64,000 nt of DNA from a virus (IMGVR_UViG_3300023174_004352:1-64000), one strand, 5' to 3'. Counted from the stretch's first letter, positions 1 to 64,000 are shown. The notes: generated by a model from the sequence alone, not told the origin. Made by a program: numbers and translations.

Positions 1-780
1 AACTTGTACAATGCTGTTGTCGGCTTTTAGAAACTCTTCAGTAACTACCCAAATTTTAAACAAACGTTTAACTTCGTTTCTGCCGTCAGTGACTGTAACA
101 ACAAATGAATAAAATCTACTTAGGCGTCTAGGCACTTGACTTAGTTCGCTATAGTCATAGGTCAATGTGTCATACAGATAGTTATCAAAGCCATTAGACC
201 TAACTTCCATCTTGTCTAATGGAGTCACATCAAAGGCCGCTGTATCATACGCACCTGTAGTATTTCCGTACTCGACTGAAAATATAGGATCAGTAAATCC
301 GTATATACGACCAGACTTACTCAACACTAGTCCTGGAGGAAGCTGACCTCCCATGGGTGCAACATAATATTCTAAAACATCCCCTGCAATAACATCAGGA
401 TCATATGCTTCTAATTGAAAATCTATGTAACTGTTGTCAAGGACAAAATATGCTTCTGCTGGCCCAACATTTAAAAACCCTTCTTTAGTAACCCACTTTG
501 GAGAATCGGACCCGTCGACTGACATGGAAAATGTTCTATCTTCAATATCAACTCCGTCGTTTGCTCTGATGACAAATTTACTAACGGTCCATGTAATTAC
601 TTCAACAGGACTTCCAACAATTCTGCCGTTGATTAGTTTTAGTCCACGAGGAAGTGCGCCTGCAATAATAGAAAAACTTATTGGGCCTTGCGGCGAGGTT
701 GCATTGAGAGGGATGTCTAACGAATACCTCTCGACGAATGTGCCAAGACTACCGGCTGGAGTGACCCAGATAACTGCCAT
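1..780 (-). CDS. Ig-like virion structural protein, C-terminus cut by window edge
   Basis: The open frame starts at the ATG at 780 and runs off the left edge with 260 codons visible and no stop. It contains at least two repeats of the putative Ig type (He_PIG-like), each with a G-x-LP-x-GL core followed by G-R-I-x-G: GALPRGLKL near residue 47 and GQLPPGLVL near residue 126. Such domains are common in phage tail and fibre proteins and in adhesins. It is the last visible gene of the late structural operon, 9 nt after the preceding stop. The likely role is host recognition or tail decoration. The family is inferred from the repeats only. Confidence 0.6.
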   Translation of the reverse strand, partial: MAVIWVTPAGSLGTFVERYSLDIPLNATSPQGPISFSIIAGALPRGLKLINGRIVGSPVEVITWTVSKFVIRANDGVDIEDRTFSMSVDGSDSPKWVTKEGFLNVGPAEAYFVLDNSYIDFQLEAYDPDVIAGDVLEYYVAPMGGQLPPGLVLSKSGRIYGFTDPIFSVEYGNTTGAYDTAAFDVTPLDKMEVRSNGFDNYLYDTLTYDYSELSQVPRRLSRFYSFVVTVTDGRNEVKRLFKIWVVTEEFLKADNSIVQV

Positions 781-789
781 TATAGTTCC

Positions 790-1341
790 TTACAACGCAC
801 CAAGATCAACAGCAATGGATCCCGGATTTTCTATAGTACCAAAGTCGACGTTGGCAAATGTCAATGCCATCTGTAAAGGATTTTCAAATAAGCCATCACA
901 TCTTCCAAAATCTAATACTGTCAATATTTGAGCCAGGTCAAGTTTTGAGTCAACAGTAATAACTGATCCCACTGCGGTAACATCAATGTTATCACCGCCT
1001 TGAATGGTTAGCCTAGTTCCGCTTGACGCATTTACAATACCAACATCGGTATCTACTCTAACAAACGCATCTGGCTGTGTTGAATTGATAATCAGAGAAT
1101 TACCGCCGGCGTCGTCCTCAATAAGGATCTTTGTACCGGATACAAGTTTTTTAAATTCTAAATCAGGCCCGTTTTTTCTTTTAAAGATACCAAACCCAGT
1201 GGCACCTACGTTACTGGCAGTAGTTGTTAAACTGTCTCCTAGGGTTGCAAAATTTGCATTGACCTTTTGAAATGCGGTTCGGAGATCATCTCCTAGACCG
1301 TCATTGACTTGATTACCTAAATTTATTTGTTGTAATGGCAT
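790..1341 (-). CDS. Small tail/fibre protein with NDG-GDD-LR anchor
   Basis: A 183-residue protein. Its first 35 residues (NDGLGDDLRTAFQKVNANF) match the N-terminal module of the 2570-residue giant encoded at 4819-12531. The remainder is beta-rich with Thr, Val and Gly, as in fibre proteins. The shared module is probably an attachment segment to a common baseplate or fibre partner (inference). A late-promoter octamer (TTAAATAT, 1361-1368) and a weak GAGAG ribosome site precede the ATG. No enzymatic motif is seen. Confidence 0.6.
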   Translation of the reverse strand: MPLQQINLGNQVNDGLGDDLRTAFQKVNANFATLGDSLTTTASNVGATGFGIFKRKNGPDLEFKKLVSGTKILIEDDAGGNSLIINSTQPDAFVRVDTDVGIVNASSGTRLTIQGGDNIDVTAVGSVITVDSKLDLAQILTVLDFGRCDGLFENPLQMALTFANVDFGTIENPGSIAVDLGAL

Positions 1342-1360
1342 AAGTTACGCTCTCTTTTGT

Positions 1361-1368
1361 ATATTTAA
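1361..1368 (-). promoter_or_regulatory. T4-type late promoter octamer
   Basis: TTAAATAT on the minus strand, overlapping the stop codon of the protease gene and 19 nt upstream of the 790-1341 start. It matches the T4 late consensus TATAAATA in the core TAAATA. Confidence 0.5.
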
Positions 1369-2885
1369 CCTTGTTTTATTCCACCACCACTGCTAAAGCC
1401 AACATCTTTGCCGTAGGGCCAAAACATAAACTTATTTGCCTGTCCCAAAAGACTTCTGAAGTTTGTATAATCATTATTTAGATTAGTGGTGGATAATTTG
1501 TTTTCTTTAGATGCTACGTTAGATAACCAATCTTTGCATTGTTGTGCAGTTGCTCTAGGGTTTAATTGTAAAAACAATGCCAACATTCCTGTTACTTGCG
1601 GAGCAGCCATTGATGTTCCACTTATCCTACAAATTTTATATGCAGCGTTAAATGGGTATGTGCTGTTGTAGCCAGGGAATCCTGTAGAATTTGTTGAGCT
1701 AGTGATATTAGTTCCAGGGGCAGCAATATGAACTCCGGGACCGCGCTCTGATCCATATGCTATTTGTTCATTACTGCCACTAGCCGTGCTGTCGCTGTTA
1801 GCCACTAATATAGTGTCCGGACTCCAAGGACTACCACTTCTATGATAATAAATTGGCTGACCAGCGGAGACTGCTCCAAGGGCCCAACTGGTAGAATATG
1901 TATAATTGTTGTCCCAGTCTACGCCATTGGGTGCTTCAATTTTGTGATAGTAATTTCCCGCTGCTCGAACGCAAATTACTCCAGCATCAGTTAGTTCTTG
2001 TTGGTTGACATCATCTGGAGTATAGGTAAAATTGTGTGTGCTATTTACTTGCCCAACAGCACTACTAGCCAAGTTTGTAAAAGTAGTAGTTCCACGATAG
2101 GTCCTTGAAACCATTTGGCCGCCATAACCGCCATTGTTATAGTACCATCGATAACCCCAGCTGGCATTTAAAATAGTAGGTCGTTTGATTCCTGTTTTTG
2201 GGTCAACTGGTTTATTTAAATGCCATGTTTTAACTAGGTCAAATGCATCAGCTCCCAGTTGGTCATAGCGTATACTATAGATGGTAGCGCCTTTGGCCCA
2301 CCCGTAGGTTTTTCCAGCAACGATTCCTGCTACATGTGATCCGTGATCGCCCACATCGCCGTAGTGTCCCGAAGGCATAGATCCAGCAACTCCAGCAGCC
2401 TTATACCAGTCATGTTGAATGTATCTAGTCTTTCCTTCGTAATCTTCCCATTCTGGATGTCCACTAACAACACCGTTGTCCTGGATAACAATGTCTACGC
2501 CAGTTCCATCTATACAATAAGGATATTGTGTTCCTGGAGAGCTTTCAATATTTTCTAGCACACATCGACGTAATCCCCAATTTACGTTGCTGTTGACTAT
2601 TCCTGTTGTTCTATTAAAATCTGCAGTTTGTATTGCCCCGTAACCTTTAAGTTCTAACGGAGCAGGGATCGCCACAGCCGCTACTCGAGGATCGTTTTGT
2701 AGGACGGCTGCTTCTTCATCTGTGAGAGCATAGTGACAACAGCGTTGACTCAGATCTCTATTGTTGACAATGTCAACCCTACGATCAGGTACAAATGTAA
2801 GACCGTTGGTAGTTGACTCCATCTCTGACCAAAACTGGTCATAGTCTACGTCTTTGTTTAGGGCAACAATGTATTCTTTTGTCAT
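1365..2885 (-). CDS. Subtilisin-like serine protease (S8) in the tail module
   Basis: A 506-residue subtilase with an intact triad: Asp136 (IVIQDNG), His181 (GDHGSHVAG) and Ser425 (SGTSMAAP), plus the oxyanion Asn311 (AAGN). The first 110 residues resemble a propeptide or chaperone region. No signal peptide is evident, so it probably acts inside the assembling virion or as a virion component. It sits between two tail genes. Its start overlaps the stop of the upstream tail gene as TAATG, implying coupled translation. Possible roles are processing of tail proteins or attack on host surface protein (both inference). The S8 assignment is firm; the role is not. Confidence 0.9.
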   Translation of the reverse strand: MTKEYIVALNKDVDYDQFWSEMESTTNGLTFVPDRRVDIVNNRDLSQRCCHYALTDEEAAVLQNDPRVAAVAIPAPLELKGYGAIQTADFNRTTGIVNSNVNWGLRRCVLENIESSPGTQYPYCIDGTGVDIVIQDNGVVSGHPEWEDYEGKTRYIQHDWYKAAGVAGSMPSGHYGDVGDHGSHVAGIVAGKTYGWAKGATIYSIRYDQLGADAFDLVKTWHLNKPVDPKTGIKRPTILNASWGYRWYYNNGGYGGQMVSRTYRGTTTFTNLASSAVGQVNSTHNFTYTPDDVNQQELTDAGVICVRAAGNYYHKIEAPNGVDWDNNYTYSTSWALGAVSAGQPIYYHRSGSPWSPDTILVANSDSTASGSNEQIAYGSERGPGVHIAAPGTNITSSTNSTGFPGYNSTYPFNAAYKICRISGTSMAAPQVTGMLALFLQLNPRATAQQCKDWLSNVASKENKLSTTNLNNDYTNFRSLLGQANKFMFWPYGKDVGFSSGGGIKQG

Positions 2886-4819
2886 TATGCAGCGGCTCCA
2901 GTATCAATGTTTATCCAAGCACCGTTTTGATATCCTTGGATTTTATTTTCTGTGGTATTATAAATTAAATCACCGTTTTGAGCAGTAAGTAAGTTTCTTG
3001 CAGTAGTGGTCAAAGATGCTAATCTAAAAGGACTTTGTGTAACAACCACAGCATTGCCTGCGGTTAGATTCAAGTTGGTCACGCTGGAAACTTCTGGAAC
3101 ACCAACTGAATCTGTGATAAATGATTTTGCTCTAACACTGTTTCTAACCACTAATTCGTTTTCAATTACCACATCGCTTTGGAATGTGGTGATAGGTACA
3201 ATAGTAAGTCCTGTACTATCTGTATTGGTAATTGTTGATCCTGTAAATTTAACAGCACCTACAATTACACTATTAGTTGCGCCAACAATTTGTAAAGGAG
3301 TTACTATAGAACCCGCTGACATAACTTTTATATTGATATTTGAACTTTCTGTGCCATTACCTATGTTAGTAACTTGTGTATCTAAATAGGCAACCCCTAA
3401 GTTAGGACTGGCCGTAGTAGAAGCTCTAAACACTAATCTAGGACCAAAATCTCCGTTTGCAGGTGACGCTCGATAGGCAGCAAATTCTGCATTAGCATAT
3501 TGCGATCCGCTAATTTTTGTTGCACCTCTAAAAATTCTATCAGTGCCAACTTCGACATTAAAATAATTTTGTGCTGGAGTTCCGGAGTATAGTTCAACAG
3601 CAGAGATACTGGGTAATGTTCCGTTCACACCAACGGTAACACTATCACCTGTGGCATCAGTGGTCATTGTAATACCAGTTCCGTTTACCAATGTTAGTGT
3701 ATCGGCACCAGCGTCTGCAACTACGGGACTTTGTCCGGCTATTGTTACTGTGCCAAATGTATAATTTGTAATAGCACCAACAGATCCGTTGTAGCTGGTT
3801 ACTCCGGTATTTGACAATGTAATACTACCAGTGGATGCGCTCACTCCTAGACCAGTTCCGCCAGTAAGGCTAGTAACACCGGTATTAGTCAATGTGACAG
3901 ACCCCGACCCTCTTGACACACTAATGCCTGTACCACCACCAAGACTGGTAACACCGGTATTGGTAATAGTTAAAATATTAGCGCCGCTGGTAACAATACT
4001 AACACCGTCACCGTTTACCAACGATAGTGTATCACCGCTGTTTCTTGGATCTAATGTGTTGCCAGATGGCGCACTGATAAATCTCCATATACTTTGAACA
4101 ATGTTAGGGGCAGAATTACTAATAGTTACTGTGGTGCCTACTCGAGTGATATTCAATCCACCTTGGTCACCCAATGCTATACTTGTAACACCAGTGTTGC
4201 TGATAGTCACTGTTCCTGTATTATTGTTTAACGAAATACCAGCACCTGCTAGTGCCGAAGTCACTCCGGAGTTGGTAAATGTTACAGCTCCTGTTGATGC
4301 GCTTACAGACATGCCCGCACCGGCCACTGCTGAGGTCACTCCGGAATTAGTAAATGTCACAGTATCAGTAAGAGCATTGGTTGTTATAGCAATACCTGAT
4401 CCTGCTAAGGTTAGTGATGCTGTGGTGTTGTCAGCAACTACTGTGGCCTGTCCGCCCACAACTATATTTTTAAATGCTGCTACAGCCGGATCTTTAATTA
4501 GAGCCCCGCCAATAGTTGAACCTGCTGGCAAATTTACAATTGTGCCTGTAGAAGATATTTGGGCAGTACCTAAATGGATAGTATTACCGATTAGATATAA
4601 ATCTCTCCATCGTTTACTAGAACTACCTAGGTCGTAAGCACCTGATGATCCTGGAATAATACTTGAGGATACTCCTGACAGATCAACAGGACCGCCTCCA
4701 CCGCCTCCACCGCCTCCAGCATACAATTCAACAAAGTTATCGTTGATGTGTTGAAAGGCTTCGTTGATGGTGTCCCAGTATATGGGAGGATTTTTTGGAT
4801 CAATAATTTTTCTAGCCAT
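2885..4819 (-). CDS. Repeat-rich tail/fibre protein with MARKIID N-terminus
   Basis: A 644-residue protein starting MARKIID, the same first seven residues as the giant just upstream, followed by the INEAFQHINDNFVELY anchor. A run of nine Gly lies near residue 40. About six copies of a roughly 24-residue unit follow (N-S/T-GVTS, then GAG or GTG, then TG-x-VT), giving visible DNA repeats at about 3780-4370. The C-terminus (LLTAQNGDLIYNTTENKIQG) resembles fibre tip modules of marine T4-like phages. The start overlaps the preceding stop as TAATG. The likely role is a tail-fibre or baseplate-attached structural protein. Confidence 0.75.
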   Translation of the reverse strand: MARKIIDPKNPPIYWDTINEAFQHINDNFVELYAGGGGGGGGGPVDLSGVSSSIIPGSSGAYDLGSSSKRWRDLYLIGNTIHLGTAQISSTGTIVNLPAGSTIGGALIKDPAVAAFKNIVVGGQATVVADNTTASLTLAGSGIAITTNALTDTVTFTNSGVTSAVAGAGMSVSASTGAVTFTNSGVTSALAGAGISLNNNTGTVTISNTGVTSIALGDQGGLNITRVGTTVTISNSAPNIVQSIWRFISAPSGNTLDPRNSGDTLSLVNGDGVSIVTSGANILTITNTGVTSLGGGTGISVSRGSGSVTLTNTGVTSLTGGTGLGVSASTGSITLSNTGVTSYNGSVGAITNYTFGTVTIAGQSPVVADAGADTLTLVNGTGITMTTDATGDSVTVGVNGTLPSISAVELYSGTPAQNYFNVEVGTDRIFRGATKISGSQYANAEFAAYRASPANGDFGPRLVFRASTTASPNLGVAYLDTQVTNIGNGTESSNINIKVMSAGSIVTPLQIVGATNSVIVGAVKFTGSTITNTDSTGLTIVPITTFQSDVVIENELVVRNSVRAKSFITDSVGVPEVSSVTNLNLTAGNAVVVTQSPFRLASLTTTARNLLTAQNGDLIYNTTENKIQGYQNGAWINIDTGAAA

Positions 4820-7800
4820 TATGTTCTTCCTACGGCAACCTCAATGGTGCCAACATGATTTGAATCGTAATTTTCTAACGCTTTACCTACGACTGTTCCT
4901 GTTCGAGCATTTCCTCCCGCTGAAACAGCAACACCTGGTATGTGGCTAGTTATTAGTAAATCGCCCTTAGCAATTTTTCCTGCAACTTTACAAGGTACAC
5001 GACCTTGCAATGCTATAAGGTTCTTGTCACCTGGGCAAGCACCGTACATTGAATATGCAGCAGTATCACTGACCACGCCCGCAATTCTATGATCTTCTTT
5101 AGCAGTTGCAATTGTTACTTCCTTGTCCCCACCAAATACCAGCACAGTTCCTACTTCATATTCTTTATCGCCTTCGTAGTACTCAGCTAGGTCAGCGGAG
5201 TATGTGGCCTGCATTCTTGAACCTGCACCGTTTAATGTCCAACGACCAGTTATGGTAGCATTTGTTGTAGCAGATCCTGCTGTGATAGCAGTGACCTGGA
5301 TACTAGATGCTGTAATTGGAGCAGGGTTGAAACCGTCCTGAGTTCTAAACGAGTGAGCGTTGTTATCGTAGTAGGTGGTTTTATCAGCAGCCAGGGTACC
5401 GTCACCAATCAACACACCTCCGTTACCGTTCCAACCATAAACACGAGTTGAGCCGCCAGTTGCGGATGACACACGGGCAAGTGTTAGAACGCCTGCCGAA
5501 TCGGTGATCAATTTCAATTTAATGTCTTGAAGTGTAAGTGTTCTTGATGCAAAGTCACCGTTACTGTCTCTGCGTACAAGTGTACTTGCTGTATTATTAG
5601 AATCGTCTGAAATCAAAGCATAGTCACTATCTGCTACTGCGCTAGATGTGTTGACACGTTTTAGAATACCTGCTCCAGCATTGTATTGACTCTTTTTAAT
5701 TGCCAGTCCACCGTCAACAATGTTGGCATACGAGACTGTGGTAATGTTATCAGTGGTAACTGAGTTATTACCTAATACAGATTTTTGTGCAATCTGCGCA
5801 ATCTTACTTGTGGCAATTCCGTTATCTTTTATTGTAGCCCAGCCGTTGGTAACATCAAATTGGCCGCTGTCAAAACTTGCAAGACCTCTGTCAGCTTGTG
5901 TGATGCCAGTGGCATTGACTCTGCCAGTGGCAGCATTTAATGTCAGCTTACTTTGTGCAATAGCAGCAGATGCGTTGATATCAGCATTGACAATAGTACC
6001 GGCAACAATTTGAGCACTCAATTGACGAGTCGACGGATTCAATGTTAGCGTAATGTCACCAGTTACAGTAGCATTGATGGCATTATTTCCAGTGCCTGTA
6101 AATGCTATTAGATCAGCAGATCCAATGCTGGTAATAGTAAATTCTTGCAAATTGCTAAATGTTAAACTTCGTAAGTTGACTGCATCGGTTGGAGCAACAG
6201 GATTAGCCACGTTAGAAATTACATTGCTACCAAGATCCAAAATACCTTTCATCGGTAGCTGGCCATCTAATGCCAAGAATCCTCCGGTAAATGCTGGAAT
6301 TAAATTAGTGGCAGTTATAGGAACGCCAGTGTGACTTAGTCCCAGTCTACGTTCAACGTAGGTACGTGTTGCATTTTCAGTTGGTACCGTATCAGTTGCG
6401 TTGTCTGACATTGCTGAGTCTGTGGAGAATTCAGCAATAGGAACACCTCGTTTAAATCCTAGTCCGTCTAAGTTACTTAGAGCAATCGCCGCTGCAAATG
6501 TAACACGACCAGTACCTTGGTCAACTCGGAAATACGGTCCAACGTTAAAGTTACCAAATTGGTCAGTGGTCACATAGAACACACGACCTGATCCACGCTC
6601 TTGTGTTTCTGCCGCAGCATTTAATGGATTTACAGCAGCACCATAAATTTCATTTGGATAGTTAGTGTCGGCGTATGATCCAGTACCAATTTCTAGTAAG
6701 TCATGACCAGTAACACGAGTCAACGAAATACGAATAGTCAATGTACCTGCGGCACCTGCCGTTCTCTTTGGCACAGCAGATTTTAGTGAAGGTGAAGATC
6801 CAAATGCAACAACACTGTATTCTAATGGTTTGTCCAGAGTCAATCGAGCATAGGCAGCACCTGTGACTGTTTCGTCTTGATAGCCAGTTACAACGTATTC
6901 TGTACCTACCCAAACTAATTTTGTTCCTATGATCCTAGATTTGTCCGTAGGACCAACTGGCACAACAGCAAAGTTAGTATCGCCAACACGGCCCTTTACT
7001 CTACCATAATAAATTGTTCCACTTGCAGAACCAGATGTACCAATAACAGTACCGCCTGGTGTTAAACTAATTTGGAAACTGTTTGCAGTATAGCCTGTAG
7101 AAATAACAAAATAATGTCTAGTGTCGACCATACCAGTTGGTAGTGTACCACCAACACTTGAGAATTTAATTGCATCTCCTACACTTAGTCCATGGCCGGT
7201 AACGTTGATCACTGTGGTTGTTGATACAGTAATAGTACACTGTATTGGCCCGCCAGTAAACACACCAGTCATTGTACCTGATGCATTAGTTACAGCTAGA
7301 TTGGAACTGCCTAATGCTGTGCTAATGGCTATCTGCGGAGCAGGAGTTGCTGTACCTGTGGCAACAACACTCTGTTGAGTGATCGATCCAGTGCCACCAC
7401 TTGTATATGTGAATTGAACAGTACTTGCCGCTGTAATCACCACGTTGGCTTGATCAACAAGACTGGTGCCAGCTATAGTAACCAGTTGTCCAGAAGTCAA
7501 CCCGTGTGCTTGAAGAGCTTGAACATAAGTTGGTGTAACGTTACTGTATGTGCCAGGGTTACTTGGATAGCTTAGTGTGATAGTTGTAATGGCTGCGGTA
7601 GTACCAGTAATGCTACCAGTGGCAGTCGACAAGGTGACGGTGCTGCCACTTACTATTCCTGTCTGTGTGGGGCTTACTGTAAATTGTGGCGCCGGTGTAG
7701 TATATGACCCTGACACTGATGTTGTATTGATGGTGCCTGCAACAACAGAAGTAAATGTAAACGAATTAGCACCGGTCACAGTAACCAACACGTTGTTTTG

Positions 7801-10800
7801 ATCAAGCAGGCCTGTGCCTGTAATGGACACAGTTTGGTTGCTTACTAAATTGTGCGCTACCACAGTAACAATGGTAGCAGTGGTGCTTGATCGAGCAACA
7901 GTACTGATCAATATTTGAGCAGTACTCACAACGCTACCTACCCAGTAAGTTGTAGCAGTTAGTCCACCAAGCGAGCCGCTCATGGTAATTGGCTGACCAA
8001 CCACAATACCACTGACGCTGTTTGCTGTGATCAAGTTGCTGGTAGTAGTTGTTGCACTGATTGATAGAGAAGCAACACCAGTTACTGTTACTGCGGTTGA
8101 CAAGAAATTGCCGTTATATGCACTTGTAGTATTTCCGTAAACAGAGTAATATAATCCAACTACAGGAGTAGTAGATAATGTTGGCAAACATAATGTTACA
8201 AGATACGGACCAGTTCCTGTTTTAGTAGCAAATGCACTGGCTGTTATTAGCGCACCTGTACCAGTGTTTACCGTTACTGTGTTTGAAGTTCTAGAAACGT
8301 TGGCAATAGTTTGAGCTGCGGTGTTTGATACAAATGTTGTATAATACTGAGTGCTATTAGATATACTTCCAAAACTAGTGCCAGAAAAATTAGCTCTCAT
8401 TCCAGTCTGGATACCTACGACTGACGCTAGAGTAATATAGCTGCCTGTAGCATACGAGTTTGTAGCTGTGGTAGATTTAGATGCATACTCGTTGGCCTGC
8501 CAGATTGTGATATCGACATAGTTGTAGTTCTCACGCAATGTGGTTCTTGCAAGACCGTATGCGTAATAAGACAATGTTCCCGAACCTGCAACAGTGACCG
8601 CAATAGGATTACCGTTTTTAGAAGTAGAGACTCTAAATTGATTGGTAGTTAGCCCGCTTTCAATAACATAATATGAAACGGTAGCGGAAATGCCAGTTGG
8701 TAATGTTCCAGTAGATACAAATCTAATAATGTAGTTTGCCAGTAGTCCGTGTGCCGATACTGTGGAAAACACCGCAGGGTTCGCAACGGTTACTGTAACA
8801 GTGGTGTTGGCCGCTGGATCAGTGTACGCACTAAATTGCAATACGCGATATACTTCACTAGATTCATTTAGTAACAGCGCAGTAGATGGACGAGTAGCAA
8901 CTTCAACAACGTCGCCAGTTAGTACTACCTGTGAATTTGATCTAATGGTTACCTTGGTAGCATCAGGAATAACATAAACTAGACCTGCTGAGGTAGTATT
9001 ACCGGTAGCAGAAATATTGATTTTAGCAACACCTGCAGGGAGATCAGCAGTACTGACAGAGTTTACTGAATATCTATAAAGATTTCCATCGCTGTGGATA
9101 ACCTCTAATTCTCCGTTATCCAACGGTACATAGGTGTAGTTGTTGACATACAATGACAGTCCGCCTGATGTGTTTGCATAAGCCGGCGCAGGAGAATAAA
9201 CAGTAGCACCTTGCGACATATCATGGTATAGTGTAACCGGTGTAGGAATTTCTAGTGGGTCACTTCCTTCAGCAACCAGAGCATACACACCGTGAGCACT
9301 TGAACCTGCAATACTACGAATTTGTCCACCATTCAATGAATAGTAAGAAATGTAACAGTAGTAGGTAAACATTGACACAGCTTCAGTCAATCCGCCGTTA
9401 GTTACCACTAGTCCGTAGCCCATGTCGTTGATCTGTGTGTAGTCATTGGACAACATAGATCTGTTACCTGGCATCAATACTTCGTATACTCGATCAAAAC
9501 TAATTGTGCCGCTACCAGTTGTTGTAATTTCTATACCAGTTAGCGATCCAGGTGTGTCAGTAATTTTAAAACTGTTTGGCCCAAAGTCTGTAGCAATAAC
9601 ATAATATTGTTTATTGGCTATCAACGGAGCAGGCAATGTTCCTGTGCTACTGAATATTATAGTGGCACCAATTTGTAAGTAGTGGCTAGCACAAGTGAAT
9701 ACGCTTGGAGCACCTAGTGAAACAGAAACAGCTCTTAGACCAACAGGATATGTAAATGGTGTTACTTCGTCAAGAACAAATTGTGCAGTAGAACCACTTG
9801 GACTAAATGTATAATCTCGAACGTAGTTGATACGATATACTGCATCGTTTACAATAAAGCTGGCTGGCAGATTTGGAAATCTATCTAGCCCAGTAACTCT
9901 AAAACGTGTATTACTAGCCACTGAGTTTACGATAACTCTTTCACTGATTTTAAATTGCAAGTTACCAGTAAAGCCGTCAACAAACATACCACCCGCAAAT
10001 CGTTGTCTACCAGTACTCTTTGAGAATGATGCACACTCTTGTGCATAAGGTGATTTGGCAAGAATTTGACCCGCCGGATCAAGCACCATCATGAAGCCGC
10101 CTTGGCCTTGTGCAGTGACCCTTCTTAGGATAACAGCATCGTTACAAAGGAACACGTCAAGTTGATCGTTGTCTTTTGGATAGTTTACACTATTCGAGTT
10201 GCTGATAACATCAACAATAGCAGAAACTAACGAAGTTATAACTGCGCCGGATCCTGTTTCTGCCGTATATGCAAGATCAATGGTTTGACTTCTAAGAGTA
10301 TTATACACAGGATCAATGGCAGTGTTTCCAATAACCTGTTGCGCCAAGAAATCAATATAATTGATTGCGGCCACAGTTTGAGATAATTGAACTCCAATTG
10401 CAACAGAAGGATCTCCAAGAGAGCTGATAGGTCCTTTATATTTTAATGCCGCTGATATAGTTCTATTAAATCCACCATATTTTAAATCATAGATAATAGA
10501 ATCAACAATCAAACCAACGTCACGTTTACATAAATCTGAATTGTAGGTAAATGCACTATTGAAAGGTGATGAGTTTGTGGCAACTTTGTGTGCGATCCAT
10601 GCGATTACTTCTTCTTGCATGAATTCTTTGTTTAAAGATACTAACTCTGCGGTCGATGTGTAAAATCCTTTATTGTTGACTATTGGATAAACCGGTTGTG
10701 TGCTGTCACTTAGATAGTGATATCCAAATAATTGAGAGGCCGTAGTCAACCCGTCAAACGTCATTTCTCTTCTAAATTTTTGGAATACCCATGGACTTGA

Positions 10801-12531
10801 ACTAGTACCAATTCGTGGTCTAATAAGAACACGTCTAAATTCGTCACCAATCAACGCAACGTTTTGCGGAATCTTGATAGGAAAGTTTTCTTCGTAGGTG
10901 CCGCTTTCTACAAACACAGTTAGCTGAATGTTTTTAGTTACATCACCGTAGGATATAATTTCGCCTATCTCAAATCGACCGTATTTGATGTCAACGTCAA
11001 AAATTTCATCGTTGCCATCAAGGTCGCCCTGATGCGCTAAGATTTGTGCCAATGCACCCGAAGTCTCGCCTCGTAAGAATAATCCTTCTCTTATGTCCCT
11101 TGCTCTAGTAGCAATAGCACTTGGATTAGTCACATCGCCAGTAAAGTCTGTTCTAAGGCCTGCGGTGTAAATTTTAAATCTTGGTAAGTCTACTGTTACA
11201 GTAGGTAGTGCTGAAAACCCTGTTCCTTTATCTGTAATAGTGATTCCAGTAATTGCACCGTTAGATACATTGGCAGTACCAAATGCTCCTGAACCTGTTA
11301 AATCCCCAACGCCATTAGTAATTCGAACAGAAACTAAACCAAAGTCTTGTCCGCCATTAGTAACTGTAATATTGTTTACTTTGTAAGTTACATCAAACTT
11401 TGCACCAGTACCAAAGGCACTGTTAGAAGTTGTTGGTATTGCTGTGCTTCCAGGCAAAGTTTCATATACACCGGAAGATATAATTTTAAATGTAATAACA
11501 CCGCCTGGGTTGCCAGCAGTTGATAATACTTCGACCGTAGTCTTTACACCAACACCGCCGTTCAATTGGATTTGATCACCCACTTGGTAGTTAGTACCAC
11601 GAGACGATATTGTAATAGTATCAACACTCATGAATACTTTACCGATGAATCCTGATCCCGAATCTGGCGAAGTAGAAATACTAGATAGTTCGCATTGGAA
11701 TTGTCCGTTAGCGTAGGTCAATACTTTCTTGTAAGGACCCATCTCTACACGGCTTTCGTTGACCAATTCCTCTGCACGTTTCATTGCTGCTTCGATGGTT
11801 CGATAAGCATAGGCTAACGCACGGCCCTGCAACGCAGGACTTACACCAGGACGCTCGTCTGCACCCGAAGTTGCTACATATAAGTTTGCAACAGATCCAA
11901 AGGCACTATTGTCAACATAGCGTTTGGTAGCAGCGATTAGGCCATCATAAACAATGTCGTCTTCGGGTTCCGGATCTCGCGATAAAATCAACGGTCCGGT
12001 CATTGTTCCAAAATCTGGGTTAGTAGTTTGTGTTCTTGGATCTACAGCATTGACACCAGCACGAGAAATTTTAGTATCTGCATAGAATTTGTTTACAGCT
12101 TCGTGCTGGTATAGTGGCAATAATGGTGCACCGGTAGTGCCCATATCAATGATTCTATATTGTACAGCACCACTTCGTGTTCGTAGATTACCACCTAATT
12201 TTGGATTAGGGTCGCCGGAAATTTCAGCAAACAATGTGCTAATTGCAAGCTCGTTTGGATTGGTAATGGTATCTAATTGAATACCTGTACCAGCTTTAAT
12301 CTGCTTAAATTGCAGTCCTGTTTCAGTGTTGTTTACTGTTAGGAAAGCGTTTTCTTGACCTACATAGGAACTAGGAGTATCGTCTAGACCTTTAAATGTA
12401 AGTTTGTCGCCTAAGCCTAACGAGCTGTATAGCTCACGGAAGTTGTCGTTTACTTTTCTAAACGAGTCGCGAATGCTGTCGCCTGTGCCGTCGTTGCCTA
12501 CCGCACCTATATCAATGATTTTTCTTGCCAT
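4819..12531 (-). CDS. Giant tail/fibre protein, 2570 residues
   Basis: The largest gene in the window. It begins with MARKIID and the NDGTGDSIRDSFRKVNDNF anchor. A segment near residues 530-570 (GTYEENFPIKIPQNVALIGD) resembles beta-helix or pectin-lyase-like fibre regions. At least three copies of a module (HGL, then TLPTG, YYVI, NSF-x-IS and SGSGT) start near residues 945, 1260 and 1780. The middle is very rich in Thr, Ser, Val and Gly. The last ~120 residues (ADLAEYYEGDKEYEVGTVLV onward) form a conserved C-terminal domain of large marine-phage tail proteins. It is probably a host-contact fibre or adhesin. No catalytic residues are assigned. Confidence 0.85.
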   Translation of the reverse strand: MARKIIDIGAVGNDGTGDSIRDSFRKVNDNFRELYSSLGLGDKLTFKGLDDTPSSYVGQENAFLTVNNTETGLQFKQIKAGTGIQLDTITNPNELAISTLFAEISGDPNPKLGGNLRTRSGAVQYRIIDMGTTGAPLLPLYQHEAVNKFYADTKISRAGVNAVDPRTQTTNPDFGTMTGPLILSRDPEPEDDIVYDGLIAATKRYVDNSAFGSVANLYVATSGADERPGVSPALQGRALAYAYRTIEAAMKRAEELVNESRVEMGPYKKVLTYANGQFQCELSSISTSPDSGSGFIGKVFMSVDTITISSRGTNYQVGDQIQLNGGVGVKTTVEVLSTAGNPGGVITFKIISSGVYETLPGSTAIPTTSNSAFGTGAKFDVTYKVNNITVTNGGQDFGLVSVRITNGVGDLTGSGAFGTANVSNGAITGITITDKGTGFSALPTVTVDLPRFKIYTAGLRTDFTGDVTNPSAIATRARDIREGLFLRGETSGALAQILAHQGDLDGNDEIFDVDIKYGRFEIGEIISYGDVTKNIQLTVFVESGTYEENFPIKIPQNVALIGDEFRRVLIRPRIGTSSSPWVFQKFRREMTFDGLTTASQLFGYHYLSDSTQPVYPIVNNKGFYTSTAELVSLNKEFMQEEVIAWIAHKVATNSSPFNSAFTYNSDLCKRDVGLIVDSIIYDLKYGGFNRTISAALKYKGPISSLGDPSVAIGVQLSQTVAAINYIDFLAQQVIGNTAIDPVYNTLRSQTIDLAYTAETGSGAVITSLVSAIVDVISNSNSVNYPKDNDQLDVFLCNDAVILRRVTAQGQGGFMMVLDPAGQILAKSPYAQECASFSKSTGRQRFAGGMFVDGFTGNLQFKISERVIVNSVASNTRFRVTGLDRFPNLPASFIVNDAVYRINYVRDYTFSPSGSTAQFVLDEVTPFTYPVGLRAVSVSLGAPSVFTCASHYLQIGATIIFSSTGTLPAPLIANKQYYVIATDFGPNSFKITDTPGSLTGIEITTTGSGTISFDRVYEVLMPGNRSMLSNDYTQINDMGYGLVVTNGGLTEAVSMFTYYCYISYYSLNGGQIRSIAGSSAHGVYALVAEGSDPLEIPTPVTLYHDMSQGATVYSPAPAYANTSGGLSLYVNNYTYVPLDNGELEVIHSDGNLYRYSVNSVSTADLPAGVAKINISATGNTTSAGLVYVIPDATKVTIRSNSQVVLTGDVVEVATRPSTALLLNESSEVYRVLQFSAYTDPAANTTVTVTVANPAVFSTVSAHGLLANYIIRFVSTGTLPTGISATVSYYVIESGLTTNQFRVSTSKNGNPIAVTVAGSGTLSYYAYGLARTTLRENYNYVDITIWQANEYASKSTTATNSYATGSYITLASVVGIQTGMRANFSGTSFGSISNSTQYYTTFVSNTAAQTIANVSRTSNTVTVNTGTGALITASAFATKTGTGPYLVTLCLPTLSTTPVVGLYYSVYGNTTSAYNGNFLSTAVTVTGVASLSISATTTTSNLITANSVSGIVVGQPITMSGSLGGLTATTYWVGSVVSTAQILISTVARSSTTATIVTVVAHNLVSNQTVSITGTGLLDQNNVLVTVTGANSFTFTSVVAGTINTTSVSGSYTTPAPQFTVSPTQTGIVSGSTVTLSTATGSITGTTAAITTITLSYPSNPGTYSNVTPTYVQALQAHGLTSGQLVTIAGTSLVDQANVVITAASTVQFTYTSGGTGSITQQSVVATGTATPAPQIAISTALGSSNLAVTNASGTMTGVFTGGPIQCTITVSTTTVINVTGHGLSVGDAIKFSSVGGTLPTGMVDTRHYFVISTGYTANSFQISLTPGGTVIGTSGSASGTIYYGRVKGRVGDTNFAVVPVGPTDKSRIIGTKLVWVGTEYVVTGYQDETVTGAAYARLTLDKPLEYSVVAFGSSPSLKSAVPKRTAGAAGTLTIRISLTRVTGHDLLEIGTGSYADTNYPNEIYGAAVNPLNAAAETQERGSGRVFYVTTDQFGNFNVGPYFRVDQGTGRVTFAAAIALSNLDGLGFKRGVPIAEFSTDSAMSDNATDTVPTENATRTYVERRLGLSHTGVPITATNLIPAFTGGFLALDGQLPMKGILDLGSNVISNVANPVAPTDAVNLRSLTFSNLQEFTITSIGSADLIAFTGTGNNAINATVTGDITLTLNPSTRQLSAQIVAGTIVNADINASAAIAQSKLTLNAATGRVNATGITQADRGLASFDSGQFDVTNGWATIKDNGIATSKIAQIAQKSVLGNNSVTTDNITTVSYANIVDGGLAIKKSQYNAGAGILKRVNTSSAVADSDYALISDDSNNTASTLVRRDSNGDFASRTLTLQDIKLKLITDSAGVLTLARVSSATGGSTRVYGWNGNGGVLIGDGTLAADKTTYYDNNAHSFRTQDGFNPAPITASSIQVTAITAGSATTNATITGRWTLNGAGSRMQATYSADLAEYYEGDKEYEVGTVLVFGGDKEVTIATAKEDHRIAGVVSDTAAYSMYGACPGDKNLIALQGRVPCKVAGKIAKGDLLITSHIPGVAVSAGGNARTGTVVGKALENYDSNHVGTIEVAVGRT

Positions 12532-12560
12532 GATCCGTCCCAGTTAAATGGTTTCAACTA

Positions 12561-12598
12561 ATATTTAGCCCAAAATTTTATAAGCCTAATGTAAATAC
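12561..12598. promoter_or_regulatory. Divergent late-promoter pair
   Basis: Minus strand CTAAATAT (12561-12568) lies about 29 nt before the giant tail gene. Plus strand GTAAATAC (12591-12598) ends 3 nt before the ATG at 12602. Both match the T4 late octamer core TAAATA. Confidence 0.55.
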
Positions 12599-12601
12599 TA
12601 G

Positions 12602-12889
12602 ATGTTTTTAAGAACAATGACAGAAATATTTGAGTATCAACGTCCTAGTAAGCTGGGCATTGTACACTCGTATTCAAGAAAAAAAACTGTGGCTGTGTTT
12701 CGTTGCGACAGTTGCGATGCTTTATTTGATAGAGAATTAAAAAAAGTACAAAAGAAACGTTTGAGTAATAACTATTTCCATTGCTGTTCAAATTGTGATG
12801 CCAAGCGATTTGCACAACGTAAAGGAATAGAACGCAAGAAAATTTGGGATATGCCGGCTAGTACTGAATTGCCTGTAGGAAAATACTAA
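12602..12889 (+). CDS. Small four-cysteine zinc-ribbon protein
   Basis: A 95-residue basic protein with CDSC near residue 37 and CSNC near residue 66, about 26 residues apart: the spacing of a zinc ribbon or degenerate HNH-type finger. No catalytic His-Asn pair is clear. An alternative start is the ATG at 12620. The octamer 3 nt before 12602 favours the first start on a leaderless transcript. It converges on the IscA-like gene with a 4-nt overlap. Function unknown; nucleic-acid binding is plausible. Confidence 0.6.
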   Translation: MFLRTMTEIFEYQRPSKLGIVHSYSRKKTVAVFRCDSCDALFDRELKKVQKKRLSNNYFHCCSNCDAKRFAQRKGIERKKIWDMPASTELPVGKY

Positions 12890-13212
12890 ACTCTAAAACT
12901 TTCGCCACACCCACAGCGATCACGTTCGTTTGGATTGACAAAGTCAAATCCTTCATTGAGTCCGTTGCGGACCCAATCTACAGTTAGCCCGTCTAAATAG
13001 GCTAAACTTTTAGCATCGACTAATAATACAAAGTCCGGATGGCCAAAATTAGTAACACCTACTTCGGCAGTATATTCGTCCACATATTCAATAGTATATG
13101 CTAACCCACTACATCCAGTAGTTCGTACACCTAAACGGATGCCAACGCCCTTACCACGTTTTTCTAAATTTGTTTTTATCTTTTTATATGCTGCTTCAGT
13201 GACAGTAATCAT
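12886..13212 (-). CDS. iscA: A-type iron-sulfur carrier (IscA/ErpA/HesB family)
   Basis: A 108-residue protein of normal family length with the three cysteines that hold the cluster: Cys34 (TTGCSGLAY) and Cys100/Cys102 (RCGCGESF). A-type carriers deliver Fe-S clusters to apo-enzymes. It is translationally coupled to the SOD gene (stop and start overlap by 4 nt), so the two form an iron and oxidative-stress pair. The window encodes ten radical-SAM enzymes, each needing at least one 4Fe-4S cluster, so a phage-owned carrier fits (inference). IscA and ErpA cannot be told apart here. Confidence 0.9.
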   Translation of the reverse strand: MITVTEAAYKKIKTNLEKRGKGVGIRLGVRTTGCSGLAYTIEYVDEYTAEVGVTNFGHPDFVLLVDAKSLAYLDGLTVDWVRNGLNEGFDFVNPNERDRCGCGESFRV

Positions 13213-13769
13213 ACTTTTGCTAAACGATCATTGACCACATTCCAGTCAATAATCCGCCAAATATTTGTGAGATATTTTGCCTTGTCCTGTTGATAATCTA
13301 AAGCCCAAGCATGTTCCCACCAGTCTATCAGTAGTGCAATTTTCATATCTTTAGCGTATTCGTGATTGTGAATGATGTTTATCTTGCCAGCAGTATCCAT
13401 ATACAGCCATCCAGATCCTTGAATACTCATTGCTTCTTTTTCAAAAGCTTCTTTAAAACTATCAAAATTATTGTACCTGCTGTCTATAATTTCTTTACTG
13501 AGCCCCGATGGTTTATTGGCTGCGATTGCCGGGGTCAAATTTCCAAAGAACAAATTGTGCAACATTGCACCGCCATAATTAAATTTGGCATCACCTTCGC
13601 CTGCATTATATCTTTCAAAGTACTTTTTAGCAAGCCCGCTAAAATGATAATTTAGAGTGTCTTCGCTCATAACAGGGGCTAGATCAGTTTTGTCAAACTT
13701 TAGCTTATCCTGTGTAATCTCTCGATTATCAGCGTTTTCTTTCAAGAATTTAATAAAATGTAAGGCCAT
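13209..13769 (-). CDS. Fe/Mn-type superoxide dismutase
   Basis: A 186-residue SOD with all four metal ligands: His42 (LNYHFSG), His71 (MLHNLFF), Asp149 and His153 (LIDWWEHAW), and the active-site Tyr50. The enzyme turns superoxide into oxygen and peroxide in the cytoplasm. The second-sphere position that carries Gln in classical FeSOD is Gly here, and the place where MnSOD has Gln appears to be His136, so metal preference cannot be called. A CTAAATAT octamer ends 4 nt before the ATG, so it is probably late-expressed with the Fe-S carrier. Confidence 0.9.
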   Translation of the reverse strand: MALHFIKFLKENADNREITQDKLKFDKTDLAPVMSEDTLNYHFSGLAKKYFERYNAGEGDAKFNYGGAMLHNLFFGNLTPAIAANKPSGLSKEIIDSRYNNFDSFKEAFEKEAMSIQGSGWLYMDTAGKINIIHNHEYAKDMKIALLIDWWEHAWALDYQQDKAKYLTNIWRIIDWNVVNDRLAKV

Positions 13770-13773
13770 ATCA

Positions 13774-13790
13774 ATATTTAGTGTAAATAA
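13774..13790. promoter_or_regulatory. Back-to-back late-promoter octamers
   Basis: Minus CTAAATAT (13774-13781) ends 4 nt before the SOD start. Plus GTAAATAA (13783-13790) lies upstream of the AAGGAG ribosome site and ATG of 13812-14072. Confidence 0.55.
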
Positions 13791-13811
13791 AACTCATAAG
13801 GAGATTTCGAC

Positions 13812-14072
13812 ATGATCGGATTTATTAAAAAACTATTTGGCTCTAAGCCAGCGGAAGTTGTTGCAGAAGTTCCATACAAGGTTGAAACACCTGTAGTTGA
13901 AGCAGCACCTACTCCAGTAGCACAACAGGCAGCTGAAGCAGTTGTTAAAAGCATTGCTCCAACGGCACCTGCTAAAAAGGCTGCACCTAAGAAGCAACAG
14001 TTTGCTAAAAAACCTGCTGCTTCAAAGACTGCAAAGCCAAAAGCCCCAGCTAAGTCAAAGCCCAAGGCTTAA
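13812..14072 (+). CDS. Lys/Ala/Pro-rich histone-tail-like protein
   Basis: An 86-residue protein. An amphipathic start (MIGFIKKLFG) is followed by an acidic-neutral Val/Glu stretch and then, from about residue 50, a tail made almost only of Lys, Ala and Pro (repeated APAKKAAPKK-like units), resembling histone H1-like and membrane-tethered DNA-binding tails. AAGGAG (13798-13803) stands 8 nt before the ATG. It converges with the UV endonuclease gene with an 18-nt overlap. DNA compaction or membrane association is plausible; neither is shown. Confidence 0.65.
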   Translation: MIGFIKKLFGSKPAEVVAEVPYKVETPVVEAAPTPVAQQAAEAVVKSIAPTAPAKKAAPKKQQFAKKPAASKTAKPKAPAKSKPKA

Positions 14073-15080
14073 AGACTGCTGATGAAGTGCAAAGCTGGCT
14101 AAGTTTTTAGCCTTGCTTTCGCACATGATGTCAAAGTCTTTTCGAAAACTCAAAGCCCATTCATTCGCTGCTGTATTCCAGTAGAAGTTTGAATGTGCTC
14201 TGAGTTTTTGTTTTTTGTATCCGCTTTCAATTAGCGAACCAAGATTGGGTAATTCGTGTCGGGGATGGTCAATAATAACATCTTCCCGTGAAACACTATA
14301 ATGTATAACAGGGCGCACACCGCGCCAACTATCAATAATCCGTTTAACACGGTCATCACTCGCTTCAATATATTCTCCTGTGTGTACCCAATGGTGGTGT
14401 ATGTCTAGAACAAGAGCACAATCTTTCATTAGTTCAATGCTAGAATCGATACCCCATGTCATTTCGTCGTTTTCAATTGTAATACAATTCCGGGCTTCGG
14501 GGGTAAGTCTTTTGATGGCAGCTTGTATGCCTGCGGGGCCGGCTCTACCCGATATGTGGACGTTGATCTTAAAGTCCTGAAAGGTGCGGCCATAACCCAT
14601 CCATTTTGCCATATTAGCATGATATTCGAATTCCTCGATTGATCGTTCTACAATATCCGGATTATCGCTTGCAAGCACAGTAAACTGCCCAGGATGGAAA
14701 GACAACCTAACACCCCTCTCGCGAGCCAGATCTCCCACGGCTCCAAATCCTCTTTCGCAATATGCCCTAACATCGGGAATCCGCCAAAACCGGCTCCAAG
14801 ATGGCTCAGTGAAAACAGGCAGGATATCGCTGCTGAGTCGTACCATTCTAAGATCTTCATGTTGCTCTCCTACTAGTTCTACTAGTTTACGAGTAGCTTC
14901 GATGTTACCTACCATTAGGTCCCATAGCTTTTGTTCGGCTACTTCCTTAGTCTGTCTATTTAACCAAGCCACAGTGGTGCTGCCAGTATTATACTGTTTG
15001 CAGTTGTCTTTTTGTTTGATACCGTTTATCTGTGACGGGCCATCAATCCACTTACAGGCAAAGCCTATTTTTTTATGCAT
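14055..15080 (-). CDS. uvsE: UV-damage endonuclease (UVDE family)
   Basis: A 341-residue TIM-barrel endonuclease of the UVDE family, of full family length. Recognisable blocks are the N-terminal IGFACKW, MVRLSSDILP, FHPGQFTVLAS, the metal-binding CITIENDEM, and LVLDIHHHWVHTGEY followed by HYSVSR. UVDE nicks DNA 5' of pyrimidine dimers and starts an excision pathway, the role filled in T4 by DenV. It is coupled to the upstream 100-residue WYL_2-type gene by an 8-nt overlap and probably shares its sigma70 promoter at 15382-15410. Expected in sunlit-water phages. Confidence 0.93.
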   Translation of the reverse strand: MHKKIGFACKWIDGPSQINGIKQKDNCKQYNTGSTTVAWLNRQTKEVAEQKLWDLMVGNIEATRKLVELVGEQHEDLRMVRLSSDILPVFTEPSWSRFWRIPDVRAYCERGFGAVGDLARERGVRLSFHPGQFTVLASDNPDIVERSIEEFEYHANMAKWMGYGRTFQDFKINVHISGRAGPAGIQAAIKRLTPEARNCITIENDEMTWGIDSSIELMKDCALVLDIHHHWVHTGEYIEASDDRVKRIIDSWRGVRPVIHYSVSREDVIIDHPRHELPNLGSLIESGYKKQKLRAHSNFYWNTAANEWALSFRKDFDIMCESKAKNLASFALHQQSLSLGL

Positions 15081-15375
15081 TTTTTACTTTCGCTGAAATC
15101 ACATTGGCAATACGGAAGGATCGCCATTCCTTTTTATCTAAGCACCAAACATTTAGTACATCTGGGTTGATCTTCTTTTCTTTCTTAGGGGCAGGAAAGT
15201 CAATAGGGTTATCGGTGTTGGTAAAATGTGGAGCAGGAATAGGATCAGGAATAAACTCTGCCTTGAGTGTACAGGGCATTGATCGTACCTCACCGTTGAC
15301 TTTGGTAAACTCAACAATGCACTCATTTTCAAGAAGCAGAGTGCGTAATGCTTCGGGGGTAATAGTATTTGTCAT
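15073..15375 (-). CDS. WYL_2/DUF2693-type small phage protein
   Basis: A 100-residue protein with VNGEVRSMPCTLKAEF at residues 24-39 and VLNVWCLDKKEWRSFRIANV near the end, the pattern of the SH3-like WYL_2 family found in T4-like marine phages. The family probably binds nucleic acid or a nucleotide ligand; its function is unknown. It is the first gene after a consensus sigma70 promoter whose -10 box ends only 6 nt before the ATG, so the transcript may be leaderless. Confidence 0.75.
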   Translation of the reverse strand: MTNTITPEALRTLLLENECIVEFTKVNGEVRSMPCTLKAEFIPDPIPAPHFTNTDNPIDFPAPKKEKKINPDVLNVWCLDKKEWRSFRIANVISAKVKNA

Positions 15376-15381
15376 ACTACT

Positions 15382-15410
15382 AGTATAACATCATTACTGC
15401 CAGTTGTCAA
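15382..15410 (-). promoter_or_regulatory. Consensus sigma70 promoter
   Basis: TTGACA (15405-15410), 17-nt spacer ending GATGT (extended -10 TGn), TATACT (15382-15387), reading toward the WYL_2 and UV-endonuclease genes. The -35 box lies inside the 3' end of the glycosyltransferase gene. Confidence 0.8.
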
Positions 15411-16086
15411 CGATAAAAGGGTCTCTAACATCTTCAGGTTTTGGTTCTCCGTGGAACACACTTACTGCACAATGCTCTGGGATGTCCGGGTTCCTAATAG
15501 TTTTAAACAATCTTCTAGGAGTTCCAAAATCAATTTCATCTCGATCACGTATTTCCCATTTGTAACTCATGATATAATTTGTAGGCCAAAAGGTAATTCG
15601 TTCTTTAGCCAATTGCCAAATCCAATCTTGATCACCGTGTAGTTGTTGTGCCCGTTGAAAGTTTTTTTGGAATTGTTCAAAAATATCACTGTTAGTTCCG
15701 CTAGGCCAACTCATTACAGAACTGTTTAGCATGTTCCATGACGGATGAAATCTTCTATTAAAATCTCTAATGCCAAGGAATTCTTTTGAATATCCTTTAA
15801 CTAATATATCTAGGTTTCCGTGTATTACAACGTCAAGATCAAAATATAATATTCGTCCTTCCAAATTCAAAGAAGGATCAAACATATAAACTTTGTGCCA
15901 CCAAGGTCTTGCAAATCCTCTATTGGGTTGCACAATGCTAATAACTCCGTCTATGGGTTTTGAATCGTCTGTGAGACAATAGAACTTATAGGGTTCTGTA
16001 AGATGTCGTGACACCATGTTACGTAGTTTCTCAACATATTCGGGACCATACTTGGATCCAAATCTAACGCATAAAACAGATATCAT
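15394..16086 (-). CDS. Glycosyltransferase, GT-A/GT8-like
   Basis: A 230-residue protein with a nucleotide-sugar fold start (MISVLCVRFGSKYG), the metal-binding DxD motif in RILYFDLDVVIHGNL, and C-terminal HCAVSVFHGEPKP as in GT8-like enzymes (His ligand). It would move a sugar from a nucleotide donor to an unknown acceptor such as host envelope, DNA or a virion protein. It follows a small membrane-protein gene by 3 nt. It is the only clear glycosyltransferase in the window and lies far from the accessory block. Confidence 0.75.
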   Translation of the reverse strand: MISVLCVRFGSKYGPEYVEKLRNMVSRHLTEPYKFYCLTDDSKPIDGVISIVQPNRGFARPWWHKVYMFDPSLNLEGRILYFDLDVVIHGNLDILVKGYSKEFLGIRDFNRRFHPSWNMLNSSVMSWPSGTNSDIFEQFQKNFQRAQQLHGDQDWIWQLAKERITFWPTNYIMSYKWEIRDRDEIDFGTPRRLFKTIRNPDIPEHCAVSVFHGEPKPEDVRDPFIVDNWQ

Positions 16087-16089
16087 AAA

Positions 16090-16281
16090 TTACCAATGTC
16101 TAATAGTGTTTGCTATAATAAAACAACAGGTTACAACGTGTATAATAACCCAAAATGTTTTAAAGAATAAAGCCCATCGAGCCTCTTTCATTGTAAGGAT
16201 GGGAACATCCGGTCTGTCATCATCGGTGTGTCCCATCAAATGCCCAGTTGCCCGAGCCCAAATCTTTTCTACTGTGTTCAT
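16090..16281 (-). CDS. Small single-pass membrane protein
   Basis: A 63-residue protein with a soluble charged N-terminal half (TGHLMGHTDDDRPDVPILT) and a hydrophobic C-terminal segment around residues 39-60 (FFKTFWVIIHVVTCCFII) that would span the inner membrane once. The start overlaps the stop of the QueD-like gene by one base (TAATG). Not recognised beyond this. Confidence 0.6.
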   Translation of the reverse strand: MNTVEKIWARATGHLMGHTDDDRPDVPILTMKEARWALFFKTFWVIIHVVTCCFIIANTIRHW

Positions 16282-16730
16282 TATGCCTCGTAGATTGCAC
16301 TATTGGCCCCATGTTCTGCGCACTCAACTCGTACACAATAACAACGATCGCCAGTCTTTTCTCTGATCAAAGCGTCGGCAAAATTGAAAGCATGTTCAGC
16401 AAACTTCTCTGCTCCTACGCCATCAAAGATTCGGATCTCTGCTAGATCCAACGCTTCTAGTTCTTGGAACTTGGCCAAGTGTGGATCATTTTTATCCAAG
16501 GCCAATTTGTGATCAAAGTGATCTTCCAGCCATGCCTTGAGCGGTTTGAGTCCGCCAAAGTCTACTGCCCAGTTTTTATTGTCTAAGCTATCACACCCAA
16601 AGGTGAATGTGAATGCTAGACTGTAGCCGTGTAGCAGGTGACAGTGACTGTGATCTGCGTTAGGTTGACGGAATACCGCTGACAGACCAATATTGTGTCC
16701 GTAATGTTTTGTTGAAAGAAATTTTGCCAT
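16281..16730 (-). CDS. queD: 6-pyruvoyl-tetrahydropterin synthase/QueD-like enzyme
   Basis: A 149-residue T-fold protein of the PTPS/QueD family: Cys30 and His34 in HCHLLHGYSLAF, DFGGLKPLK, a DHK motif (HFDHKL) and C-terminal VECAEHGANSAIY. Family members make 6-carboxytetrahydropterin for queuosine and 7-deazaguanine or, in other clades, act on pterins. The usual zinc motif HGH reads HGY here and the first ligand region reads SAVF rather than SAAH, so the exact reaction is unsure. A 17-nt-spaced promoter at 16818-16846 and a GGAG ribosome site precede it. FolE and QueE are not seen. Confidence 0.75.
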   Translation of the reverse strand: MAKFLSTKHYGHNIGLSAVFRQPNADHSHCHLLHGYSLAFTFTFGCDSLDNKNWAVDFGGLKPLKAWLEDHFDHKLALDKNDPHLAKFQELEALDLAEIRIFDGVGAEKFAEHAFNFADALIREKTGDRCYCVRVECAEHGANSAIYEA

Positions 16731-16817
16731 CTCTAGTCTCCTTTGTAAGGTAGCAAGTTTGACGACATGCAGAGTTTATAAAGCGGGATGAATGACGTAG
16801 AAGTCCGCTATTGATAT

Positions 16818-16846
16818 AGTTTACAATCTCTGTTAGAACTTGTCAA
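16818..16846 (-). promoter_or_regulatory. Sigma70 promoter for the QueD-like operon
   Basis: TTGACA (16841-16846), 17-nt spacer, TAAACT (16818-16823). The -35 lies in the last codons of the gene at 16833-17420. About 85 nt of untranslated leader follow before the QueD-like ATG at 16730, with AAGGAG just upstream of it. Confidence 0.7.
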
Positions 16847-17420
16847 GCGTTTTAAATTCAACATTTGCCAATTTCCAACTATCTGGTAAAGACCAGTCTG
16901 CGTTATTGTACACCATGAAATATTTAGTAGGGTGATGCTTGAATACCATTGATACTTGGTAGATCCAATAACTTGGATCAACTGCGGCACTTCCAATCTT
17001 TAGATAATTTTCAGTACCTTTATACACATTGTTTACATGAGAGTTATTACCATGTAGATCAAATCCCACAACAGAAATACAATCAAAATCTAATTGACAT
17101 GCTAATAATAATGCCAACGGACCACTGCCCCAATGCCATATGTCGTCTTCTCTATTGATACCTTGATAGGGCAATTGATCAATGGTAAACACGTTGGGGT
17201 ATGCAGTAAATTCTTCTCGCCATTGTGAGCGTGTGTAAATTTTGGTGTTAGAGGAGTTTGGATTTTTTAATGCTTCGTAGACCATTCGTCTATCGCAACA
17301 TACAAGAAAGGGCACAATCATATTACGATGGATAGCATTGCACCCTATTAAATTTGTTCTATCAGTGAAGTCTACAGCAGTTCTACTTTCACCGTTACCG
17401 ATGACAATAGCGGAATTCAT
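16833..17420 (-). CDS. Rossmann-like protein, possible DUF115/GT42-type
   Basis: A 195-residue protein starting MNSAIVIGNGESR. The ATG at 17420 was chosen over an upstream one because it overlaps the preceding stop as TAATG. VIGNGES followed by a conserved Cys-Asn, CCDRR, and then GSGPLALLLA and VVGFDLHG resemble DUF115-like or GT42 sialyltransferase-like folds that bind a nucleotide-linked donor. Homology is suggested by pattern only. The gene is coupled to a virion protein gene, so it may decorate a structural protein (inference). Confidence 0.45.
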   Translation of the reverse strand: MNSAIVIGNGESRTAVDFTDRTNLIGCNAIHRNMIVPFLVCCDRRMVYEALKNPNSSNTKIYTRSQWREEFTAYPNVFTIDQLPYQGINREDDIWHWGSGPLALLLACQLDFDCISVVGFDLHGNNSHVNNVYKGTENYLKIGSAAVDPSYWIYQVSMVFKHHPTKYFMVYNNADWSLPDSWKLANVEFKTLDKF

Positions 17421-18304
17421 TAGTTGCCTTGTTCTTTGATCTCGCCAAATGGATTCCACTGTCCTGGGTTGCCTGCTCTAGTGCATACCCAACCTACAGT
17501 TGTGCCAACACGTGGATTTGAATTCCATACTATGTCGCCTGCGGTATAAGATCCTTCTGAAGGGGCTTCTGTTGCATACAATTGAATATGTCCGTTTAAT
17601 CTTACAGGACCGTTGACATGTAGATCAACAGCTGGATCAGGCACTTTCACGCCTACTGCTAATTTTCCATGTACTGTAACAGTGATAGGATTTTTAGTTG
17701 GATTACCAAGGTCAATGTTTCCGCCGGACTTGATGGTAATTCTAGGAGTATCATCAGTAACAATATCGAAATTGGTACTAGCAAAGGTACCAATCATTCC
17801 GTGCATAGTATCAGCACGAGTACCGATCATAACTTCAACAGCCATGTCCGCTACGCTTAGAGCAGCATTTGGTTCTTCAGTTCCAAGACCTAAACGATCA
17901 ACGGAAGCATTGTAGAACATGTACTGATTGACAGTTAGATGTCCGTCAACTAACAGGCCTTTTAATCTGCCAACTTCTCTAAGATTACTTTTAGATACTG
18001 TAGGGCCTAGCTCTTTGCTATCAAGAACTTTAGTGCCGTCAATCAATAGGCTCTTTTCTTTTGCTAAATTGATGCTTTCAGAAGAAAAGAACTGATCTGG
18101 ATTACCGTTAAAAACAAACTGTTTAGTGTAGCCCTGTCCGCTAAAAATCATACCCTTACCGTAGTTGGTATCTGATTTCTTTGCTTTGAATTCTAGGAAT
18201 CTAAGATCCTGGAACACCACATCTTGAGCGGTTTTTGTAGCCGCAAGCTCATGTAGTGCTTGGCTAATAATGTCGATTGGGTTTGGCGTAGTTTGATCGT
18301 TCAT
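17420..18304 (-). CDS. Virion structural protein, fibre-like
   Basis: A 294-residue protein starting MNDQTTPNPIDIISQAL. This start is chosen because a late-type octamer GATAAATA (18310-18317) ends 5 nt upstream. The middle has the phage-fibre signature LGLGTEEPNAALSV and VDLHVNGPVRLNG; the C-terminus (TAGDIVWNSNP, GWVCTRAGNPGQW) is a common fibre or tail end module. Late-expressed, probably a tail or head-fibre component. No enzymatic motif. Confidence 0.75.
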   Translation of the reverse strand: MNDQTTPNPIDIISQALHELAATKTAQDVVFQDLRFLEFKAKKSDTNYGKGMIFSGQGYTKQFVFNGNPDQFFSSESINLAKEKSLLIDGTKVLDSKELGPTVSKSNLREVGRLKGLLVDGHLTVNQYMFYNASVDRLGLGTEEPNAALSVADMAVEVMIGTRADTMHGMIGTFASTNFDIVTDDTPRITIKSGGNIDLGNPTKNPITVTVHGKLAVGVKVPDPAVDLHVNGPVRLNGHIQLYATEAPSEGSYTAGDIVWNSNPRVGTTVGWVCTRAGNPGQWNPFGEIKEQGN

Positions 18305-18309
18305 AACGA

Positions 18310-18317
18310 TATTTATC
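18310..18317 (-). promoter_or_regulatory. T4-type late promoter octamer
   Basis: GATAAATA on the minus strand, ending 5 nt before the ATG at 18304, near the left end of a compact intergenic gap (18305-18335). Confidence 0.55.
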
Positions 18318-18335
18318 AAACTACGCCAAACTACA

Positions 18336-19511
18336 TCATACGACTTTGAGTAAAATAATGTCCTCGTTGATACGGCCGTTCATTTTAGTATCTACAGCAT
18401 TGATATCTTCTAAGAACTTGCGTAACTGTACTTTGCCGCTATCTTTAAAGGCTTTGAGCTGTTCTGCAGGTTTACGCAGAGTTTTCTGTACACTTTTAAA
18501 CTCGTTAAACCCTGTAATAGTAGTACCTTTAATACCCAACTCTTTGTACTCGTCAGCAACATACTTGCCTAACTTTCTAGATTTAGTATTGTAAGTCCAC
18601 AGTTCTTTAGTACCAATAATATCTGCAGGATTTACACTGACCAATTTAAGTGTTTCATCGGTCTTTTTGTACTTGAGTTTAGCAACCAGTTTCTCTTTAG
18701 GTACAGATTTTTTAGCACGTGGCTTACGATTTACTTTGGCTTCTTGTCCAAGCATGTCGCAGGCACTGACAATCTCTTGATAAAATGCCGTGATCTTTTT
18801 CAAGTGTGCTTTGCTTAAATGACTGTAGGCTTCTTTAAGCTGTTCATCTTTGGTAGTGGCTGCTTCAATCAATTCATCTAGATCGCGAGCATAAAAGTCT
18901 TTGATAATACGAGCATGAGCAGCTTTAGCTTCTTTAGCTTTCAACAAGTTTAAAACTTTAAATGCCTTTGGATCAAATGTTTCTGGATCAGTTTGAAATG
19001 CTTCAATTGCTGTTTCAATTTCTTCAGTCATTTTGTAACTAGCTTCACGAACACGTTCTTGAATACTAGGAACGTATACATCTGGTTTAGCTTCAACAAC
19101 AACGTCACTGTCGTCAATGTCATCTTTGCCTTCTGCTACAATTTTGCTAATAGAATTGGCCAACCAAACAGCAGTACTACGACCTTCGTTAAAGTCTGCA
19201 CGTACAGGAGGCATACCTTTTAACAAGCAGGCAGCAATAGCACCTACAGTGGTACCGCAACGATTGTCTTTGGTTTTTTTGAATTCTGTAATTTGATCTT
19301 TGGTGTAACCGTTACGGCTCATCCAATCAATAACTTTAGGTTTGAGTTCTTTGCCACCTGACTCTAAACGATACCAAGTCATTGCAGTATGGAAGTGACG
19401 TAAGAATTGGCTTTCATCCCAAGCCTCATGCCCATCCCACTTTGGAGATAGGTCACGTCCTTTAGAGGCACGGGCTTCTGCTAAATGTTTTGCTGTGGAC
19501 TTTGTTGCCAT
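18336..19511 (-). CDS. Conserved phage protein, Lys-rich, unknown function
   Basis: A 391-residue hydrophilic, lysine-rich protein. The N-terminal 100 residues contain WDGHEAWDESQFLRHFH and RNGYTKDQITEFKKTKDNR, resembling a winged-helix or DNA-binding region. The middle is alpha-helical, and the C-terminal third is basic (KAKVNRKPRAKKS). I do not recognise a family. AGGAG lies before the start, and a consensus sigma70 promoter stands at 19544-19572. DNA binding is plausible from composition only. Confidence 0.6.
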   Translation of the reverse strand: MATKSTAKHLAEARASKGRDLSPKWDGHEAWDESQFLRHFHTAMTWYRLESGGKELKPKVIDWMSRNGYTKDQITEFKKTKDNRCGTTVGAIAACLLKGMPPVRADFNEGRSTAVWLANSISKIVAEGKDDIDDSDVVVEAKPDVYVPSIQERVREASYKMTEEIETAIEAFQTDPETFDPKAFKVLNLLKAKEAKAAHARIIKDFYARDLDELIEAATTKDEQLKEAYSHLSKAHLKKITAFYQEIVSACDMLGQEAKVNRKPRAKKSVPKEKLVAKLKYKKTDETLKLVSVNPADIIGTKELWTYNTKSRKLGKYVADEYKELGIKGTTITGFNEFKSVQKTLRKPAEQLKAFKDSGKVQLRKFLEDINAVDTKMNGRINEDIILLKVV

Positions 19512-19543
19512 TTTATCACTCCTAATAATTAAACAATACTTAT

Positions 19544-19572
19544 ATTATAACACCGATTGCCATGTTTGTCAA
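19544..19572 (-). promoter_or_regulatory. Perfect-consensus sigma70 promoter
   Basis: TTGACA (19567-19572), 17-nt spacer with extended -10 TGT, TATAAT (19544-19549). The -35 box overlaps the stop of the upstream gene 19569-19769. Confidence 0.85.
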
Positions 19573-19769
19573 GTGGCATCATTTTGGAATTGTTTAATTG
19601 CAACACTATCGCCTTCTTCATTTTCTTGATAAACTGTAGCACTTATGAAGCCTTCCTCAAGACTTTTTTTGGCTAGATCAAATGCTTCTTTTTGGCTAGC
19701 AGTTGTATCAATTAGTTCGAGTTGGCCGGTATCATCTTCTGCCCAAACTTCATAAAGCATATAGCTCAT
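19569..19769 (-). CDS. Small conserved phage protein
   Basis: A 66-residue acidic protein (MSYMLYEVWAEDDTGQLEL onward), compact alpha/beta in appearance. It is the last gene of a seven-gene minus operon starting at 22392; its start overlaps the previous stop by 4 nt. No family recognised. Confidence 0.55.
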   Translation of the reverse strand: MSYMLYEVWAEDDTGQLELIDTTASQKEAFDLAKKSLEEGFISATVYQENEEGDSVAIKQFQNDAT

Positions 19770-20302
19770 TCTTCATCATCCCACGGTGTAGGGAGCCATC
19801 CTAGTTGTTGTAGATCCATTCTAATTTCATCGGTTACTGTACCTTCTGGAACATATCCTTTGTCCCCGTGTACGTCTCCGTTACCCAATCCTTCGTTCCC
19901 AATTCCGCTACAGTACCAATCAATGTAGTCACCTTCTTGTCGCATGTCTGCCACAATGCCGCCTGCTGATCTCCAGCTAGCACTCCAACGTTGATTTTTT
20001 AGGATAGGTAATACATCTAGTTTGATAAACTGCATGTTACACATGGCAGCATATAGATTCTGAGCATAGGTCTCGGAGTTTCGAACTTTGGCACACATCC
20101 ATTCGCTAATGCGCAGGTCGTATTCCATATTGTCTTTTTGCCATTCTGGATCTACGAGATTGGCTTCGTCTTGCTCTTTAGCTGACTTCCAAAAATTTTC
20201 ATAGTACTCTGGAATTTCGTCTCGGCCATCTTCTTTGGCACGTTCCTTTGCTTGTTCGAGCTGAAAGGTATGCCGTTCGGGACTCTTACTTACATTAGTC
20301 AT
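19766..20302 (-). CDS. Conserved phage protein, unknown function
   Basis: A 178-residue soluble protein with a charged N-terminus, a Cys/Trp-containing middle (WMCAKVRNSETYAQNLYAAM), an SWRSAGGIVADMR block, and a C-terminus rich in Gly, Asp and Trp. The pattern SWRSAGG...DYIDWYCSG is typical of T4-like marine phage hypothetical proteins. Coupled to both neighbours by 4-nt overlaps. Confidence 0.6.
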   Translation of the reverse strand: MTNVSKSPERHTFQLEQAKERAKEDGRDEIPEYYENFWKSAKEQDEANLVDPEWQKDNMEYDLRISEWMCAKVRNSETYAQNLYAAMCNMQFIKLDVLPILKNQRWSASWRSAGGIVADMRQEGDYIDWYCSGIGNEGLGNGDVHGDKGYVPEGTVTDEIRMDLQQLGWLPTPWDDEE

Positions 20303-20679
20303 ACACAGTCTTGTTCTTCAGCCAGCTTGGCAGCGGCTGATTTTTCTTTGCGATCATTTCTAAATTTTTCAACATCATCTACTGCACTCAAAAGAGTGTT
20401 AGCATAATTGTACGCTTGCTGGCGAGTTAGATGTACACTTGATTCTGTATCAACATACCCTTTGGTTAGCAATGTCCAAATATGATCCCAACGTTTCTTG
20501 GACCAAAAGTTTGTTTTACCTGTGGTGTACACAGTAACAATAATATCATGGTCATCTGCTTCAACCCAAACATTGTGATTGTGAGTTTCGTCACCACAAT
20601 TGCAAGGTACTCGATAGACTCTCGAGTCACCCCAGTCGTTGGTCTTCATGATGCCTTCTGCTGGAATTTGATTTTTCAT
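20299..20679 (-). CDS. Conserved phage protein, unknown function
   Basis: A 126-residue protein with CNCGDETHNHNVWVEADDHD near residue 24, a possible metal-binding Cys-His patch, then beta strands and a helical charged C-terminus. An internal Met at residue 11 could also be the start. Its start overlaps the upstream stop by 4 nt. Function unknown. Confidence 0.55.
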   Translation of the reverse strand: MKNQIPAEGIMKTNDWGDSRVYRVPCNCGDETHNHNVWVEADDHDIIVTVYTTGKTNFWSKKRWDHIWTLLTKGYVDTESSVHLTRQQAYNYANTLLSAVDDVEKFRNDRKEKSAAAKLAEEQDCV

Positions 20680-20894
20680 TGTACTACAGGCTTTTCAAAA
20701 GTGTGAACTTTGTTTCTACTAGCTGAGATGCTGTCAACCATTTGATGGTATTCTTCGTCGGTCAACCCGGTTCTGTAAATGCTCAATGCTTGAGCCATCA
20801 TAACCGCGGCCACTTCCATTGGGCCGTATACTCCAACCATGTGGTCTGTATACTCTAAATAGTTATGGTATAGTTTTTCTAAGTTGTCAGTCAT
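20676..20894 (-). CDS. Small conserved phage protein
   Basis: A 72-residue, mainly helical protein (MTDNLEKLYHNYLEYTDHM onward). It begins inside the end of the 56-residue gene 20887-21057 (8-nt overlap) and ends in a 4-nt overlap with the next gene. No family recognised. Confidence 0.55.
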   Translation of the reverse strand: MTDNLEKLYHNYLEYTDHMVGVYGPMEVAAVMMAQALSIYRTGLTDEEYHQMVDSISASRNKVHTFEKPVVQ

Positions 20895-21057
20895 TTTTTG
20901 ATCTCTGATGTTTATATTCTCTCTTGAGCCAGTACTTATATGTGTTCCAATATTCTTTTATGTTATAGGGTTTTTCTCCGTATGTCAAGTGTTCTTCAAC
21001 ATTTTCTGTCCAAAGTTCATGCACCCACATGCGAAACGGTTTCATTTGCTGACTCAT
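20887..21057 (-). CDS. 56-residue conserved-type small protein
   Basis: A short reading frame of 56 codons (MSQQMKPFRMWVHELW ... YWNTYKYWLKREYKHQ). It starts at 21057 after AGGAATTATT (good ribosome site) and stops with TGA at 20887-20889, overlapping the next gene by 8 nt. It fills the only gap in the operon, which supports it as real. Aromatic, Lys and Tyr rich; function unknown. Confidence 0.6.
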   Translation of the reverse strand: MSQQMKPFRMWVHELWTENVEEHLTYGEKPYNIKEYWNTYKYWLKREYKHQRSKND

Positions 21058-21065
21058 AATAATTC

Positions 21066-21551
21066 CTATGCTGGACTAAAGGGCCACGAGTTTGACGGCT
21101 CGGGCCTTGTTTTTAATTCAACTTCTGGCTCCACAACGGTGCCATCGCTTTCACAAAGACTAACTTGAAATGGAGCAAGTATTTCTACCGCACAATCTTC
21201 TTCCTGCCAATCATGTTCGCCGTCGTAGAGCCAACCTGCCCCACCTTCGTAATAGAGCTCTTTGATTTCTTGTTGCTCCATTTCGTCAATATCGTCACTG
21301 AAATCAAACTCAACACTGATGCTGTCGTCAAACTCACAGCCCCATCCTGCATCTGGTTTGGCATAGGCAATTTTAGAATCCTTGTACGGCAAGTTACAAT
21401 CCATATCTTCTTCGATAAAGCCTTGTCCCCAACGATATGTTTCGTCTAGGTTAAACCAACTAACTGTACCATCCGCATTTTCACGGAACATCTCTACGTG
21501 ATAGATAACGCTTTTCTTTTCAAGAGGTTTAATTAGATACACTCTACTCAT
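21066..21551 (-). CDS. Conserved phage protein, acidic
   Basis: A 161-residue very acidic protein. The ATG at 21551 was chosen over 21581 because AGGAAAT stands 7 nt upstream and because it clears the neighbouring gene. Segments such as FRENADGTVSWFNLDETYRW and EYYEGGAGWLYDG-like tracts suggest an all-beta fold. Its net acidity could suggest DNA mimicry or a protein-binding role, but this is speculation. Confidence 0.55.
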   Translation of the reverse strand: MSRVYLIKPLEKKSVIYHVEMFRENADGTVSWFNLDETYRWGQGFIEEDMDCNLPYKDSKIAYAKPDAGWGCEFDDSISVEFDFSDDIDEMEQQEIKELYYEGGAGWLYDGEHDWQEEDCAVEILAPFQVSLCESDGTVVEPEVELKTRPEPSNSWPFSPA

Positions 21552-21561
21552 GATTATTTCC

Positions 21562-22392
21562 TTATGTCCAAAGTGATTCACGAATTTTGATAAGACGAAT
21601 CATCATGGCTTCGTCTTCTTTAGTATAGGCTGCTTCAATCTTTTGTAGCAACTTGTGTGCCTTATCGCTGGCCTTTTTAAGCACTGGATCTTTCTCAGCA
21701 CTGAAACTTAGTCTGCCGCCATTGGCCATACGGCTTGCTTCACAGGCCGCAGTCCAACCACTTGCTTCGTAGGGATCGGGACGATTGCGATAGGTCACAG
21801 TCCACCAAGTGTACAGTTCGATAATTTCCTTAGCAGCTTTGGCTTGATATGTAGGAACAGCTTCAGACTTTTTGTCCTCGTCTAAAAATTCTTCGTTGGT
21901 CAAAGTGCTTGCCCATTTGAGATATTCCATACCCGCTTCTGGACAGCGCCATGTGCGCCAACGTAACCATCCACTACGCCACCATGGCACTTCAAACTTA
22001 GTCTTAGCATCATCGCTCCAAATGCAGTGATGCCACGCTTGTTCTATTTCGACAAAGTCAACGAGTTCGTTAAACAGGCATGGAAGAAACCTGTTACCAA
22101 CATCCTGCCATTGGCCGGGCTTGATGTCCCTAGGGTGAGCAGTGAGACTATGACTGCGACTAACCCAACGGTTATTGATATAGTAACGTACATCATTTAA
22201 TTTATCCGGAATGTAGTAAACAAAATTTTGAAGATGGTCTAGCCCTTCTTCAGCGATCCAATAACGAATTGGATATGTAGTCTCAGCAGTTTCACGCCAA
22301 GCGTCCCACTCTTCGCTGGTACCACACCCAAGTTTGGGTGTGCCGCGCAACCGATCTGCAAATTTTGAACATGACCAATAATTACTACGCAT
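21562..22392 (-). CDS. Conserved phage protein, Trp-rich
   Basis: A 276-residue protein unusually rich in Trp (over 20, e.g. WWRSGWLRWRTWRCP), with a first half like NYWSCSKFADRLRGTPKL and a helical C-terminus. The pattern matches a conserved hypothetical family of T4-like marine phages whose role is not known to me. It is the first gene of the operon driven by the promoter at 22429-22457; AAGGAATAAC precedes the ATG. Confidence 0.65.
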   Translation of the reverse strand: MRSNYWSCSKFADRLRGTPKLGCGTSEEWDAWRETAETTYPIRYWIAEEGLDHLQNFVYYIPDKLNDVRYYINNRWVSRSHSLTAHPRDIKPGQWQDVGNRFLPCLFNELVDFVEIEQAWHHCIWSDDAKTKFEVPWWRSGWLRWRTWRCPEAGMEYLKWASTLTNEEFLDEDKKSEAVPTYQAKAAKEIIELYTWWTVTYRNRPDPYEASGWTAACEASRMANGGRLSFSAEKDPVLKKASDKAHKLLQKIEAAYTKEDEAMMIRLIKIRESLWT

Positions 22393-22428
22393 TGTTATTC
22401 CTTAAAAATTATTCTGCTGAACACTTTA

Positions 22429-22457
22429 ATTATACAATCTTTTAGAAAACATGTCAA
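22429..22457 (-). promoter_or_regulatory. Perfect-consensus sigma70 promoter
   Basis: TTGACA (22452-22457), 17-nt spacer ending GATTG, TATAAT (22429-22434), 36 nt upstream of the start at 22392. It drives the small-gene operon 22392 to 19569. Confidence 0.85.
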
Positions 22458-22474
22458 GACAATTCAAAAATGAA

Positions 22475-22858
22475 TCAAAATCTTTTTTGGTATCCTGCCA
22501 AATTGAGCATGACGCTGTATTGCTCGTAGGCCTTTTTAACTGCTTGATTGGTATTACGATAGTGTGCTTCTTCACGCTCTTTATCCATTAGCACTTCAAA
22601 CAGATCCACAGGCCCACGATTGTGATCAGCGTAATTGTAAAATCGCCTTTCCATTTCTACTAGCGTTTTCAATCGGCTTTCTGGAATTTGGAGTGTGTAA
22701 AGTTTTTCAGTTTGGTATTCGATAATATCATTTCGGATAATATCTGCACGATCTGGGTTTGTAAAAAAGGTAGGCGGACGATACCTAGCATGTCGCTGAG
22801 TATCGTTCACTACTTTAACTTCGTAGTTGGAGCAGAATTTTTCAAGCTCTTGGCTCAT
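22475..22858 (-). CDS. Conserved phage protein, helical
   Basis: A 127-residue mostly helical protein (FCSNYEVKVVNDTQRHARYR, then YRNTNQAVKKAYEQYSVML). The C-terminal AYEQYSVMLNLAG resembles the tail of the 24242-24760 protein (AYEHYKTLESLC). Start overlaps the upstream stop as TAATG. Function unknown. Confidence 0.6.
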   Translation of the reverse strand: MSQELEKFCSNYEVKVVNDTQRHARYRPPTFFTNPDRADIIRNDIIEYQTEKLYTLQIPESRLKTLVEMERRFYNYADHNRGPVDLFEVLMDKEREEAHYRNTNQAVKKAYEQYSVMLNLAGYQKRF

Positions 22859-23016
22859 TACCGACCACGTCCTGCAGATTTTTTAGTGGGCTTGTTAGTG
22901 GTAACTTGATTGCCCTGTATGCCCTTATCGGCATCTTTGGTTTTCTTTTTACCACCGGTAATCATTGCCGCCTTCTTTTTTTCTAACGCTGCTTTTAAAA
23001 AGTCACTGGTTGCCAT
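22858..23016 (-). CDS. 52-residue basic protein
   Basis: A short frame of 52 codons: MATSDFLKAALEKKKAA at the start, then a Lys, Gly and Thr-rich basic tail ending SAGRGR. AGGAGATAAT stands just before the ATG and the stop overlaps the next start as TAATG. It closes the gap between thyX and the next gene. Highly basic, so nucleic-acid contact is possible. Confidence 0.6.
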   Translation of the reverse strand: MATSDFLKAALEKKKAAMITGGKKKTKDADKGIQGNQVTTNKPTKKSAGRGR

Positions 23017-23024
23017 ATTATCTC

Positions 23025-23693
23025 CTAGTGTGAAATAAGATCGTTAGCCATTGGAAAGATAGTAGCAATTACACTAGCTACCATTCTGGCTACTTCTTGA
23101 TGCTCTAATTGTGTGCCGTTAGCTGAACGTAATTCAATAAAATGAATCCATGAACGCAATGTACCGTTCATGTACAAACGGCTTACGGTATTGCCTTCTG
23201 GAAGAATAGCACGAGCCTGTTCTTTAGCAATACCACGTTCAATAGCTTCTGCATAAGTTGATTTAACAGTTTCAATAATGAACTTCTGTTTAGCGTCCCA
23301 CCATGCCTGTAATTCTATATCGTCAGTTAGAATACTGTTCTGTCTATTTTTGGTATCCTGAAGACGTGCTTCACGAACAACAAAGTCTAGATCTTTTGTT
23401 GGATCAGCATAACGCTGACTAAACTCTTGGAAACTAAAACTGCGATGACGCAAGATTTGACGGGCGATATCTCGAGTCGTTGTAATTTCTAAACAAGCTG
23501 ATACCATCTCGAGTGGCGACCAGTGTTGATGCTTGATGAGATACTTGATCAATTTCTCGCTGGTTTCGGAGTTATATTGATTGCTTGGGTTCGAAACTCT
23601 TGCGCAAAATGCAATAAGTTCTTGTACATCATCAATTCCTCGTTGTGCATATTCTTTCGCAGGTTGCGAGTAGGATAGTAGTGTTACATTCAT
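23025..23693 (-). CDS. thyX: Flavin-dependent thymidylate synthase
   Basis: A 222-residue ThyX of normal length. It carries the ThyX signature at residues 82-95 (RHRSFSFQEFSQRY), where family members have RHRxxSxNExSxRY, plus HQHWSPLEM. The enzyme methylates dUMP to dTMP with methylene-tetrahydrofolate and reduced FAD, feeding phage DNA synthesis. AAGGAAT precedes the ATG. It lies in an operon with an oxygenase-like gene upstream and small phage genes downstream. Confidence 0.95.
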   Translation of the reverse strand: MNVTLLSYSQPAKEYAQRGIDDVQELIAFCARVSNPSNQYNSETSEKLIKYLIKHQHWSPLEMVSACLEITTTRDIARQILRHRSFSFQEFSQRYADPTKDLDFVVREARLQDTKNRQNSILTDDIELQAWWDAKQKFIIETVKSTYAEAIERGIAKEQARAILPEGNTVSRLYMNGTLRSWIHFIELRSANGTQLEHQEVARMVASVIATIFPMANDLISH

Positions 23694-23702
23694 TTTTATT
23701 CC

Positions 23703-24245
23703 TTAGATCATTATATCAAAATTTACTGCGCATCGAGGACCGTTCTTAGGTATGCCCCCGCCGTGGTACATGGTACCGTCAAACATTAAAATTCGTCCTC
23801 GCTTGGGCGAAACACGTTTTACAATTTGATTATTCTTGTTAAAGATAACAGTATCTCCGTCTGCATCATTTACATAGTATAACACAACCGTATGGGGGTA
23901 GGGCAAGTCTACATGGGGTGCATAATGCTCTAAATCAGTTTCATAGGGCATCAATAGAAAAATTCTTGCAACAAGGATTTCTTTCATAACCTTGCCAATC
24001 TCTCCACAGGCCAATTGAGGTATCAACCCAAAGTTAGGAAGATGCTCTGAAATGGTTGTGGATGATTTTAATAGATGTACAAAGCTCAACGGCGCATATG
24101 ATTTCTCAACGGCCGTGTCTTCGTATTTGCATTTGAGATTTATAATGGGGTGCATGGCCTTATCACCACTGCGCCCCAGTATACTCAACTCATAGAAGTC
24201 TTGTAAATGTTCTGGGACTAGATTGTCAAAAACATGTACGGTCAC
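23703..24245 (-). CDS. 2OG-Fe(II) oxygenase, prolyl-4-hydroxylase-like
   Basis: A 180-residue cupin-fold dioxygenase with the HxD...H...R set: His111 and Asp113 (APHVDLPYPH), His161 (TMYHGGG) and Arg171 (GPRCAVNFD), the last binding 2-oxoglutarate. Such phage enzymes hydroxylate peptides or small molecules; the substrate is unknown. It overlaps the upstream fibre-like gene by 4 nt and lies 9 nt before thyX. Confidence 0.85.
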   Translation of the reverse strand: MTVHVFDNLVPEHLQDFYELSILGRSGDKAMHPIINLKCKYEDTAVEKSYAPLSFVHLLKSSTTISEHLPNFGLIPQLACGEIGKVMKEILVARIFLLMPYETDLEHYAPHVDLPYPHTVVLYYVNDADGDTVIFNKNNQIVKRVSPKRGRILMFDGTMYHGGGIPKNGPRCAVNFDIMI

Positions 24246-24760
24246 TTTTGTTCAACATTTTCTTCAATGAAGCAAAGGCTTTCAAGAGTTTTATAATGCT
24301 CGTAGGCCTTTTTCAATGCGGCAAACTTTTCGAGTTTCTGTTGATCCGGAATTAGGATAGCTAGGCGTTCTTCTACCTTTTCCATAAAAGTTTTAAGACT
24401 ACGATCCCCAATTTTGATATCGCTATTTTCAGGAACTTGAACACCAACGTTATTACTGCCCCAGTTGTAGCCAGTACCGGTGGTATATGTTGTACCTGTG
24501 CCAGTAGTGTAGCATGTACCAGTTGTTGTGTTCCAGTTGATGTGGCAATTCTTGCCGATAATGCCACCAACCGTTGATCCTGGCAAAGTGATAGTAGAGA
24601 TATTATTGTAATTTAAATTACTTATATCGACACTAGTCAGCCCGCTTAGGTCGATGCTGCTCGAACCAGATGCACCAGTGTATGAAACAGTGATACCATC
24701 TTCCAGTGTTGTGTCAGCAGATTCAGCTTCCTCCGATGTTAAAACAATTGTGTCGTCCAT
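24242..24760 (-). CDS. Conserved phage protein with Gly-Thr-Tyr tract
   Basis: A 172-residue protein. The N-terminal half is beta-rich (VDISNLNYNN, LPGSTVGGI) and includes a repeated T-G-T-C/T-Y-T-T tract at about residues 79-96. The C-terminal half has the conserved motif IKIGDRSLKTFMEKVEERLA and a helical end seen in T4-like marine phages. Probably a virion or tail-associated protein. AGGAGT precedes the ATG. Confidence 0.6.
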   Translation of the reverse strand: MDDTIVLTSEEAESADTTLEDGITVSYTGASGSSSIDLSGLTSVDISNLNYNNISTITLPGSTVGGIIGKNCHINWNTTTGTCYTTGTGTTYTTGTGYNWGSNNVGVQVPENSDIKIGDRSLKTFMEKVEERLAILIPDQQKLEKFAALKKAYEHYKTLESLCFIEENVEQK

Positions 24761-24781
24761 ATAGACTCCTGTGAAATGGCT

Positions 24782-24976
24782 TTAAGCTGCCTTAGCTTCC
24801 TTGCGAGCATTCTTCTCTGCTGTGATTTCATTGCGACGAGCTTTGACGCCTTTGGCAACATCTTGCAACGCCTTACGAGCACGAGTTCCGGCTGCGCCGT
24901 TGCCTGCTGTGAATTTTGCATCCTCTGCTAAGAATGCTTCGAAATCTGATTTTAATTGTTCTACTGTATTTGACAT
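24782..24976 (-). CDS. Histone H1/Hc1-like small protein
   Basis: A 64-residue protein with a helical, Lys and Ala-rich pattern (LKSDFEAFLAEDAKF, then RARKALQDVAKGVKARR and KNARKEAKAA) resembling the N-terminal half of bacterial histone-like Hc1. It probably binds DNA. AAGGAG precedes the ATG. It is the first gene of the operon reading toward thyX, immediately after the tRNA-like gene. Confidence 0.7.
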   Translation of the reverse strand: MSNTVEQLKSDFEAFLAEDAKFTAGNGAAGTRARKALQDVAKGVKARRNEITAEKNARKEAKAA

Positions 24977-25022
24977 AAAGGTCTCCTTGTAATACTACCT
25001 TACTTATATTTTAGGTAGTGGT

Positions 25023-25128
25023 GTGGCCGGTAGGATTCGAACCTACAAAGGCGATGACTAAGTCGGTGCCCTATTCCCAAGTGCGTTTTGCAACGGACCG
25101 GAGGTCTGCCTGTTCCACTCACAGCCAC
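25023..25128 (-). tRNA. tRNA-like gene, atypical, 106 nt
   Basis: A 7-bp acceptor stem (GTGGCTG with CGGCCAC, one G-U) and a perfect T arm (GTAGG, TTCGAAT, CCTAC). The D region GTGGAACAGGCAGAC looks like that of leucine-type class II tRNAs. The anticodon arm does not fold cleanly: the best stem has one C-C mismatch and an 8-nt loop TTGCAAAA. The variable region is about 34 nt, longer than normal. It could be a decayed tRNA, or a leucine CAA tRNA with one extra loop base. The promoter at 25135-25162 supports transcription. Confidence 0.5.
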
Positions 25129-25134
25129 AAGTAT

Positions 25135-25162
25135 ATTATATACTCTTATTTCGTAAATTCAA
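25135..25162 (-). promoter_or_regulatory. Sigma70 promoter for the tRNA-like gene
   Basis: TTGAAT (25157-25162), 16-nt spacer, TATAAT (25135-25140), 6 nt before the tRNA 5' end at 25128. Confidence 0.65.
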
Positions 25163-25174
25163 ATAGAAAAGAAC

Positions 25175-25182
25175 TTAAATAT
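25175..25182 (+). promoter_or_regulatory. Late promoter octamer opening the accessory block
   Basis: TTAAATAT on the plus strand, ending 8 nt before the ATG at 25191. No Shine-Dalgarno sequence is visible. Confidence 0.55.
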
Positions 25183-25190
25183 TAGACTTT

Positions 25191-26171
25191 ATGATAGCCA
25201 ATTTTCAAACAATACCATTTGAATCAATCGTACGATTTGGACAACGCACAATGTTATCCAACCCATTATTTTCTACAAGCTGGATATTGGGCCGCTTCTG
25301 TAATTACAATTGTTCCTATTGCTGGCCCTACGCTAGAAGTGATAAACTTGATCATCAGGATTTTGAAACGTATATCCGTACTATTGATGAAATCAAACGG
25401 CAAGCAAGGGCCAACGGGTTTAATCAATTCCACTGGAGCTTCAGCGGCGGTGAACCAACTGCTTACAAACAGTTATTGGATTTAATCAAACATCTAGACG
25501 AATTAGAATCTACGTATCAAAGTGTACACATGACTACCAATTTAAGTCCGGGAAGCAAATGGTGGAACACTTGGTGCCGCAATACAGAGATGTTACAACG
25601 TAGAAGTATCACTGCCAGTTTTCACGATGAGTTTGCTCGCGAACAAGAATTTGGCGACAAGTGTTTACAGTTGCAATACGAACTGGTACACGTTACAATC
25701 AACCAAGTAATGGTGCCAGAAAAGTTTTATGAACTGTATGAGCGTATGGAACGCTTTCACAAACGTGGAATCAATGTCACTCTCAAACCACAAAGCAATC
25801 CCACAGCGTCTGGCATAGTAGACGGATACACTGAAGATATGATAGACAAGATGCAGACTGGATTTCCACAACGTGCAAACGGCGAGGACACCTATCAGAT
25901 AGCATTGTATGACGCCGATGGCAAAGAATATCTATTTGATCAAGCAGAAAGATTTAATGCCTTTGGATTTAACAAATTTCAAAACTGGACTTGTAATTCA
26001 GGATACCAAAGTGTTATAATAAGAAGTAATGAAGTAAAAAGATCGTATAGTTGTCATGATCAAATCCTTGGAACATTAGACGGAGGATTTGAATTATTCA
26101 AACAGCCAACTAAATGTATAACACCCAACTGTGTTAGTAGTGCTGACAGTAAGATACCAAAATGCAAATAG
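25191..26171 (+). CDS. Radical SAM enzyme with SPASM-like C-terminus
   Basis: A 326-residue radical-SAM protein with CxxxCxxC at Cys37, Cys41 and Cys44 (CNYNCSYC), the GGEPT SAM motif (FSGGEPT), and a C-terminal Cys-rich region (WTCNSGY, YSCHDQI, CITPNC, PKCK) that looks like an auxiliary-cluster domain. The enzyme would make a 5'-deoxyadenosyl radical for C-H chemistry on an unknown substrate. It resembles the proteins encoded at 33912 and 34795, sharing the W-x-C-N-x-G region. First gene of a three-gene operon; overlaps the next gene by 10 nt. Confidence 0.9.
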   Translation: MIANFQTIPFESIVRFGQRTMLSNPLFSTSWILGRFCNYNCSYCWPYARSDKLDHQDFETYIRTIDEIKRQARANGFNQFHWSFSGGEPTAYKQLLDLIKHLDELESTYQSVHMTTNLSPGSKWWNTWCRNTEMLQRRSITASFHDEFAREQEFGDKCLQLQYELVHVTINQVMVPEKFYELYERMERFHKRGINVTLKPQSNPTASGIVDGYTEDMIDKMQTGFPQRANGEDTYQIALYDADGKEYLFDQAERFNAFGFNKFQNWTCNSGYQSVIIRSNEVKRSYSCHDQILGTLDGGFELFKQPTKCITPNCVSSADSKIPKCK

Positions 26172-26752
26172 ATACAGAACACTTACACTATTGGATGCAA
26201 GCCATCCGCCAAAGTCCAGATCCGATACGTACCATGGATGCCTTTTGGTCAGGACAACTCAAAAGCAAAGAATGGTTGATTACCAACTTACGTAAGAATG
26301 TAAACAAGTTTGTCAGTATAGATATTCACGGTGGCTGGGTAGGAGTGCTGGCCAGTATGTTATTTCAAAGCGATATCTATGTCAACAATATCCGTAGCAT
26401 TGATATTGATCCCAGTTGTGAACCTATTGCTACCATGATGAATAAGCAAGAAGAAATGGCAGGCAAGTTTAAAGCCGTAACTGCTGACATGTGCGAGATT
26501 CGAAGCGATGCCGATGTTGTTATCAATACCAGTTGCGAGCATATCACGCAAGACCAATACGACCTATGGCTGTCAGGTATGCCCCATAACAGTCTATTGG
26601 TATTGCAAAGTAACAACTATGACATTCCAGAACATGTTCGTACAGCAAACAGCCTAGATGAATTCAAAGCACAATGCGGTATCAATGTGCTATGGGCCGG
26701 AGAACTAGAGTTACCGTTATACAAAAGATGGATGATCATCGGAAAACAATGA
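26162..26752 (+). CDS. Class I SAM-dependent methyltransferase-like
   Basis: A 196-residue Rossmann-fold protein. FVSIDIHGGWVGVLASML matches motif I, SIDIDPSC motif II, TADMCEI motif III and VVINTSCEHI motif IV. It would transfer methyl from SAM or bind SAM for another purpose; the acceptor is unknown. It sits between two radical-SAM genes, overlapping both (10 nt and 4 nt, the second as ATGA), so it probably acts on their substrate. Confidence 0.7.
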   Translation: MQIDTEHLHYWMQAIRQSPDPIRTMDAFWSGQLKSKEWLITNLRKNVNKFVSIDIHGGWVGVLASMLFQSDIYVNNIRSIDIDPSCEPIATMMNKQEEMAGKFKAVTADMCEIRSDADVVINTSCEHITQDQYDLWLSGMPHNSLLVLQSNNYDIPEHVRTANSLDEFKAQCGINVLWAGELELPLYKRWMIIGKQ

Positions 26753-27810
26753 ATATAAATTCAATCCACATCGAGCTAACAGACAAGTGTCAAGCTGCTT
26801 GTCCAATGTGTTGGAGAAATACGTATGGCGCAGGCGAGCGTCCACACATTAAAAACATAGAAATAACTCTAGAACAATTTAAGCAATGGTTTCCTGTAGA
26901 ATTTTTAAAAGATCTTAAACACTTTTACGCCTGCGGAAACAATGGCGATCCACTATTAGCACATGACTGCTTGGAAATTTTTGAGTATGTCGCTGCAAAT
27001 TCTAATTGCAGTTTGGCTATTCATACCAACGGCAGTCTACGAAATAAAGAATGGTGGCAACAGGCAGCGAAGGTTCTGGGCGATAGGGGCAAAGTGATTT
27101 TTGCTATTGACGGATTCAAAGGCGAGCACGAAATCTATAGACGAAACACTAGCTGGAATAAAATTATAGACAATGCAAAAACTTTTATCACAGCCGGCGG
27201 CCATGCAAGAGCAGACTGCATTATTTTCAAACATAACGAAGATCGAATAGAAGAACTAGAAGCCTACCTGTACAATATTGGATTTAAAGAAGTCAAACTA
27301 AAACCAACTGAACGATTTTACGGTAAGGGAGAGTTTCCTGTTTACAATAATAAATTTGAACAAGAGTATATTATTGAGCCTCCTACTAATTCTAAATGGA
27401 CTCAAAATGTTATACGTCCTAACTTTGTTAAATTAGTTGATAAAGAAATATTTCAACAGATGCTCGATGCATCAGCAGTTGTTGATTCTGATTGTTCTAA
27501 AGGTGAAAACATCTATGTCAGCTCTAGCGGAGAATTGTTTCCTTGTTGTATTATTGGCGGCCAGCTAGAAGCTAGCGGAGATTCTATATTTGAATCAGAT
27601 AACCCTGAACAGATAATTAGAAACAGATTAGGACAAAGTGCTGTAGACCTAATGGATGATTTAGGAATTCCTAATCTAAACCAAAAAAATATATCTGAAA
27701 TTTTATCCAGTTTAGATTGGATGGAAAAGTTTCCCAAGCATTGGACCACAGACAAAAAGTTTGTTTGCGTTAGAATGTGCGGCAAAGATTTTAAAAAGTT
27801 AGTTTTGTAA
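26749..27810 (+). CDS. Radical SAM/SPASM enzyme
   Basis: A 353-residue protein. The start at 26749 is chosen for the ATGA overlap and because the CxxxCxxC (Cys14, Cys18, Cys21; CQAACPMC) then sits normally near the N-terminus. A C-terminal SPASM-like region follows: DCSKGENIYVSSSGELFPCC and CVRMCGKDF. It is closely similar in layout to the 36340 protein (GNNGDPL, FAIDGF, TFITAGGHARAD). SPASM enzymes often modify peptides or carrier-bound substrates. The 3' end overlaps the convergent oxygenase gene by 20 nt. Confidence 0.9.
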   Translation: MNINSIHIELTDKCQAACPMCWRNTYGAGERPHIKNIEITLEQFKQWFPVEFLKDLKHFYACGNNGDPLLAHDCLEIFEYVAANSNCSLAIHTNGSLRNKEWWQQAAKVLGDRGKVIFAIDGFKGEHEIYRRNTSWNKIIDNAKTFITAGGHARADCIIFKHNEDRIEELEAYLYNIGFKEVKLKPTERFYGKGEFPVYNNKFEQEYIIEPPTNSKWTQNVIRPNFVKLVDKEIFQQMLDASAVVDSDCSKGENIYVSSSGELFPCCIIGGQLEASGDSIFESDNPEQIIRNRLGQSAVDLMDDLGIPNLNQKNISEILSSLDWMEKFPKHWTTDKKFVCVRMCGKDFKKLVL

Positions 27811-28477
27811 ATTCAATACCAATGCCTTTGCTTTTGATTTTGTCAATCATAGGCAAAAACATTTCAGGAAGATCACAGTTTAAAAATAATTCTCTTTCAT
27901 TGGTAGACGAAAATCCGGTGATGTAATTGTTTTTAATCTGTTGATTGATAAAGCCCATCAGTTCAATATAAGTTTCCTGCTTCCAATCATAATCCCCGCC
28001 AGTAACCTCAATGTGTATTCCGGGTCTATCTAATTTAAACTTTGGCAATAGGCATCTAATATTCAAATGGATTCTGTTGCGTGGTCCCCAGTTTGATGCC
28101 ACATGAGTTTTACTAGTATCCATTCTCCACAGTGAGCCATCTGCCGGAACGTGGTGTAGGTGATTGCCTGATATGTCTACCAAGAAACTGTAAGGGTTGG
28201 TCACAATAGCTAGGTGTATTCTATCATCTGGATCAGCGTGAGCAGTATAACTTTCTCCGGACTCTAAGCATAATAGTCTTGCCTGACCGATAGGCCCAAG
28301 CTGAGATAACAAGTTGCCCAACGGAGTATCAGTAAACTCATTTTTAGTTGCCCACGGATCGCTAAAGAAATCTCCAGCCATATCATTCAGCACTAATCGT
28401 TTACCAAAATTGCCCAAGGATTGAACTTGTTCAATAATAGGCTCTATAGAAATTTTGTTAGGTAGTAGTTGTAACAT
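27791..28477 (-). CDS. Aspartyl/asparaginyl beta-hydroxylase-like oxygenase
   Basis: A 228-residue 2OG-Fe(II) dioxygenase-like protein with His80 and Asp82 (YTAHADPDDR), His125 (KTHVASNW) and Arg135 (RNRIHLNIR), as in the Asp/Asn hydroxylase family. It is a single-gene transcription unit starting at one of the block's bidirectional nodes, 11 bp from the divergent PP-loop gene. Substrate unknown. Confidence 0.75.
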   Translation of the reverse strand: MLQLLPNKISIEPIIEQVQSLGNFGKRLVLNDMAGDFFSDPWATKNEFTDTPLGNLLSQLGPIGQARLLCLESGESYTAHADPDDRIHLAIVTNPYSFLVDISGNHLHHVPADGSLWRMDTSKTHVASNWGPRNRIHLNIRCLLPKFKLDRPGIHIEVTGGDYDWKQETYIELMGFINQQIKNNYITGFSSTNERELFLNCDLPEMFLPMIDKIKSKGIGIEFTKLTF

Positions 28478-28490
28478 TAAATATATTTAT
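28477..28490. promoter_or_regulatory. Palindromic bidirectional late-promoter node, 11 bp
   Basis: The two divergent start codons (minus ATG 28475-28477, plus ATG 28489-28491) are only 11 bp apart. The plus octamer TTAAATAT (28477-28484) and the minus octamer ATAAATAT (28483-28490) overlap each other and touch the opposite start codons. Transcripts from either would be leaderless or nearly so. Confidence 0.6.
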
Positions 28491-29223
28491 GGACGTTAAA
28501 ATACCCTTTAATAGTAACTGGAAAAATATTGCAATAAGCGTAAGCGGTGGTGCCGACAGTGCGCTATTGGCATATATGGTATGCGAACTTGCCAAAGAGC
28601 ATAATGTTACTGTACACATAATCAATCATGTGCGTATGTGGAAGACACGGCCATGGCAACAGCACGATGCTGATCAAGTTTACAATTGGCTGTTTCAACG
28701 TTTTTATCATACAACATTTAAACGACACACCAACTTCATTGCTCCGGATATAGAGTATGGTAATATTGGACCTAATCTAACTGACGAATACGGTAAACAA
28801 GTAAGTGGAGATAATATTCAACAGCGTGCCTATGCTGAATTTATTTGTCACAAGCATGATGTAGATGTATACTACAATGCAGTCACCCGTAATCCTAGGC
28901 TAGCATCATTTAACGGTATGCGTGAACGTGATATCGAACCCACTGTCGATAACAAACATTTAGAATATATGATTCATATGGGACGTGTGGCCAGCCATCC
29001 ATTTAGATTTGTAGATAAGTCATGGGTGTTGGCACAATACAAACGACTGGAAATAATGGATCTGTTTGATATTACTCGCAGTTGTGAAGGTGAGTTTGCA
29101 GATATCAATTACACAAACTATAACAAAGGACAGTATGTGCCAGTGTGTAACGAATGTTTTTGGTGTAAGGAAAGAGAGTGGGCTATTAAAGCAAATGAGC
29201 CAACTCAGGAAATGTTGCCTTGA
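28489..29223 (+). CDS. PP-loop ATPase, QueC/ExsB-like
   Basis: A 244-residue protein with the PP-loop SVSGGADS (residues 17-24), HVRMWKTRPW, and a C-terminal CNECFWC (CxxCxxC) zinc-like motif as in QueC. PP-loop enzymes adenylate a carbonyl or base to build amides, nitriles or thio groups. The QueD-like gene at 16281 hints at 7-deazaguanine chemistry, but other PP-loop families (amide-forming, tRNA thiolation) fit as well. A stand-alone transcription unit; its 3' end overlaps the 29186 radical-SAM gene by 38 nt. Confidence 0.8.
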   Translation: MDVKIPFNSNWKNIAISVSGGADSALLAYMVCELAKEHNVTVHIINHVRMWKTRPWQQHDADQVYNWLFQRFYHTTFKRHTNFIAPDIEYGNIGPNLTDEYGKQVSGDNIQQRAYAEFICHKHDVDVYYNAVTRNPRLASFNGMRERDIEPTVDNKHLEYMIHMGRVASHPFRFVDKSWVLAQYKRLEIMDLFDITRSCEGEFADINYTNYNKGQYVPVCNECFWCKEREWAIKANEPTQEMLP

Positions 29224-30607
29224 AGTCTGTCTTACGCTGTGCATCCATGGTTGTAATGTAATCGCGGAAGTCAGGCAATAGGTTAGTATGATCTTCTGCA
29301 TCCATCCAATCTAATATACCTTCCCAACGCTTCCAACCATAGGGATTGGTTTCCCAAAACTCTGTGTCTTGCGTATAGTTGTCCCATAGCCATTGCTTTA
29401 GTTCTGCAAATAACGCACGGACTTCTAGTTTATCTTCTTTGGGAAGTACACGTAGACTCAACCATGTTGGAATCCATAATAGGTGAACACCGACAAGCCC
29501 ACCGCCAACGGTTTGACCAGCAGCATTTTTATCAAAGTTTAACTTTTTAAATCCGCTGGTAACTTTCCATTTAATAAACTCAGGCACATGTTTGATGTTT
29601 AATATTTGTACAGCAAATGCAATGTTAGTCTGTATGTTGCTAGGAGTATTTTCCAAGCGCCAAAGATTTTCTTCAACAGTTTTCCAATCTGTAGGGTATC
29701 GGATATAGTGTACTCGATCACCAATACCATCTAGACTAATGCCTACTTTAACTTTGCGAAACTTTTCCCATATAGAAATAATTTCTTCGTTGACAAGAAT
29801 GCCGTTGGTATTATATCTCAAGCTGATCTTGTCAGCATATCCTCGTTTGATAATCTCTTCCAAGAACATCTTATGCTCTTTGATCAACAACGGTTCACCG
29901 CCAGCAAAGTATAATTGTTTGATGTTTGGAATCTGATCAAAGATCTGTTCCCAGAACTCTGGATTCTCGTGCCAGTAGTTATTGAACTCTGACGGAGTCC
30001 AGTCCATTTGTTTTTTGACCAACGGACTTTGAAAGATAGGAAATACTTTTTTATGTTCAGGCACCCACATCGAACTATCGTGTGGACTGCACATAATACA
30101 TTTCAAGTTACAGGTATGTCCTAGACGCAGATCTAAATATTGTAACTTATAAGGAACTGTGCCATCTTCTTCGGTTTCACGTATAAGTTCTTGGATGTCA
30201 ATCTTTTCTTCTAGGTGCCATGTGCCGGTTTCCCAGATGCGTTTACTGCTAATACCTTCTTGTTCTTCTTTAAAGCATTTGGTACAGCTGGCCGGCACCT
30301 TTCCTTCTAGCATGGTCTTACGTACACTTTTCATGTAGTCGTTGTTAAATGCTTCAGTAGGTAGATTGTGAGAAAAGTTAGCAGGCTCGCCGTCTTCCAT
30401 TTTAACAAGTCCTACAGTATAGTCACCGCTGTCTGCACCAGATGCATTGGCCACGCAACAGATACGCATGTCTCCATTTGGACGAGTAGCCAAATGGATC
30501 CAGGGCAACACACAAAAAGAATCAGTGCCCGCTATCTCTGAAATCTGTCTTTGCCATTTGCCCAATTGGGTTGATTCTTCTTGTAACCAAAATACTTTAT
30601 CATTCAT
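29186..30607 (-). CDS. Radical SAM enzyme with N-terminal cysteine domain
   Basis: A 473-residue protein. The usual order is inverted: an N-terminal Cys-rich, SPASM-like region comes first (Cys32, Cys50, Cys51, then CTKC at 108-111) and the CxxxCxxC radical-SAM motif follows at Cys166, Cys170 and Cys173 (CNLKCIMC), with FAGGEPL as the SAM motif. Same layout as the proteins at 31482 and 39646. This type is known from T4-like marine phages as a twitch-domain radical SAM. Starts from a perfect TATAAATA octamer. Confidence 0.9.
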   Translation of the reverse strand: MNDKVFWLQEESTQLGKWQRQISEIAGTDSFCVLPWIHLATRPNGDMRICCVANASGADSGDYTVGLVKMEDGEPANFSHNLPTEAFNNDYMKSVRKTMLEGKVPASCTKCFKEEQEGISSKRIWETGTWHLEEKIDIQELIRETEEDGTVPYKLQYLDLRLGHTCNLKCIMCSPHDSSMWVPEHKKVFPIFQSPLVKKQMDWTPSEFNNYWHENPEFWEQIFDQIPNIKQLYFAGGEPLLIKEHKMFLEEIIKRGYADKISLRYNTNGILVNEEIISIWEKFRKVKVGISLDGIGDRVHYIRYPTDWKTVEENLWRLENTPSNIQTNIAFAVQILNIKHVPEFIKWKVTSGFKKLNFDKNAAGQTVGGGLVGVHLLWIPTWLSLRVLPKEDKLEVRALFAELKQWLWDNYTQDTEFWETNPYGWKRWEGILDWMDAEDHTNLLPDFRDYITTMDAQRKTDFKATFPELAHLL

Positions 30608-30612
30608 AGAAA

Positions 30613-30643
30613 TATTTATATGCTACTTTAATAGGGTAAATAT
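30613..30643. promoter_or_regulatory. Bidirectional late-promoter node
   Basis: Minus: exact T4 late octamer TATAAATA (30613-30620), 5 nt before the ATG at 30607. Plus: GTAAATAT (30636-30643), 3 nt before the ATG at 30647. No ribosome site in either direction. Confidence 0.65.
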
Positions 30644-30646
30644 TTC

Positions 30647-31498
30647 ATGAACAGAGCTAGAATTGCCGCAGCGTATTCTACAGAATTTTTAGAAGTAGAA
30701 AGACCTCAACCCTTATCTGATAAAGTTATTGAACAACTGATTCAAGATGTACTGTCTGGCGCTTTAGACAAAGACATTACTGACAAAGTGTACTCTAATT
30801 TTAAAAGCGAAATGACCGCTTGGTTGTTTAAAAGTAAACTGAACACTCTAACAGGATTTGATAGTTTTAGTCGAGTAGATATTATAAATGGTTGTACTCA
30901 ATTTATTGACAACATTTATATGCAAGGCCCTGTACAAGTACTACGTGGCGATTACAGATATCACGAAAGATTGGGATTGGCGTATGTTAAAGATGTGGGC
31001 TCGCTGATTCCAGATATTCCTTTAATCGTAGCAATGCCGTTTCCTAGCATTGGTGCTCCACATCAAGACATGGAGGAGATATTAAATGAATGTTTGGTTA
31101 AAAAGATTAAAGTCCACATTGACGGTGCTTGGACCACCTGTTGTCGTGATATCGTATTTGATTACGGGCATCCTGCTATATCTAGTGTTGGCATCAGTCT
31201 TTCCAAGGGTCTAGGATTAGGATGGAATAGGATTGGCCTGCGCTGGATTAAAGAAAGTAAAGTTGACGCTATTACAATTATGAATGACTTCAATATGAAT
31301 CTTCGTGCGCCGGCAATGATAGGTTTACATTTTTTACGTAATCTTCCATCAGACTATCTATGGGATACCTATGGAGATACCTACTACAAAGTGTGTAAGG
31401 ACTTTAACCTTGCTCCTACTAATGCAATTTACCTTGCATTACAGAACAATCAACCAGTGGGTGTGAGCCTTTTAATAAGACATGTTGCCGAACAGTAA
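30647..31498 (+). CDS. Short PLP-dependent aminotransferase-like protein (fold I)
   Basis: A 283-residue protein with class I/II aminotransferase landmarks: Asp159 (VHIDGAW) for the pyridine nitrogen, SLSKGLGLGWNRIG with the Schiff-base Lys187, and Arg195 for phosphate. It is about 100 residues shorter than typical family members, missing part of the N-terminal PLP-binding region (no clear GxG-type turn), so activity is not certain. First gene of a five-gene operon; it overlaps the next gene by 17 nt. Confidence 0.7.
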   Translation: MNRARIAAAYSTEFLEVERPQPLSDKVIEQLIQDVLSGALDKDITDKVYSNFKSEMTAWLFKSKLNTLTGFDSFSRVDIINGCTQFIDNIYMQGPVQVLRGDYRYHERLGLAYVKDVGSLIPDIPLIVAMPFPSIGAPHQDMEEILNECLVKKIKVHIDGAWTTCCRDIVFDYGHPAISSVGISLSKGLGLGWNRIGLRWIKESKVDAITIMNDFNMNLRAPAMIGLHFLRNLPSDYLWDTYGDTYYKVCKDFNLAPTNAIYLALQNNQPVGVSLLIRHVAEQ

Positions 31499-32753
31499 AA
31501 CATTTTGTATGCACCCATTCACTGGGTTAGCAACTAGAGAAGACGGAGCCATTTGTGCTTGTTGTCGTAGTCATCCCGTTGGATTTATTGATAAAGAATC
31601 CCTAGAAGAAATTTGGAATAATGACACAATGACTCGTATACGTAAGTCAGTACTTACTAACATACGTCCGCCAGAGTGCGAGCCTTGCTTTAACCTAGAA
31701 GATCAGGGCGTTGAATCCTTGCGACAACGTCATATACGCGGCGCAATTCCTGAAGCTAGGGTCAACTTGTATCCTAATGCCTTAGACAGCTTAAACGACG
31801 ATTACACAATGCCGTTTGAAATTCCTACAATGGAACTAAAATTAAACAATTTGTGTAACCTTAAATGTCGCATGTGCCATCCGATGGACAGTACCAGTTG
31901 GAATGATTGGGGTGTAGTAAAAGAGTATTACAAAAAAGAAAACAATATCATGTATGCTATTGTTGAAGAACACGATTTAGAACGCAAACCATTTTTAGAC
32001 AAGTTTCAAGACAGTCCGGAATGGTGGGCTAGCTTAGAGAAGTTGCTGCCATACTTCCGTAGAGTAGAGTTTGCTGGCGGCGAACCTCTAATGGATCCGC
32101 AACACTATCGAATACTTGATATGCTTGCACCCTACGGGCATCAAATAGAAATCAAGTATGCAACTAACCTAAGTATGCTAGGCAAGAGCAATCGTACTAT
32201 TTGGGAATACTGGCCTAAATTTAAATCCGTAGCAGTAAATGTTAGTATTGATGGATTGTGGAACAGCTACGAATACGTTCGAGGTAATGCCAGCTTTGCT
32301 GAATTGATCAACAACATAAAACAAATTCAAACAATACCAAACATCAGTAGAATTGTAGGAGCAGTTACAGTGCAGGTTAGTAATATTCTTATACTAGACA
32401 AGATGATTGAATATTTCTTAAACGATTTAGGTATTATATTTCACACTCATCGAGTAGAGTATCCTAAATTATTATCAGCTCAAGTACTTCCACAGGATTT
32501 AAGAGATCTAGCTGTTAAAAGATTAGAGGCAATAAGTTTGCGTGTAAAAGATTTCAAGTTGGTGCAACAGCACCCTGAATTACTACAATACACTCTAGGG
32601 CAAATACAAGATAACATCAATTATCTAACAGCAAGAGATCAAAGTGATAAATGGAAAGACTGTGTTGAGTTTAATAAAAAATTAGATGCTACCCGCAATC
32701 AATCATTTACGGAAGTAACACCGGAGTTTAAATCGTATGTGGATGGATTATAA
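31482..32753 (+). CDS. Radical SAM enzyme with N-terminal cysteine domain
   Basis: A 423-residue protein of the same inverted layout as the 29186 product: N-terminal Cys9, Cys25, Cys27, Cys28, CEPC at 66-69, then CNLKCRMC (Cys125, Cys129, Cys132) and FAGGEPL. The N-terminal HPFTGLATREDG matches the aligned LPWIHLATRPNG of the paralogue. It lies between the short aminotransferase and two oxygenase genes and overlaps both neighbours by 17 nt. Confidence 0.9.
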   Translation: MLPNSKTFCMHPFTGLATREDGAICACCRSHPVGFIDKESLEEIWNNDTMTRIRKSVLTNIRPPECEPCFNLEDQGVESLRQRHIRGAIPEARVNLYPNALDSLNDDYTMPFEIPTMELKLNNLCNLKCRMCHPMDSTSWNDWGVVKEYYKKENNIMYAIVEEHDLERKPFLDKFQDSPEWWASLEKLLPYFRRVEFAGGEPLMDPQHYRILDMLAPYGHQIEIKYATNLSMLGKSNRTIWEYWPKFKSVAVNVSIDGLWNSYEYVRGNASFAELINNIKQIQTIPNISRIVGAVTVQVSNILILDKMIEYFLNDLGIIFHTHRVEYPKLLSAQVLPQDLRDLAVKRLEAISLRVKDFKLVQQHPELLQYTLGQIQDNINYLTARDQSDKWKDCVEFNKKLDATRNQSFTEVTPEFKSYVDGL

Positions 32754-33312
32754 ACAATATAAACATTGGCATTTGATTGAGCCAATCTTAAAACTTGCAC
32801 AACAAGAGTTGCAGGAGTTCTTACAGACTAACGATCCCAGAGACATGGGTGATTATAAATGGTTTGAAGAACAGTACGGGCACGAGCTAGATCCCGTAAT
32901 TAGAGATTGGTATGCTGTTCCCACAGTGCGGGGAGGAAAATCAACTCCATGGGGACATTTAATGCCCCAACTTGAACAAGCATCATTGGCGTTACCTGGT
33001 ATATCTAACTTTACTTTAAATGCAATTGCTCCAGGAGGAGTTGCCCCGTTCCACACAGACTATGATTACGACATGCGAGAAGATCTATCAAAGGTCAACA
33101 AAGCATACGTGATACTTTTAGGTATTGACGTACCTAATACCGACGACATGTCAAAGTGCGGATTTCAGTTAGGTAATGATAAGATTATTTTTAAAACCAA
33201 TGACATTGTCAGTTTTGATGGAAACATAATACATGGCTCATGGAACTATACAGAGCATTGGAGATATACTGTAAATATGGACATACAAGAGGAGTTCTGG
33301 AATGTGGCTTGA
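32737..33312 (+). CDS. 2OG-Fe(II) oxygenase-like protein
   Basis: A 191-residue protein with His106 and Asp108 (APFHTDYDYD), His166 (NIIHGSWN) and Arg176 (HWRYTVNMD), the HxD...H...R set of Asp/Asn-hydroxylase-like enzymes. It begins MWMDYKQYKHW, echoing the next gene's MWLDPKKYKDY, so the two are probably paralogues. The ATG at 32743 is an alternative start. Overlaps both neighbours (17 nt and 11 nt). Confidence 0.75.
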   Translation: MWMDYKQYKHWHLIEPILKLAQQELQEFLQTNDPRDMGDYKWFEEQYGHELDPVIRDWYAVPTVRGGKSTPWGHLMPQLEQASLALPGISNFTLNAIAPGGVAPFHTDYDYDMREDLSKVNKAYVILLGIDVPNTDDMSKCGFQLGNDKIIFKTNDIVSFDGNIIHGSWNYTEHWRYTVNMDIQEEFWNVA

Positions 33313-33919
33313 TCCTAAAAAATATAAAGACTACGACAAACTAGAAGCTATATCTCAGTTGGCAAAAAGCATTGTGATAAATTCTCAAGGAGTCCCAGAC
33401 GACATTGACAACATGCCAGACAACTTGAAAGGCTTTATAGCTAAAGATAATTCTCATCCTGAAAAAGTAAATTGGAGTGCTATCACAGTATATCAACGAC
33501 TAGATACTTTTGAGTTTGTTGCAGATAAAATTGATCCTAGATATGTTTCTCTTAGGAACGAAATTGAAAAGATACCCTCAATCACGCAGGCTGTTATCAA
33601 TTACATAGGAGCCGAGTCGATAACACCATGGCACCAAGACTCTAAAGTATACGAAAGCACACTAGACACTCAAAACTGTAGCGGAGTAATGGCTAACAAT
33701 GTTGTTGCACCCACTTACCAAATAATGATTGGGTTATGGATACCGTTTTTTGAGAATGATGAGATTGCTCTTACTTTTAGAAATGGGGACACGAAGGTAT
33801 GGAAAACCGATGACATCGTAGCATTTGATGGATCCTTTGAGCATATGGGTTGGAATAGAACTAAACAAGTTCGAGTATCTTTGTTCATTGATGTACTTCA
33901 GGAATCGTTCGATGTTTAA
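33302..33919 (+). CDS. 2OG-Fe(II) oxygenase-like protein, paralogue of the preceding gene
   Basis: A 205-residue protein with His111 and Asp113 (TPWHQDSKV), His181 (SFEHMGWNR) and Arg191 (VRVSLFIDV). FDGSFEHMGWN matches the FDGNIIHGSWN block of its neighbour. It ends inside the start of the following radical-SAM gene, whose ATG at 33912 overlaps it by 8 nt. Confidence 0.75.
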   Translation: MWLDPKKYKDYDKLEAISQLAKSIVINSQGVPDDIDNMPDNLKGFIAKDNSHPEKVNWSAITVYQRLDTFEFVADKIDPRYVSLRNEIEKIPSITQAVINYIGAESITPWHQDSKVYESTLDTQNCSGVMANNVVAPTYQIMIGLWIPFFENDEIALTFRNGDTKVWKTDDIVAFDGSFEHMGWNRTKQVRVSLFIDVLQESFDV

Positions 33920-34811
33920 AATAACTAGTTCGTGGCCCCATCAAGATCAGCTAAAGATAGAATGGAATCTTGGCAAACGCTGTAATTATGACTGCACATA
34001 TTGTCCGGCAAGTATACACGATAGTTTCAGTCCACATACCGATATCAACATATTAGAACGTACGGTAGATAAATTGTGTGAAATAGGTAAACCTTTGCGA
34101 ATTAGTTTAACAGGCGGTGAGCCTTGTGTGCATCCGGACATTGAAGATCTGTTAGATTATTTCAAACGCAAAAATATATTCTGGGTCAACCTAACAACTA
34201 ACGGAACTAGGGGACATCGATGGTATCTTGAAAATGAAATGTTCTTCAATCATCTTGTGTTTAGTCTACACTTTGAAAAACTAGATCAATGGGTCAGAGT
34301 ATTTGATACTATTTTAAAATTTTATGACGAAACTGACAGAGACTTTTTTGTCAATGTTATGGCTCATCATGATCACATGGACCATGTTAGAACAGTTGTA
34401 AAAAAGTTTGACGAAGTAGGTATCAAATATGCTGTTCGTAGAATACGTTGGACAGAAGGTGATCACAACGTATTTGATGATTTGAAATATGATGGAAAAG
34501 ATTTGCAATGGATTTTGGATCATGATGCCACAGTTAAACCTAATTGTAGAATTGATGATTCAGAAATAATACACAGCAATGATGTCATTAAAAAACATAT
34601 GAATCAGTTCAAAGGTTGGACATGTAACGCCGGTCTCGAAAGCCTCATGATCAATTGGGATGGGGAAGTGCATCGTGCTACTTGTAGAGTAGGTGGAAGT
34701 CTAGGCAACATATATCAAGGTACGTTTGTTGCACCTAGCGATCCAGTTATTTGCACACGAGACTGGTGTACATGTGCCGCTGATATTCCTCTTACTAAAT
34801 TTTCTTCTTAG
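33912..34811 (+). CDS. Radical SAM enzyme
   Basis: A 299-residue protein with CNYDCTYC (Cys24, Cys28, Cys31) and LTGGEPC. It ends in a Cys-containing region (WTCNAGL, HRATCRVG, ICTRDWCTC) like the 25191 and 34795 proteins. An upstream ATG exists at 33825, but the start at 33912 fits the operon overlap and the motif position. Last gene of the 30647 operon; its end overlaps the convergent 34795 gene by 17 nt. Confidence 0.88.
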   Translation: MFKITSSWPHQDQLKIEWNLGKRCNYDCTYCPASIHDSFSPHTDINILERTVDKLCEIGKPLRISLTGGEPCVHPDIEDLLDYFKRKNIFWVNLTTNGTRGHRWYLENEMFFNHLVFSLHFEKLDQWVRVFDTILKFYDETDRDFFVNVMAHHDHMDHVRTVVKKFDEVGIKYAVRRIRWTEGDHNVFDDLKYDGKDLQWILDHDATVKPNCRIDDSEIIHSNDVIKKHMNQFKGWTCNAGLESLMINWDGEVHRATCRVGGSLGNIYQGTFVAPSDPVICTRDWCTCAADIPLTKFSS

Positions 34812-35784
34812 TTAGATTGGCTTCTGGAACGCACCAACAGGATAACGATTTACATAGCGTAGGTTGAATAGTTGGATTAAACTTTTCTTTGAAGTCTGCA
34901 TCATGTATGTTATACAAATAATCTAAATTAAATAACTTTTGATTACATGTGCCGGTTATATCGCCATTAGGTGTAATGAAGATGCTGTCTATTCCTAGAT
35001 TACAAGACCACCCATAGAAGTTATTCCAATTGTTTAGCGATAACTCGTGGGCCGAAAGACGTTTCTTTGACCCATCTGGAAATATAGCAATGGGTTCTTT
35101 GTTAAAACTTTTCTTACGCTGCTTCCACTCTGACCAAAGATTAGGTCTACGTAGCAGTGGCTTTTTTAGAAACTCAATTTGCTCATCAGAGTAATCAGTT
35201 TTTTCTAATCGTTGTAATCTAATAGCCCATTCATACTTGCTGGTTTTTAATTTTTCAATTAGGTCCAAGCATTTATCCCAAGCAGTTGGATCCATTAAAA
35301 CCTGAACTACAGTTAGTGTACCTTTTTTATAAAGTATATCTGCTACCTGAATAAAATGATCAATATCGACTTCTTTATGATGACAACTAAGAGCAGCCTT
35401 ATCTATTAGGTGTGCGTTTTCTTCCCACCACCGCAGGGTTCTAGATGCATTTGATACTAGTTGTATTATAACATCATTTTCTTTTTTAACTTCATTACAG
35501 AATTTTTCAAGAGGTGCCCACATACTAGGCTCGCCACCTGCAAGACTAAGTTCAAACTTGTTCTTGTTAGTGTGAGTTTTGTAGTAATTGAACATTGCTG
35601 TGAAATTATCTGCTAGATTCTTCCAATCTTTCCTAAAAGGATATTGACCATCTCTGCTTCCTGGGAAGCAATAGTCGCAGGTATAGTTACATACTGTAGA
35701 AATTTGATAGGAAATTCTCAGGATGTTATGATAAGGAGTTACTAATTCAACGGGTTTTGATAAGTTCTTCAACTTCGATTCCAA
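34795..35784 (-). CDS. Radical SAM enzyme
   Basis: A 329-residue protein with CNYTCDYC (Cys32, Cys36, Cys39), LAGGEPS, and a C-terminal Cys-rich end (WSCNLGI, GTCNQKL, LCKSLSCWC) resembling those of the 25191 and 33912 proteins. It overlaps the upstream reductase gene by 38 nt, an unusually long in-operon overlap; a later start is possible. Confidence 0.9.
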   Translation of the reverse strand: MESKLKNLSKPVELVTPYHNILRISYQISTVCNYTCDYCFPGSRDGQYPFRKDWKNLADNFTAMFNYYKTHTNKNKFELSLAGGEPSMWAPLEKFCNEVKKENDVIIQLVSNASRTLRWWEENAHLIDKAALSCHHKEVDIDHFIQVADILYKKGTLTVVQVLMDPTAWDKCLDLIEKLKTSKYEWAIRLQRLEKTDYSDEQIEFLKKPLLRRPNLWSEWKQRKKSFNKEPIAIFPDGSKKRLSAHELSLNNWNNFYGWSCNLGIDSIFITPNGDITGTCNQKLFNLDYLYNIHDADFKEKFNPTIQPTLCKSLSCWCVPEANLTKKKI

Positions 35785-36316
35785 ATATTGATTTAATTTT
35801 ATCAGCAGTGAACGGTGTAAGTACTAGCTCAAACTCGATATTGTTGATTCTGGGATTGTCTAACCAGAAGTCGACGGCGCTGACAATATCTTTGAATGGC
35901 AAACCGTAGTCAGTAGATTCTGCATCTTCAGCCATTGATATGTTTAGATGCAAAATTTTAGTTTTATTCTTGTACCCTAGAGAATATTTTTTGCAACGTG
36001 CCTTGAGATCCTTTTTTACCTTGCTGTATTCTATGTTTAGAACATCATCAAAGTCGCCTGCAATAGATCCTGAGCATATAATCTTATCAACCTTACCTAC
36101 AAGATCGTCCAAAAACATAAGTTGGCATTCACCAACACAAAGATTGTTTACAAATAGATCAGCAGTCTTGGCCGCTTCTAATATATCTAGATATTTTTCT
36201 CTAACATCATAACCAGTAGACGACGAAAAGCCAATGACTTCCCAGCCCTGTTTGACAAAATAATCATATAGAGCTTTTCCAATTCCTCTTGTGTGTCCGG
36301 TAATAACGCATCGCAT
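35747..36316 (-). CDS. Short-chain dehydrogenase/reductase-like protein
   Basis: A 189-residue Rossmann protein with the nucleotide motif TGHTRGIG (residues 6-13), NNLC in place of NNAG, SGSIAG with the catalytic Ser, and a YSKVKK catalytic Tyr/Lys pair. It is short for an SDR (usual ~250) because the substrate loop and C-terminal helices are trimmed. Together with the SDR at 45756 it may reduce a carrier-bound keto or imine group (inference). It starts from the node at 36320-36335. Confidence 0.8.
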   Translation of the reverse strand: MRCVITGHTRGIGKALYDYFVKQGWEVIGFSSSTGYDVREKYLDILEAAKTADLFVNNLCVGECQLMFLDDLVGKVDKIICSGSIAGDFDDVLNIEYSKVKKDLKARCKKYSLGYKNKTKILHLNISMAEDAESTDYGLPFKDIVSAVDFWLDNPRINNIEFELVLTPFTADKIKSIFGIEVEELIKTR

Positions 36317-36319
36317 GAA

Positions 36320-36335
36320 ATACTTAGTTAAATAT
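36320..36335. promoter_or_regulatory. Bidirectional late-promoter node
   Basis: Plus TTAAATAT (36328-36335), 4 nt before the ATG at 36340. Minus CTAAGTAT (36320-36327, one mismatch in the core), 3 nt before the ATG at 36316. Confidence 0.5.
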
Positions 36336-36339
36336 CAGC

Positions 36340-37410
36340 ATGGCTTTTTATAATGTGGTGGAAGAAATAGACATTGAACACAGCTCAATTTGTAATGCTG
36401 CTTGTCCTCAATGTACTAGAGAATTTAAACCGGGGGATTATTCCTGGTTCAACCAAACATGGTTACCTAACAGTTTCTACGAAGACTGTATTCCTCAAAC
36501 AGTTTACAATAATTTGAAGAATATCTACTTCAGTGGAATGGTTGGTGATCCCTGTACGGCTCCTAATTTTATCGATGTCTGTAAAATAATAAAAAGAAAG
36601 GCCCCACACATTTACATAACAGTAAGTACTAACGGTGGAATGAAAACGCCTAAGTTTTGGACAGAGCTAGCTGAAGTATTTGGTACTATGGGCACAGTAA
36701 AATTTGCCATAGACGGCCTAGAAGATACTAACCACATTTACCGTGTCAATGTTAAATGGAAAAATGTGTGGGCAAACCTCAATGCCTATCGGCAAGCAGG
36801 CGGTAAAGCTGATTGGCAATTCATTGCCTTTAAACATAATGAACATCAAATAGAAGAAGCTGAAAGTCTAGCAAAAAGTCTTGGCTTTGAAAACTTTATT
36901 CTTAAACGTAGTAACAAGTTTTTAGTTGATGACCTATTTGGCCTAACCAATAATGGCAGCAACGGAGTTAAAATAGAACATCCTACACAAGAACAGTATG
37001 TACATCCTTTGATATTTCAAAAGGATCGTGTTAGTAGAATAAACGAAGCACTTGATATTACATCTGACAGTCCAATAAACTGTGAAGTGCGTGAAAAGAA
37101 GTCAGCATATATCAATGCAGATGGCCAATTGTTTCCGTGTGTGTATACAGCAACCTGTGTACACCTATACAAATTTAAACCTTTGCCTGATCAGTTTGCA
37201 TCGTTGTGGGAACAACACGGCGGCGACAAGATCGATCTTGCTAAAAATAGTTGGGATAGCATCATTGAAGGAAACTTTTTTAATTCTATTCAGCAAGGGT
37301 GGGAGCAATCATACAACCGTGGCAAGTTAGCTGCCTGTGGCCTATTTTGTTCTAAATCTAGTAATAGGATATTTGATCCTTGCCTAATAACAGAGCTACC
37401 TAATGTATAA
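36340..37410 (+). CDS. Radical SAM/SPASM enzyme
   Basis: A 356-residue protein with CNAACPQC (Cys18, Cys22, Cys25) and a C-terminal SPASM-like region (INCEVREKKSAYINADGQLF followed by PCVYTATC, then CGLFCSKS). It shares layout with the 26749 protein, including a GDP block and FAIDGLEDTNHIYR, and the two are probable paralogues. It overlaps the next gene by 8 nt. Confidence 0.9.
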   Translation: MAFYNVVEEIDIEHSSICNAACPQCTREFKPGDYSWFNQTWLPNSFYEDCIPQTVYNNLKNIYFSGMVGDPCTAPNFIDVCKIIKRKAPHIYITVSTNGGMKTPKFWTELAEVFGTMGTVKFAIDGLEDTNHIYRVNVKWKNVWANLNAYRQAGGKADWQFIAFKHNEHQIEEAESLAKSLGFENFILKRSNKFLVDDLFGLTNNGSNGVKIEHPTQEQYVHPLIFQKDRVSRINEALDITSDSPINCEVREKKSAYINADGQLFPCVYTATCVHLYKFKPLPDQFASLWEQHGGDKIDLAKNSWDSIIEGNFFNSIQQGWEQSYNRGKLAACGLFCSKSSNRIFDPCLITELPNV

Positions 37411-38956
37411 CGTAATACTATTTTCAGATACTCCCAGCGCAGATTGGTTCAGCCGAGGTTACGGGGCCTATCGATTGGCCACTGAGCTAAGGAACAAAGG
37501 ATACTCCACCCTAGTTGTTGACTTCTGTTCGGCATTAGATAACAAGATGTTTCAAGAGATTATTGATAATGCAGTTGGCGATGATACTCTAATGGTGGGG
37601 TTCAGTGTTACTTGGTTTCCATACAGACACAAAAATCTGCCAAACCCTAGATACGTAGTTGGATCAAAGAGTCTAAGTATCAACCCGTGGGAAGATTTTG
37701 ACATAAACATTCACACATGGCATAAGGAAAGTGTCGCCTACGGGTTCAGCGGCAGTGATGTAGACTACTATGTAGACTATATCAAGTCTAAGAACAACAA
37801 AATTAAAGTTGTCGTGGGCGGTGCCAAAAGTTATGAATATGTGTTTGAGAAAAAACTAGATAACATCTTTGTTGGATACAGTGAAAATCAAATGATGGAT
37901 TATATCAATGCACTGTCTGGCAAAGGTCCTAAAAGATTGTTTAATAAAATTATCAATTACGATCCAAAGGCACAAGTCGGCGAATTTGATTTCAACAATT
38001 CATTTACTAACTATCAGGAAGAAGACTGCCTACATCCAGAAGAAATTTTAACATTTGAATTTAGTAGAGGTTGTATCTTTAACTGTACGTTCTGTAGCTA
38101 TCCTCATAGAAATCAAGATACTAGAGATTTTGTAAAGTATCAAAATGTGATAAAGAAAGAGTTGATAGACAATTATGAGAAATGGGGAGTCTATCGGTAT
38201 GTGATTACTGATGATACTTTCAATGACTACACAGAAAAATTGATCCTAATTAAAGAAGTAATTGAAACACTGCCATTCAAGCCAGTGTTCTGGGCCTATA
38301 TAAGATTAGATCTAATCAGCAGAAATCCCGAACAAGCACAGTTGATCAAAGACATAGGCGTTCAAGAGATATATTATGGTCTAGAGACGTGGCACGAAGA
38401 CACCGCCAAAATTATCAAGAAGGGCGGCAGTAGGGCCAAGAAGATCGAAGGTATGCGTATTGCCAAGGAGTGTTGGGGGGACGATGTGTTTGTCATGTGC
38501 GGCACAGTTATTGGACTACCACATGACACGGTAGAAAGTATTCGAGAAGCAAGCGAGTGGTATGTTGAAGAAGGTCACAAGTATATTGATCTGTTTGGGC
38601 ACAGTCCTTTCGCTCTTAGAGAGTTTGGTGATGCACAAGATTATATTTTTCAGTCGGACATAGAAAAGAACATGGGCAAGTATGGATATTCGTTTCCTGA
38701 TTCAGAAAATTATCCTCTTGCATGGATTAGAACTGGCCCGGGTGATATTACCAGCAAAGAGTTAGCCGACAAACTCATGGTAACTTATAACACAATGATG
38801 TCCCCTCATTGGAATATTCACAGATCGTTTTGGGATTTAAAGAACTTGTTTGCTGAATTTGATATAGAACACGGTTCTAGAGTAGACTACTTCTATAAGT
38901 TTGTATCGGAAAAATACTTTCCTAAAATGATAGCAAAGCTAAAACAAGCCAAGTAA
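37403..38956 (+). CDS. Cobalamin-type (class B) radical SAM enzyme
   Basis: A 517-residue protein. An N-terminal Rossmann-like domain (residues 1-170; VILFSDTPSAD, GAYRLATELRNKGY, VVVGGAK) resembles B12-binding regions, followed by SRGCIFNCTFC (Cys224, Cys228, Cys231) and a radical-SAM barrel. Class B enzymes methylate unactivated carbons or close rings. I see no canonical DxHxxG, so cobalamin binding may be base-off or absent. Its 3' end overlaps the SGNH gene by 35 nt. Confidence 0.85.
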   Translation: MYNVILFSDTPSADWFSRGYGAYRLATELRNKGYSTLVVDFCSALDNKMFQEIIDNAVGDDTLMVGFSVTWFPYRHKNLPNPRYVVGSKSLSINPWEDFDINIHTWHKESVAYGFSGSDVDYYVDYIKSKNNKIKVVVGGAKSYEYVFEKKLDNIFVGYSENQMMDYINALSGKGPKRLFNKIINYDPKAQVGEFDFNNSFTNYQEEDCLHPEEILTFEFSRGCIFNCTFCSYPHRNQDTRDFVKYQNVIKKELIDNYEKWGVYRYVITDDTFNDYTEKLILIKEVIETLPFKPVFWAYIRLDLISRNPEQAQLIKDIGVQEIYYGLETWHEDTAKIIKKGGSRAKKIEGMRIAKECWGDDVFVMCGTVIGLPHDTVESIREASEWYVEEGHKYIDLFGHSPFALREFGDAQDYIFQSDIEKNMGKYGYSFPDSENYPLAWIRTGPGDITSKELADKLMVTYNTMMSPHWNIHRSFWDLKNLFAEFDIEHGSRVDYFYKFVSEKYFPKMIAKLKQAK

Positions 38957-39653
38957 GTTTTTGATGACTTTCCATACCAGGATGTGTTAGATCTCTAGCA
39001 ATATCTACTGTTGGAATATCATTAGGCATAATCTCAACAATTTTTAAATGTTTAGCTTCTAGATAATTTACGGTTACTGTTCTTAGTACATCAAAATAAT
39101 GTTCCATGTATGATGTAGAAGCTACCTTCTCATACTCTTTCCACATGTCACTTGTGATATAATCGGTATTATCTGTTTTGTCACCCCAAGGTCCTATAGG
39201 AACTATTTCGTTTTTATTGTTCTTTTCAAACTTTCTGTGTGCTTGCGGCCACTGTATGACCACGGCGCTTGGAGAAATCTTTATTTCATTAAACCATGCA
39301 GATAAGTTTTGTGCCACTAGGTCAGGTCCAAATCCATTTAATGCAAGATTGTAATAGGGAATTCCAAGGTCCTGTGACACTTTGTATGCATAGGTATCTT
39401 CCAAGGCTAGTGCAATGCCTTCTGTTATACTGCATCCTACAAATAATATGTATCCGTCAGCTAGACGATTAGGCTCTACGGATCTATGTCCGTAACTGTT
39501 ACGAATATAAGATACTTCTTTGTCTCTATAGATCCAGTCAGCAGGCTGTGTAGCCAAGTTCTTTTTAAAGTTAGCTTCACTATCACTTCCTACCCTACTA
39601 AAGATAGCACGATGATCTGGATTTCCGTAAATGCCGTTGTGACTGTTAAACAT
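38922..39653 (-). CDS. SGNH-type hydrolase
   Basis: A 243-residue protein with FVGCSITEG (Ser block), NLALNGFG (Gly/Asn blocks) and THPGMESHQK (terminal His block), the four-block pattern of SGNH esterases and acyltransferase relatives. Members deacylate lipids, sugars or thioesters; the substrate here is unknown. It is the last gene of the 42152 minus operon, starting 8 nt inside the end of the radical-SAM gene. Confidence 0.75.
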   Translation of the reverse strand: MFNSHNGIYGNPDHRAIFSRVGSDSEANFKKNLATQPADWIYRDKEVSYIRNSYGHRSVEPNRLADGYILFVGCSITEGIALALEDTYAYKVSQDLGIPYYNLALNGFGPDLVAQNLSAWFNEIKISPSAVVIQWPQAHRKFEKNNKNEIVPIGPWGDKTDNTDYITSDMWKEYEKVASTSYMEHYFDVLRTVTVNYLEAKHLKIVEIMPNDIPTVDIARDLTHPGMESHQKLTWLVLALLSF

Positions 39654-40944
39654 AATTTTTAATAAAAGGAAATAATTCTCTATAATTTGTATTTCTTGTG
39701 CGATCGTAAAGTTCTAATACACGAGTTCTTTCTTTTACAACACTATCAAAGTCGGTGATCGGAGTCTTTAAAAATCCTTTGATCGAGTATATAGCTTCAA
39801 CTAGTTCCTTGTTTTCTTTAAAAATCTTATAGTCGGCATGGCTATTCATATAATCGTTGACCATAGATACTATTGCATCCTTTTGATCTTCCTCTAAGTA
39901 CTGAATAGAAAAATAATTAGGATAAAATACAAAGCCAAAGTTGATAATAAATCTTGTGCCAATTCGTTGACTGAGCAGTTCCCATTGATCGAATATTTCT
40001 AGAAGATCAAAAATGTTAAAGATACTCCATGTTGTTGATAACTTCTTTTCAATGTGTGTGAACTCAAGTACTTTATCAATGTTCTTTTTAAAATGATTGT
40101 AATCTGCAGGGTATCTTATAAATTTAAATTTGTCTGCATCAACATGATCATAGCTGATAGTCAGCATAGGCTGTTTAAAAGAATTTAAATGACGTAACAT
40201 CTTGTCATTTACTGTGGATAAATTAGTTATGATGTTTAACATCATAGATTTAGCATAGTCTTTTTCCACGCAATATTCTAATATTCTTTCTGTAATCTTG
40301 TTGACTAACGGCTCACCACCTACTAGGCTCAGCTGAACAGCAGTTTTTAATGCAGGATCAAGATTGTTGACCAATTGCTCTACATCAATGTTGGCTGGAT
40401 TGTATTGCTCTAGGTCAATCTTTAGGTCTTTAACACGACTATTAAAAAATTTAATCAGTCCAGGCGGACTAACTCCTTCACGGTCCCACTGATCTGCCTC
40501 GGCTTTATGCAATGAACTTGCACCAGGGTAACAGGTAATACATTTCAAATTACATAAGGTACCTATTTTAACATCAATGTCTAGGGGCAATGATGACAGT
40601 AGGTAACAATTTTCTAATGCATCCTTTACAAATTTTTTATAACTAGGATACATGGAGTGTGATTCGTCTAGTGTCTTCTGACGTTTACTATATACTCCGT
40701 TTTCTTCTTGCTTCCAACAGGTAGCACATGCAGGATTTTTAACACCGTTCAATAGGTCCTGTCTAAGTTTAGCATAAAAGTCACTGTTCCATACACTAAC
40801 TATATCATCTTCTCTCATGTTATAGGCAGTACCGTCGTACTTAGGAATCAATGTCTCTTCGCTGTAACAACAGATACGATAGTTACCGTCGTTGGTAGAA
40901 CTGATATGCGTGAAGGGCAGTAGACAGAATGTTTTCTTATTCAT
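39646..40944 (-). CDS. Radical SAM enzyme with N-terminal cysteine domain
   Basis: A 432-residue protein, third member of the inverted-layout type: N-terminal Cys7, Cys25, Cys26, CATC at 73-76, then CNLKCITC (Cys131, Cys135, Cys138) and LVGGEPL. FCLLPFTHISSTNDGN aligns with the equivalent N-termini at 29186 and 31482. It overlaps its operon neighbours by 8 nt on each side. Confidence 0.9.
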   Translation of the reverse strand: MNKKTFCLLPFTHISSTNDGNYRICCYSEETLIPKYDGTAYNMREDDIVSVWNSDFYAKLRQDLLNGVKNPACATCWKQEENGVYSKRQKTLDESHSMYPSYKKFVKDALENCYLLSSLPLDIDVKIGTLCNLKCITCYPGASSLHKAEADQWDREGVSPPGLIKFFNSRVKDLKIDLEQYNPANIDVEQLVNNLDPALKTAVQLSLVGGEPLVNKITERILEYCVEKDYAKSMMLNIITNLSTVNDKMLRHLNSFKQPMLTISYDHVDADKFKFIRYPADYNHFKKNIDKVLEFTHIEKKLSTTWSIFNIFDLLEIFDQWELLSQRIGTRFIINFGFVFYPNYFSIQYLEEDQKDAIVSMVNDYMNSHADYKIFKENKELVEAIYSIKGFLKTPITDFDSVVKERTRVLELYDRTRNTNYRELFPFIKNYV

Positions 40945-41506
40945 ACACTGCCTTCCATATTTTTTCTAAAGCATTATCGGGCCATTGGATGTACTTATTA
41001 AATGCATGATACATTAAAGTTTTGATATCAAGTTTACCTTTAGACGATATAGAGTCAATCAATTCTGCACGATCAGCATTTAGTATAGGTCGATAAAATT
41101 CAACGTCAACAGGACATTCAATATAATCAAATGCTGTATAGAAATTAAAGGCATGTATCTGCCCGTTGGTGTCTGTATAAAAATATTTAGGGTAGAAACT
41201 AGGTTTGTAAAATTCTTCAAAATGCATATCTTTAGCAATTTGCATCAGTTGGTCTTGCCAGTTTGCGGGAAGAGCATCCTCGCAAGTATTATCATACCAT
41301 TTGAAAAATATTTTTCTATTGGCTGTATCAAAGGTGATATCTTCTGGGCACCATGCATAGTCTTGTAGACTAATGAGAAATCTACGTTCTCGTCGATAAC
41401 TAGAAACAATCAAATCATCTGGATACCTAGAGTCGCTGGGATTAAAATCCATGCAAGCAACATTACCGTCTACAGTAAAATTATAAATCGACATATAACA
41501 CTTCAT
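40937..41506 (-). CDS. Unrecognised protein, possible pseudokinase-like paralogue
   Basis: A 189-residue protein. The segment ANWQDQLMQIAKDMHFEEFY and the following YPKYFYTDTNGQIHAFNFYT align in pattern with PDWQEQMLEIFKAHKSLGLW and HPSSYFVVNGKLKSINYFFT of the 52742 product, so they are probable paralogues. The second one has a kinase-like spread of motifs, but no catalytic Asp is visible in either. An internal Met at residue 5 may be the true start. Operon with oxygenase and radical-SAM genes. Confidence 0.4.
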   Translation of the reverse strand: MKCYMSIYNFTVDGNVACMDFNPSDSRYPDDLIVSSYRRERRFLISLQDYAWCPEDITFDTANRKIFFKWYDNTCEDALPANWQDQLMQIAKDMHFEEFYKPSFYPKYFYTDTNGQIHAFNFYTAFDYIECPVDVEFYRPILNADRAELIDSISSKGKLDIKTLMYHAFNKYIQWPDNALEKIWKAVYE

Positions 41507-42152
41507 CTTTAAATTTTTTAATACTGCGATCTATCAATTCTTTATGTTTTACCGGATCAATAATGCCTGCTGTATTGATAATCAATCTTACTCTATCTTT
41601 CTTCTCAGCACCATGATGCACAGTATCATTATTAAATGCATAACACGGCCAACTAGGATTTAATTTTGGATAAACTCTTTCGCCTTCTTTTTCTTTACAT
41701 AAGAACAAACTAGATTCTGTCGGGTTAGTGAGGTGAATAAAAAATCTACGTGGTTCTTCTATAGTCGAAGCACGATCATCAAGGTCGTCTTTGTGTGGTT
41801 CGATGTAGCCTATTTGTGTTTGTATAATAGCAACAGTAAGTTCTTCAAACGGCATGGCTTCTATAGCCGCAGCAATTTCAGGAAAGGTTTCTTTGAATCC
41901 GGGATGCCAATACTGCTTGCCTGTGTTGTGTAATTTATGTATATGCTTATCGAGTTCGACAATAGATTCACTGCTAGTCCAATCTTCGATAGGAAAACAA
42001 CTAACAACAGGGCAATGTATATTCCAATTTATTTGATATTGATTATAATCAGTATCTTTGATCCTATGATCTACCACCCAATCTATAATTTTTTGTTCGT
42101 TTGGTAACACAAGTTCAATATCTAACGGAGTGTAAAGTATTTCAGTATTCAT
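41481..42152 (-). CDS. 2OG-Fe(II)/Asp-Asn hydroxylase-like protein
   Basis: A 223-residue protein. The start at 42152 (MNTEILYTPLDI) is chosen because it aligns with the paralogue's MTILFTPLDI at 47496 and because the CTAAATAC octamer ends 7 nt upstream; a Met at 42158 is also possible. Residues His120 and Asp122 (IEPHKDDLDD), His179/180 (DTVHHGAEK) and Arg187/189 form the HxD...H...R set. Shared blocks with the 46828 product: WHPGFKETFPEI, PCYAFNND, INTAGI. First gene of a four-gene operon. Confidence 0.75.
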   Translation of the reverse strand: MNTEILYTPLDIELVLPNEQKIIDWVVDHRIKDTDYNQYQINWNIHCPVVSCFPIEDWTSSESIVELDKHIHKLHNTGKQYWHPGFKETFPEIAAAIEAMPFEELTVAIIQTQIGYIEPHKDDLDDRASTIEEPRRFFIHLTNPTESSLFLCKEKEGERVYPKLNPSWPCYAFNNDTVHHGAEKKDRVRLIINTAGIIDPVKHKELIDRSIKKFKDEVLYVDL

Positions 42153-42159
42153 ACGCATA

Positions 42160-42180
42160 GTATTTAGTGGCCTATAAATA
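42160..42180. promoter_or_regulatory. Bidirectional late-promoter node with exact TATAAATA
   Basis: Plus: exact TATAAATA (42173-42180), 4 nt before the ATG at 42185. Minus: CTAAATAC (42160-42167), 7 nt before the ATG at 42152. It sits between the tandem oxygenase operon and the 41481 operon. Confidence 0.65.
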
Positions 42181-42184
42181 CCTG

Positions 42185-42718
42185 ATGAAATATATAGGAA
42201 ATTGTGCAGATGCACTAAACTGGGACATGGCTGTTAGTAAATGCCAAACAGGTCAAACTTTAACATACAATTTAAATTGTTTTCCTGATACGGAAGGATT
42301 TAAAGAGTTAGACACAATTTGGCAGCAGGCCGGATTCAAGTATGACGACCCAGCTATCGAATGGACTAACTATTATGCTGAAGAATTTGGACAAGATATA
42401 GTTGATAAATTTTCTAGCATAGTAAATGCTACTCCGTGGATGGTGTGGATTAGTAAAATACGTCCTGCACGTATGGCGCCTTTACATAAAGACGCACATT
42501 CTAAAATTGATGAACTTTTAAAACTAGGAACCCCTGTTAGATATACCTGCTACATACAAGATCCAACAGATGGCCATGCCAGCATTGTAGATAATATAGC
42601 AATTTATAAAGCAAAAAAAGGCGACATCTATGAATGGCCCAGTTATGATGCTTGGCATGCCGGTGGCAATGCTGGATTAAAAGACAAGTATATGTTTAAC
42701 TTTTGGGGATATAAATGA
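42185..42718 (+). CDS. 2OG-Fe(II) oxygenase-like, tandem copy 1
   Basis: A 177-residue protein starting MKYIGNC, the conserved start of three tandem paralogues. His101 and Asp103 (APLHKDAHS) and His158 (DAWHAGGN) form a metal triad. Lys168 stands where the 2-oxoglutarate-binding Arg is usual (KDKYMFNFWGYK). The end FNFWGY is shared by all three. ATGA-coupled to copy 2. The start at 42185, not 42167, is supported by the octamer and by the paralogues. Confidence 0.75.
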   Translation: MKYIGNCADALNWDMAVSKCQTGQTLTYNLNCFPDTEGFKELDTIWQQAGFKYDDPAIEWTNYYAEEFGQDIVDKFSSIVNATPWMVWISKIRPARMAPLHKDAHSKIDELLKLGTPVRYTCYIQDPTDGHASIVDNIAIYKAKKGDIYEWPSYDAWHAGGNAGLKDKYMFNFWGYK

Positions 42719-43227
42719 AGTATATCGGCAACTGTCAAACAATAGACTGGGATGGGCTGATCAAAACATTGAATCAAGCAGAAGGTAAAGTGTTGACATA
42801 CTCTGCTAGTGGCAACAATTTAGATTTACAATGGCAACGTGCCGGATATAAGCACGGAGATCCTGCTATCGAGTGGGTGCAGTATTGGGCAGACCAGCAT
42901 TTTGATAAATCTATTGCTGACCTATTTGGCGATTGGGCTGGGGCTAAACCTTTTTATACATTCGTTAGTAAAATACGTGTGGGGAAATTTATACCTTTCC
43001 ATACAGATCACATGAAGGATCAAGATTCGATTCCGGGAGATCCTGTAAGATTTAGTTGTTATATTTCTCAATCAAGATTAGGTCAGTTGAGCATGGTAGA
43101 AGATTGTGTGATTCACGGCACCGCTATAGGTGATGTATGGGAATGGCCCTCACCCTCGAGCCAGCACTCAGGTGTAAACGTAAGTGACCAAGACAAATAT
43201 ATGTTTAACTTTTGGGGGTATCGATGA
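42715..43227 (+). CDS. 2OG-Fe(II) oxygenase-like, tandem copy 2
   Basis: A 170-residue protein starting MKYIGNCQTIDWDG. His96 and Asp98 (IPFHTDHMK), His151 (SSQHSGVN) and Lys161 in place of Arg. GDPAIEWVQYWA matches DDPAIEWTNYYA of copy 1 and LDPAIEWKTYYC of copy 3. It overlaps both neighbours as ATGA, so translation of the three is coupled. Confidence 0.75.
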   Translation: MKYIGNCQTIDWDGLIKTLNQAEGKVLTYSASGNNLDLQWQRAGYKHGDPAIEWVQYWADQHFDKSIADLFGDWAGAKPFYTFVSKIRVGKFIPFHTDHMKDQDSIPGDPVRFSCYISQSRLGQLSMVEDCVIHGTAIGDVWEWPSPSSQHSGVNVSDQDKYMFNFWGYR

Positions 43228-43766
43228 AATATCTAGGTAATTGTTCTAGTATCGACTGGGATAAAGTTATTGCTGACTGTCAAGCGTCGGGTGGTAACAC
43301 TAATGTATTCTGGGAGAAGCTTCCTATTCACAATGAAATATTTGAGATGATTGGAAAATCTTGGAATGATGCTGGCATTAAAAATTTAGATCCTGCTATA
43401 GAGTGGAAAACTTATTACTGCGGCAAAGAATTAGATCTAAGTCTAGGAGAAGAGTTTGGCAAAGTAATAGGAGCTACTCCTTGGTACTGCTGGATATCAC
43501 ATATACGCCCTGGAAAAATGATACCTTGGCACATCGACGATCGACCAACGGGGCACGGAGATTCAGCAAAACTAGGTGAAGACGTTAGAGTTGTGTGTTA
43601 CATCGAACCACCAACTATGGGGCATGTTAGTATTACTGATGAAGATTGTGTCTACATGCCCAAGCGCGGTGACATGTATCAGTGGGATAGCTATAGTTCT
43701 TGGCATGGCGGAATCAACATGGGATTCACAGACAAGTGGCAGTTTAATTTTTGGGGCTATCGATGA
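43224..43766 (+). CDS. 2OG-Fe(II) oxygenase-like, tandem copy 3
   Basis: A 180-residue protein starting MKYLGNCSSIDWDK. His103 and Asp105 (IPWHIDDRP), His161 (SSWHGGIN) and Lys171 in place of Arg. ATGA-coupled to the class III aminotransferase gene, so oxidation and transamination steps may act on one substrate (inference). Confidence 0.75.
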   Translation: MKYLGNCSSIDWDKVIADCQASGGNTNVFWEKLPIHNEIFEMIGKSWNDAGIKNLDPAIEWKTYYCGKELDLSLGEEFGKVIGATPWYCWISHIRPGKMIPWHIDDRPTGHGDSAKLGEDVRVVCYIEPPTMGHVSITDEDCVYMPKRGDMYQWDSYSSWHGGINMGFTDKWQFNFWGYR

Positions 43767-44929
43767 CCGAATTAAAAGAAGTACAACTAGGTGAAGCTTC
43801 TAGAACTGTATTATCAACTAAAGGATATTGGGTAGAAACAAATATCGGAACCCACCTCGATATGTACATGGGTAACAGTGCATACTCTTGGGGATATCAA
43901 GATCAAGAATTGATAACTGCACTAACTGATGCAATGTCTATTTCATTTGTTAGAGGAAGACAAGGTGAATCATGCAACTTACTAGATAGAGTCAACGCTC
44001 AGCTGTTGTCTTTAACTGGCATGGATAGCGTGTTATGGACAGTATCGGGTTCAGATGCGGTTGAAGCAGCATTAGAAATTTCTTTTCAATGGCATGCACA
44101 GGTTGATAGTCGATTTAAAGTACTCAGCTTTAACCCTGGATATCATGGGTGTACTTGGCTACCTAAAGCAATGCGTAACGAGAGGCAGTGGGACGAATAT
44201 ATTGTAGTAACTGATGCACCGTATTGGCACACATTAGGCCAACAAAAAGATGCTGAAGATCAAGCATGGAAAAAACTCATTAAACAATTAGATGCTGACC
44301 CTAATATTGGCACAATTATTATTGAAAGTTTACCATGGCTTGCAGGTATACGCAATTGGTCAACTACATGGTGGACAAATATAAGGACCTTATGCACTGA
44401 AAAAGGCATACTTTTGTGCATTGATGATGTTGCAGGCGGCTTTGGTAAAGTATCGGCAGGTGCAAGTCACGCAGTGTTTGGTATTGAACCAGATATCATT
44501 GCGGTAGGGAAAGCAATTACCGGTGGCCATGTTCCGTTGAGTTGTGCATTAGCACATAAAAATTTAACAGGGGTGTTAGAGGAAAGGAGATGGTTCCATG
44601 GGCATACTTGGCAACCATATGTTCCTGGGTTAGCAGTAATTGAAAAAATATTAGAACGTGTTGATCAAAGTAAGTTTGACGAGCTTGTTGGTAAATTAGA
44701 TACCTGGATAAAGCACTTAGAAAAGGATGGCCTTATAATAGGATGCCGTGGTATTGGTCTAATGAGAGAAATGTTATTGTCAAAAACTCTATTGCCAGGT
44801 AGTCTAGATCATGTAGGCCTAGTAACTAATCAGTTATACGAAAATACTCTTGGTATTATTGTGCCACTAAATGCAGACGATACTTATTGGCATGAGCTAA
44901 ACTCTCGAGTTAGAAATCTTTTAATTTAG
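43763..44929 (+). CDS. Class III PLP-dependent aminotransferase
   Basis: A 388-residue protein of near-normal length. VSGSDAVEAAL (residues 95-105) matches the PLP-phosphate loop, NPGYHG the ring-stacking region, CIDDVAGGFGK (Asp221 binds the pyridine N) and DIIAVGKAITGG the Schiff-base Lys250. The family moves an amino group to aldehydes or ketones, or shifts one as in glutamate-1-semialdehyde mutase. In this operon it follows three oxygenases. The 3' end overlaps the convergent SGNH gene by 20 nt. Confidence 0.9.
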   Translation: MTELKEVQLGEASRTVLSTKGYWVETNIGTHLDMYMGNSAYSWGYQDQELITALTDAMSISFVRGRQGESCNLLDRVNAQLLSLTGMDSVLWTVSGSDAVEAALEISFQWHAQVDSRFKVLSFNPGYHGCTWLPKAMRNERQWDEYIVVTDAPYWHTLGQQKDAEDQAWKKLIKQLDADPNIGTIIIESLPWLAGIRNWSTTWWTNIRTLCTEKGILLCIDDVAGGFGKVSAGASHAVFGIEPDIIAVGKAITGGHVPLSCALAHKNLTGVLEERRWFHGHTWQPYVPGLAVIEKILERVDQSKFDELVGKLDTWIKHLEKDGLIIGCRGIGLMREMLLSKTLLPGSLDHVGLVTNQLYENTLGIIVPLNADDTYWHELNSRVRNLLI

Positions 44930-45728
44930 ATTTAATTAGATCAGCTAACTGTTTATGTCCTAGAGCTGACAGATGCTCGTGTGGCAAACATTCAAAAGAT
45001 CTTATCATTAGATCTTCGTCGGCGTTTAATAATGATGTGCTTAAAATTCTGTGTAGAAGTTTGTCAAAGTTATCTTTAATAGCAGTATCAGGATCTATAT
45101 ACAATTGAAATGGCTTGGTATCTTTTAGTAGTGCATACCACAGTGATCTATCATAGAAAAAATAACGATATTGAATACCAGCATTTTTTAACTTGTTAAA
45201 AAGAGATTCGAGTATCAACAAATCATTCCAAGCATTGAATCTATCAGATTCATATTTTTTATAAAAGTCTTTTATCTCAGACCCCATTTCTCTATTTTCA
45301 AAGAAATACTCTGCATGTTCAATTGATACGCTTTTGACAGTTTCATTATATGATATAGTTTTACCATCGGCAGGTTGGGTAATTTCTATAATGAGTTTTA
45401 TAGATGGATCAATTTCTCCATTATCGAGCATGGAAATAATTTTTAAATATGTTTCTAAATTACGTTGTCCTACTGCTGAAAAGTTTTTAACTTCAGCATC
45501 TTCTAAGAATGAAGGCCATGCATGTGTCCTATTATATTTGATTCTATCCTTTAACTCTTTAGAACAATCTCTAGTATCATGGTGAAATGCTCTCCAATAT
45601 TCTTGAAGATTAGTTCTCACAGTAGCCATGACTATATCCATGTCTTTATAGTTGTCGATGTGTGCTTCTTCCCAAAGCTCTAGTCCATGGCTAAAGCAAG
45701 ATCCAAATACATATAATTTATTTTCCAT
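44910..45728 (-). CDS. SGNH-type hydrolase
   Basis: A 272-residue protein with FGSCFSHGLE (Ser block) and PHEHLSALGHKQLADLI (terminal His block, as in the DxxH region), and a mixed charged middle. The Gly and Asn blocks are less clear (VKNFSAVGQRN). It is a single-gene unit from the node at 45734-45750. Possible esterase, acyl transferase or thioesterase on a carrier-bound or sugar substrate. Confidence 0.65.
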   Translation of the reverse strand: MENKLYVFGSCFSHGLELWEEAHIDNYKDMDIVMATVRTNLQEYWRAFHHDTRDCSKELKDRIKYNRTHAWPSFLEDAEVKNFSAVGQRNLETYLKIISMLDNGEIDPSIKLIIEITQPADGKTISYNETVKSVSIEHAEYFFENREMGSEIKDFYKKYESDRFNAWNDLLILESLFNKLKNAGIQYRYFFYDRSLWYALLKDTKPFQLYIDPDTAIKDNFDKLLHRILSTSLLNADEDLMIRSFECLPHEHLSALGHKQLADLIKSKLKDF

Positions 45729-45733
45729 GTTGA

Positions 45734-45750
45734 TATTTATGGGATAAATT
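45734..45750. promoter_or_regulatory. Bidirectional late-promoter node
   Basis: Minus CATAAATA (45734-45741), 5 nt before the ATG at 45728. Plus GATAAATT (45743-45750, weaker), 5 nt before the ATG at 45756. Confidence 0.55.
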
Positions 45751-45755
45751 TATAT

Positions 45756-46337
45756 ATGATCGCAATAACTGGACATGCCAATGGCATTGGTAAATCTCTC
45801 TTTGAAAAATATCCCGGATCTATAGGATTTGATCTATCTAACGGTTATAACATTGACACCGACATCGACCGAATAATTACGGAAAGTAACCATTGTAATG
45901 TGTTTATAAACAACGCCTACTATTATAATCGCCAAGCAGACTTATTAGAAGCATGGTATAAACAACACAAAAATCACAAGTTTATTATTGTGAATATTAG
46001 CAGTATTGCTGCGGATCAAAATTTAGATATTGAAAAGACATTGCCCCATCTTAAAAAATATGCAATCCACAAAAAGAATATAAACACATTGTCCTTTGAT
46101 ATAAATCAATCAGACAGTATATGTAAGAGTGTAGTTATTATGCCCGGCATTGTTGATACTAATCTAGTAACTCCGTATGATGCAGAGGTTGGACAGACAG
46201 CCATAGATTATTTTACAAAAATAAAAGAAGCAGGGCATATTCTGGAAACTGCAGATGTAGTAAATGCTGTCGACATTGCCATACAATCATTTAATGCTAG
46301 AAGTTTTATTTCATCAATCACTATATCAAATTTATGA
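45756..46337 (+). CDS. Short-chain dehydrogenase/reductase-like protein
   Basis: A 193-residue Rossmann protein with TGHANGIG (residues 5-12), NNAYY at the NNAG site, ISSIA with the catalytic Ser, and a Tyr/Lys pair in YAIHKKN. It is a probable paralogue of the 35747 product (TGHTRGIG, same trimmed length). It overlaps the AcpS-like gene by 4 nt; together with the ACP next door it suggests a carrier-bound reduction step (inference). Confidence 0.8.
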   Translation: MIAITGHANGIGKSLFEKYPGSIGFDLSNGYNIDTDIDRIITESNHCNVFINNAYYYNRQADLLEAWYKQHKNHKFIIVNISSIAADQNLDIEKTLPHLKKYAIHKKNINTLSFDINQSDSICKSVVIMPGIVDTNLVTPYDAEVGQTAIDYFTKIKEAGHILETADVVNAVDIAIQSFNARSFISSITISNL

Positions 46338-46633
46338 TTGGCTGTGATATTACTTTAATAACAAGATTTGATCTAGACCTAGACCAAAAGGCAAAGAAAA
46401 TTCTCACGCAACACGAGCAGGTAGAGTTTGAATCTAGTGCCAATAAAAGAAATTATCTTGCAGGACGATGGGCAGCTAAAGAAGCAATTTTTAAAGCCAC
46501 AGGACGTACAACCAACTTTAGTATCTTAAATGACCAAAGCGGCAAGCCCTATGTTTTAGAGGATCAAAAAATCAATGTAAGCATTAGTCACGACGGGGAC
46601 TATGCTATGGCTGTTGCTTGTTTAGATAGTTGA
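46334..46633 (+). CDS. acpS: Holo-ACP synthase-like 4'-phosphopantetheinyl transferase
   Basis: A 99-residue protein, slightly short for AcpS (about 120). It has the IGCDIT N-terminal metal motif (Asp5), WAAKEAIFKATG (residues 46-57, the WAAKExxxKA core with Glu50) and SISHDGDYAMAV near the C-terminus. It would attach phosphopantetheine from CoA to an ACP serine; the ACP gene lies directly opposite, with 3' ends overlapping by 29 nt. Confidence 0.9.
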   Translation: MIGCDITLITRFDLDLDQKAKKILTQHEQVEFESSANKRNYLAGRWAAKEAIFKATGRTTNFSILNDQSGKPYVLEDQKINVSISHDGDYAMAVACLDS

Positions 46634-46841
46634 TAAGATCAGTAACTGTTAAAATTTTATTATCTTTAAAAATACTGTATTCTAAGGTGATAACAAATTC
46701 ATCTTCGACATCTCGTAATACTTCAACTAAATCAAGACTGTCGATGTCAAGCTCTTCCCAAGTTTTATTTAAATCTTCGGCCGTAGATTTTCTTAGAATA
46801 ATATTATCGATAATACGCTGTACACGTTCAGTTACTGTCAT
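46605..46841 (-). CDS. Acyl carrier protein
   Basis: A 78-residue acidic, helical protein with the DSL motif at Asp34-Ser35-Leu36 (LDIDSLDLVEVL). Ser35 would carry phosphopantetheine. Normal ACP length. It follows the 46828 oxygenase gene with a 14-nt overlap and converges on the AcpS gene. A phage-encoded ACP with its own transferase implies thioester-bound chemistry independent of the host ACP. Confidence 0.92.
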   Translation of the reverse strand: MTVTERVQRIIDNIILRKSTAEDLNKTWEELDIDSLDLVEVLRDVEDEFVITLEYSIFKDNKILTVTDLINYLNKQQP

Positions 46842-47496
46842 AAATTACATAGTCCTTAAATTTACTGATGCTACGTTTAATTAGTTCTTGATGCTTTTCA
46901 ATGTCCAACATCCCGGCTGTGTCTAAAATAATTCTAATTCTAGTTGGATCATAATCTGCGGCATGCATTACATCAGCATTGTTAAAAGCATAACAGGGAT
47001 AACCGAATGGAATTTTAGGATAATATTTTTGCCCATTCTTTTCTAAGTACAACATACTATGACCTACATCAGTTAGACTCATAGTTATTCTTTTTGGTTC
47101 TATAAGTCCGTCACCTTCAATTGTGTGCAAATCATCTTGATGCGGAAAACTAGGGCCGCGTTGAATTTTAACACTAGCTCCTGTTAGCTCCTTAAATGGT
47201 AGTGCTTTGATTGCCTCAACTAGTTGAGGAAAGAGTTGAGCAAACTCCGGATGGAAAAATGTATCGGCATTACCAACAACTTGATTTTTTAAATAGTCTT
47301 CAACTTTGTACAGTTCTTTAACATCTCGCCAATCGTCAGGTAGCATACAACACGCCACGGGACTGTGAGTAAACCATCCTAATTCGTATTGCTTGTATTC
47401 TGTTTGTCGGAAAGTATTTGCTTCTGCCCAATCATAGATTTCTTGTTCGTCTGGTAAGTTGATAGGAATATCTAACGGAGTAAAAAGAATAGTCAT
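46828..47496 (-). CDS. 2OG-Fe(II)/Asp-Asn hydroxylase-like protein
   Basis: A 222-residue protein starting MTILFTPLDI (ATG at 47496, 3 nt after the TTAAATAT octamer). His119 and Asp121 (FPHQDDLH), His178 (DVMHAADY) and Arg186/188 form the expected set. A clear paralogue of the 41481 product (FHPEFAQLFPQL, PCYAFNNADV, LDTAGMLD). Operon partner of the ACP gene, so it may act on an ACP-bound substrate (inference). Confidence 0.75.
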   Translation of the reverse strand: MTILFTPLDIPINLPDEQEIYDWAEANTFRQTEYKQYELGWFTHSPVACCMLPDDWRDVKELYKVEDYLKNQVVGNADTFFHPEFAQLFPQLVEAIKALPFKELTGASVKIQRGPSFPHQDDLHTIEGDGLIEPKRITMSLTDVGHSMLYLEKNGQKYYPKIPFGYPCYAFNNADVMHAADYDPTRIRIILDTAGMLDIEKHQELIKRSISKFKDYVIYDSN

Positions 47497-47499
47497 GGT

Positions 47500-47518
47500 A
47501 TATTTAACCACTAAATAT
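47500..47518. promoter_or_regulatory. Bidirectional late-promoter node
   Basis: Plus CTAAATAT (47511-47518), 4 nt before the ATG at 47523. Minus TTAAATAT (47500-47507), 3 nt before the ATG at 47496. Confidence 0.6.
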
Positions 47519-47522
47519 TTGC

Positions 47523-48302
47523 ATGAAAAAATTTAGTCAAATATTGGCATTCGGTGCTAGTCATGTTGCTGGATATCAGTTATTGCCAGTTGATTATAAA
47601 AAATTACAATACGGTGCAGTGAGTCTTGATGAACTCGATGATCAAACTAAGCCTCTGGCATTCCCTCAACATTTGGCTAATCTATTGAATATCCCCTGCA
47701 TCAATTATGCTCGCACAGGAGCGTCTGACGATCGTAGTTTAAGATTACTACCAGAGGCTCTAATACAGTATCCAAATAGTCTTGTTATATTTGCATGGAA
47801 TACTATACATAGAGCAGAATTTTTTTATCCGGACAATGGAAAGTTTTCATCACGAGATAAACAGGGATATTTACAAGTAGGCCTTCAATGGGACGAACGT
47901 GATTCTTGGTGGTCAAGATTAGGAAGTTATCTAGAAAAAACCAATAATCCTTTAAACAAAATATTTCTTAAAAAATTCTTTAGGCCGACAGACGGTATCA
48001 ATAATTATAAACTGTTTAACAACATGTTATATTTTGAAACCATGTGTAAACAATATGCAGCCAATTACAGACATTTTTTCATATCTAATGACATTGCTGT
48101 AGATGCTCATTTGCAAACAATATTATGGGATTCGTTAGATAAAAGCAAATTGATTAAATTTGGAGTTGATTCAAACTTAGGATACGGATCCTATGTGTCG
48201 TATCACGATCAAAAAAAATCTATAAAATTAGATCAAGGGCACTACGATCTAGAAGCACACAAACATACGGCAAGATACATTTATGAAACTTTGGGTATTT
48301 GA
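47523..48302 (+). CDS. SGNH-type hydrolase-like protein
   Basis: A 259-residue protein with LAFGASHVAG (Ser block), NYARTGASDDRSL (Gly block), VIFAWNTIHRAEF (Asn block) and GHYDLEAHKHTA (terminal His block). It overlaps the alpha/beta hydrolase gene by 20 nt, so two hydrolases of different fold are translated in sequence. Probable esterase or thioesterase; substrate unknown. Confidence 0.6.
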   Translation: MKKFSQILAFGASHVAGYQLLPVDYKKLQYGAVSLDELDDQTKPLAFPQHLANLLNIPCINYARTGASDDRSLRLLPEALIQYPNSLVIFAWNTIHRAEFFYPDNGKFSSRDKQGYLQVGLQWDERDSWWSRLGSYLEKTNNPLNKIFLKKFFRPTDGINNYKLFNNMLYFETMCKQYAANYRHFFISNDIAVDAHLQTILWDSLDKSKLIKFGVDSNLGYGSYVSYHDQKKSIKLDQGHYDLEAHKHTARYIYETLGI

Positions 48303-48828
48303 AGGTCTCAATAACGACCGTCCAGATATAAAATATTTTTTAGAAAAATACATGGAGATTACTCCTGACGTATTATTCTGGGATAAAACACCTACATGGT
48401 ATTGTGCAGATCATTGGGTCAGTGAAGTAGAGGCTGCTATCGCTGCCCACGGAACCCCAGATCTAATGTTAGGGGCCAGCATGGGCGGGTTTGGAGCATT
48501 GTTATTCCAACCTATTATTCAAGCAAAGAAATGTATTATATTTGGGCCGCAAGCCGATGCAAGATATGAGGTACTAACAACATTGCCGGATGATAATTTC
48601 TATTGGGGAGAACGTATGAAAGTTCACTACGGAAAAGTTATACCTGAATACAGCTATGGCGATATTGACATATATTTTGGTCACGGTGATTGTGATAAGT
48701 ATCATAGACAGCTATGCATTGACAAAGGATATAGTATCATCGATATCGATACTTCTATACACTGTGCTTTTACGCACCTGTTTGAGACAGATAAATTGTC
48801 AAATATTATTAGAGAAAACTTATGTTAG
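48283..48828 (+). CDS. Alpha/beta-hydrolase, esterase/thioesterase-like
   Basis: A 181-residue small alpha/beta hydrolase with the nucleophile elbow LGASMGGFG (Ser66), an acid candidate in FGHGDCDKYH and His in SIHCAFTH. It resembles the compact YqiA/UPF0227-type esterases. In an operon near an ACP, release of a thioester product is a reasonable guess, not shown. Overlaps neighbours by 20 nt and 7 nt. Confidence 0.75.
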   Translation: MKLWVFEGLNNDRPDIKYFLEKYMEITPDVLFWDKTPTWYCADHWVSEVEAAIAAHGTPDLMLGASMGGFGALLFQPIIQAKKCIIFGPQADARYEVLTTLPDDNFYWGERMKVHYGKVIPEYSYGDIDIYFGHGDCDKYHRQLCIDKGYSIIDIDTSIHCAFTHLFETDKLSNIIRENLC

Positions 48829-49454
48829 TAGAAAAATTAAATTTTACAGTAAACGTTGATGAGATACGTGCATACTTCAAGACGCTTCGAGACGATCACA
48901 ATGAACGATTTTGGGCTGCAAGAGAAAACCTAGAACAAATTGCGGATGGTGCGAGAGATAGTTTTAAAGATCACAACGAAGGCAAAGAAATTGATGTTGC
49001 TGGCTGGGCAATTCAACGTTGGGAAAATGAAGCAAAAGTTATGGCACCACATCCTAACATTCTAAAAGGATTTAACACCAACGTCTACGAACAAAAGATA
49101 GAAGATGTGCAAGGACAAACTCCTATGCTATTTGGAATAGCACAAAGAGTCCTTGATCTATTTCCAGAGGCTAGTAGAATGGCGCTGAGTGTGATTACTC
49201 CGGGTACTGTATTAAAGCGTCACAATGATGAAAACTTTTTATGGCGTGTACACCTGCCAATATATTCAGAGCCAGGTAGTGTATGGATAACTGAAGAAGG
49301 TGAAACTCACATGGAAGTTGGTAGTGCTTATCTATGTGATACTAGGGAGTTTCATAGTGTTAGAAACGATAGCGGGGCTGTGCGTGTGCATCTATTGTTT
49401 GCATTACCGGAAAGCAGTTTAGAAAAACTTAAATCAATTACAGGACAGTTTTAA
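48822..49454 (+). CDS. 2OG-Fe(II) oxygenase-like, KLNF paralogue 1
   Basis: A 210-residue protein of a four-member paralogous set (VEKLNFTVNV start). His134 and Asp136 (LKRHNDENF), His178 (REFHSVRND) and Arg188 (VRVHLLFA) form the triad and 2OG Arg. The end ...KLKSITGQF matches DIKSITGTL and AIKQITGYL of the paralogues at 50152 and 50781. Last gene of the 47523 operon; 3' overlap of 17 nt with the aminotransferase-like gene. Confidence 0.8.
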   Translation: MLVEKLNFTVNVDEIRAYFKTLRDDHNERFWAARENLEQIADGARDSFKDHNEGKEIDVAGWAIQRWENEAKVMAPHPNILKGFNTNVYEQKIEDVQGQTPMLFGIAQRVLDLFPEASRMALSVITPGTVLKRHNDENFLWRVHLPIYSEPGSVWITEEGETHMEVGSAYLCDTREFHSVRNDSGAVRVHLLFALPESSLEKLKSITGQF

Positions 49455-50112
49455 CATGCTTGAAGCATGTAAATTTAGATAGGTCCATATACTTTTCCCA
49501 ACTCCACGGGGTCCACGGATCATTCTTTAACTGATCAAACAGTAATATTCCTCTGCATACATCTCTGGCATGCATATAATAATGATAGCCCATAGTGTCA
49601 ATATCTTCACTATGATTTCCTTTGGTAAAATCTTTACCGTCGAATCTCATTTTACTCCACTTGTGGTGTAAGTCTTTGTCATCTAATAGGATCATCCCAC
49701 CACGACCAACTGGAATGCTTTTTTTGTGGTGGAAGCTCAGACACATAAATTGCCCAGATTTGTAAGTATCACGCTCCCAATGTACTGCACAATCCCAGAT
49801 CGGGTATGGATCCATTTTGTACATACCTGCCCATTTGATATCTTTGAATTGATAGGGAACTCCGACCTTCTCCATGGTCATTGGAACACTCCAATAATTC
49901 CAACTAGGAAGAGTAATAACATCTTCTTTATTTGCCAGTTCTCGCAAACACAACTCTAATGCGTGAGTGCAACTGTCTGTGCTAACGGCATAAGGTGCTC
50001 CAAAAAATTCAGCAACTGCCTTTTCAAAATGGAATGTCATAGCATCATGTTGCCACCATTCATATCCATATTTTTCTTTTATTAAATCAAATTCGAGTGT
50101 ACGTAGGTCCAT
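49438..50112 (-). CDS. DegT/DnrJ/EryC1-like PLP aminotransferase, truncated
   Basis: A 224-residue protein with FHFEKAVAEFFGAPYAVST, LPSWNYWSVPM, WDCAVHW (Asp107) and CLSFHHKKSIPVGRGG, in which Lys131 is the probable Schiff-base residue. The family (about 370 residues) aminates sugar or cyclitol ketones. Here about 150 residues are missing, mostly C-terminal, so it may be partial in function or need a partner. Single-gene unit starting 4 nt after a CTAAATAT octamer. Confidence 0.8.
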   Translation of the reverse strand: MDLRTLEFDLIKEKYGYEWWQHDAMTFHFEKAVAEFFGAPYAVSTDSCTHALELCLRELANKEDVITLPSWNYWSVPMTMEKVGVPYQFKDIKWAGMYKMDPYPIWDCAVHWERDTYKSGQFMCLSFHHKKSIPVGRGGMILLDDKDLHHKWSKMRFDGKDFTKGNHSEDIDTMGYHYYMHARDVCRGILLFDQLKNDPWTPWSWEKYMDLSKFTCFKHVKTVL

Positions 50113-50116
50113 GAAA

Positions 50117-50147
50117 ATATTTAGTGATTGTAATCTAGCGTAAATAG
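50117..50147. promoter_or_regulatory. Bidirectional late-promoter node
   Basis: Minus CTAAATAT (50117-50124), 4 nt before the ATG at 50112. Plus GTAAATAG (50140-50147), 4 nt before the ATG at 50152. Confidence 0.58.
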
Positions 50148-50151
50148 ATTC

Positions 50152-50784
50152 ATGAAAGCACTATTAGAACAGCTCAACTTTACTATTGATAAAAAACAGC
50201 TAAAACAATACTATGATCGAGTGGTCGGTGAATTCCAAGATCATAAATGGACCTATCAACAAAATCAAGATCAAGTTAAAGATGTGTTTTTAAAAGAATA
50301 CGTTGGTAAATCTAAAAATAAGACAGCCGGGTACGGATGGGCAATTACTACAAATAATCTAGATCTCAATTCAAAGACAAATATCCCATGGCAAAATATT
50401 CATAAAGATTTTCAGCACGATATCAAAGAACTTTCTCCAGAAAGAGATACACCGTTGGTGTTTGGAATAATTGAAACTATCAAACAAAAAATTCCCTATG
50501 CTAAATTGATAAGTTTATCAGTGTTTCCTCCTAGCACCGAATTAGTCCCGCACAAAGACGAACCATTTTTACTAAGAGTACACATTCCTATATGTTGTGA
50601 CAAAAAGTCTTTCTGGTTAAACGAGGACGGATATCAGTCTTTGGATGTAGGCCAAGCCTATCTATGTGATACTCGTCAGCCACATTCTGTATACAATGAC
50701 GGCAACACAGATCGAGTCCATCTATTATTTGCTATACATCAAGATCACGAAGAAGATATTAAATCTATCACAGGTACATTATGA
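50152..50784 (+). CDS. 2OG-Fe(II) oxygenase-like, KLNF paralogue 2
   Basis: A 210-residue protein (LEQLNFTID start) with His134 and Asp136 (LVPHKDEPF), His178 (RQPHSVYND) and Arg188 (DRVHLLFAI). It is aligned end to end with the 48822 product, including AYLCDTR. ATGA overlap with the next paralogue. Confidence 0.8.
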   Translation: MKALLEQLNFTIDKKQLKQYYDRVVGEFQDHKWTYQQNQDQVKDVFLKEYVGKSKNKTAGYGWAITTNNLDLNSKTNIPWQNIHKDFQHDIKELSPERDTPLVFGIIETIKQKIPYAKLISLSVFPPSTELVPHKDEPFLLRVHIPICCDKKSFWLNEDGYQSLDVGQAYLCDTRQPHSVYNDGNTDRVHLLFAIHQDHEEDIKSITGTL

Positions 50785-51392
50785 ACAACAAAGTAGAAAA
50801 ATTAAATTTTAAAGTTGACCTATCTAAACTTAGAGAATTCTACGACAGCATTTCTAACAGTCAACTGAAATGGTCTTTTTCTCAACAACGTGAACAATTG
50901 CATCCTATAACTGTAGAGAAGTATAACGGTTACGATTATTCAGGATTGCCCTACGGGTGGGCATTGACTAGTCCGTACGACGATGATCAGCCTGCGGCAC
51001 CATGGGCCATTACTAATTTTGCTCCGGGATCAAGTAAACGCCCAACGGCACTCATCCAAGGAATAGCAAAAAGTATTTTTGATTTGCTACCTACAGATGC
51101 ATTTGAATTTAGTGTAACAGTACATCCGCCTGGAGCAGAAATTGTTAAACACAGTGACGGGGATAACACTCTGCGAGTTCATATTCCTATCCAAGGCACT
51201 ACACATTTTATAATTGATGATAACGGCGAAGAAACGTACAAGTTAGAATGTGATGGTAGTGCGTATTTGATAGACACACGTTTTCAACATAGGACCGTAA
51301 ATCCCTTAGACACTGATCGTGTTAGTTTATTGTTTGGGATCCCACCTAGCAGTGAAGAAGCAATTAAACAGATTACTGGATACTTAGTGTAA
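50781..51392 (+). CDS. 2OG-Fe(II) oxygenase-like, KLNF paralogue 3
   Basis: A 203-residue protein (VEKLNFKVDL start) with His124 and Asp126 (IVKHSDGDN), His170 (RFQHRTVN) and Arg180 (TDRVSLLFG). Tandem with paralogue 2. Its 3' end overlaps the convergent 51373 oxygenase gene by 20 nt. Confidence 0.8.
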   Translation: MNNKVEKLNFKVDLSKLREFYDSISNSQLKWSFSQQREQLHPITVEKYNGYDYSGLPYGWALTSPYDDDQPAAPWAITNFAPGSSKRPTALIQGIAKSIFDLLPTDAFEFSVTVHPPGAEIVKHSDGDNTLRVHIPIQGTTHFIIDDNGEETYKLECDGSAYLIDTRFQHRTVNPLDTDRVSLLFGIPPSSEEAIKQITGYLV

Positions 51393-51945
51393 TCGCTATT
51401 CTAGGAACATCATGATCAATATGTTCTACACTGTGTATTTTTTGAACATCTAACTTATGCCATTTGTTTTTTAGTATACGGTGTTCTTCTATCAGTGTTA
51501 GCCGTTCGTAAGGAATATATGTTTCGGAATAAGATTTGTGAGATTTAAATTCTTCAGTAGGTTCATAAAAACAGGTTATTGTTTCTGGGGAAGCAGAAAT
51601 AATATAATTATATGCAATTTTGCGGTAACCATCCACGTGCGGTAATATCTGCGTACCGCCGGTCATTATCTGAATACTGACTATATCATATTTTTCTGAT
51701 ATATTTTTAGATACCCAATTTTTTAACTCCAATGGTACATCTAATAAAAATATAAATTCTGCTGGATTGTATTTCTCTCGGTCTATCCCAAACAATGAGC
51801 ATCCTATAGAATCATCCCAATTTATATTCGATTCGTCTATAGGATAGTCGTCGTAGGTATGAGATGTATCTATGTTGTTTATATAATCTAAAACTAATAG
51901 TTCTAAATCTTTTGGAATTTGCGGCCAGTCTAAATAATCAACCAT
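51373..51945 (-). CDS. 2OG-Fe(II) oxygenase-like protein
   Basis: A 190-residue protein with His103 and Asp105 (ILPHVDGYRK), His171 (QKIHSVEHID) and Arg182 (VPRIAITLS). A divergent member not clearly in the KLNF set. Last gene of the five-gene minus operon that begins at 54855; it overlaps the preceding stop by 1 nt. Confidence 0.7.
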   Translation of the reverse strand: MVDYLDWPQIPKDLELLVLDYINNIDTSHTYDDYPIDESNINWDDSIGCSLFGIDREKYNPAEFIFLLDVPLELKNWVSKNISEKYDIVSIQIMTGGTQILPHVDGYRKIAYNYIISASPETITCFYEPTEEFKSHKSYSETYIPYERLTLIEEHRILKNKWHKLDVQKIHSVEHIDHDVPRIAITLSIQ

Positions 51946-52745
51946 TAGTATGTGTCCAGATGATCGATGCCTAGTTGTTTGCGGAACGCTTCTGTAAACT
52001 TGCCGTCGATACGTAGGCTGTAACTCTGTTCCATAATCTTTTCACCGCCGTGCCAATCAACATCATTCCACCATGCAGCTCTAGTATTTAAGTATATCTT
52101 ATTCTTAGATTCAGGATCCCATAAGTAAAAGGCTTTTTTAGTATTAGGACGAACATGTATAAACTCGTTGCGATGAGGGTTGACAACGTCAACACCATTC
52201 TTGGCATCCAAGTCTCTGTGTTCAAATGGAATACCATCTGCTTCGCAATGAAAAAATATAACACGACCGATGTGTTCAAATACTGTGCCTTGTAGTTGCT
52301 CTACCCATTTAACTACATTAGGAAAGTATGCGGCTTCTTCGGTAAGTTTACGAGGAGCAGTACGATCGTCCCACGAACCTTCTTCCCATAAGAAATAGTA
52401 TATGTAGGGATCATAAGCACCCATTGCCATTTTAAGATAGCGTGTAAATTTGTTACGTTGTTTATAGTTATTAAAATCTTTAAATAAATCTATGCCACCC
52501 TGGTAGATAGGATCATCCTCAGGCAACGCCATAAATTCGTCCATGGCTTGATAGATAGGTTTCCAACTAAGTTTATAACTCATATTATCAAATGAGAAAC
52601 CAGGCTTCATCCATGTACCCTCTTTGGCAAATTCTCGTGCGTCAGCAAAGCCTCGAATTATCTCTGGTTGTAGTCTATCAAATTCTGCCATATCAAGATA
52701 TTCTGACATGTCATAATAGGGCTGATTGTTTATACCTTGTATCAT
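51945..52745 (-). CDS. Oxygenase-like protein, larger type
   Basis: A 266-residue protein with IPFEHRDLDA (His176, Asp178), DWHGGEKIME (His232) and YSLRIDGKF (Arg245), consistent with a 2OG-Fe(II) dioxygenase of a different subfamily. The N-terminal 130 residues (PYYDMSEYLDMAEFD onward) are unrecognised. Overlaps the kinase-like gene by 4 nt. Confidence 0.6.
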   Translation of the reverse strand: MIQGINNQPYYDMSEYLDMAEFDRLQPEIIRGFADAREFAKEGTWMKPGFSFDNMSYKLSWKPIYQAMDEFMALPEDDPIYQGGIDLFKDFNNYKQRNKFTRYLKMAMGAYDPYIYYFLWEEGSWDDRTAPRKLTEEAAYFPNVVKWVEQLQGTVFEHIGRVIFFHCEADGIPFEHRDLDAKNGVDVVNPHRNEFIHVRPNTKKAFYLWDPESKNKIYLNTRAAWWNDVDWHGGEKIMEQSYSLRIDGKFTEAFRKQLGIDHLDTY

Positions 52746-53428
52746 ATAGTCTTTGCTCGTTCAATAAAATCTTGTGGATAATTGTTGCTAAAACTAGCCC
52801 AACACAATTGATTTAAAGTTTCAAATGATTGAGGTTCGTCCCATTTAATTCCTAGCCCTTCAATGTGTCTACGCATTTCTTCCTGGCGAGCACTGTATAT
52901 ATGACTTTCAACATCTTGTATGCTAATTAGTTTTTCTCTATCGTTATACGTGAAAAAATAATTGATACTTTTAAGTTTACCGTTTACTACAAAATAGCTG
53001 CTAGGATGCATACTGTATTTCCAAAGCCCTAGACTTTTATGAGCTTTAAAAATCTCTAACATTTGTTCTTGCCAGTCCGGTAATACTCGATCATAGTTAG
53101 CCATGTCGCAACCGGCCTGTTCCCAAAAGTCCGGCCCGTCTATTTCTAGATATAATTTTTGTGCCTTTAAGTCTATGTTTATTATTTTTGGAACTAATTC
53201 AGGAAATGCGTTTCTCATTTGGGTAAGATAGTTTACTTCACGTAACCATTTTTCTTCCATCTTGTTAGGATCGACTACTTGATTCTGACCTTTGTGATAT
53301 TCACTATCATTATGGTACCATTGTACAAATATTGTCTTATCTGAATTTATAAGACTTGTGTAGATTAAATTGTTTCTACAAGGACCGTGGCCCGGAACAT
53401 TGTTATAGTAGTAGTCAAACTTTTCCAC
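52742..53428 (-). CDS. Kinase-fold-like protein, probably catalytically altered
   Basis: A 228-residue protein. The order REVNYLTQMRNAFPELVPKI, then LYLEIDGPDFWEQ, then MHPSSYFVVNGKLKSINYFF recalls the alphaC, hinge and catalytic-loop/DFG regions of aminoglycoside-kinase-like folds, but the catalytic HxD and DFG aspartates are not present (HPSS and NYF). A pseudokinase or unrelated fold is possible. Probable paralogue of the 40937 product. Confidence 0.4.
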   Translation of the reverse strand: MEKFDYYYNNVPGHGPCRNNLIYTSLINSDKTIFVQWYHNDSEYHKGQNQVVDPNKMEEKWLREVNYLTQMRNAFPELVPKIINIDLKAQKLYLEIDGPDFWEQAGCDMANYDRVLPDWQEQMLEIFKAHKSLGLWKYSMHPSSYFVVNGKLKSINYFFTYNDREKLISIQDVESHIYSARQEEMRRHIEGLGIKWDEPQSFETLNQLCWASFSNNYPQDFIERAKTI

Positions 53429-54038
53429 TTAAAACCTCCAACTTAGGCCAGTCTTCGTGTTTAATAACAAAAATTAAACTAAAACGTTCAGGGCCGTTGT
53501 TCCATGTTTCATGCTGACGCTGGGTGTTCAATGTGTATAGATGTCCGTCAACTGGAACATTAAATTCTAAAAACTCTTCGTCAGTTTTATAAAACTTAAA
53601 AACGCACTCTGGATTGTTTCTAATCATGATATGTGTTACATATTCACCTTGGTCATCATGTTTAAAAGTTCGCCCACCGGTAGGTTGTGCTAATATTGCC
53701 CACTTGTAGGCAAATGGTATTTTAGCCTTTAATCGTTCTATTATTCCAAATGACAATGCTGTTGGTCTGTTGTAATCTAATTTTGGAAGATTACTTATGC
53801 TTTCATTTAATGGTGGACATACTGCATCTAGATCTACTAGGTTACTATCAATTGCCCATCCACCATAACTATCTTGATTAGGTTTTTCTGTAAATGTTTT
53901 CCACTTCTTTTCAGTAATTTGATCTTTGAATTTGTGAACAGACCATTTTTTATCTGCGTAGGCTGTTTCTACAATATTAAAATATTCTGCTAATTCTTGT
54001 AGATCAACATGTAGATCTAACTTTTTATAATAATCCAT
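53415..54038 (-). CDS. 2OG-Fe(II) oxygenase-like, KLNF paralogue 4 (divergent)
   Basis: A 207-residue protein (YKKLDLHVDL start) with His127 (TFKHDDQGE; Asp128/Asp129), His176 (RQHETWNN) and Arg185 (ERFSLIFVI). It shares the LSFGIIERLKAKIPFA block with FGIIETIKQKIPYA of the 50152 product. On the opposite strand from the other three. Overlaps both operon neighbours by 14 nt. Confidence 0.75.
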   Translation of the reverse strand: MDYYKKLDLHVDLQELAEYFNIVETAYADKKWSVHKFKDQITEKKWKTFTEKPNQDSYGGWAIDSNLVDLDAVCPPLNESISNLPKLDYNRPTALSFGIIERLKAKIPFAYKWAILAQPTGGRTFKHDDQGEYVTHIMIRNNPECVFKFYKTDEEFLEFNVPVDGHLYTLNTQRQHETWNNGPERFSLIFVIKHEDWPKLEVLSGKV

Positions 54039-54855
54039 TTTTTATCTTTTCAGCAATCGCATTGGCAAATTTTTCATGTACTGGTTCTGATAAATGTAAG
54101 CCTGGATGTAAGTAATCAGCATCAACATCGTGATAGTGACTCATGGACATGGTCTTATCGAAATTGCGCCAGCCGAGTTCGTCAACCAGTTGGTGTTGTA
54201 TTGGATATTGAATTTTTTCTAATAGGTCTTTGATATGCAATTCGTAAGTCGATTCTACAAATACAGGCGGCTTTCCCGTAATAGATTCCACGGTATGTTT
54301 TATCATAACCCAATGTGTTAAATATCTTAGGATCATATCTTGTTCAGTTTCTATATTACACCAAGCATTGAAGAAATCTTTACGTTTAGTTTCGTTATTT
54401 GGACTGCTGTTTATGTTTAGGCATAAATCAGGATCAGTAAGATCAAATGTCCCAGTCCGTACCCAATCAGTTAGTTGTAACATAACAACATCTGGAATAC
54501 GGCCTTCACTTCGCAATCTCAACAAGTCTGTTTGTACTGTAAGGGCCACTCGAACTGTACTAGATCCAGCAAGGGCGTTTACTTCCATATCACACCCAAT
54601 TAAATTCTTTAATTTGGTAGGCCATGCAAGTTCTTGATCTTTGGCTTTTAGTGCATCCGATCCAAATGAATTTTTTTCAGTTTTGAATATCTCGCTTTCT
54701 AACCATCCAGCGGCCTTTTGAAAAATAGTTTCTAAATTTAAAAAATTAGATCGGTTGATTAGCCCAGGAGGAATGTGTCCTGGATACGATGGAAGGATTG
54801 GGTGGCTGAGTTCAAAACCAGCTGCGTTACTATCGCCATTTACATATATAAACAT
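54025..54855 (-). CDS. SGNH-type hydrolase
   Basis: A 276-residue protein. The start at 54855 (MFIYVNGDSNAAGFEL) is chosen because the CATAAATA octamer ends 5 nt upstream and the GDS block then falls at residues 7-9. NALAGSS gives the Gly block, MLQLTDWVR the Asn-block region and YLHPGLHLSEPVH the terminal His block. The best-preserved SGNH hydrolase of the four here. First gene of a five-gene operon. Confidence 0.8.
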   Translation of the reverse strand: MFIYVNGDSNAAGFELSHPILPSYPGHIPPGLINRSNFLNLETIFQKAAGWLESEIFKTEKNSFGSDALKAKDQELAWPTKLKNLIGCDMEVNALAGSSTVRVALTVQTDLLRLRSEGRIPDVVMLQLTDWVRTGTFDLTDPDLCLNINSSPNNETKRKDFFNAWCNIETEQDMILRYLTHWVMIKHTVESITGKPPVFVESTYELHIKDLLEKIQYPIQHQLVDELGWRNFDKTMSMSHYHDVDADYLHPGLHLSEPVHEKFANAIAEKIKNGLL

Positions 54856-54860
54856 ACAGA

Positions 54861-54868
54861 TATTTATG
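54861..54868 (-). promoter_or_regulatory. Late promoter octamer at divergent node
   Basis: CATAAATA on the minus strand, 5 nt before the ATG at 54855. On the plus strand a weaker TATAAACA (54847-54854) could serve the 54880 gene. Confidence 0.5.
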
Positions 54869-54879
54869 AACAACTCCCT

Positions 54880-55437
54880 TTGAAAAAATATAAACTGGTC
54901 AAATGGTCTCAGGATCTAGATTTAGAGGCTTTCTACAACAATGCTAAATTACGTGGATTTGAAAACAACTCAAATCAGCAGTCTCTTGTAGATTGTTTTT
55001 TAAAAGAAGCACATGCTCAAGTTTGGATATTGTATGATAACGATAGGGCAATTGGAAGTGTTGCGGCCCACAGTCTAGATATTCTTCCAAATGCATATAG
55101 AATATGTGCAAGGACCTGCGTACTTACAGATCAAACGCACTTGTCCCATCTTCGAAGTTTAAATAAAACTATCAAGCAACATCAAAATATTACAGCACAA
55201 TATTTTATTCCTGCTTGCATAGAATGGGCAGGTAGAGATAAACAACTATATATTTCTACAAATGAATCATCAGTGGGATCTCAACGTGCTGTGCATACGG
55301 TCTATTGTCCTGCTCTAGAATCAACTGGTGTACTATCAAAGGATTATGTGTTACAATATAGAGGACACGAACAAACCTTCTGGCGATTAAATGTAGAAGA
55401 GTTTTATAAACAATTAGAGCAATTTGGCAAATGGTAA
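54880..55437 (+). CDS. GNAT-like acetyltransferase-type protein (start uncertain)
   Basis: About 185 residues if the TTG at 54880 is used (LKKYKLVKWSQDLDLEAFY). The frame is open further upstream to 54775 but would then overlap the divergent gene and its promoter. AQVWILYDNDRAIGSVAAHS has the look of a GNAT core strand region, followed by QYFIPACIEWAGRDKQLYIS and a C-terminal RGHEQTFWRLNVEEFY. It resembles a conserved marine-phage protein next to B12 radical-SAM genes. Overlaps the next gene by 7 nt. Confidence 0.5.
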   Translation: MKKYKLVKWSQDLDLEAFYNNAKLRGFENNSNQQSLVDCFLKEAHAQVWILYDNDRAIGSVAAHSLDILPNAYRICARTCVLTDQTHLSHLRSLNKTIKQHQNITAQYFIPACIEWAGRDKQLYISTNESSVGSQRAVHTVYCPALESTGVLSKDYVLQYRGHEQTFWRLNVEEFYKQLEQFGKW

Positions 55438-57344
55438 AACATAATGTATATGTATTGAGTTTTAGCGGGTGGAATGACTTCATTCCGGTCCTCTGGCCAA
55501 GTGCAAAAACACACTACGAGTTATATGGCAACTATCCAGAAAAATATAACTGGGTATTGCCCACGGTTGAATTTTATAGAGACATCCAAGAAATCAAAGA
55601 TGAGATCAGCAAGAACCCACCGTCATTGTTTGGTGTGAGTTTGTATGTTTGGAATTATGAAAAGAGTCTTGCCATCTGTCGTTGGGTTAAAGAAACTTGG
55701 CCTGACTGTATTGTAATGACCGGCGGTCCGCATCAATACTTCAAGCATCACGGAGATTGGTTTAAGACTCATTGGTTTATTGATGCTAGTCTACCTAGCG
55801 AAGTCTACGGAGAGATAGCCATCACTGACATTCTCAATAATTACGAGAAAGGCAAAGTTAAATGGAATGCTGTTGAACAGATGGTATATCCTAGCAAGGA
55901 TAAGAACATGGTTCTTCGAAGCCCCAAGGCAACGTACAAAAGAGACTTCGTATGGAATTTCTCATCTTTTGACACGCAGTATTCAGCAATAAAGCAGTAC
56001 AGTGATTGTTACTACAGTAAATTCCCTAATGGTGCATTACACTCAAAGATAGAAACCACTCGCGGTTGTCCATATGAGTGTACCTTCTGCGACTGGGGCG
56101 GTGGTGTTGGCACCAAAGTAATTTTAAAAGATCTCGATTGTGTTAAACGTGACATCGACATACTGTTGGCTTGTGCCCCTACTAGCATTTATATCTGCGA
56201 TGCCAACTTTGGTATAAATCGAGACAGAGATGTTGCCATCGTACAATACATAGCCGATAAAAAACAAGAATCAAAAGATCCAAATTTTCCTAATGTGCAG
56301 TACGGTGGCTTTGCCAAAACTAACAAACACTTTGACACACTAAAGACTATATTCACTATAGAAGCTGAAAACGGCCTATCACAGGTTTATAAAATTTCAC
56401 AGCAGAGTTTCAATGAAGATATTTTAAAAAATGTCAAACGCACTGACCTACGTGCTAACGAACATTTTGAGCTTGCAGAGTTTATGCGTACTACTTACGG
56501 GTACGAAGCCACGGTTGAATTGATTATGGGATTACCAGGAATCACTACAGACATATGGTACACAGAGTTTGATAAGCCTTATGAATGGAATACTCTTGTT
56601 AGAGCCTATGAATGGTACTTGCTCCCAGAGGCTGAAAGTTTTGATATCAAATATAGAAATGAGTTTGGAGTAGAAACTGCCAAGAAATGGTTTAATAGAG
56701 AAGAATACACTATACCCTCGGAGGTAGTAGTTGGCGGCAAATCGTTTACTAGAGATGACTATAAAGAAATGATGATGACCTATACTTGGTACATCTTCTT
56801 TATGCAAAGCGGTGTATACAAATACACCATTAAAGATATACTAGAAAAAAATCAAATTAAATTTGGCGAGTTCCTTAAAAGATTTTATAACCAATGCTAC
56901 CCACGTTTACGATCAGCTAGTCTAGAATCATTCTCAAATTTTGAAAATCATTTAGAAGCGTTTGTCAAAGATGAAGTCAACGAAACATTGCATAACATAA
57001 CCTGGAAAAACGATCAAGGTCCCGACATACTGCATTTCGTTTATTTCATTATGGAGTATTTTAAACACTTTGAAACTCTATCACCTATCTTTGAAGATTG
57101 GCTGGTAAATGATATGCAAGGCAATGCAAAAAAATGTGCAAGTGAGTCTGCTTTAATTATCAGCGAAAAACGTATGGGTACTACTCATTACGGATTTTTA
57201 TCTAAAGTAACATATGATCTATATCGTAATGAACAAGAGTTCATTGCCGACATTTTACGATCAAGTCAATATACCTACGGCAATCTTCTTCTTGGGTCGT
57301 GGAGTATTAGCATACATCCAAAGAGTTTATGGAAGACCAAGTAA
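55431..57344 (+). CDS. Cobalamin-type (class B) radical SAM enzyme, large
   Basis: A 637-residue protein. An N-terminal Rossmann-like domain (residues 1-140; LFGVSLYVWNYEKSL, VMTGGPHQYF) resembles B12-binding regions, followed by TRGCPYECTFCDWGGG (Cys213, Cys217, Cys220) and a long C-terminal part of about 250 residues with no clear domain. It is a family seen in T4-like marine phages. It forms an operon with the GNAT-like gene and a methyltransferase. Possible C-methylation. Confidence 0.88.
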   Translation: MVKHNVYVLSFSGWNDFIPVLWPSAKTHYELYGNYPEKYNWVLPTVEFYRDIQEIKDEISKNPPSLFGVSLYVWNYEKSLAICRWVKETWPDCIVMTGGPHQYFKHHGDWFKTHWFIDASLPSEVYGEIAITDILNNYEKGKVKWNAVEQMVYPSKDKNMVLRSPKATYKRDFVWNFSSFDTQYSAIKQYSDCYYSKFPNGALHSKIETTRGCPYECTFCDWGGGVGTKVILKDLDCVKRDIDILLACAPTSIYICDANFGINRDRDVAIVQYIADKKQESKDPNFPNVQYGGFAKTNKHFDTLKTIFTIEAENGLSQVYKISQQSFNEDILKNVKRTDLRANEHFELAEFMRTTYGYEATVELIMGLPGITTDIWYTEFDKPYEWNTLVRAYEWYLLPEAESFDIKYRNEFGVETAKKWFNREEYTIPSEVVVGGKSFTRDDYKEMMMTYTWYIFFMQSGVYKYTIKDILEKNQIKFGEFLKRFYNQCYPRLRSASLESFSNFENHLEAFVKDEVNETLHNITWKNDQGPDILHFVYFIMEYFKHFETLSPIFEDWLVNDMQGNAKKCASESALIISEKRMGTTHYGFLSKVTYDLYRNEQEFIADILRSSQYTYGNLLLGSWSISIHPKSLWKTK

Positions 57345-58015
57345 AAGAATTTTACGGAGAAATTTGTTTTCCGGGACTATACTCTATCGAGGATTTAAAA
57401 TTCTACGATGCCGAATTAGTGAATCGGTATTTGCAAATCTATGACTATGTGGTAGGCGGGTCAACCTGCGTCCTTGACATTGGGTGTGGCAGCGGCTTTA
57501 TTACAAATTTTTTAGCAAGGCGGCACCCGCATGTTAAATTTTATGCTATTGATTTTAGCACAAGTATACGATATGCTAAATCGTTTGCAGAGAAACACAA
57601 TATCAATAATGTAACATGGATTGAAGCAGATTTTTTAACCTACAAGTTTAGTCAAGAATTTGATTGTGTGATTTCAAATGGAGTTGTGCATCACATGCCC
57701 GACTATACTGTTGCTGTGAAGAAGATAAAAAAACTATTATTGCCCCAGGGAAAATTAGCAATAGGGTTATATAACAAATATGGTAAATTGGCCAAGAAAG
57801 TATTTCCGATTACCTATGTCAACAAAACATTATTTTTAGATCAAGAAAGAGCACCGTTTGAAATGAGTTTTTCAAATCAAGAAGTACTAGATCTATTTCC
57901 AGAATTTGAGGTGCTTAAAATACATCCAGGTTATAAAAATTCTAAAGTGAATCTTTATAACCTGTTGAATTTCAAAAACGGCGGACTCACCGTTTACGTG
58001 TTTAGTTCAAGTTGA
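57329..58015 (+). CDS. Class I SAM-dependent methyltransferase
   Basis: A 228-residue Rossmann methyltransferase: VLDIGCGSGFITNFLARR (motif I), FYAIDFSTS (motif II), IEADFLTY (motif III), FDCVISNGVVHH (motif IV). It resembles small-molecule or lipid methyltransferases of the UbiE type. It overlaps the B12 radical-SAM gene by 16 nt and the convergent fibre gene by 14 nt. Last gene of the accessory block. Confidence 0.92.
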   Translation: MEDQVKEFYGEICFPGLYSIEDLKFYDAELVNRYLQIYDYVVGGSTCVLDIGCGSGFITNFLARRHPHVKFYAIDFSTSIRYAKSFAEKHNINNVTWIEADFLTYKFSQEFDCVISNGVVHHMPDYTVAVKKIKKLLLPQGKLAIGLYNKYGKLAKKVFPITYVNKTLFLDQERAPFEMSFSNQEVLDLFPEFEVLKIHPGYKNSKVNLYNLLNFKNGGLTVYVFSSS

Positions 58016-59675
58016 CCCAACCAGGGTTTGAACCACCTGCATCGTTTACATAGCCCATAAACTTACTTGTTGCTGTAATATAAACCATCATGCCCGGCGA
58101 CGGAGCAGTAATAAATGCATCCCTGGCAGTAGTAGTAGCATATACTCCTGGCTGGATAATTGGCGCAGTTAAAACACCGTTTGATCCATAGGCCATAACA
58201 TTATTTAGATCAATGCTAGAACCGTTAGAAACGTTGATAACAAATGCAGATGGTACATAGTTAGAACCACTAACAACAGTTCCATCTGGATCAACAATAA
58301 ACCCAGCATAGCCACCGTAGCCAAATTTTGAACCATTGTATGCAGATGCCTCTAGGCCTCCATAAAAATCTGAAGGGGCAACGGATGTTGGACTAGCCAA
58401 TGAACCACGGGATGCTTGTAATTTAATCCAAGCACCGTTAAAATCTCCTGCAAATGCTGACGTTACACCTTTAACAAATAAAGAGCCTTTGCCTTCGTTG
58501 GATATTCTAATGTCGCCATCACCAGGGTTACCGCTGGCATTGGTAGCTTTAATATCCATACCACCGTTATTAGCAGTGATATTTAAAATACTGAATCCAG
58601 TCTTGCTTACATCGCCAGTCAGATTACCGTTGAATGTTCCTGTAAATGCTTTAGTCGAAGCAGAAAACACCACACTATTATCAGCAGCCAGGATGTTGCC
58701 TTTGATATCTCCTGTTACGTTACCAGTAACAGCGCCAGTGAATAGTGCTGTAGCTCCTGCTGTATTCAAAATTGTTGTACTGGTGTTTGAAGAAATTAGA
58801 TTTCCTGTTACGTTACCAGTTAGGTTACCTGTTACATTACCAGTAACAGCGCCAGTATATGTTGCAGAGGCACCGGATGTGTTTAATATTGTTGCTGCGG
58901 TATTTGAAGAAATTATGTTGCCGGTTACGTTACCAGTCACATTACCTGTTAAAGTTCCAGTGAACGCTTTGGTTGATGCATTATAGGCAATTGTACCATC
59001 AAGAGCTTTTAGAGAGCCTTTTAACGTGTTATTATCGGAATCAACAATCACACTGCTATTTGCTCCGATAATATTGATCCTGTAGTTGCTGCCGTCAATA
59101 ACGCCGTCACCTGTACCTGTGCCTGTACCGATTACTACTCCACCAACTGTAGATCCAGCTGGCAAATTGATACGTGAACTAGTAGCACTGATTGTTGCTG
59201 AACCAATTTTAACAGTTCCGCCTACATATACATTGTTAAATGGAATTGCTAAACTTCCTAGATCTGGTCCAAAAGATTTAGGAATAATGTCATCGACAAC
59301 GGTCCCATTTAAATTGATGAATCCCTGTAATGCGTCGACTAGCAAAGAGCTGTCATCGGCTACTACACTGCCATTGAATGCAGATGCTCTAATAACGCCC
59401 TGATAGTTTGAAAGATCCGGGTTTATAGTAGCGTTTATTCTATTGTAGCTTGGTTCGTATACAAACGAAATTCCTGTATGTACACCTGTTGTGAACATTG
59501 TGGCTGAGACATTGCGAATGTCGCCTGGAGAAAGATTGACTGCTGCAAGACCACCGCTTGTGGTGCCGTTACCGACATAAATTCCACCTGTGGTAGTGTC
59601 ATAGATCAGCTCTCCTGGTAATGGAACTATCGCTGTTCTCTGCGTGGTCGTTCCTCTTCTAATCTGTAAAGGCAT
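58002..59675 (-). CDS. Tail fibre protein
   Basis: A 557-residue protein with the phage-fibre N-terminus MPLQIRRGTTTQRT followed by LPGELIYDTTTGGIYVG, a middle of VTGN-type repeats (two copies of a unit ending ILNTSGAS or ILNTAGAT, then FTGAVTGNVTG) and a C-terminal fibre tip (YITATSKFMGYVNDAGGSNP). A CATAAATA octamer (59709-59716) and CAGGAG (59683-59688) precede the ATG, so it is late-expressed with a proper leader. It is the host-facing fibre or a short-fibre hub. Confidence 0.88.
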   Translation of the reverse strand: MPLQIRRGTTTQRTAIVPLPGELIYDTTTGGIYVGNGTTSGGLAAVNLSPGDIRNVSATMFTTGVHTGISFVYEPSYNRINATINPDLSNYQGVIRASAFNGSVVADDSSLLVDALQGFINLNGTVVDDIIPKSFGPDLGSLAIPFNNVYVGGTVKIGSATISATSSRINLPAGSTVGGVVIGTGTGTGDGVIDGSNYRINIIGANSSVIVDSDNNTLKGSLKALDGTIAYNASTKAFTGTLTGNVTGNVTGNIISSNTAATILNTSGASATYTGAVTGNVTGNLTGNVTGNLISSNTSTTILNTAGATALFTGAVTGNVTGDIKGNILAADNSVVFSASTKAFTGTFNGNLTGDVSKTGFSILNITANNGGMDIKATNASGNPGDGDIRISNEGKGSLFVKGVTSAFAGDFNGAWIKLQASRGSLASPTSVAPSDFYGGLEASAYNGSKFGYGGYAGFIVDPDGTVVSGSNYVPSAFVINVSNGSSIDLNNVMAYGSNGVLTAPIIQPGVYATTTARDAFITAPSPGMMVYITATSKFMGYVNDAGGSNPGWVNLN

Positions 59676-59708
59676 GCTTAAACTCCTGGGTAATCGTGTC
59701 CTATGTTA

Positions 59709-59716
59709 TATTTATG
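59709..59716 (-). promoter_or_regulatory. Late promoter octamer for the tail fibre gene
   Basis: CATAAATA, 33 nt upstream of the ATG at 59675, with a CAGGAG ribosome site at 59683-59688. Unlike the accessory-block nodes, the spacing leaves room for a leader. Confidence 0.6.
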
Positions 59717-59743
59717 CCTGTGGTTCTAGAACGCAGAGTCAAA

Positions 59744-59769
59744 AAAATAGGGCCCGTAGGCCCTATTTT
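59744..59769. terminator. Bidirectional rho-independent terminator
   Basis: An 11-bp perfect stem (59744-59754 with 59759-59769) with a CGTA loop, A-tract on one side and T-tract on the other. It ends minus transcription from the phosphoesterase operon before the fibre promoter. It is the only clear intrinsic terminator in the window. Confidence 0.85.
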
Positions 59770-59781
59770 AAGCTACTATTA

Positions 59782-60387
59782 TTACATAGTAGGTCCGTTA
59801 CCATTCTTAAATCCTATCGATCCACCTTCTGCTTCGATGCGCTTTATAACATCTTCAAACAATATAGGTGCAAAATCAGGGGTTTGTTCTACACAAACGC
59901 AATGGTAGCGTGGATCAATTTCATCACTGTATAAAATTTCACCAGTTTTAGCATCAACTCCACGGGCTTTACGCACACGGTTTGCGTGTAAGTGTCCGTG
60001 AATGTTTACACCAAAACGACCCATACTTTCGCTATGCAACGGAATATGACTTAAAATCATACCGTTCATAACATGGTATGCACGTAACTCTCTAAAGTGA
60101 GCACGGTAGTCCTCATCCTTAAAGATATCGTGGTTTCCACGGATCAATACCTTATCTCCGTTTAACCTGCGCATAATGCCTAAGGCTTTACGGTTGATAA
60201 CCACATCACCTAAGTGATAGACTTTGTCAGTGGGCTTGACCCGTTCGTTCCAGGCCTTGACCATTGCTTCGTCCATCTCGTCGGCGTCGTCCCACGGACG
60301 TAATTTTGTAACACCATCGTTACGTGTAAAGCGGCATACACCTGTGTGTCCAAAGTGCGTGTCGCTTACTAAGAATACACTTGGCAT
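59782..60387 (-). CDS. Calcineurin-like metallophosphoesterase
   Basis: A 201-residue protein with all five family motifs: SDTHFGH (Asp9, His11), GDVV, GNHD, SHIPLH and GHLH. It would hydrolyse phosphomonoesters or phosphodiesters with two metal ions; the substrate is unknown. GGAGG precedes the ATG. The last gene before the terminator at 59744-59769. Confidence 0.9.
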   Translation of the reverse strand: MPSVFLVSDTHFGHTGVCRFTRNDGVTKLRPWDDADEMDEAMVKAWNERVKPTDKVYHLGDVVINRKALGIMRRLNGDKVLIRGNHDIFKDEDYRAHFRELRAYHVMNGMILSHIPLHSESMGRFGVNIHGHLHANRVRKARGVDAKTGEILYSDEIDPRYHCVCVEQTPDFAPILFEDVIKRIEAEGGSIGFKNGNGPTM

Positions 60388-60400
60388 ATCTGCCTCCTTT

Positions 60401-60571
60401 TTAGTAAACTTCTTTTACAATTTTAAATTCCGTTTCGGGATACTTTGCTTTGAACTCTTCGGTTTTTACAAACTCGTTAAACTCTTTTGCGTTAAAAAAC
60501 ATACGATGAAACACAGATTTGTGATCCATTGTAGTCACTGTAAGATAAACCGATTTCGCCTTGCCTGCCAT
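60401..60571 (-). CDS. 56-residue small protein
   Basis: A short frame MAGKAKSVYLTVTTMDH ... FKIVKEVY with stop TAA at 60401-60403. AGGAACCCA precedes the ATG. It closes the gap between SprT-like and phosphoesterase genes. Alpha/beta in look, with a Phe-rich middle. Function unknown. Confidence 0.55.
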   Translation of the reverse strand: MAGKAKSVYLTVTTMDHKSVFHRMFFNAKEFNEFVKTEEFKAKYPETEFKIVKEVY

Positions 60572-60580
60572 TGGGTTCCT

Positions 60581-60985
60581 TTATTCTTGGATTGATTTTC
60601 TAAAAACTAGCTCTTGTCTTGCAAATGCATCTTGTTCCCAGGGGCAATCTAAGTACTTGGTCTTTTTGGAATAGCGTTTGCCTTTCCAATAGTTTACGCC
60701 ATTCTTAGATTTAAGAATGCCCTTAGCAAATTGTCGAACATGTACCATTTCGTGTGCTAGAGTAAGTCCAATGTCTTTGATAGACATTGTGGGTTTAATA
60801 ATTACAACATAACTGTCTAGAAGATCAATCGGTACTGTATACCCCATGCCTTCGCAGTCTTGTTCTAATTTGATAAACACTGACTTTCGACTGTTAGTCA
60901 ATCCAAGCTGTGCAACCATAGAAGGAAGAATAGCTTCTATAAACTTCTTCTTCTTTTGGCTACGTGCTTCAACTCGATAATCCAT
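60581..60985 (-). CDS. SprT-like zinc metalloprotease
   Basis: A 134-residue protein with the zinc motif HEMVH (His78, Glu79, His82) in LTLAHEMVHVRQFAKG, a probable third ligand in CPWEQDAFARQE, and a basic N-terminus. SprT-like proteases act on DNA-associated proteins; a phage role is unknown. First gene after the consensus promoter at 61011-61039. Confidence 0.8.
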   Translation of the reverse strand: MDYRVEARSQKKKKFIEAILPSMVAQLGLTNSRKSVFIKLEQDCEGMGYTVPIDLLDSYVVIIKPTMSIKDIGLTLAHEMVHVRQFAKGILKSKNGVNYWKGKRYSKKTKYLDCPWEQDAFARQELVFRKSIQE

Positions 60986-61010
60986 GATCGCCCCTTGTTG
61001 CTATAAGACT

Positions 61011-61039
61011 ATTATAACATCAAAGGGCGGGATTGTCAA
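61011..61039 (-). promoter_or_regulatory. Perfect-consensus sigma70 promoter
   Basis: TTGACA (61034-61039), 17-nt spacer with extended -10 TGT, TATAAT (61011-61016). Reads toward the SprT-like gene. Confidence 0.85.
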
Positions 61040-61042
61040 GTG

Positions 61043-61351
61043 TTAGGCAATCATCCAATCTAAATCGTCTTTTACTTCAATACTTTCGTTTCCGTCGTAC
61101 TCGTGAATGCGAAAGAGTGTGCCAGGACGCAACCAAGCAACTTGGAGAGTGTCTATTCCACCTTTATAAACATCTGGATACTTTAGATGAATATAAGTTT
61201 GAAGCTTCTCAAAATCTTCTTCGTCGACCATTTTAACAATAGCCGGATCGTATACTAATTCTGGATGCTCTTGATTCCATGTAAACCACCCAGCACCAAA
61301 ACCAGGAGAGTATACAATGCCTACTAGGCCATCTTTTTCTAATTTTTTCAT
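61043..61351 (-). CDS. Conserved phage protein, unknown function
   Basis: A 102-residue acidic protein (GLVGIVYSPGFGAGWFTWN, FRIHEYDGNESIEV), conserved-looking in T4-like marine phages. It overlaps the phosphatase gene by one base. No motif recognised. Confidence 0.6.
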   Translation of the reverse strand: MKKLEKDGLVGIVYSPGFGAGWFTWNQEHPELVYDPAIVKMVDEEDFEKLQTYIHLKYPDVYKGGIDTLQVAWLRPGTLFRIHEYDGNESIEVKDDLDWMIA

Positions 61352-61836
61352 TAGATATCTCCTTCATGCACTTTGTTTGGAGTTATAAAACCCCACTCGT
61401 TTACTGTACCGTTTACGTCATAGGACTTTTCTTGTTCATCATAAGTCCAACCTAACACTCGCATCATTTTATGTTTGACCAGCAGGTTAGGCACACGGAA
61501 ACGCTCGCAATCATTGAAGCCCATCATAACGCCGACTTCACAGACAGCACCACTACGACAAATACCAGCATGGCAGTGAACAACCACATTCATGCGATTT
61601 TCTTGTGCGTGTTGCAACAATTGGACAAGTTCTGCAGCCTGTTCATCTGTGATGGCAAAATCACCTTCTTGCTCAATGTCCAAAAAAGTAAACTGATGCA
61701 CTTCTTTGAACTTGTGTTTGGGAGTAGGGAATGCCATGTCATGATCAGAAATTTGGATCAACATGCTGTTCTCACCACAGGCGTGATGTTGTCCCTTTGC
61801 TACATTTTCCAACGGTATGTTTTCAATCCAAGGCAT
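61351..61836 (-). CDS. Dual-specificity/tyrosine phosphatase
   Basis: A 161-residue protein with the HCx5R loop HCHAGICRS (Cys88, Arg94). It would remove phosphate from Tyr, Ser or a nucleotide. AGGAGTATAAG precedes the ATG. It lies in the operon that starts at 62550-62578. Confidence 0.9.
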   Translation of the reverse strand: MPWIENIPLENVAKGQHHACGENSMLIQISDHDMAFPTPKHKFKEVHQFTFLDIEQEGDFAITDEQAAELVQLLQHAQENRMNVVVHCHAGICRSGAVCEVGVMMGFNDCERFRVPNLLVKHKMMRVLGWTYDEQEKSYDVNGTVNEWGFITPNKVHEGDI

Positions 61837-61845
61837 CTTATACTC

Positions 61846-62037
61846 CTAGCATTCTATGTCAATTTTATGACCTTTGTCTAATCCCAAACGAATATTTCTG
61901 CGTATTCGTTCTGCTACTATTTCATCAAACTTGCGTTTTTCTACTAGCTTGCGATAGTCTTCGTCTCTTTTTGTTTGTAGGCGTTCTTGTTCTACGTTAT
62001 ATCTTATAAGAGCCTGCTGTGTTCTTGATATCTGCAT
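61846..62037 (-). CDS. Small charged helical protein
   Basis: A 63-residue protein starting MQISRTQQALIRYNVEQER. The upstream ATG at 62115 was rejected because it would run deep into the neighbouring gene. A strongly charged single long helix is likely. The start lies inside the end of the 61997 gene (41-nt overlap). Function unknown. Confidence 0.5.
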   Translation of the reverse strand: MQISRTQQALIRYNVEQERLQTKRDEDYRKLVEKRKFDEIVAERIRRNIRLGLDKGHKIDIEC

Positions 62038-62278
62038 TATAATCGCTCCGTTTAACACGACCGATTCGACTGGCCTTGTTCCAATCGTATTTAATGCCAT
62101 CTGGGCAAACACCATCTTTGATACTGTCTACACCAAACACTCCCCGCACTTCAAATTCTGGGCCTTGAATAATTACAAATTTTCCAAAGGCCTTAGCAAG
62201 ATCCATTGCCTCGTCTAAGCCTAGACAATAGGCAAGCTGTACGCCATCCTTGCTGAATACTTTATACACTGTTTCCAT
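61997..62278 (-). CDS. Small conserved phage protein
   Basis: A 93-residue protein with YKVFSKDGVQLAYCLGLDEA and FVIIQGPEFEVRGVFGVDSI, a compact alpha/beta look. It overlaps the zinc-finger gene by 17 nt. Not recognised. Confidence 0.55.
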   Translation of the reverse strand: METVYKVFSKDGVQLAYCLGLDEAMDLAKAFGKFVIIQGPEFEVRGVFGVDSIKDGVCPDGIKYDWNKASRIGRVKRSDYNADIKNTAGSYKI

Positions 62279-62519
62279 TCATTTTTCTTTTCTTTTCTGT
62301 TATTTCTTGACAGGTGATACACATTGTACAACCTTTGACTGCTAGCCTACGTGCTTCTGGAATAGACTCGCCACATTCTTCACATTCTTCCAAACTAGGC
62401 CCTGTAGGCATTTTGGCACGATGTTCTGCAAGAGCACGATCGTTCATCTGTAGGGCAAGGATCTGTGCAATCTCTGCTTCTTCTTCGTTGTTAAATTCAA
62501 AGGTGTTATCAATTGACAT
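62262..62519 (-). CDS. DksA/TraR-type zinc finger protein
   Basis: An 85-residue protein with the four-cysteine finger CEECGESIPEARRLA...CTMCITCQ. DksA/TraR proteins bind in the RNA polymerase secondary channel and reset promoter use. It is short, close to TraR (about 73 residues), so it may act alone without ppGpp. First gene after a perfect sigma70 promoter, so probably early or middle; a phage regulator of host polymerase is a reasonable inference. Confidence 0.85.
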   Translation of the reverse strand: MSIDNTFEFNNEEEAEIAQILALQMNDRALAEHRAKMPTGPSLEECEECGESIPEARRLAVKGCTMCITCQEITEKKRKMNGNSV

Positions 62520-62523
62520 ATAG

Positions 62524-62836
62524 GTCCTCGTTTGTTTTCATGTGCTAATATTATAGCACCGTTGTGTGGATTTGTCAAGAGGAGAATTGAATATTGATAG
62601 TAATTATGAAGATTTGGTTCGCTAAATTATCAGCATGGCCACCCAGATACTCGTAGTATCTGCTTCAACAGTCCAGCCTAACACGGAATCAGTGATGCTC
62701 AATCTTACATACCACGAACATGCTTGATCTTATTGCAACGAATCAAAGGTTTATAACCTTATTATTTGACCCCTCCCGGTGTCTCTTTAACCCTTTCGGT
62801 GATTCATCTGACCTTAAACTACTATCAATAACTTGG
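62524..62836. other. Non-coding stretch between TraR-like gene and tRNAs
   Basis: 313 nt without a convincing gene. It holds the promoter at 62550-62578, an 8-bp hairpin (CAGATACT, 62644-62651, with AGTATCTG, 62655-62662), and a short repeated CGGTG pattern near 62780-62805. No tRNA-like T arm was found in it. It may hold a small RNA or processing sites for the tRNAs. Confidence 0.4.
62550..62578 (-). promoter_or_regulatory. Perfect-consensus sigma70 promoter
   Basis: TTGACA (62573-62578), 17-nt spacer with extended -10 TGC, TATAAT (62550-62555). Drives the TraR-like gene and those after it. Confidence 0.88.
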
Positions 62837-62907
62837 AGCGGGATAGGAGAATCGAACTCCTGACTAAACCTTGGCAAGGTTTCGTTTGACCATTAAACTA
62901 ATCCCGC
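62837..62907 (-). tRNA. tRNA-Gly(GCC)
   Basis: 71 nt with 7-bp acceptor (GCGGGAT/ATCCCGC), anticodon loop TTGCCAA (GCC) on an AAACC/GGTTT stem, and T arm AGGAG-TTCGATT-CTCCT. Follows tRNA-Arg on the same strand, 7 nt apart. Confidence 0.92.
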
Positions 62908-62914
62908 ATAGATC

Positions 62915-62989
62915 TGGTCCGGCGTACAGGAATCGAACCTGTATCTATAGCTTAGAAGGCTACTGCACTATCCATTGTGCTAACGCCAG
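62915..62989 (-). tRNA. tRNA-Arg(UCU)
   Basis: 75 nt including an encoded CCA. Acceptor CTGGCGT/ACGCCGG, anticodon loop CTTCTAA (UCU), T arm ACAGG-TTCGATT-CCTGT. UCU reads AGA, a common codon in A+T-rich phages. Confidence 0.92.
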
Positions 62990-62996
62990 ATGTACT

Positions 62997-63025
62997 ATTA
63001 TAGCATCAAATATATTCGATGTCAA
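62997..63025 (-). promoter_or_regulatory. Perfect-consensus sigma70 promoter for the tRNA pair
   Basis: TTGACA (63020-63025), 17-nt spacer with extended -10 TGC, TATAAT (62997-63002), 7 nt before tRNA-Arg. The -35 lies in the last codons of the 63006 oxygenase gene. Confidence 0.88.
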
Positions 63026-63581
63026 CTGCTAATATAAATCTATATTGATCACTTTGTACGATACCTGGCCTATGCCAAATGCTGCTAGGATAAATCAGCC
63101 AGCTGTAGTCACTAGGTCGAACAAAAAGTTTGCCTTCTTGTTCAGGTCCGTTTAGTGCCATCTCTGTGCCGCATGTATCTCTGTCTGCAACATCATCTGG
63201 AATATGCAAATAAAAAAGCCCACTTAGCATTTTACTATTTGGATTTTGTGGATGCCAATGATGATGCCAAAGTTTTTCACGGTCTTCGGCACCGTCTAGA
63301 TTGGTCATAAAACTCCACGCCATCATGTTTGATACTTTTGCTTCTTTGCCCAGGTACATGAAAACGCTGAACAAAAAACTCATACGATACTTTAACCAAA
63401 TTGGCTCAGGTCGTGCAAAAAGATTTTCTTTAGTTTGGTATCTTGGACTGTTGGTAAAGTAGTTGCCGCTGGCAACAATATCTTTAACAATTTCGATTAT
63501 TTCAAGATTATCTTTTTCTGTAATTGTTGAACTGAAATCGAACTTTCTAAAAAGTTCGTCTTGATCTATTACCGTTGTCAT
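63006..63581 (-). CDS. 2OG-Fe(II) oxygenase, phage type
   Basis: A 191-residue protein with the histidine cluster LWHHHWHPQNPNSKMLSGLF, FYLHIPDD, SIWHRPG (His170) and Arg181, the pattern of the putative 2OG-Fe(II) oxygenase family common in marine phages (HxH-like rather than HxD). AAGGATAAC precedes the ATG. It lies between two tRNA units. Substrate unknown. Confidence 0.8.
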   Translation of the reverse strand: MTTVIDQDELFRKFDFSSTITEKDNLEIIEIVKDIVASGNYFTNSPRYQTKENLFARPEPIWLKYRMSFLFSVFMYLGKEAKVSNMMAWSFMTNLDGAEDREKLWHHHWHPQNPNSKMLSGLFYLHIPDDVADRDTCGTEMALNGPEQEGKLFVRPSDYSWLIYPSSIWHRPGIVQSDQYRFILAVDIEYI

Positions 63582-63589
63582 GTTATCCT

Positions 63590-63663
63590 TGGAGCGGAGT
63601 GAGAGAATCGAACTCTCGACCGAAGATTGGAAATCTGCTGTTTTGCCATTAAACTAACCCCGC
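63590..63663 (-). tRNA. tRNA-Gly(UCC)
   Basis: 74 nt with encoded CCA. Acceptor GCGGGGT/ACTCCGC (one G-U), anticodon loop TTTCCAA (UCC), T arm GAGAG-TTCGATT-CTCTC. The second glycine tRNA in the window. Confidence 0.92.
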
Positions 63664-63671
63664 ATGTATGT

Positions 63672-63700
63672 ATTATATAGCATCTACTATATAATGTCAA
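63672..63700 (-). promoter_or_regulatory. Perfect-consensus sigma70 promoter for tRNA-Gly(UCC)
   Basis: TTGACA (63695-63700), 17-nt spacer, TATAAT (63672-63677), 8 nt before the tRNA. The -35 box is built into the stop region of the amidinotransferase gene. Confidence 0.85.
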
Positions 63701-64000
63701 ATAATTTTTCTCCGATTGCCTTTGCGCTTTACATCAAGAGTAAGACAATGTATGCCCGACTCCCAAAATATTCCATGTCGCTGATTTGCCACATGGCACG
63801 TAATTCCTTGTAGTTCCATAAACTCAAATAGTCTAGGCTGATGATTTGAAAAAATAACATTGTTAGGATTCACTACCAGCACATTTGTATCAAAGCTCAC
63901 AGCTTGATCATAGCCCTTCCATTCAGTGAACCATGCCTGTATCCACTCTTTGCTGAATCGTTCGTAGTTGCTGAATGTCTCACCGTACTTAGGAAAGTCA
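63697..64000 (-). CDS. Amidinotransferase-like protein, C-terminal part
   Basis: The reading frame enters from the right edge; about 100 residues are seen with no start. VSFDTNVLVVNPNNVIFSNH, RHGIFWESGIHCLTLDVKRK and a 15-residue tail match the C-terminus of glycine amidinotransferase-type enzymes, with the catalytic Cys in GIHC placed 16 residues from the end as in that family. It would move an amidino group from arginine to an amine. Known in some T4-like marine phages. Confidence 0.75.
   Translation of the reverse strand, partial: DFPKYGETFSNYERFSKEWIQAWFTEWKGYDQAVSFDTNVLVVNPNNVIFSNHQPRLFEFMELQGITCHVANQRHGIFWESGIHCLTLDVKRKGNRRKII

Follow-up and report, generated by a model that had tools for sequence, protein, structure and literature searches.

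A replaceable island with a conserved radical-SAM core beside the tail-fibre gene of large T4-related phages

Positions 25191-58015 of the 64,000-nucleotide stretch of viral DNA analysed here (the window) form a replaceable cargo island of large T4-related phages, located at a fixed site that a tRNA-like RNA borders on one side and a tail-fibre gene on the other. The island combines a conserved core, centred on radical-SAM (rSAM) enzymes, with an accessory enzyme set that varies. Many environmental viruses and some bacteria of the predatory type also carry this core, for which deposited phage genomes offer no close match.

The island and its site

The island encodes 42 open reading frames that occupy 99.5% of its length, with a median gap of -14 nt, a largest gap of 39 nt and 16 strand switches, which bears out the dense packing described in the first-pass annotation of this DNA. 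Its replaceable nature follows from four features: a low GC content (37.3%, versus 41% in both flanks), the same flanks around a different gene mix, other cargo at the site, and near-empty sites in which the tRNA-like RNA is directly followed by the right anchor. The genome G010 shares the left and right anchors, which there enclose different content of ∼33 kb. In locus L170 the slot holds an HldE/HldD-like nucleotide-sugar set, and in the related phage G300 it holds fatty-acid desaturases, a Rieske oxygenase and a solute-binding protein, with no sugar genes. Much of the sequence between 36 and 58 kb differs between relatives. No DNA-level relatives of positions 25191-50000 were found among deposited phages. 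The elements flanking the island are:

23025..23693, minus: ThyX-type thymidylate synthase (f_23025), left anchor; PHROG 85, 5.7e-72; recurs on the island's left side at 35 of 90 loci carrying the core gene g01
24242..24760, minus: variable low-complexity protein (family C0/f_24242), left anchor; recurs beside the island
25019..25128, minus: tRNA-like RNA with an encoded ACCA tail, in which no 7-nt anticodon loop is recognisable; marks the island's left edge
58002..59675, minus: tail-fibre protein, right anchor; same position in G010
59782..60387, minus: metallophosphoesterase, right anchor; 85-94% identity in close relatives

The tRNA-like gene noted earlier is a real element but not a normal tRNA: ARAGORN misses it, and its score against the Rfam tRNA model is 23.7 bits, below the cut-off of 29. 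It occurs at the same position in ∼50 loci and also at near-empty sites; it therefore belongs to the phage backbone, and its assignment to the island was rejected. The expected tail-fibre neighbour was recovered with an Mtd_N domain. The low-complexity family on the left is probably a virion protein, and the left flank also includes a QueD-like gene. TAAATA motifs stand 4-6 nt ahead of start codons within the island and in some flanking phage genes. This placement suggests leaderless late mRNAs.

The radical-SAM core and its chromosomal counterparts

The CxxxCxxC motif is present in all ten predicted rSAM proteins. Nine of them exceed the Pfam Radical_SAM cut-off; the tenth, g41, was placed by a match to the KedN5 B12-rSAM profile NF033712 that lies below the cut-off. 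The curated cut-off of the twitch rSAM profile NF033640 (170 bits) is passed by g06, g08 and g17. The core is made up of the rSAM proteins g01, g03, g06, g08, g11 and g12, the methyltransferase g02 and the PP-loop protein g05:

25191..26171, plus: g01, rSAM, most conserved core gene; Pfam 5.4e-13
26162..26752, plus: g02, class-I SAM methyltransferase fold, core; AF2 pLDDT 96.5 and Foldseek; 87 of 90 g01 loci
26674..27810, plus: g03, rSAM with SPASM-like C-terminus, core; Pfam Radical_SAM
28489..29223, plus: g05, PP-loop ATPase with QueC-like C-terminus, core; SGGADS and C-x20-C-x2-C-x2-C
29186..30607, minus: g06, twitch rSAM, core; NF033640 397 bits; Bdellovibrionota homologue 42-48% identical
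31482..32753, plus: g08, twitch rSAM, core; NF033640 320 bits
33825..34811, plus: g11, rSAM, g01 paralogue, core; profile; true start probably downstream
34795..35784, minus: g12, rSAM, g01 paralogue, core; profile and paralogy
36340..37410, plus: g14, rSAM, g03 paralogue; profile and paralogy
37403..38956, plus: g15, B12-binding rSAM; profile
39646..40944, minus: g17, twitch rSAM; NF033640 276 bits
55431..57344, plus: g41, B12-rSAM, KedN5-like; NF033712 136 bits; 63% identical in other large phages

Among 38 dereplicated loci selected for carrying g01, the core genes g02, g03, g06 and g11 are found in 36, 34, 30 and 30 loci, and g08, g12 and g05 in 23, 23 and 21, with their order shuffled between loci. 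The dN/dS ratio is ∼0.05 for g01 and g05; pN/pS in the other core genes is 0.09-0.21, with synonymous sites saturated. The joint occurrence of the core in many viral contigs, the fixed site and strong purifying selection indicate one island and not unrelated single insertions. A multi-step tailoring pathway, as proposed in the first-pass annotation, is the natural reading. We detected at least 576 relatives of g01 in IMG/VR, and no match to g08 or g05 in 50,697 deposited phage records. The PP-loop ATPase call for g05 holds. Its score against the QueC profile PF06508 is 12.8 bits, below the 22-bit cut-off, though the SGGxDS and C...CxxCxxC motifs are present. Searches of PDB sequences with g05 and g02 gave no useful match.

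Cassettes homologous to the island occur in Bdellovibrionota chromosomes (L103-L121), away from phage genes. They resemble the island in sequence (∼50% identity for g01, ∼46% for g06, ∼30% for g03/g14 and ∼35% for g02) and differ from it in being chromosomal, smaller and linked to glycosyltransferases. The minimal operon (L114) combines g06, g01 and g03 with C13, a GT-A-type family; larger chromosomal versions carry family-2 glycosyltransferases. With the C13 model (pLDDT 88) as query, nearly every top Foldseek match is a glycosyltransferase. C13 was found in all four related 282-364-kb records having g01; in the three records examined it lies just downstream of tail fibres, where related genomes carry further twitch rSAMs. 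A KdsA-like gene (DAHP_synth_1 family) is present in a neighbouring operon at 11 loci. The reported lack of a glycosyltransferase is true for positions 25191-58015, where profile search finds none, but does not extend to the wider system, which has C13 in the chromosomal operon and in the four phage records. In the phage G300, C13 glycosyltransferases occur in the absence of the rSAM core; the link between them is therefore not strict, and obligate pairing was rejected.

The accessory enzymes

The remaining genes of the island are:

27791..28477, minus: g04, Asp/Asn beta-hydroxylase-like oxygenase; Pfam 2.4e-4; 15 of 38 loci
30647..31498, plus: g07, PLP enzyme, fold-type I; invariant D159...S-x-S-K187
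32737..33312, plus: g09, Asp/Asn hydroxylase-like; Pfam
33302..33919, plus: g10, Asp/Asn hydroxylase-like; Pfam
35747..36316, minus: g13, SDR-like; weak Pfam
38922..39653, minus: g16, SGNH hydrolase-like; motif and homologues only
40937..41506, minus: g18, kinase-like by eye; no Pfam or PHROG match; 9 of 38 loci
41481..42215, minus: g19, oxygenase-like, g28 paralogue; HKD...H...R motif
42167..43766, plus: g20-g22, oxygenase-like tandem paralogues; mutual identity 37-43%
43751..44929, plus: g23, class-III aminotransferase; Pfam 5e-38
44910..45728, minus: g24, SGNH hydrolase-like; sequence reading only
45756..46337, plus: g25, SDR-like; weak Pfam
46334..46633, plus: g26, AcpS-type phosphopantetheinyl transferase; Pfam 5e-15
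46605..46841, minus: g27, acyl carrier protein; Pfam 1.3e-5; DSL motif
46828..47511, minus: g28, oxygenase-like, g19 paralogue; paralogy
47523..48302, plus: g29, SGNH hydrolase-like; weak GDSL
48283..48828, plus: g30, alpha/beta hydrolase-like; sequence reading only, profile searches without match
48822..49454, plus: g31, Asp/Asn hydroxylase-like; Pfam 8e-11
49438..50112, minus: g32, short DegT-type PLP enzyme; Pfam; Lys present
50152..51392, plus: g33 and g34, Asp/Asn hydroxylase-like; Pfam
51373..52745, minus: g35 and g36, oxygenase-like; HxD...H...R motifs; g36 paired with g37 in other phages
52742..53428, minus: g37, kinase-like by eye; no profile match; adjacency to g36 conserved
53415..54038, minus: g38, Asp/Asn hydroxylase-like; g31/g33/g34 paralogue
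54025..54873, minus: g39, SGNH hydrolase-like; motif only
54775..55437, plus: g40, GNAT-like; sequence reading; conserved in other islands; start probably further in
57329..58015, plus: g42, methyltransferase, right end of the island; Pfam 2.8e-21

Reading by eye and a motif scan both yield 14 oxygenase candidates with the HxD...H...R/K motif (g04, g09, g10, g19-g22, g28, g31, g33-g36 and g38), the number first reported. Five of them (g09, g10, g31, g33 and g34) pass the Asp_Arg_Hydrox cut-off, g04 falls just under it, and g22 has a sub-threshold match to 2OG-FeII_Oxy_3; the other calls are based on motif and paralogy. All three PLP enzymes stand, g23 and g32 by Pfam and g07 by D159/K187 and a weak PDB aminotransferase match, as do both methyltransferases (g42 by Pfam, g02 by predicted fold). 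A scan with g23 gave no match. The SDRs, SGNH hydrolases and alpha/beta hydrolase named in the first-pass annotation are weak by profile, and are backed only by motif or reading. The acyl carrier protein and AcpS both exceed their profile cut-offs, but occur in only two and one, respectively, of the 90 g01-bearing loci and are therefore accessory. The carrier-bound substrate proposed earlier was accordingly rejected as the core idea.

Possible function of the pathway

Our preferred reading, to which we give somewhat less than even odds (about 0.45), is the late-expressed tailoring of an unusual glycan, with the host envelope as its probable target. The core rSAMs, together with the QueC-like ATPase and the methyltransferase, would assemble or rearrange a sugar or a unit linked to one; variable decoration with hydroxyl, amino, keto and acyl groups would come from the oxygenases, aminotransferases, SDRs, SGNH hydrolases and GNAT. 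Attachment would fall to GT-A-type glycosyltransferases whose genes lie elsewhere in related genomes, and transcription would proceed late, from T4-type TAAATA promoters. The modified envelope would most likely change receptors or block rival phages. The chromosomal C13 operon, the C13 genes of the four g01-bearing phage records, the HldE/HldD-like set and the KdsA-like gene support the glycan. Against it count the island's lack of a glycosyltransferase of its own, the C13 genes without the core and the non-sugar cargo of G300, the weakness of most accessory family matches, and a sequence that gives no substrate.

The nearest alternative target is the phage's own tail fibres: late glycosylation, beta-hydroxylation and rSAM cross-linking could diversify or harden the fibre proteins. 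The island lies between structural genes and the Mtd_N tail fibre, shares late-promoter-like motifs with flanking phage genes, and in related genomes C13 glycosyltransferases and more twitch rSAMs directly follow the tail fibres. Peptides are frequent substrates of twitch/SPASM rSAMs and Asp/Asn hydroxylases. We nevertheless consider modification of the virion unlikely: phages of the same backbone exist without the island, and the envelope is favoured as the target because the chromosomal copies, away from phage genes, have no phage tail to decorate. Similarly improbable is a diffusible secondary metabolite (a modified amino acid, nucleoside or lipid) that aids the infected cell or harms competitors. 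Aminotransferases, B12-rSAM, the KedN5-like enzyme, ACP/AcpS and oxygenases make a natural-product-like tailoring mix, the alternative cargo includes desaturases, and this is one option proposed for a cyanophage cluster by Iyer et al. 2021 (PMC7824862). However, ACP/AcpS are not conserved, and our searches revealed neither a ketosynthase or adenylation domain nor an exporter or peptide precursor; for the block, profile search upholds the first two absences as originally reported. At distances of up to 4 kb from g01, neither phage nor chromosomal loci have a short conserved ORF family, and a RiPP cluster was rejected for want of a precursor peptide.

That the island makes a hypermodified base, to be used in phage DNA or in tRNA, is very unlikely. 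The idea draws on the QueC-like motif of g05, the QueD-like gene in the left flank, and FolE in four related records with QueE-like ORFs nearby. PF01702 (TGT/DpdA-type transglycosylase) is unmatched in five records, with controls recovered in 14 of 14 cases, though this search could overlook a DpdA of divergent sequence, and parts of the records may be missing. In addition, the G009 island region examined has no g05 homologue, and the core also resides in chromosomal operons with glycosyltransferases. Deazaguanine DNA was rejected on the PF01702 result; the nucleotide product listed earlier as an option retains this small probability, with no inserting enzyme found. We give hardly any credence to the idea that unrelated metabolic genes have accumulated here and share no pathway: the variability of the 36-58 kb part would fit it, but core co-occurrence, chromosomal counterparts and purifying selection speak against it. 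Extending the glycan reading, it is conceivable, though unlikely, that large environmental phages and Bdellovibrionota have in common a widespread, undescribed rSAM-centred pathway. Its product would be a radical-modified glycan of a new class, used by phages to rebuild the infected-cell surface, and the border tRNA-like RNA would act in this pathway or in its transfer between phages.

Earlier work has described rSAM and oxygenase gene clusters in environmental phages and left them unexplained. The present analysis provides a defined core, a fixed site that also exists in near-empty form or with alternative cargo, and the four-gene chromosomal minimal operons, which make the function testable outside an uncultured phage. 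The host recognition cluster of pelagimyophages and cyanomyophages is a large hypervariable island by the tail-fibre genes of T4-like phages. It lies between VrlC and gp14, contains glycosyltransferases as well as tail fibres and, in some phages, rSAM cassettes, and has been proposed to alter the host surface (Zaragoza-Solas et al. 2020, PMC7029224). Our island is likewise hypervariable, non-syntenic and adjacent to tail fibres, but differs in its conserved rSAM core, its border formed by a tRNA-like RNA and the absence of an internal glycosyltransferase. The T4-like environmental genome TARA_ERS488813_N000010, with 12 rSAM genes that were discussed in relation to iron-sulphur metabolism (Nishimura et al. 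2017, PMC5332604), similarly concentrates many rSAM genes in a single genome. The 10-gene cluster of S-SSM6a-type cyanophages comprises 2OG oxygenases, methyltransferases and sugar/amino-acid enzymes, interpreted as capsule decoration or secondary metabolite synthesis; its core of carbamoyltransferases and a halogenase (Iyer et al. 2021, PMC7824862) was not seen in the island. Pelagibacter phage Mosig EXVC030M (MT647606) has, next to VrlC, MoaA-like rSAMs, an Asp/Arg hydroxylase, aminotransferases and an acetyltransferase as in the island, but differs in having a carbamoyltransferase, nitroreductases and a desaturase. It encodes a relative of g02 (28% identical), the sole, weak match among the window proteins searched.

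A cargo island at a recurring site

The window covers 64,000 of the 68,887 bases of the IMG/VR virus record, and positions 25191-58015 are a cargo island of 42 genes (g01-g42 in order), 99.5% coding. Intergenic distances have a median of -14 nt and never exceed 39 nt, and the coding strand switches 16 times. At 37.3%, its GC content is below that of the flanks (41.4% and 40.9%). Both flanks recur in other contigs: ThyX, a variable protein and a tRNA-like RNA on the left, an Mtd_N tail fibre and a metallophosphoesterase on the right. The viral record G010 has the same flank pair around ~33 kb of differing composition. In 60 of the 80 loci recovered with the tRNA-like motif, the first window gene towards the island is g01; several others of the 80 have the right-anchor genes about 0.1-5 kb away and no core genes (the core is defined below). 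In G300, a 345-kb record, the site holds about 14 kb of other cargo, with desaturases, a Rieske oxygenase and a DctP protein; reading of the sequence adds oxygenases and GNATs. Locus L286 shows alternative cargo at this site, namely fatty-acid desaturases, a Rieske oxygenase and a DctP solute-binding protein. At another locus, L170, a cupin, a cytidylyltransferase, a PfkB kinase and an epimerase occupy the site, on the other side of the tRNA-like RNA; this set resembles the HldE/HldD nucleotide-sugar set.

Enzymes of the island and the travelling core

The first-pass annotation had counted ten radical-SAM (rSAM) proteins, and the count holds: a motif scan finds CxxxCxxC in 10/10, nine pass the Pfam cut-off, and the tenth, g41, matches the KedN5 profile at 136 bits, under that profile's cut-off. 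They comprise the paralogue groups g01/g11/g12, g03/g14 and twitch g06/g08/g17, plus two B12-binding enzymes. The HxD...H...R/K pattern is present in all 14 proteins called oxygenase-like, but only about half match any oxygenase profile, and the others were assigned by motif and paralogy. Among three proposed PLP enzymes, g23 and g32 are clear, and g07 is a candidate with an invariant Asp and an SxSK lysine; the SDR, SGNH and alpha/beta hydrolase assignments are weak. The fold of g02 is modelled as a class-I methyltransferase.

An alignment-based scan detected at least 576 g01 relatives in viral contigs, of which 80 were retained. In 38 dereplicated loci, each required to extend at least 8.5 kb downstream, g01 is accompanied by g02 (36), g03 (34), g06 and g11 (30 each), g08 and g12 (23 each) and the PP-loop ATPase g05 (21); these are minimum numbers, as many loci stop within 10 kb. 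This core is under strongly purifying selection. Its gene order is shuffled among loci. The alternative of unrelated single insertions is countered by the shared flanks and the co-travelling core. In 50,697 deposited phage records, g05 and g08 have no matches; the sole match to g01 is a distant Campylobacter-phage rSAM, g02 has a single weak match (in Pelagibacter phage Mosig EXVC030M) and g06 three distant ones. A short IF-1-like protein (translation initiation factor, by reading) lies near g01 in L009, L033 and about 17 further loci.

Our search of open-access literature turned up no account of this core. Related clusters include a host recognition cluster with rSAM cassettes and a proposed surface change (Zaragoza-Solas et al., PMC7029224), a T4-like genome with 12 rSAM genes (Nishimura et al., PMC5332604) and another cyanophage cluster, proposed to serve capsule decoration or secondary metabolism (Iyer et al., PMC7824862).

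Border RNA, predicted late transcription and phage affinity

25019-25128, minus strand: tRNA-like RNA at the island border, known in about 50 loci
28478-28488, 30608-30646 and 50113-50151: examples of divergent junctions bearing TAAATA

The proposed tRNA-like gene is a conserved structured RNA with a 7-bp acceptor, a GAG/CUC D-stem, a T-arm and an encoded ACCA, but a variable insert replaces a recognisable anticodon loop. Across 30 sequences, 99.8% of stem cells are paired (93.6% in shuffles) and five pairs are changed on both sides (2.3 in shuffles). ARAGORN makes no call on it, it scores below the Rfam tRNA cut-off, and no full-length match was found in deposited phages. It occurs even at sites without the rSAM core. 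A short histone-like protein is encoded between 24760 and 25019 (minus strand) and kept in about 10 loci.

TAAATA lies 4-6 nt upstream of the ATG of g04, g05, g06, g07, g14, g24, g29, g32 and g33 (5 nt in seven). The distribution of distances in relatives likewise has a maximum at 4-6 nt, which accounts for 69 of 639 island genes, and another at 10 nt. T4 late-promoter geometry would place the transcription start here on the ATG or immediately beside it; the spacing is therefore compatible with predicted leaderless late transcripts. The phage is T4-related: its fibre proteins match cyanophages and Mosig, a T4 gp9/10-like match is sub-threshold, and one flank protein is common to PA5oct-type phages. 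The phage also encodes an Fe/Mn superoxide dismutase (13209-13769, minus strand) and, adjoining tail-fibre genes, a subtilase-family protease (1365-2885, minus strand).

Chromosomal counterparts and probable substrate

A single scan across 84,980 species genomes recovered g01 homologues of ~50% identity, mainly in Bdellovibrionota metagenome assemblies; 17 of 291 sampled Bdellovibrionota genomes have one. Their flanks (by reading, for example a UvrD-like helicase and a seryl-tRNA synthetase-like gene) and contigs of up to 937 kb indicate a chromosomal location, with binning errors possible in individual cases since all come from assemblies. The smallest form (L114) is C13-g06-g01-g03, where C13 is a family modelled as a GT-A-type glycosyltransferase; larger forms add g02, g07, a PP-loop protein and family-2 glycosyltransferases. 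Hits in Rickettsiales, Gammaproteobacteria, Chloroflexi and Acidimicrobiaceae may be viral contigs; L125, for one, carries a ThyX anchor. The g01 tree separates the window's phage clade from the Bdellovibrionota sequences and places L015 with marine contigs.

C13 is present in 4/4 g01-bearing large records and directly follows the tail fibres in 3/3 examined for position; its link to the core is suggestive, not strict, because G300 has C13 without the core. A KdsA-like gene occurs in a neighbouring operon in 11 loci. Taken together with the chromosomal operons, the KdsA-like gene and the sugar genes of the island site, C13 makes a glycan the most likely substrate. We infer substrate, product and benefit alike: the enzymes would act on a glycan, probably of the cell envelope.

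Modification of the virion fits the island's location and the late promoters, but the chromosomal copies make the cell envelope the likelier target. The mix of enzymes would suit production of a free metabolite. Base modification is consistent with the FolE, QueD, QueE-like and QueC-like genes, although PF01702 detected no transglycosylase in five records and g05 falls under the QueC cut-off. A RiPP pathway is disfavoured, as a search for a precursor family found none. In related phages (L271, L273), a second rSAM/glycosyltransferase cluster lies just downstream of the tail fibres.
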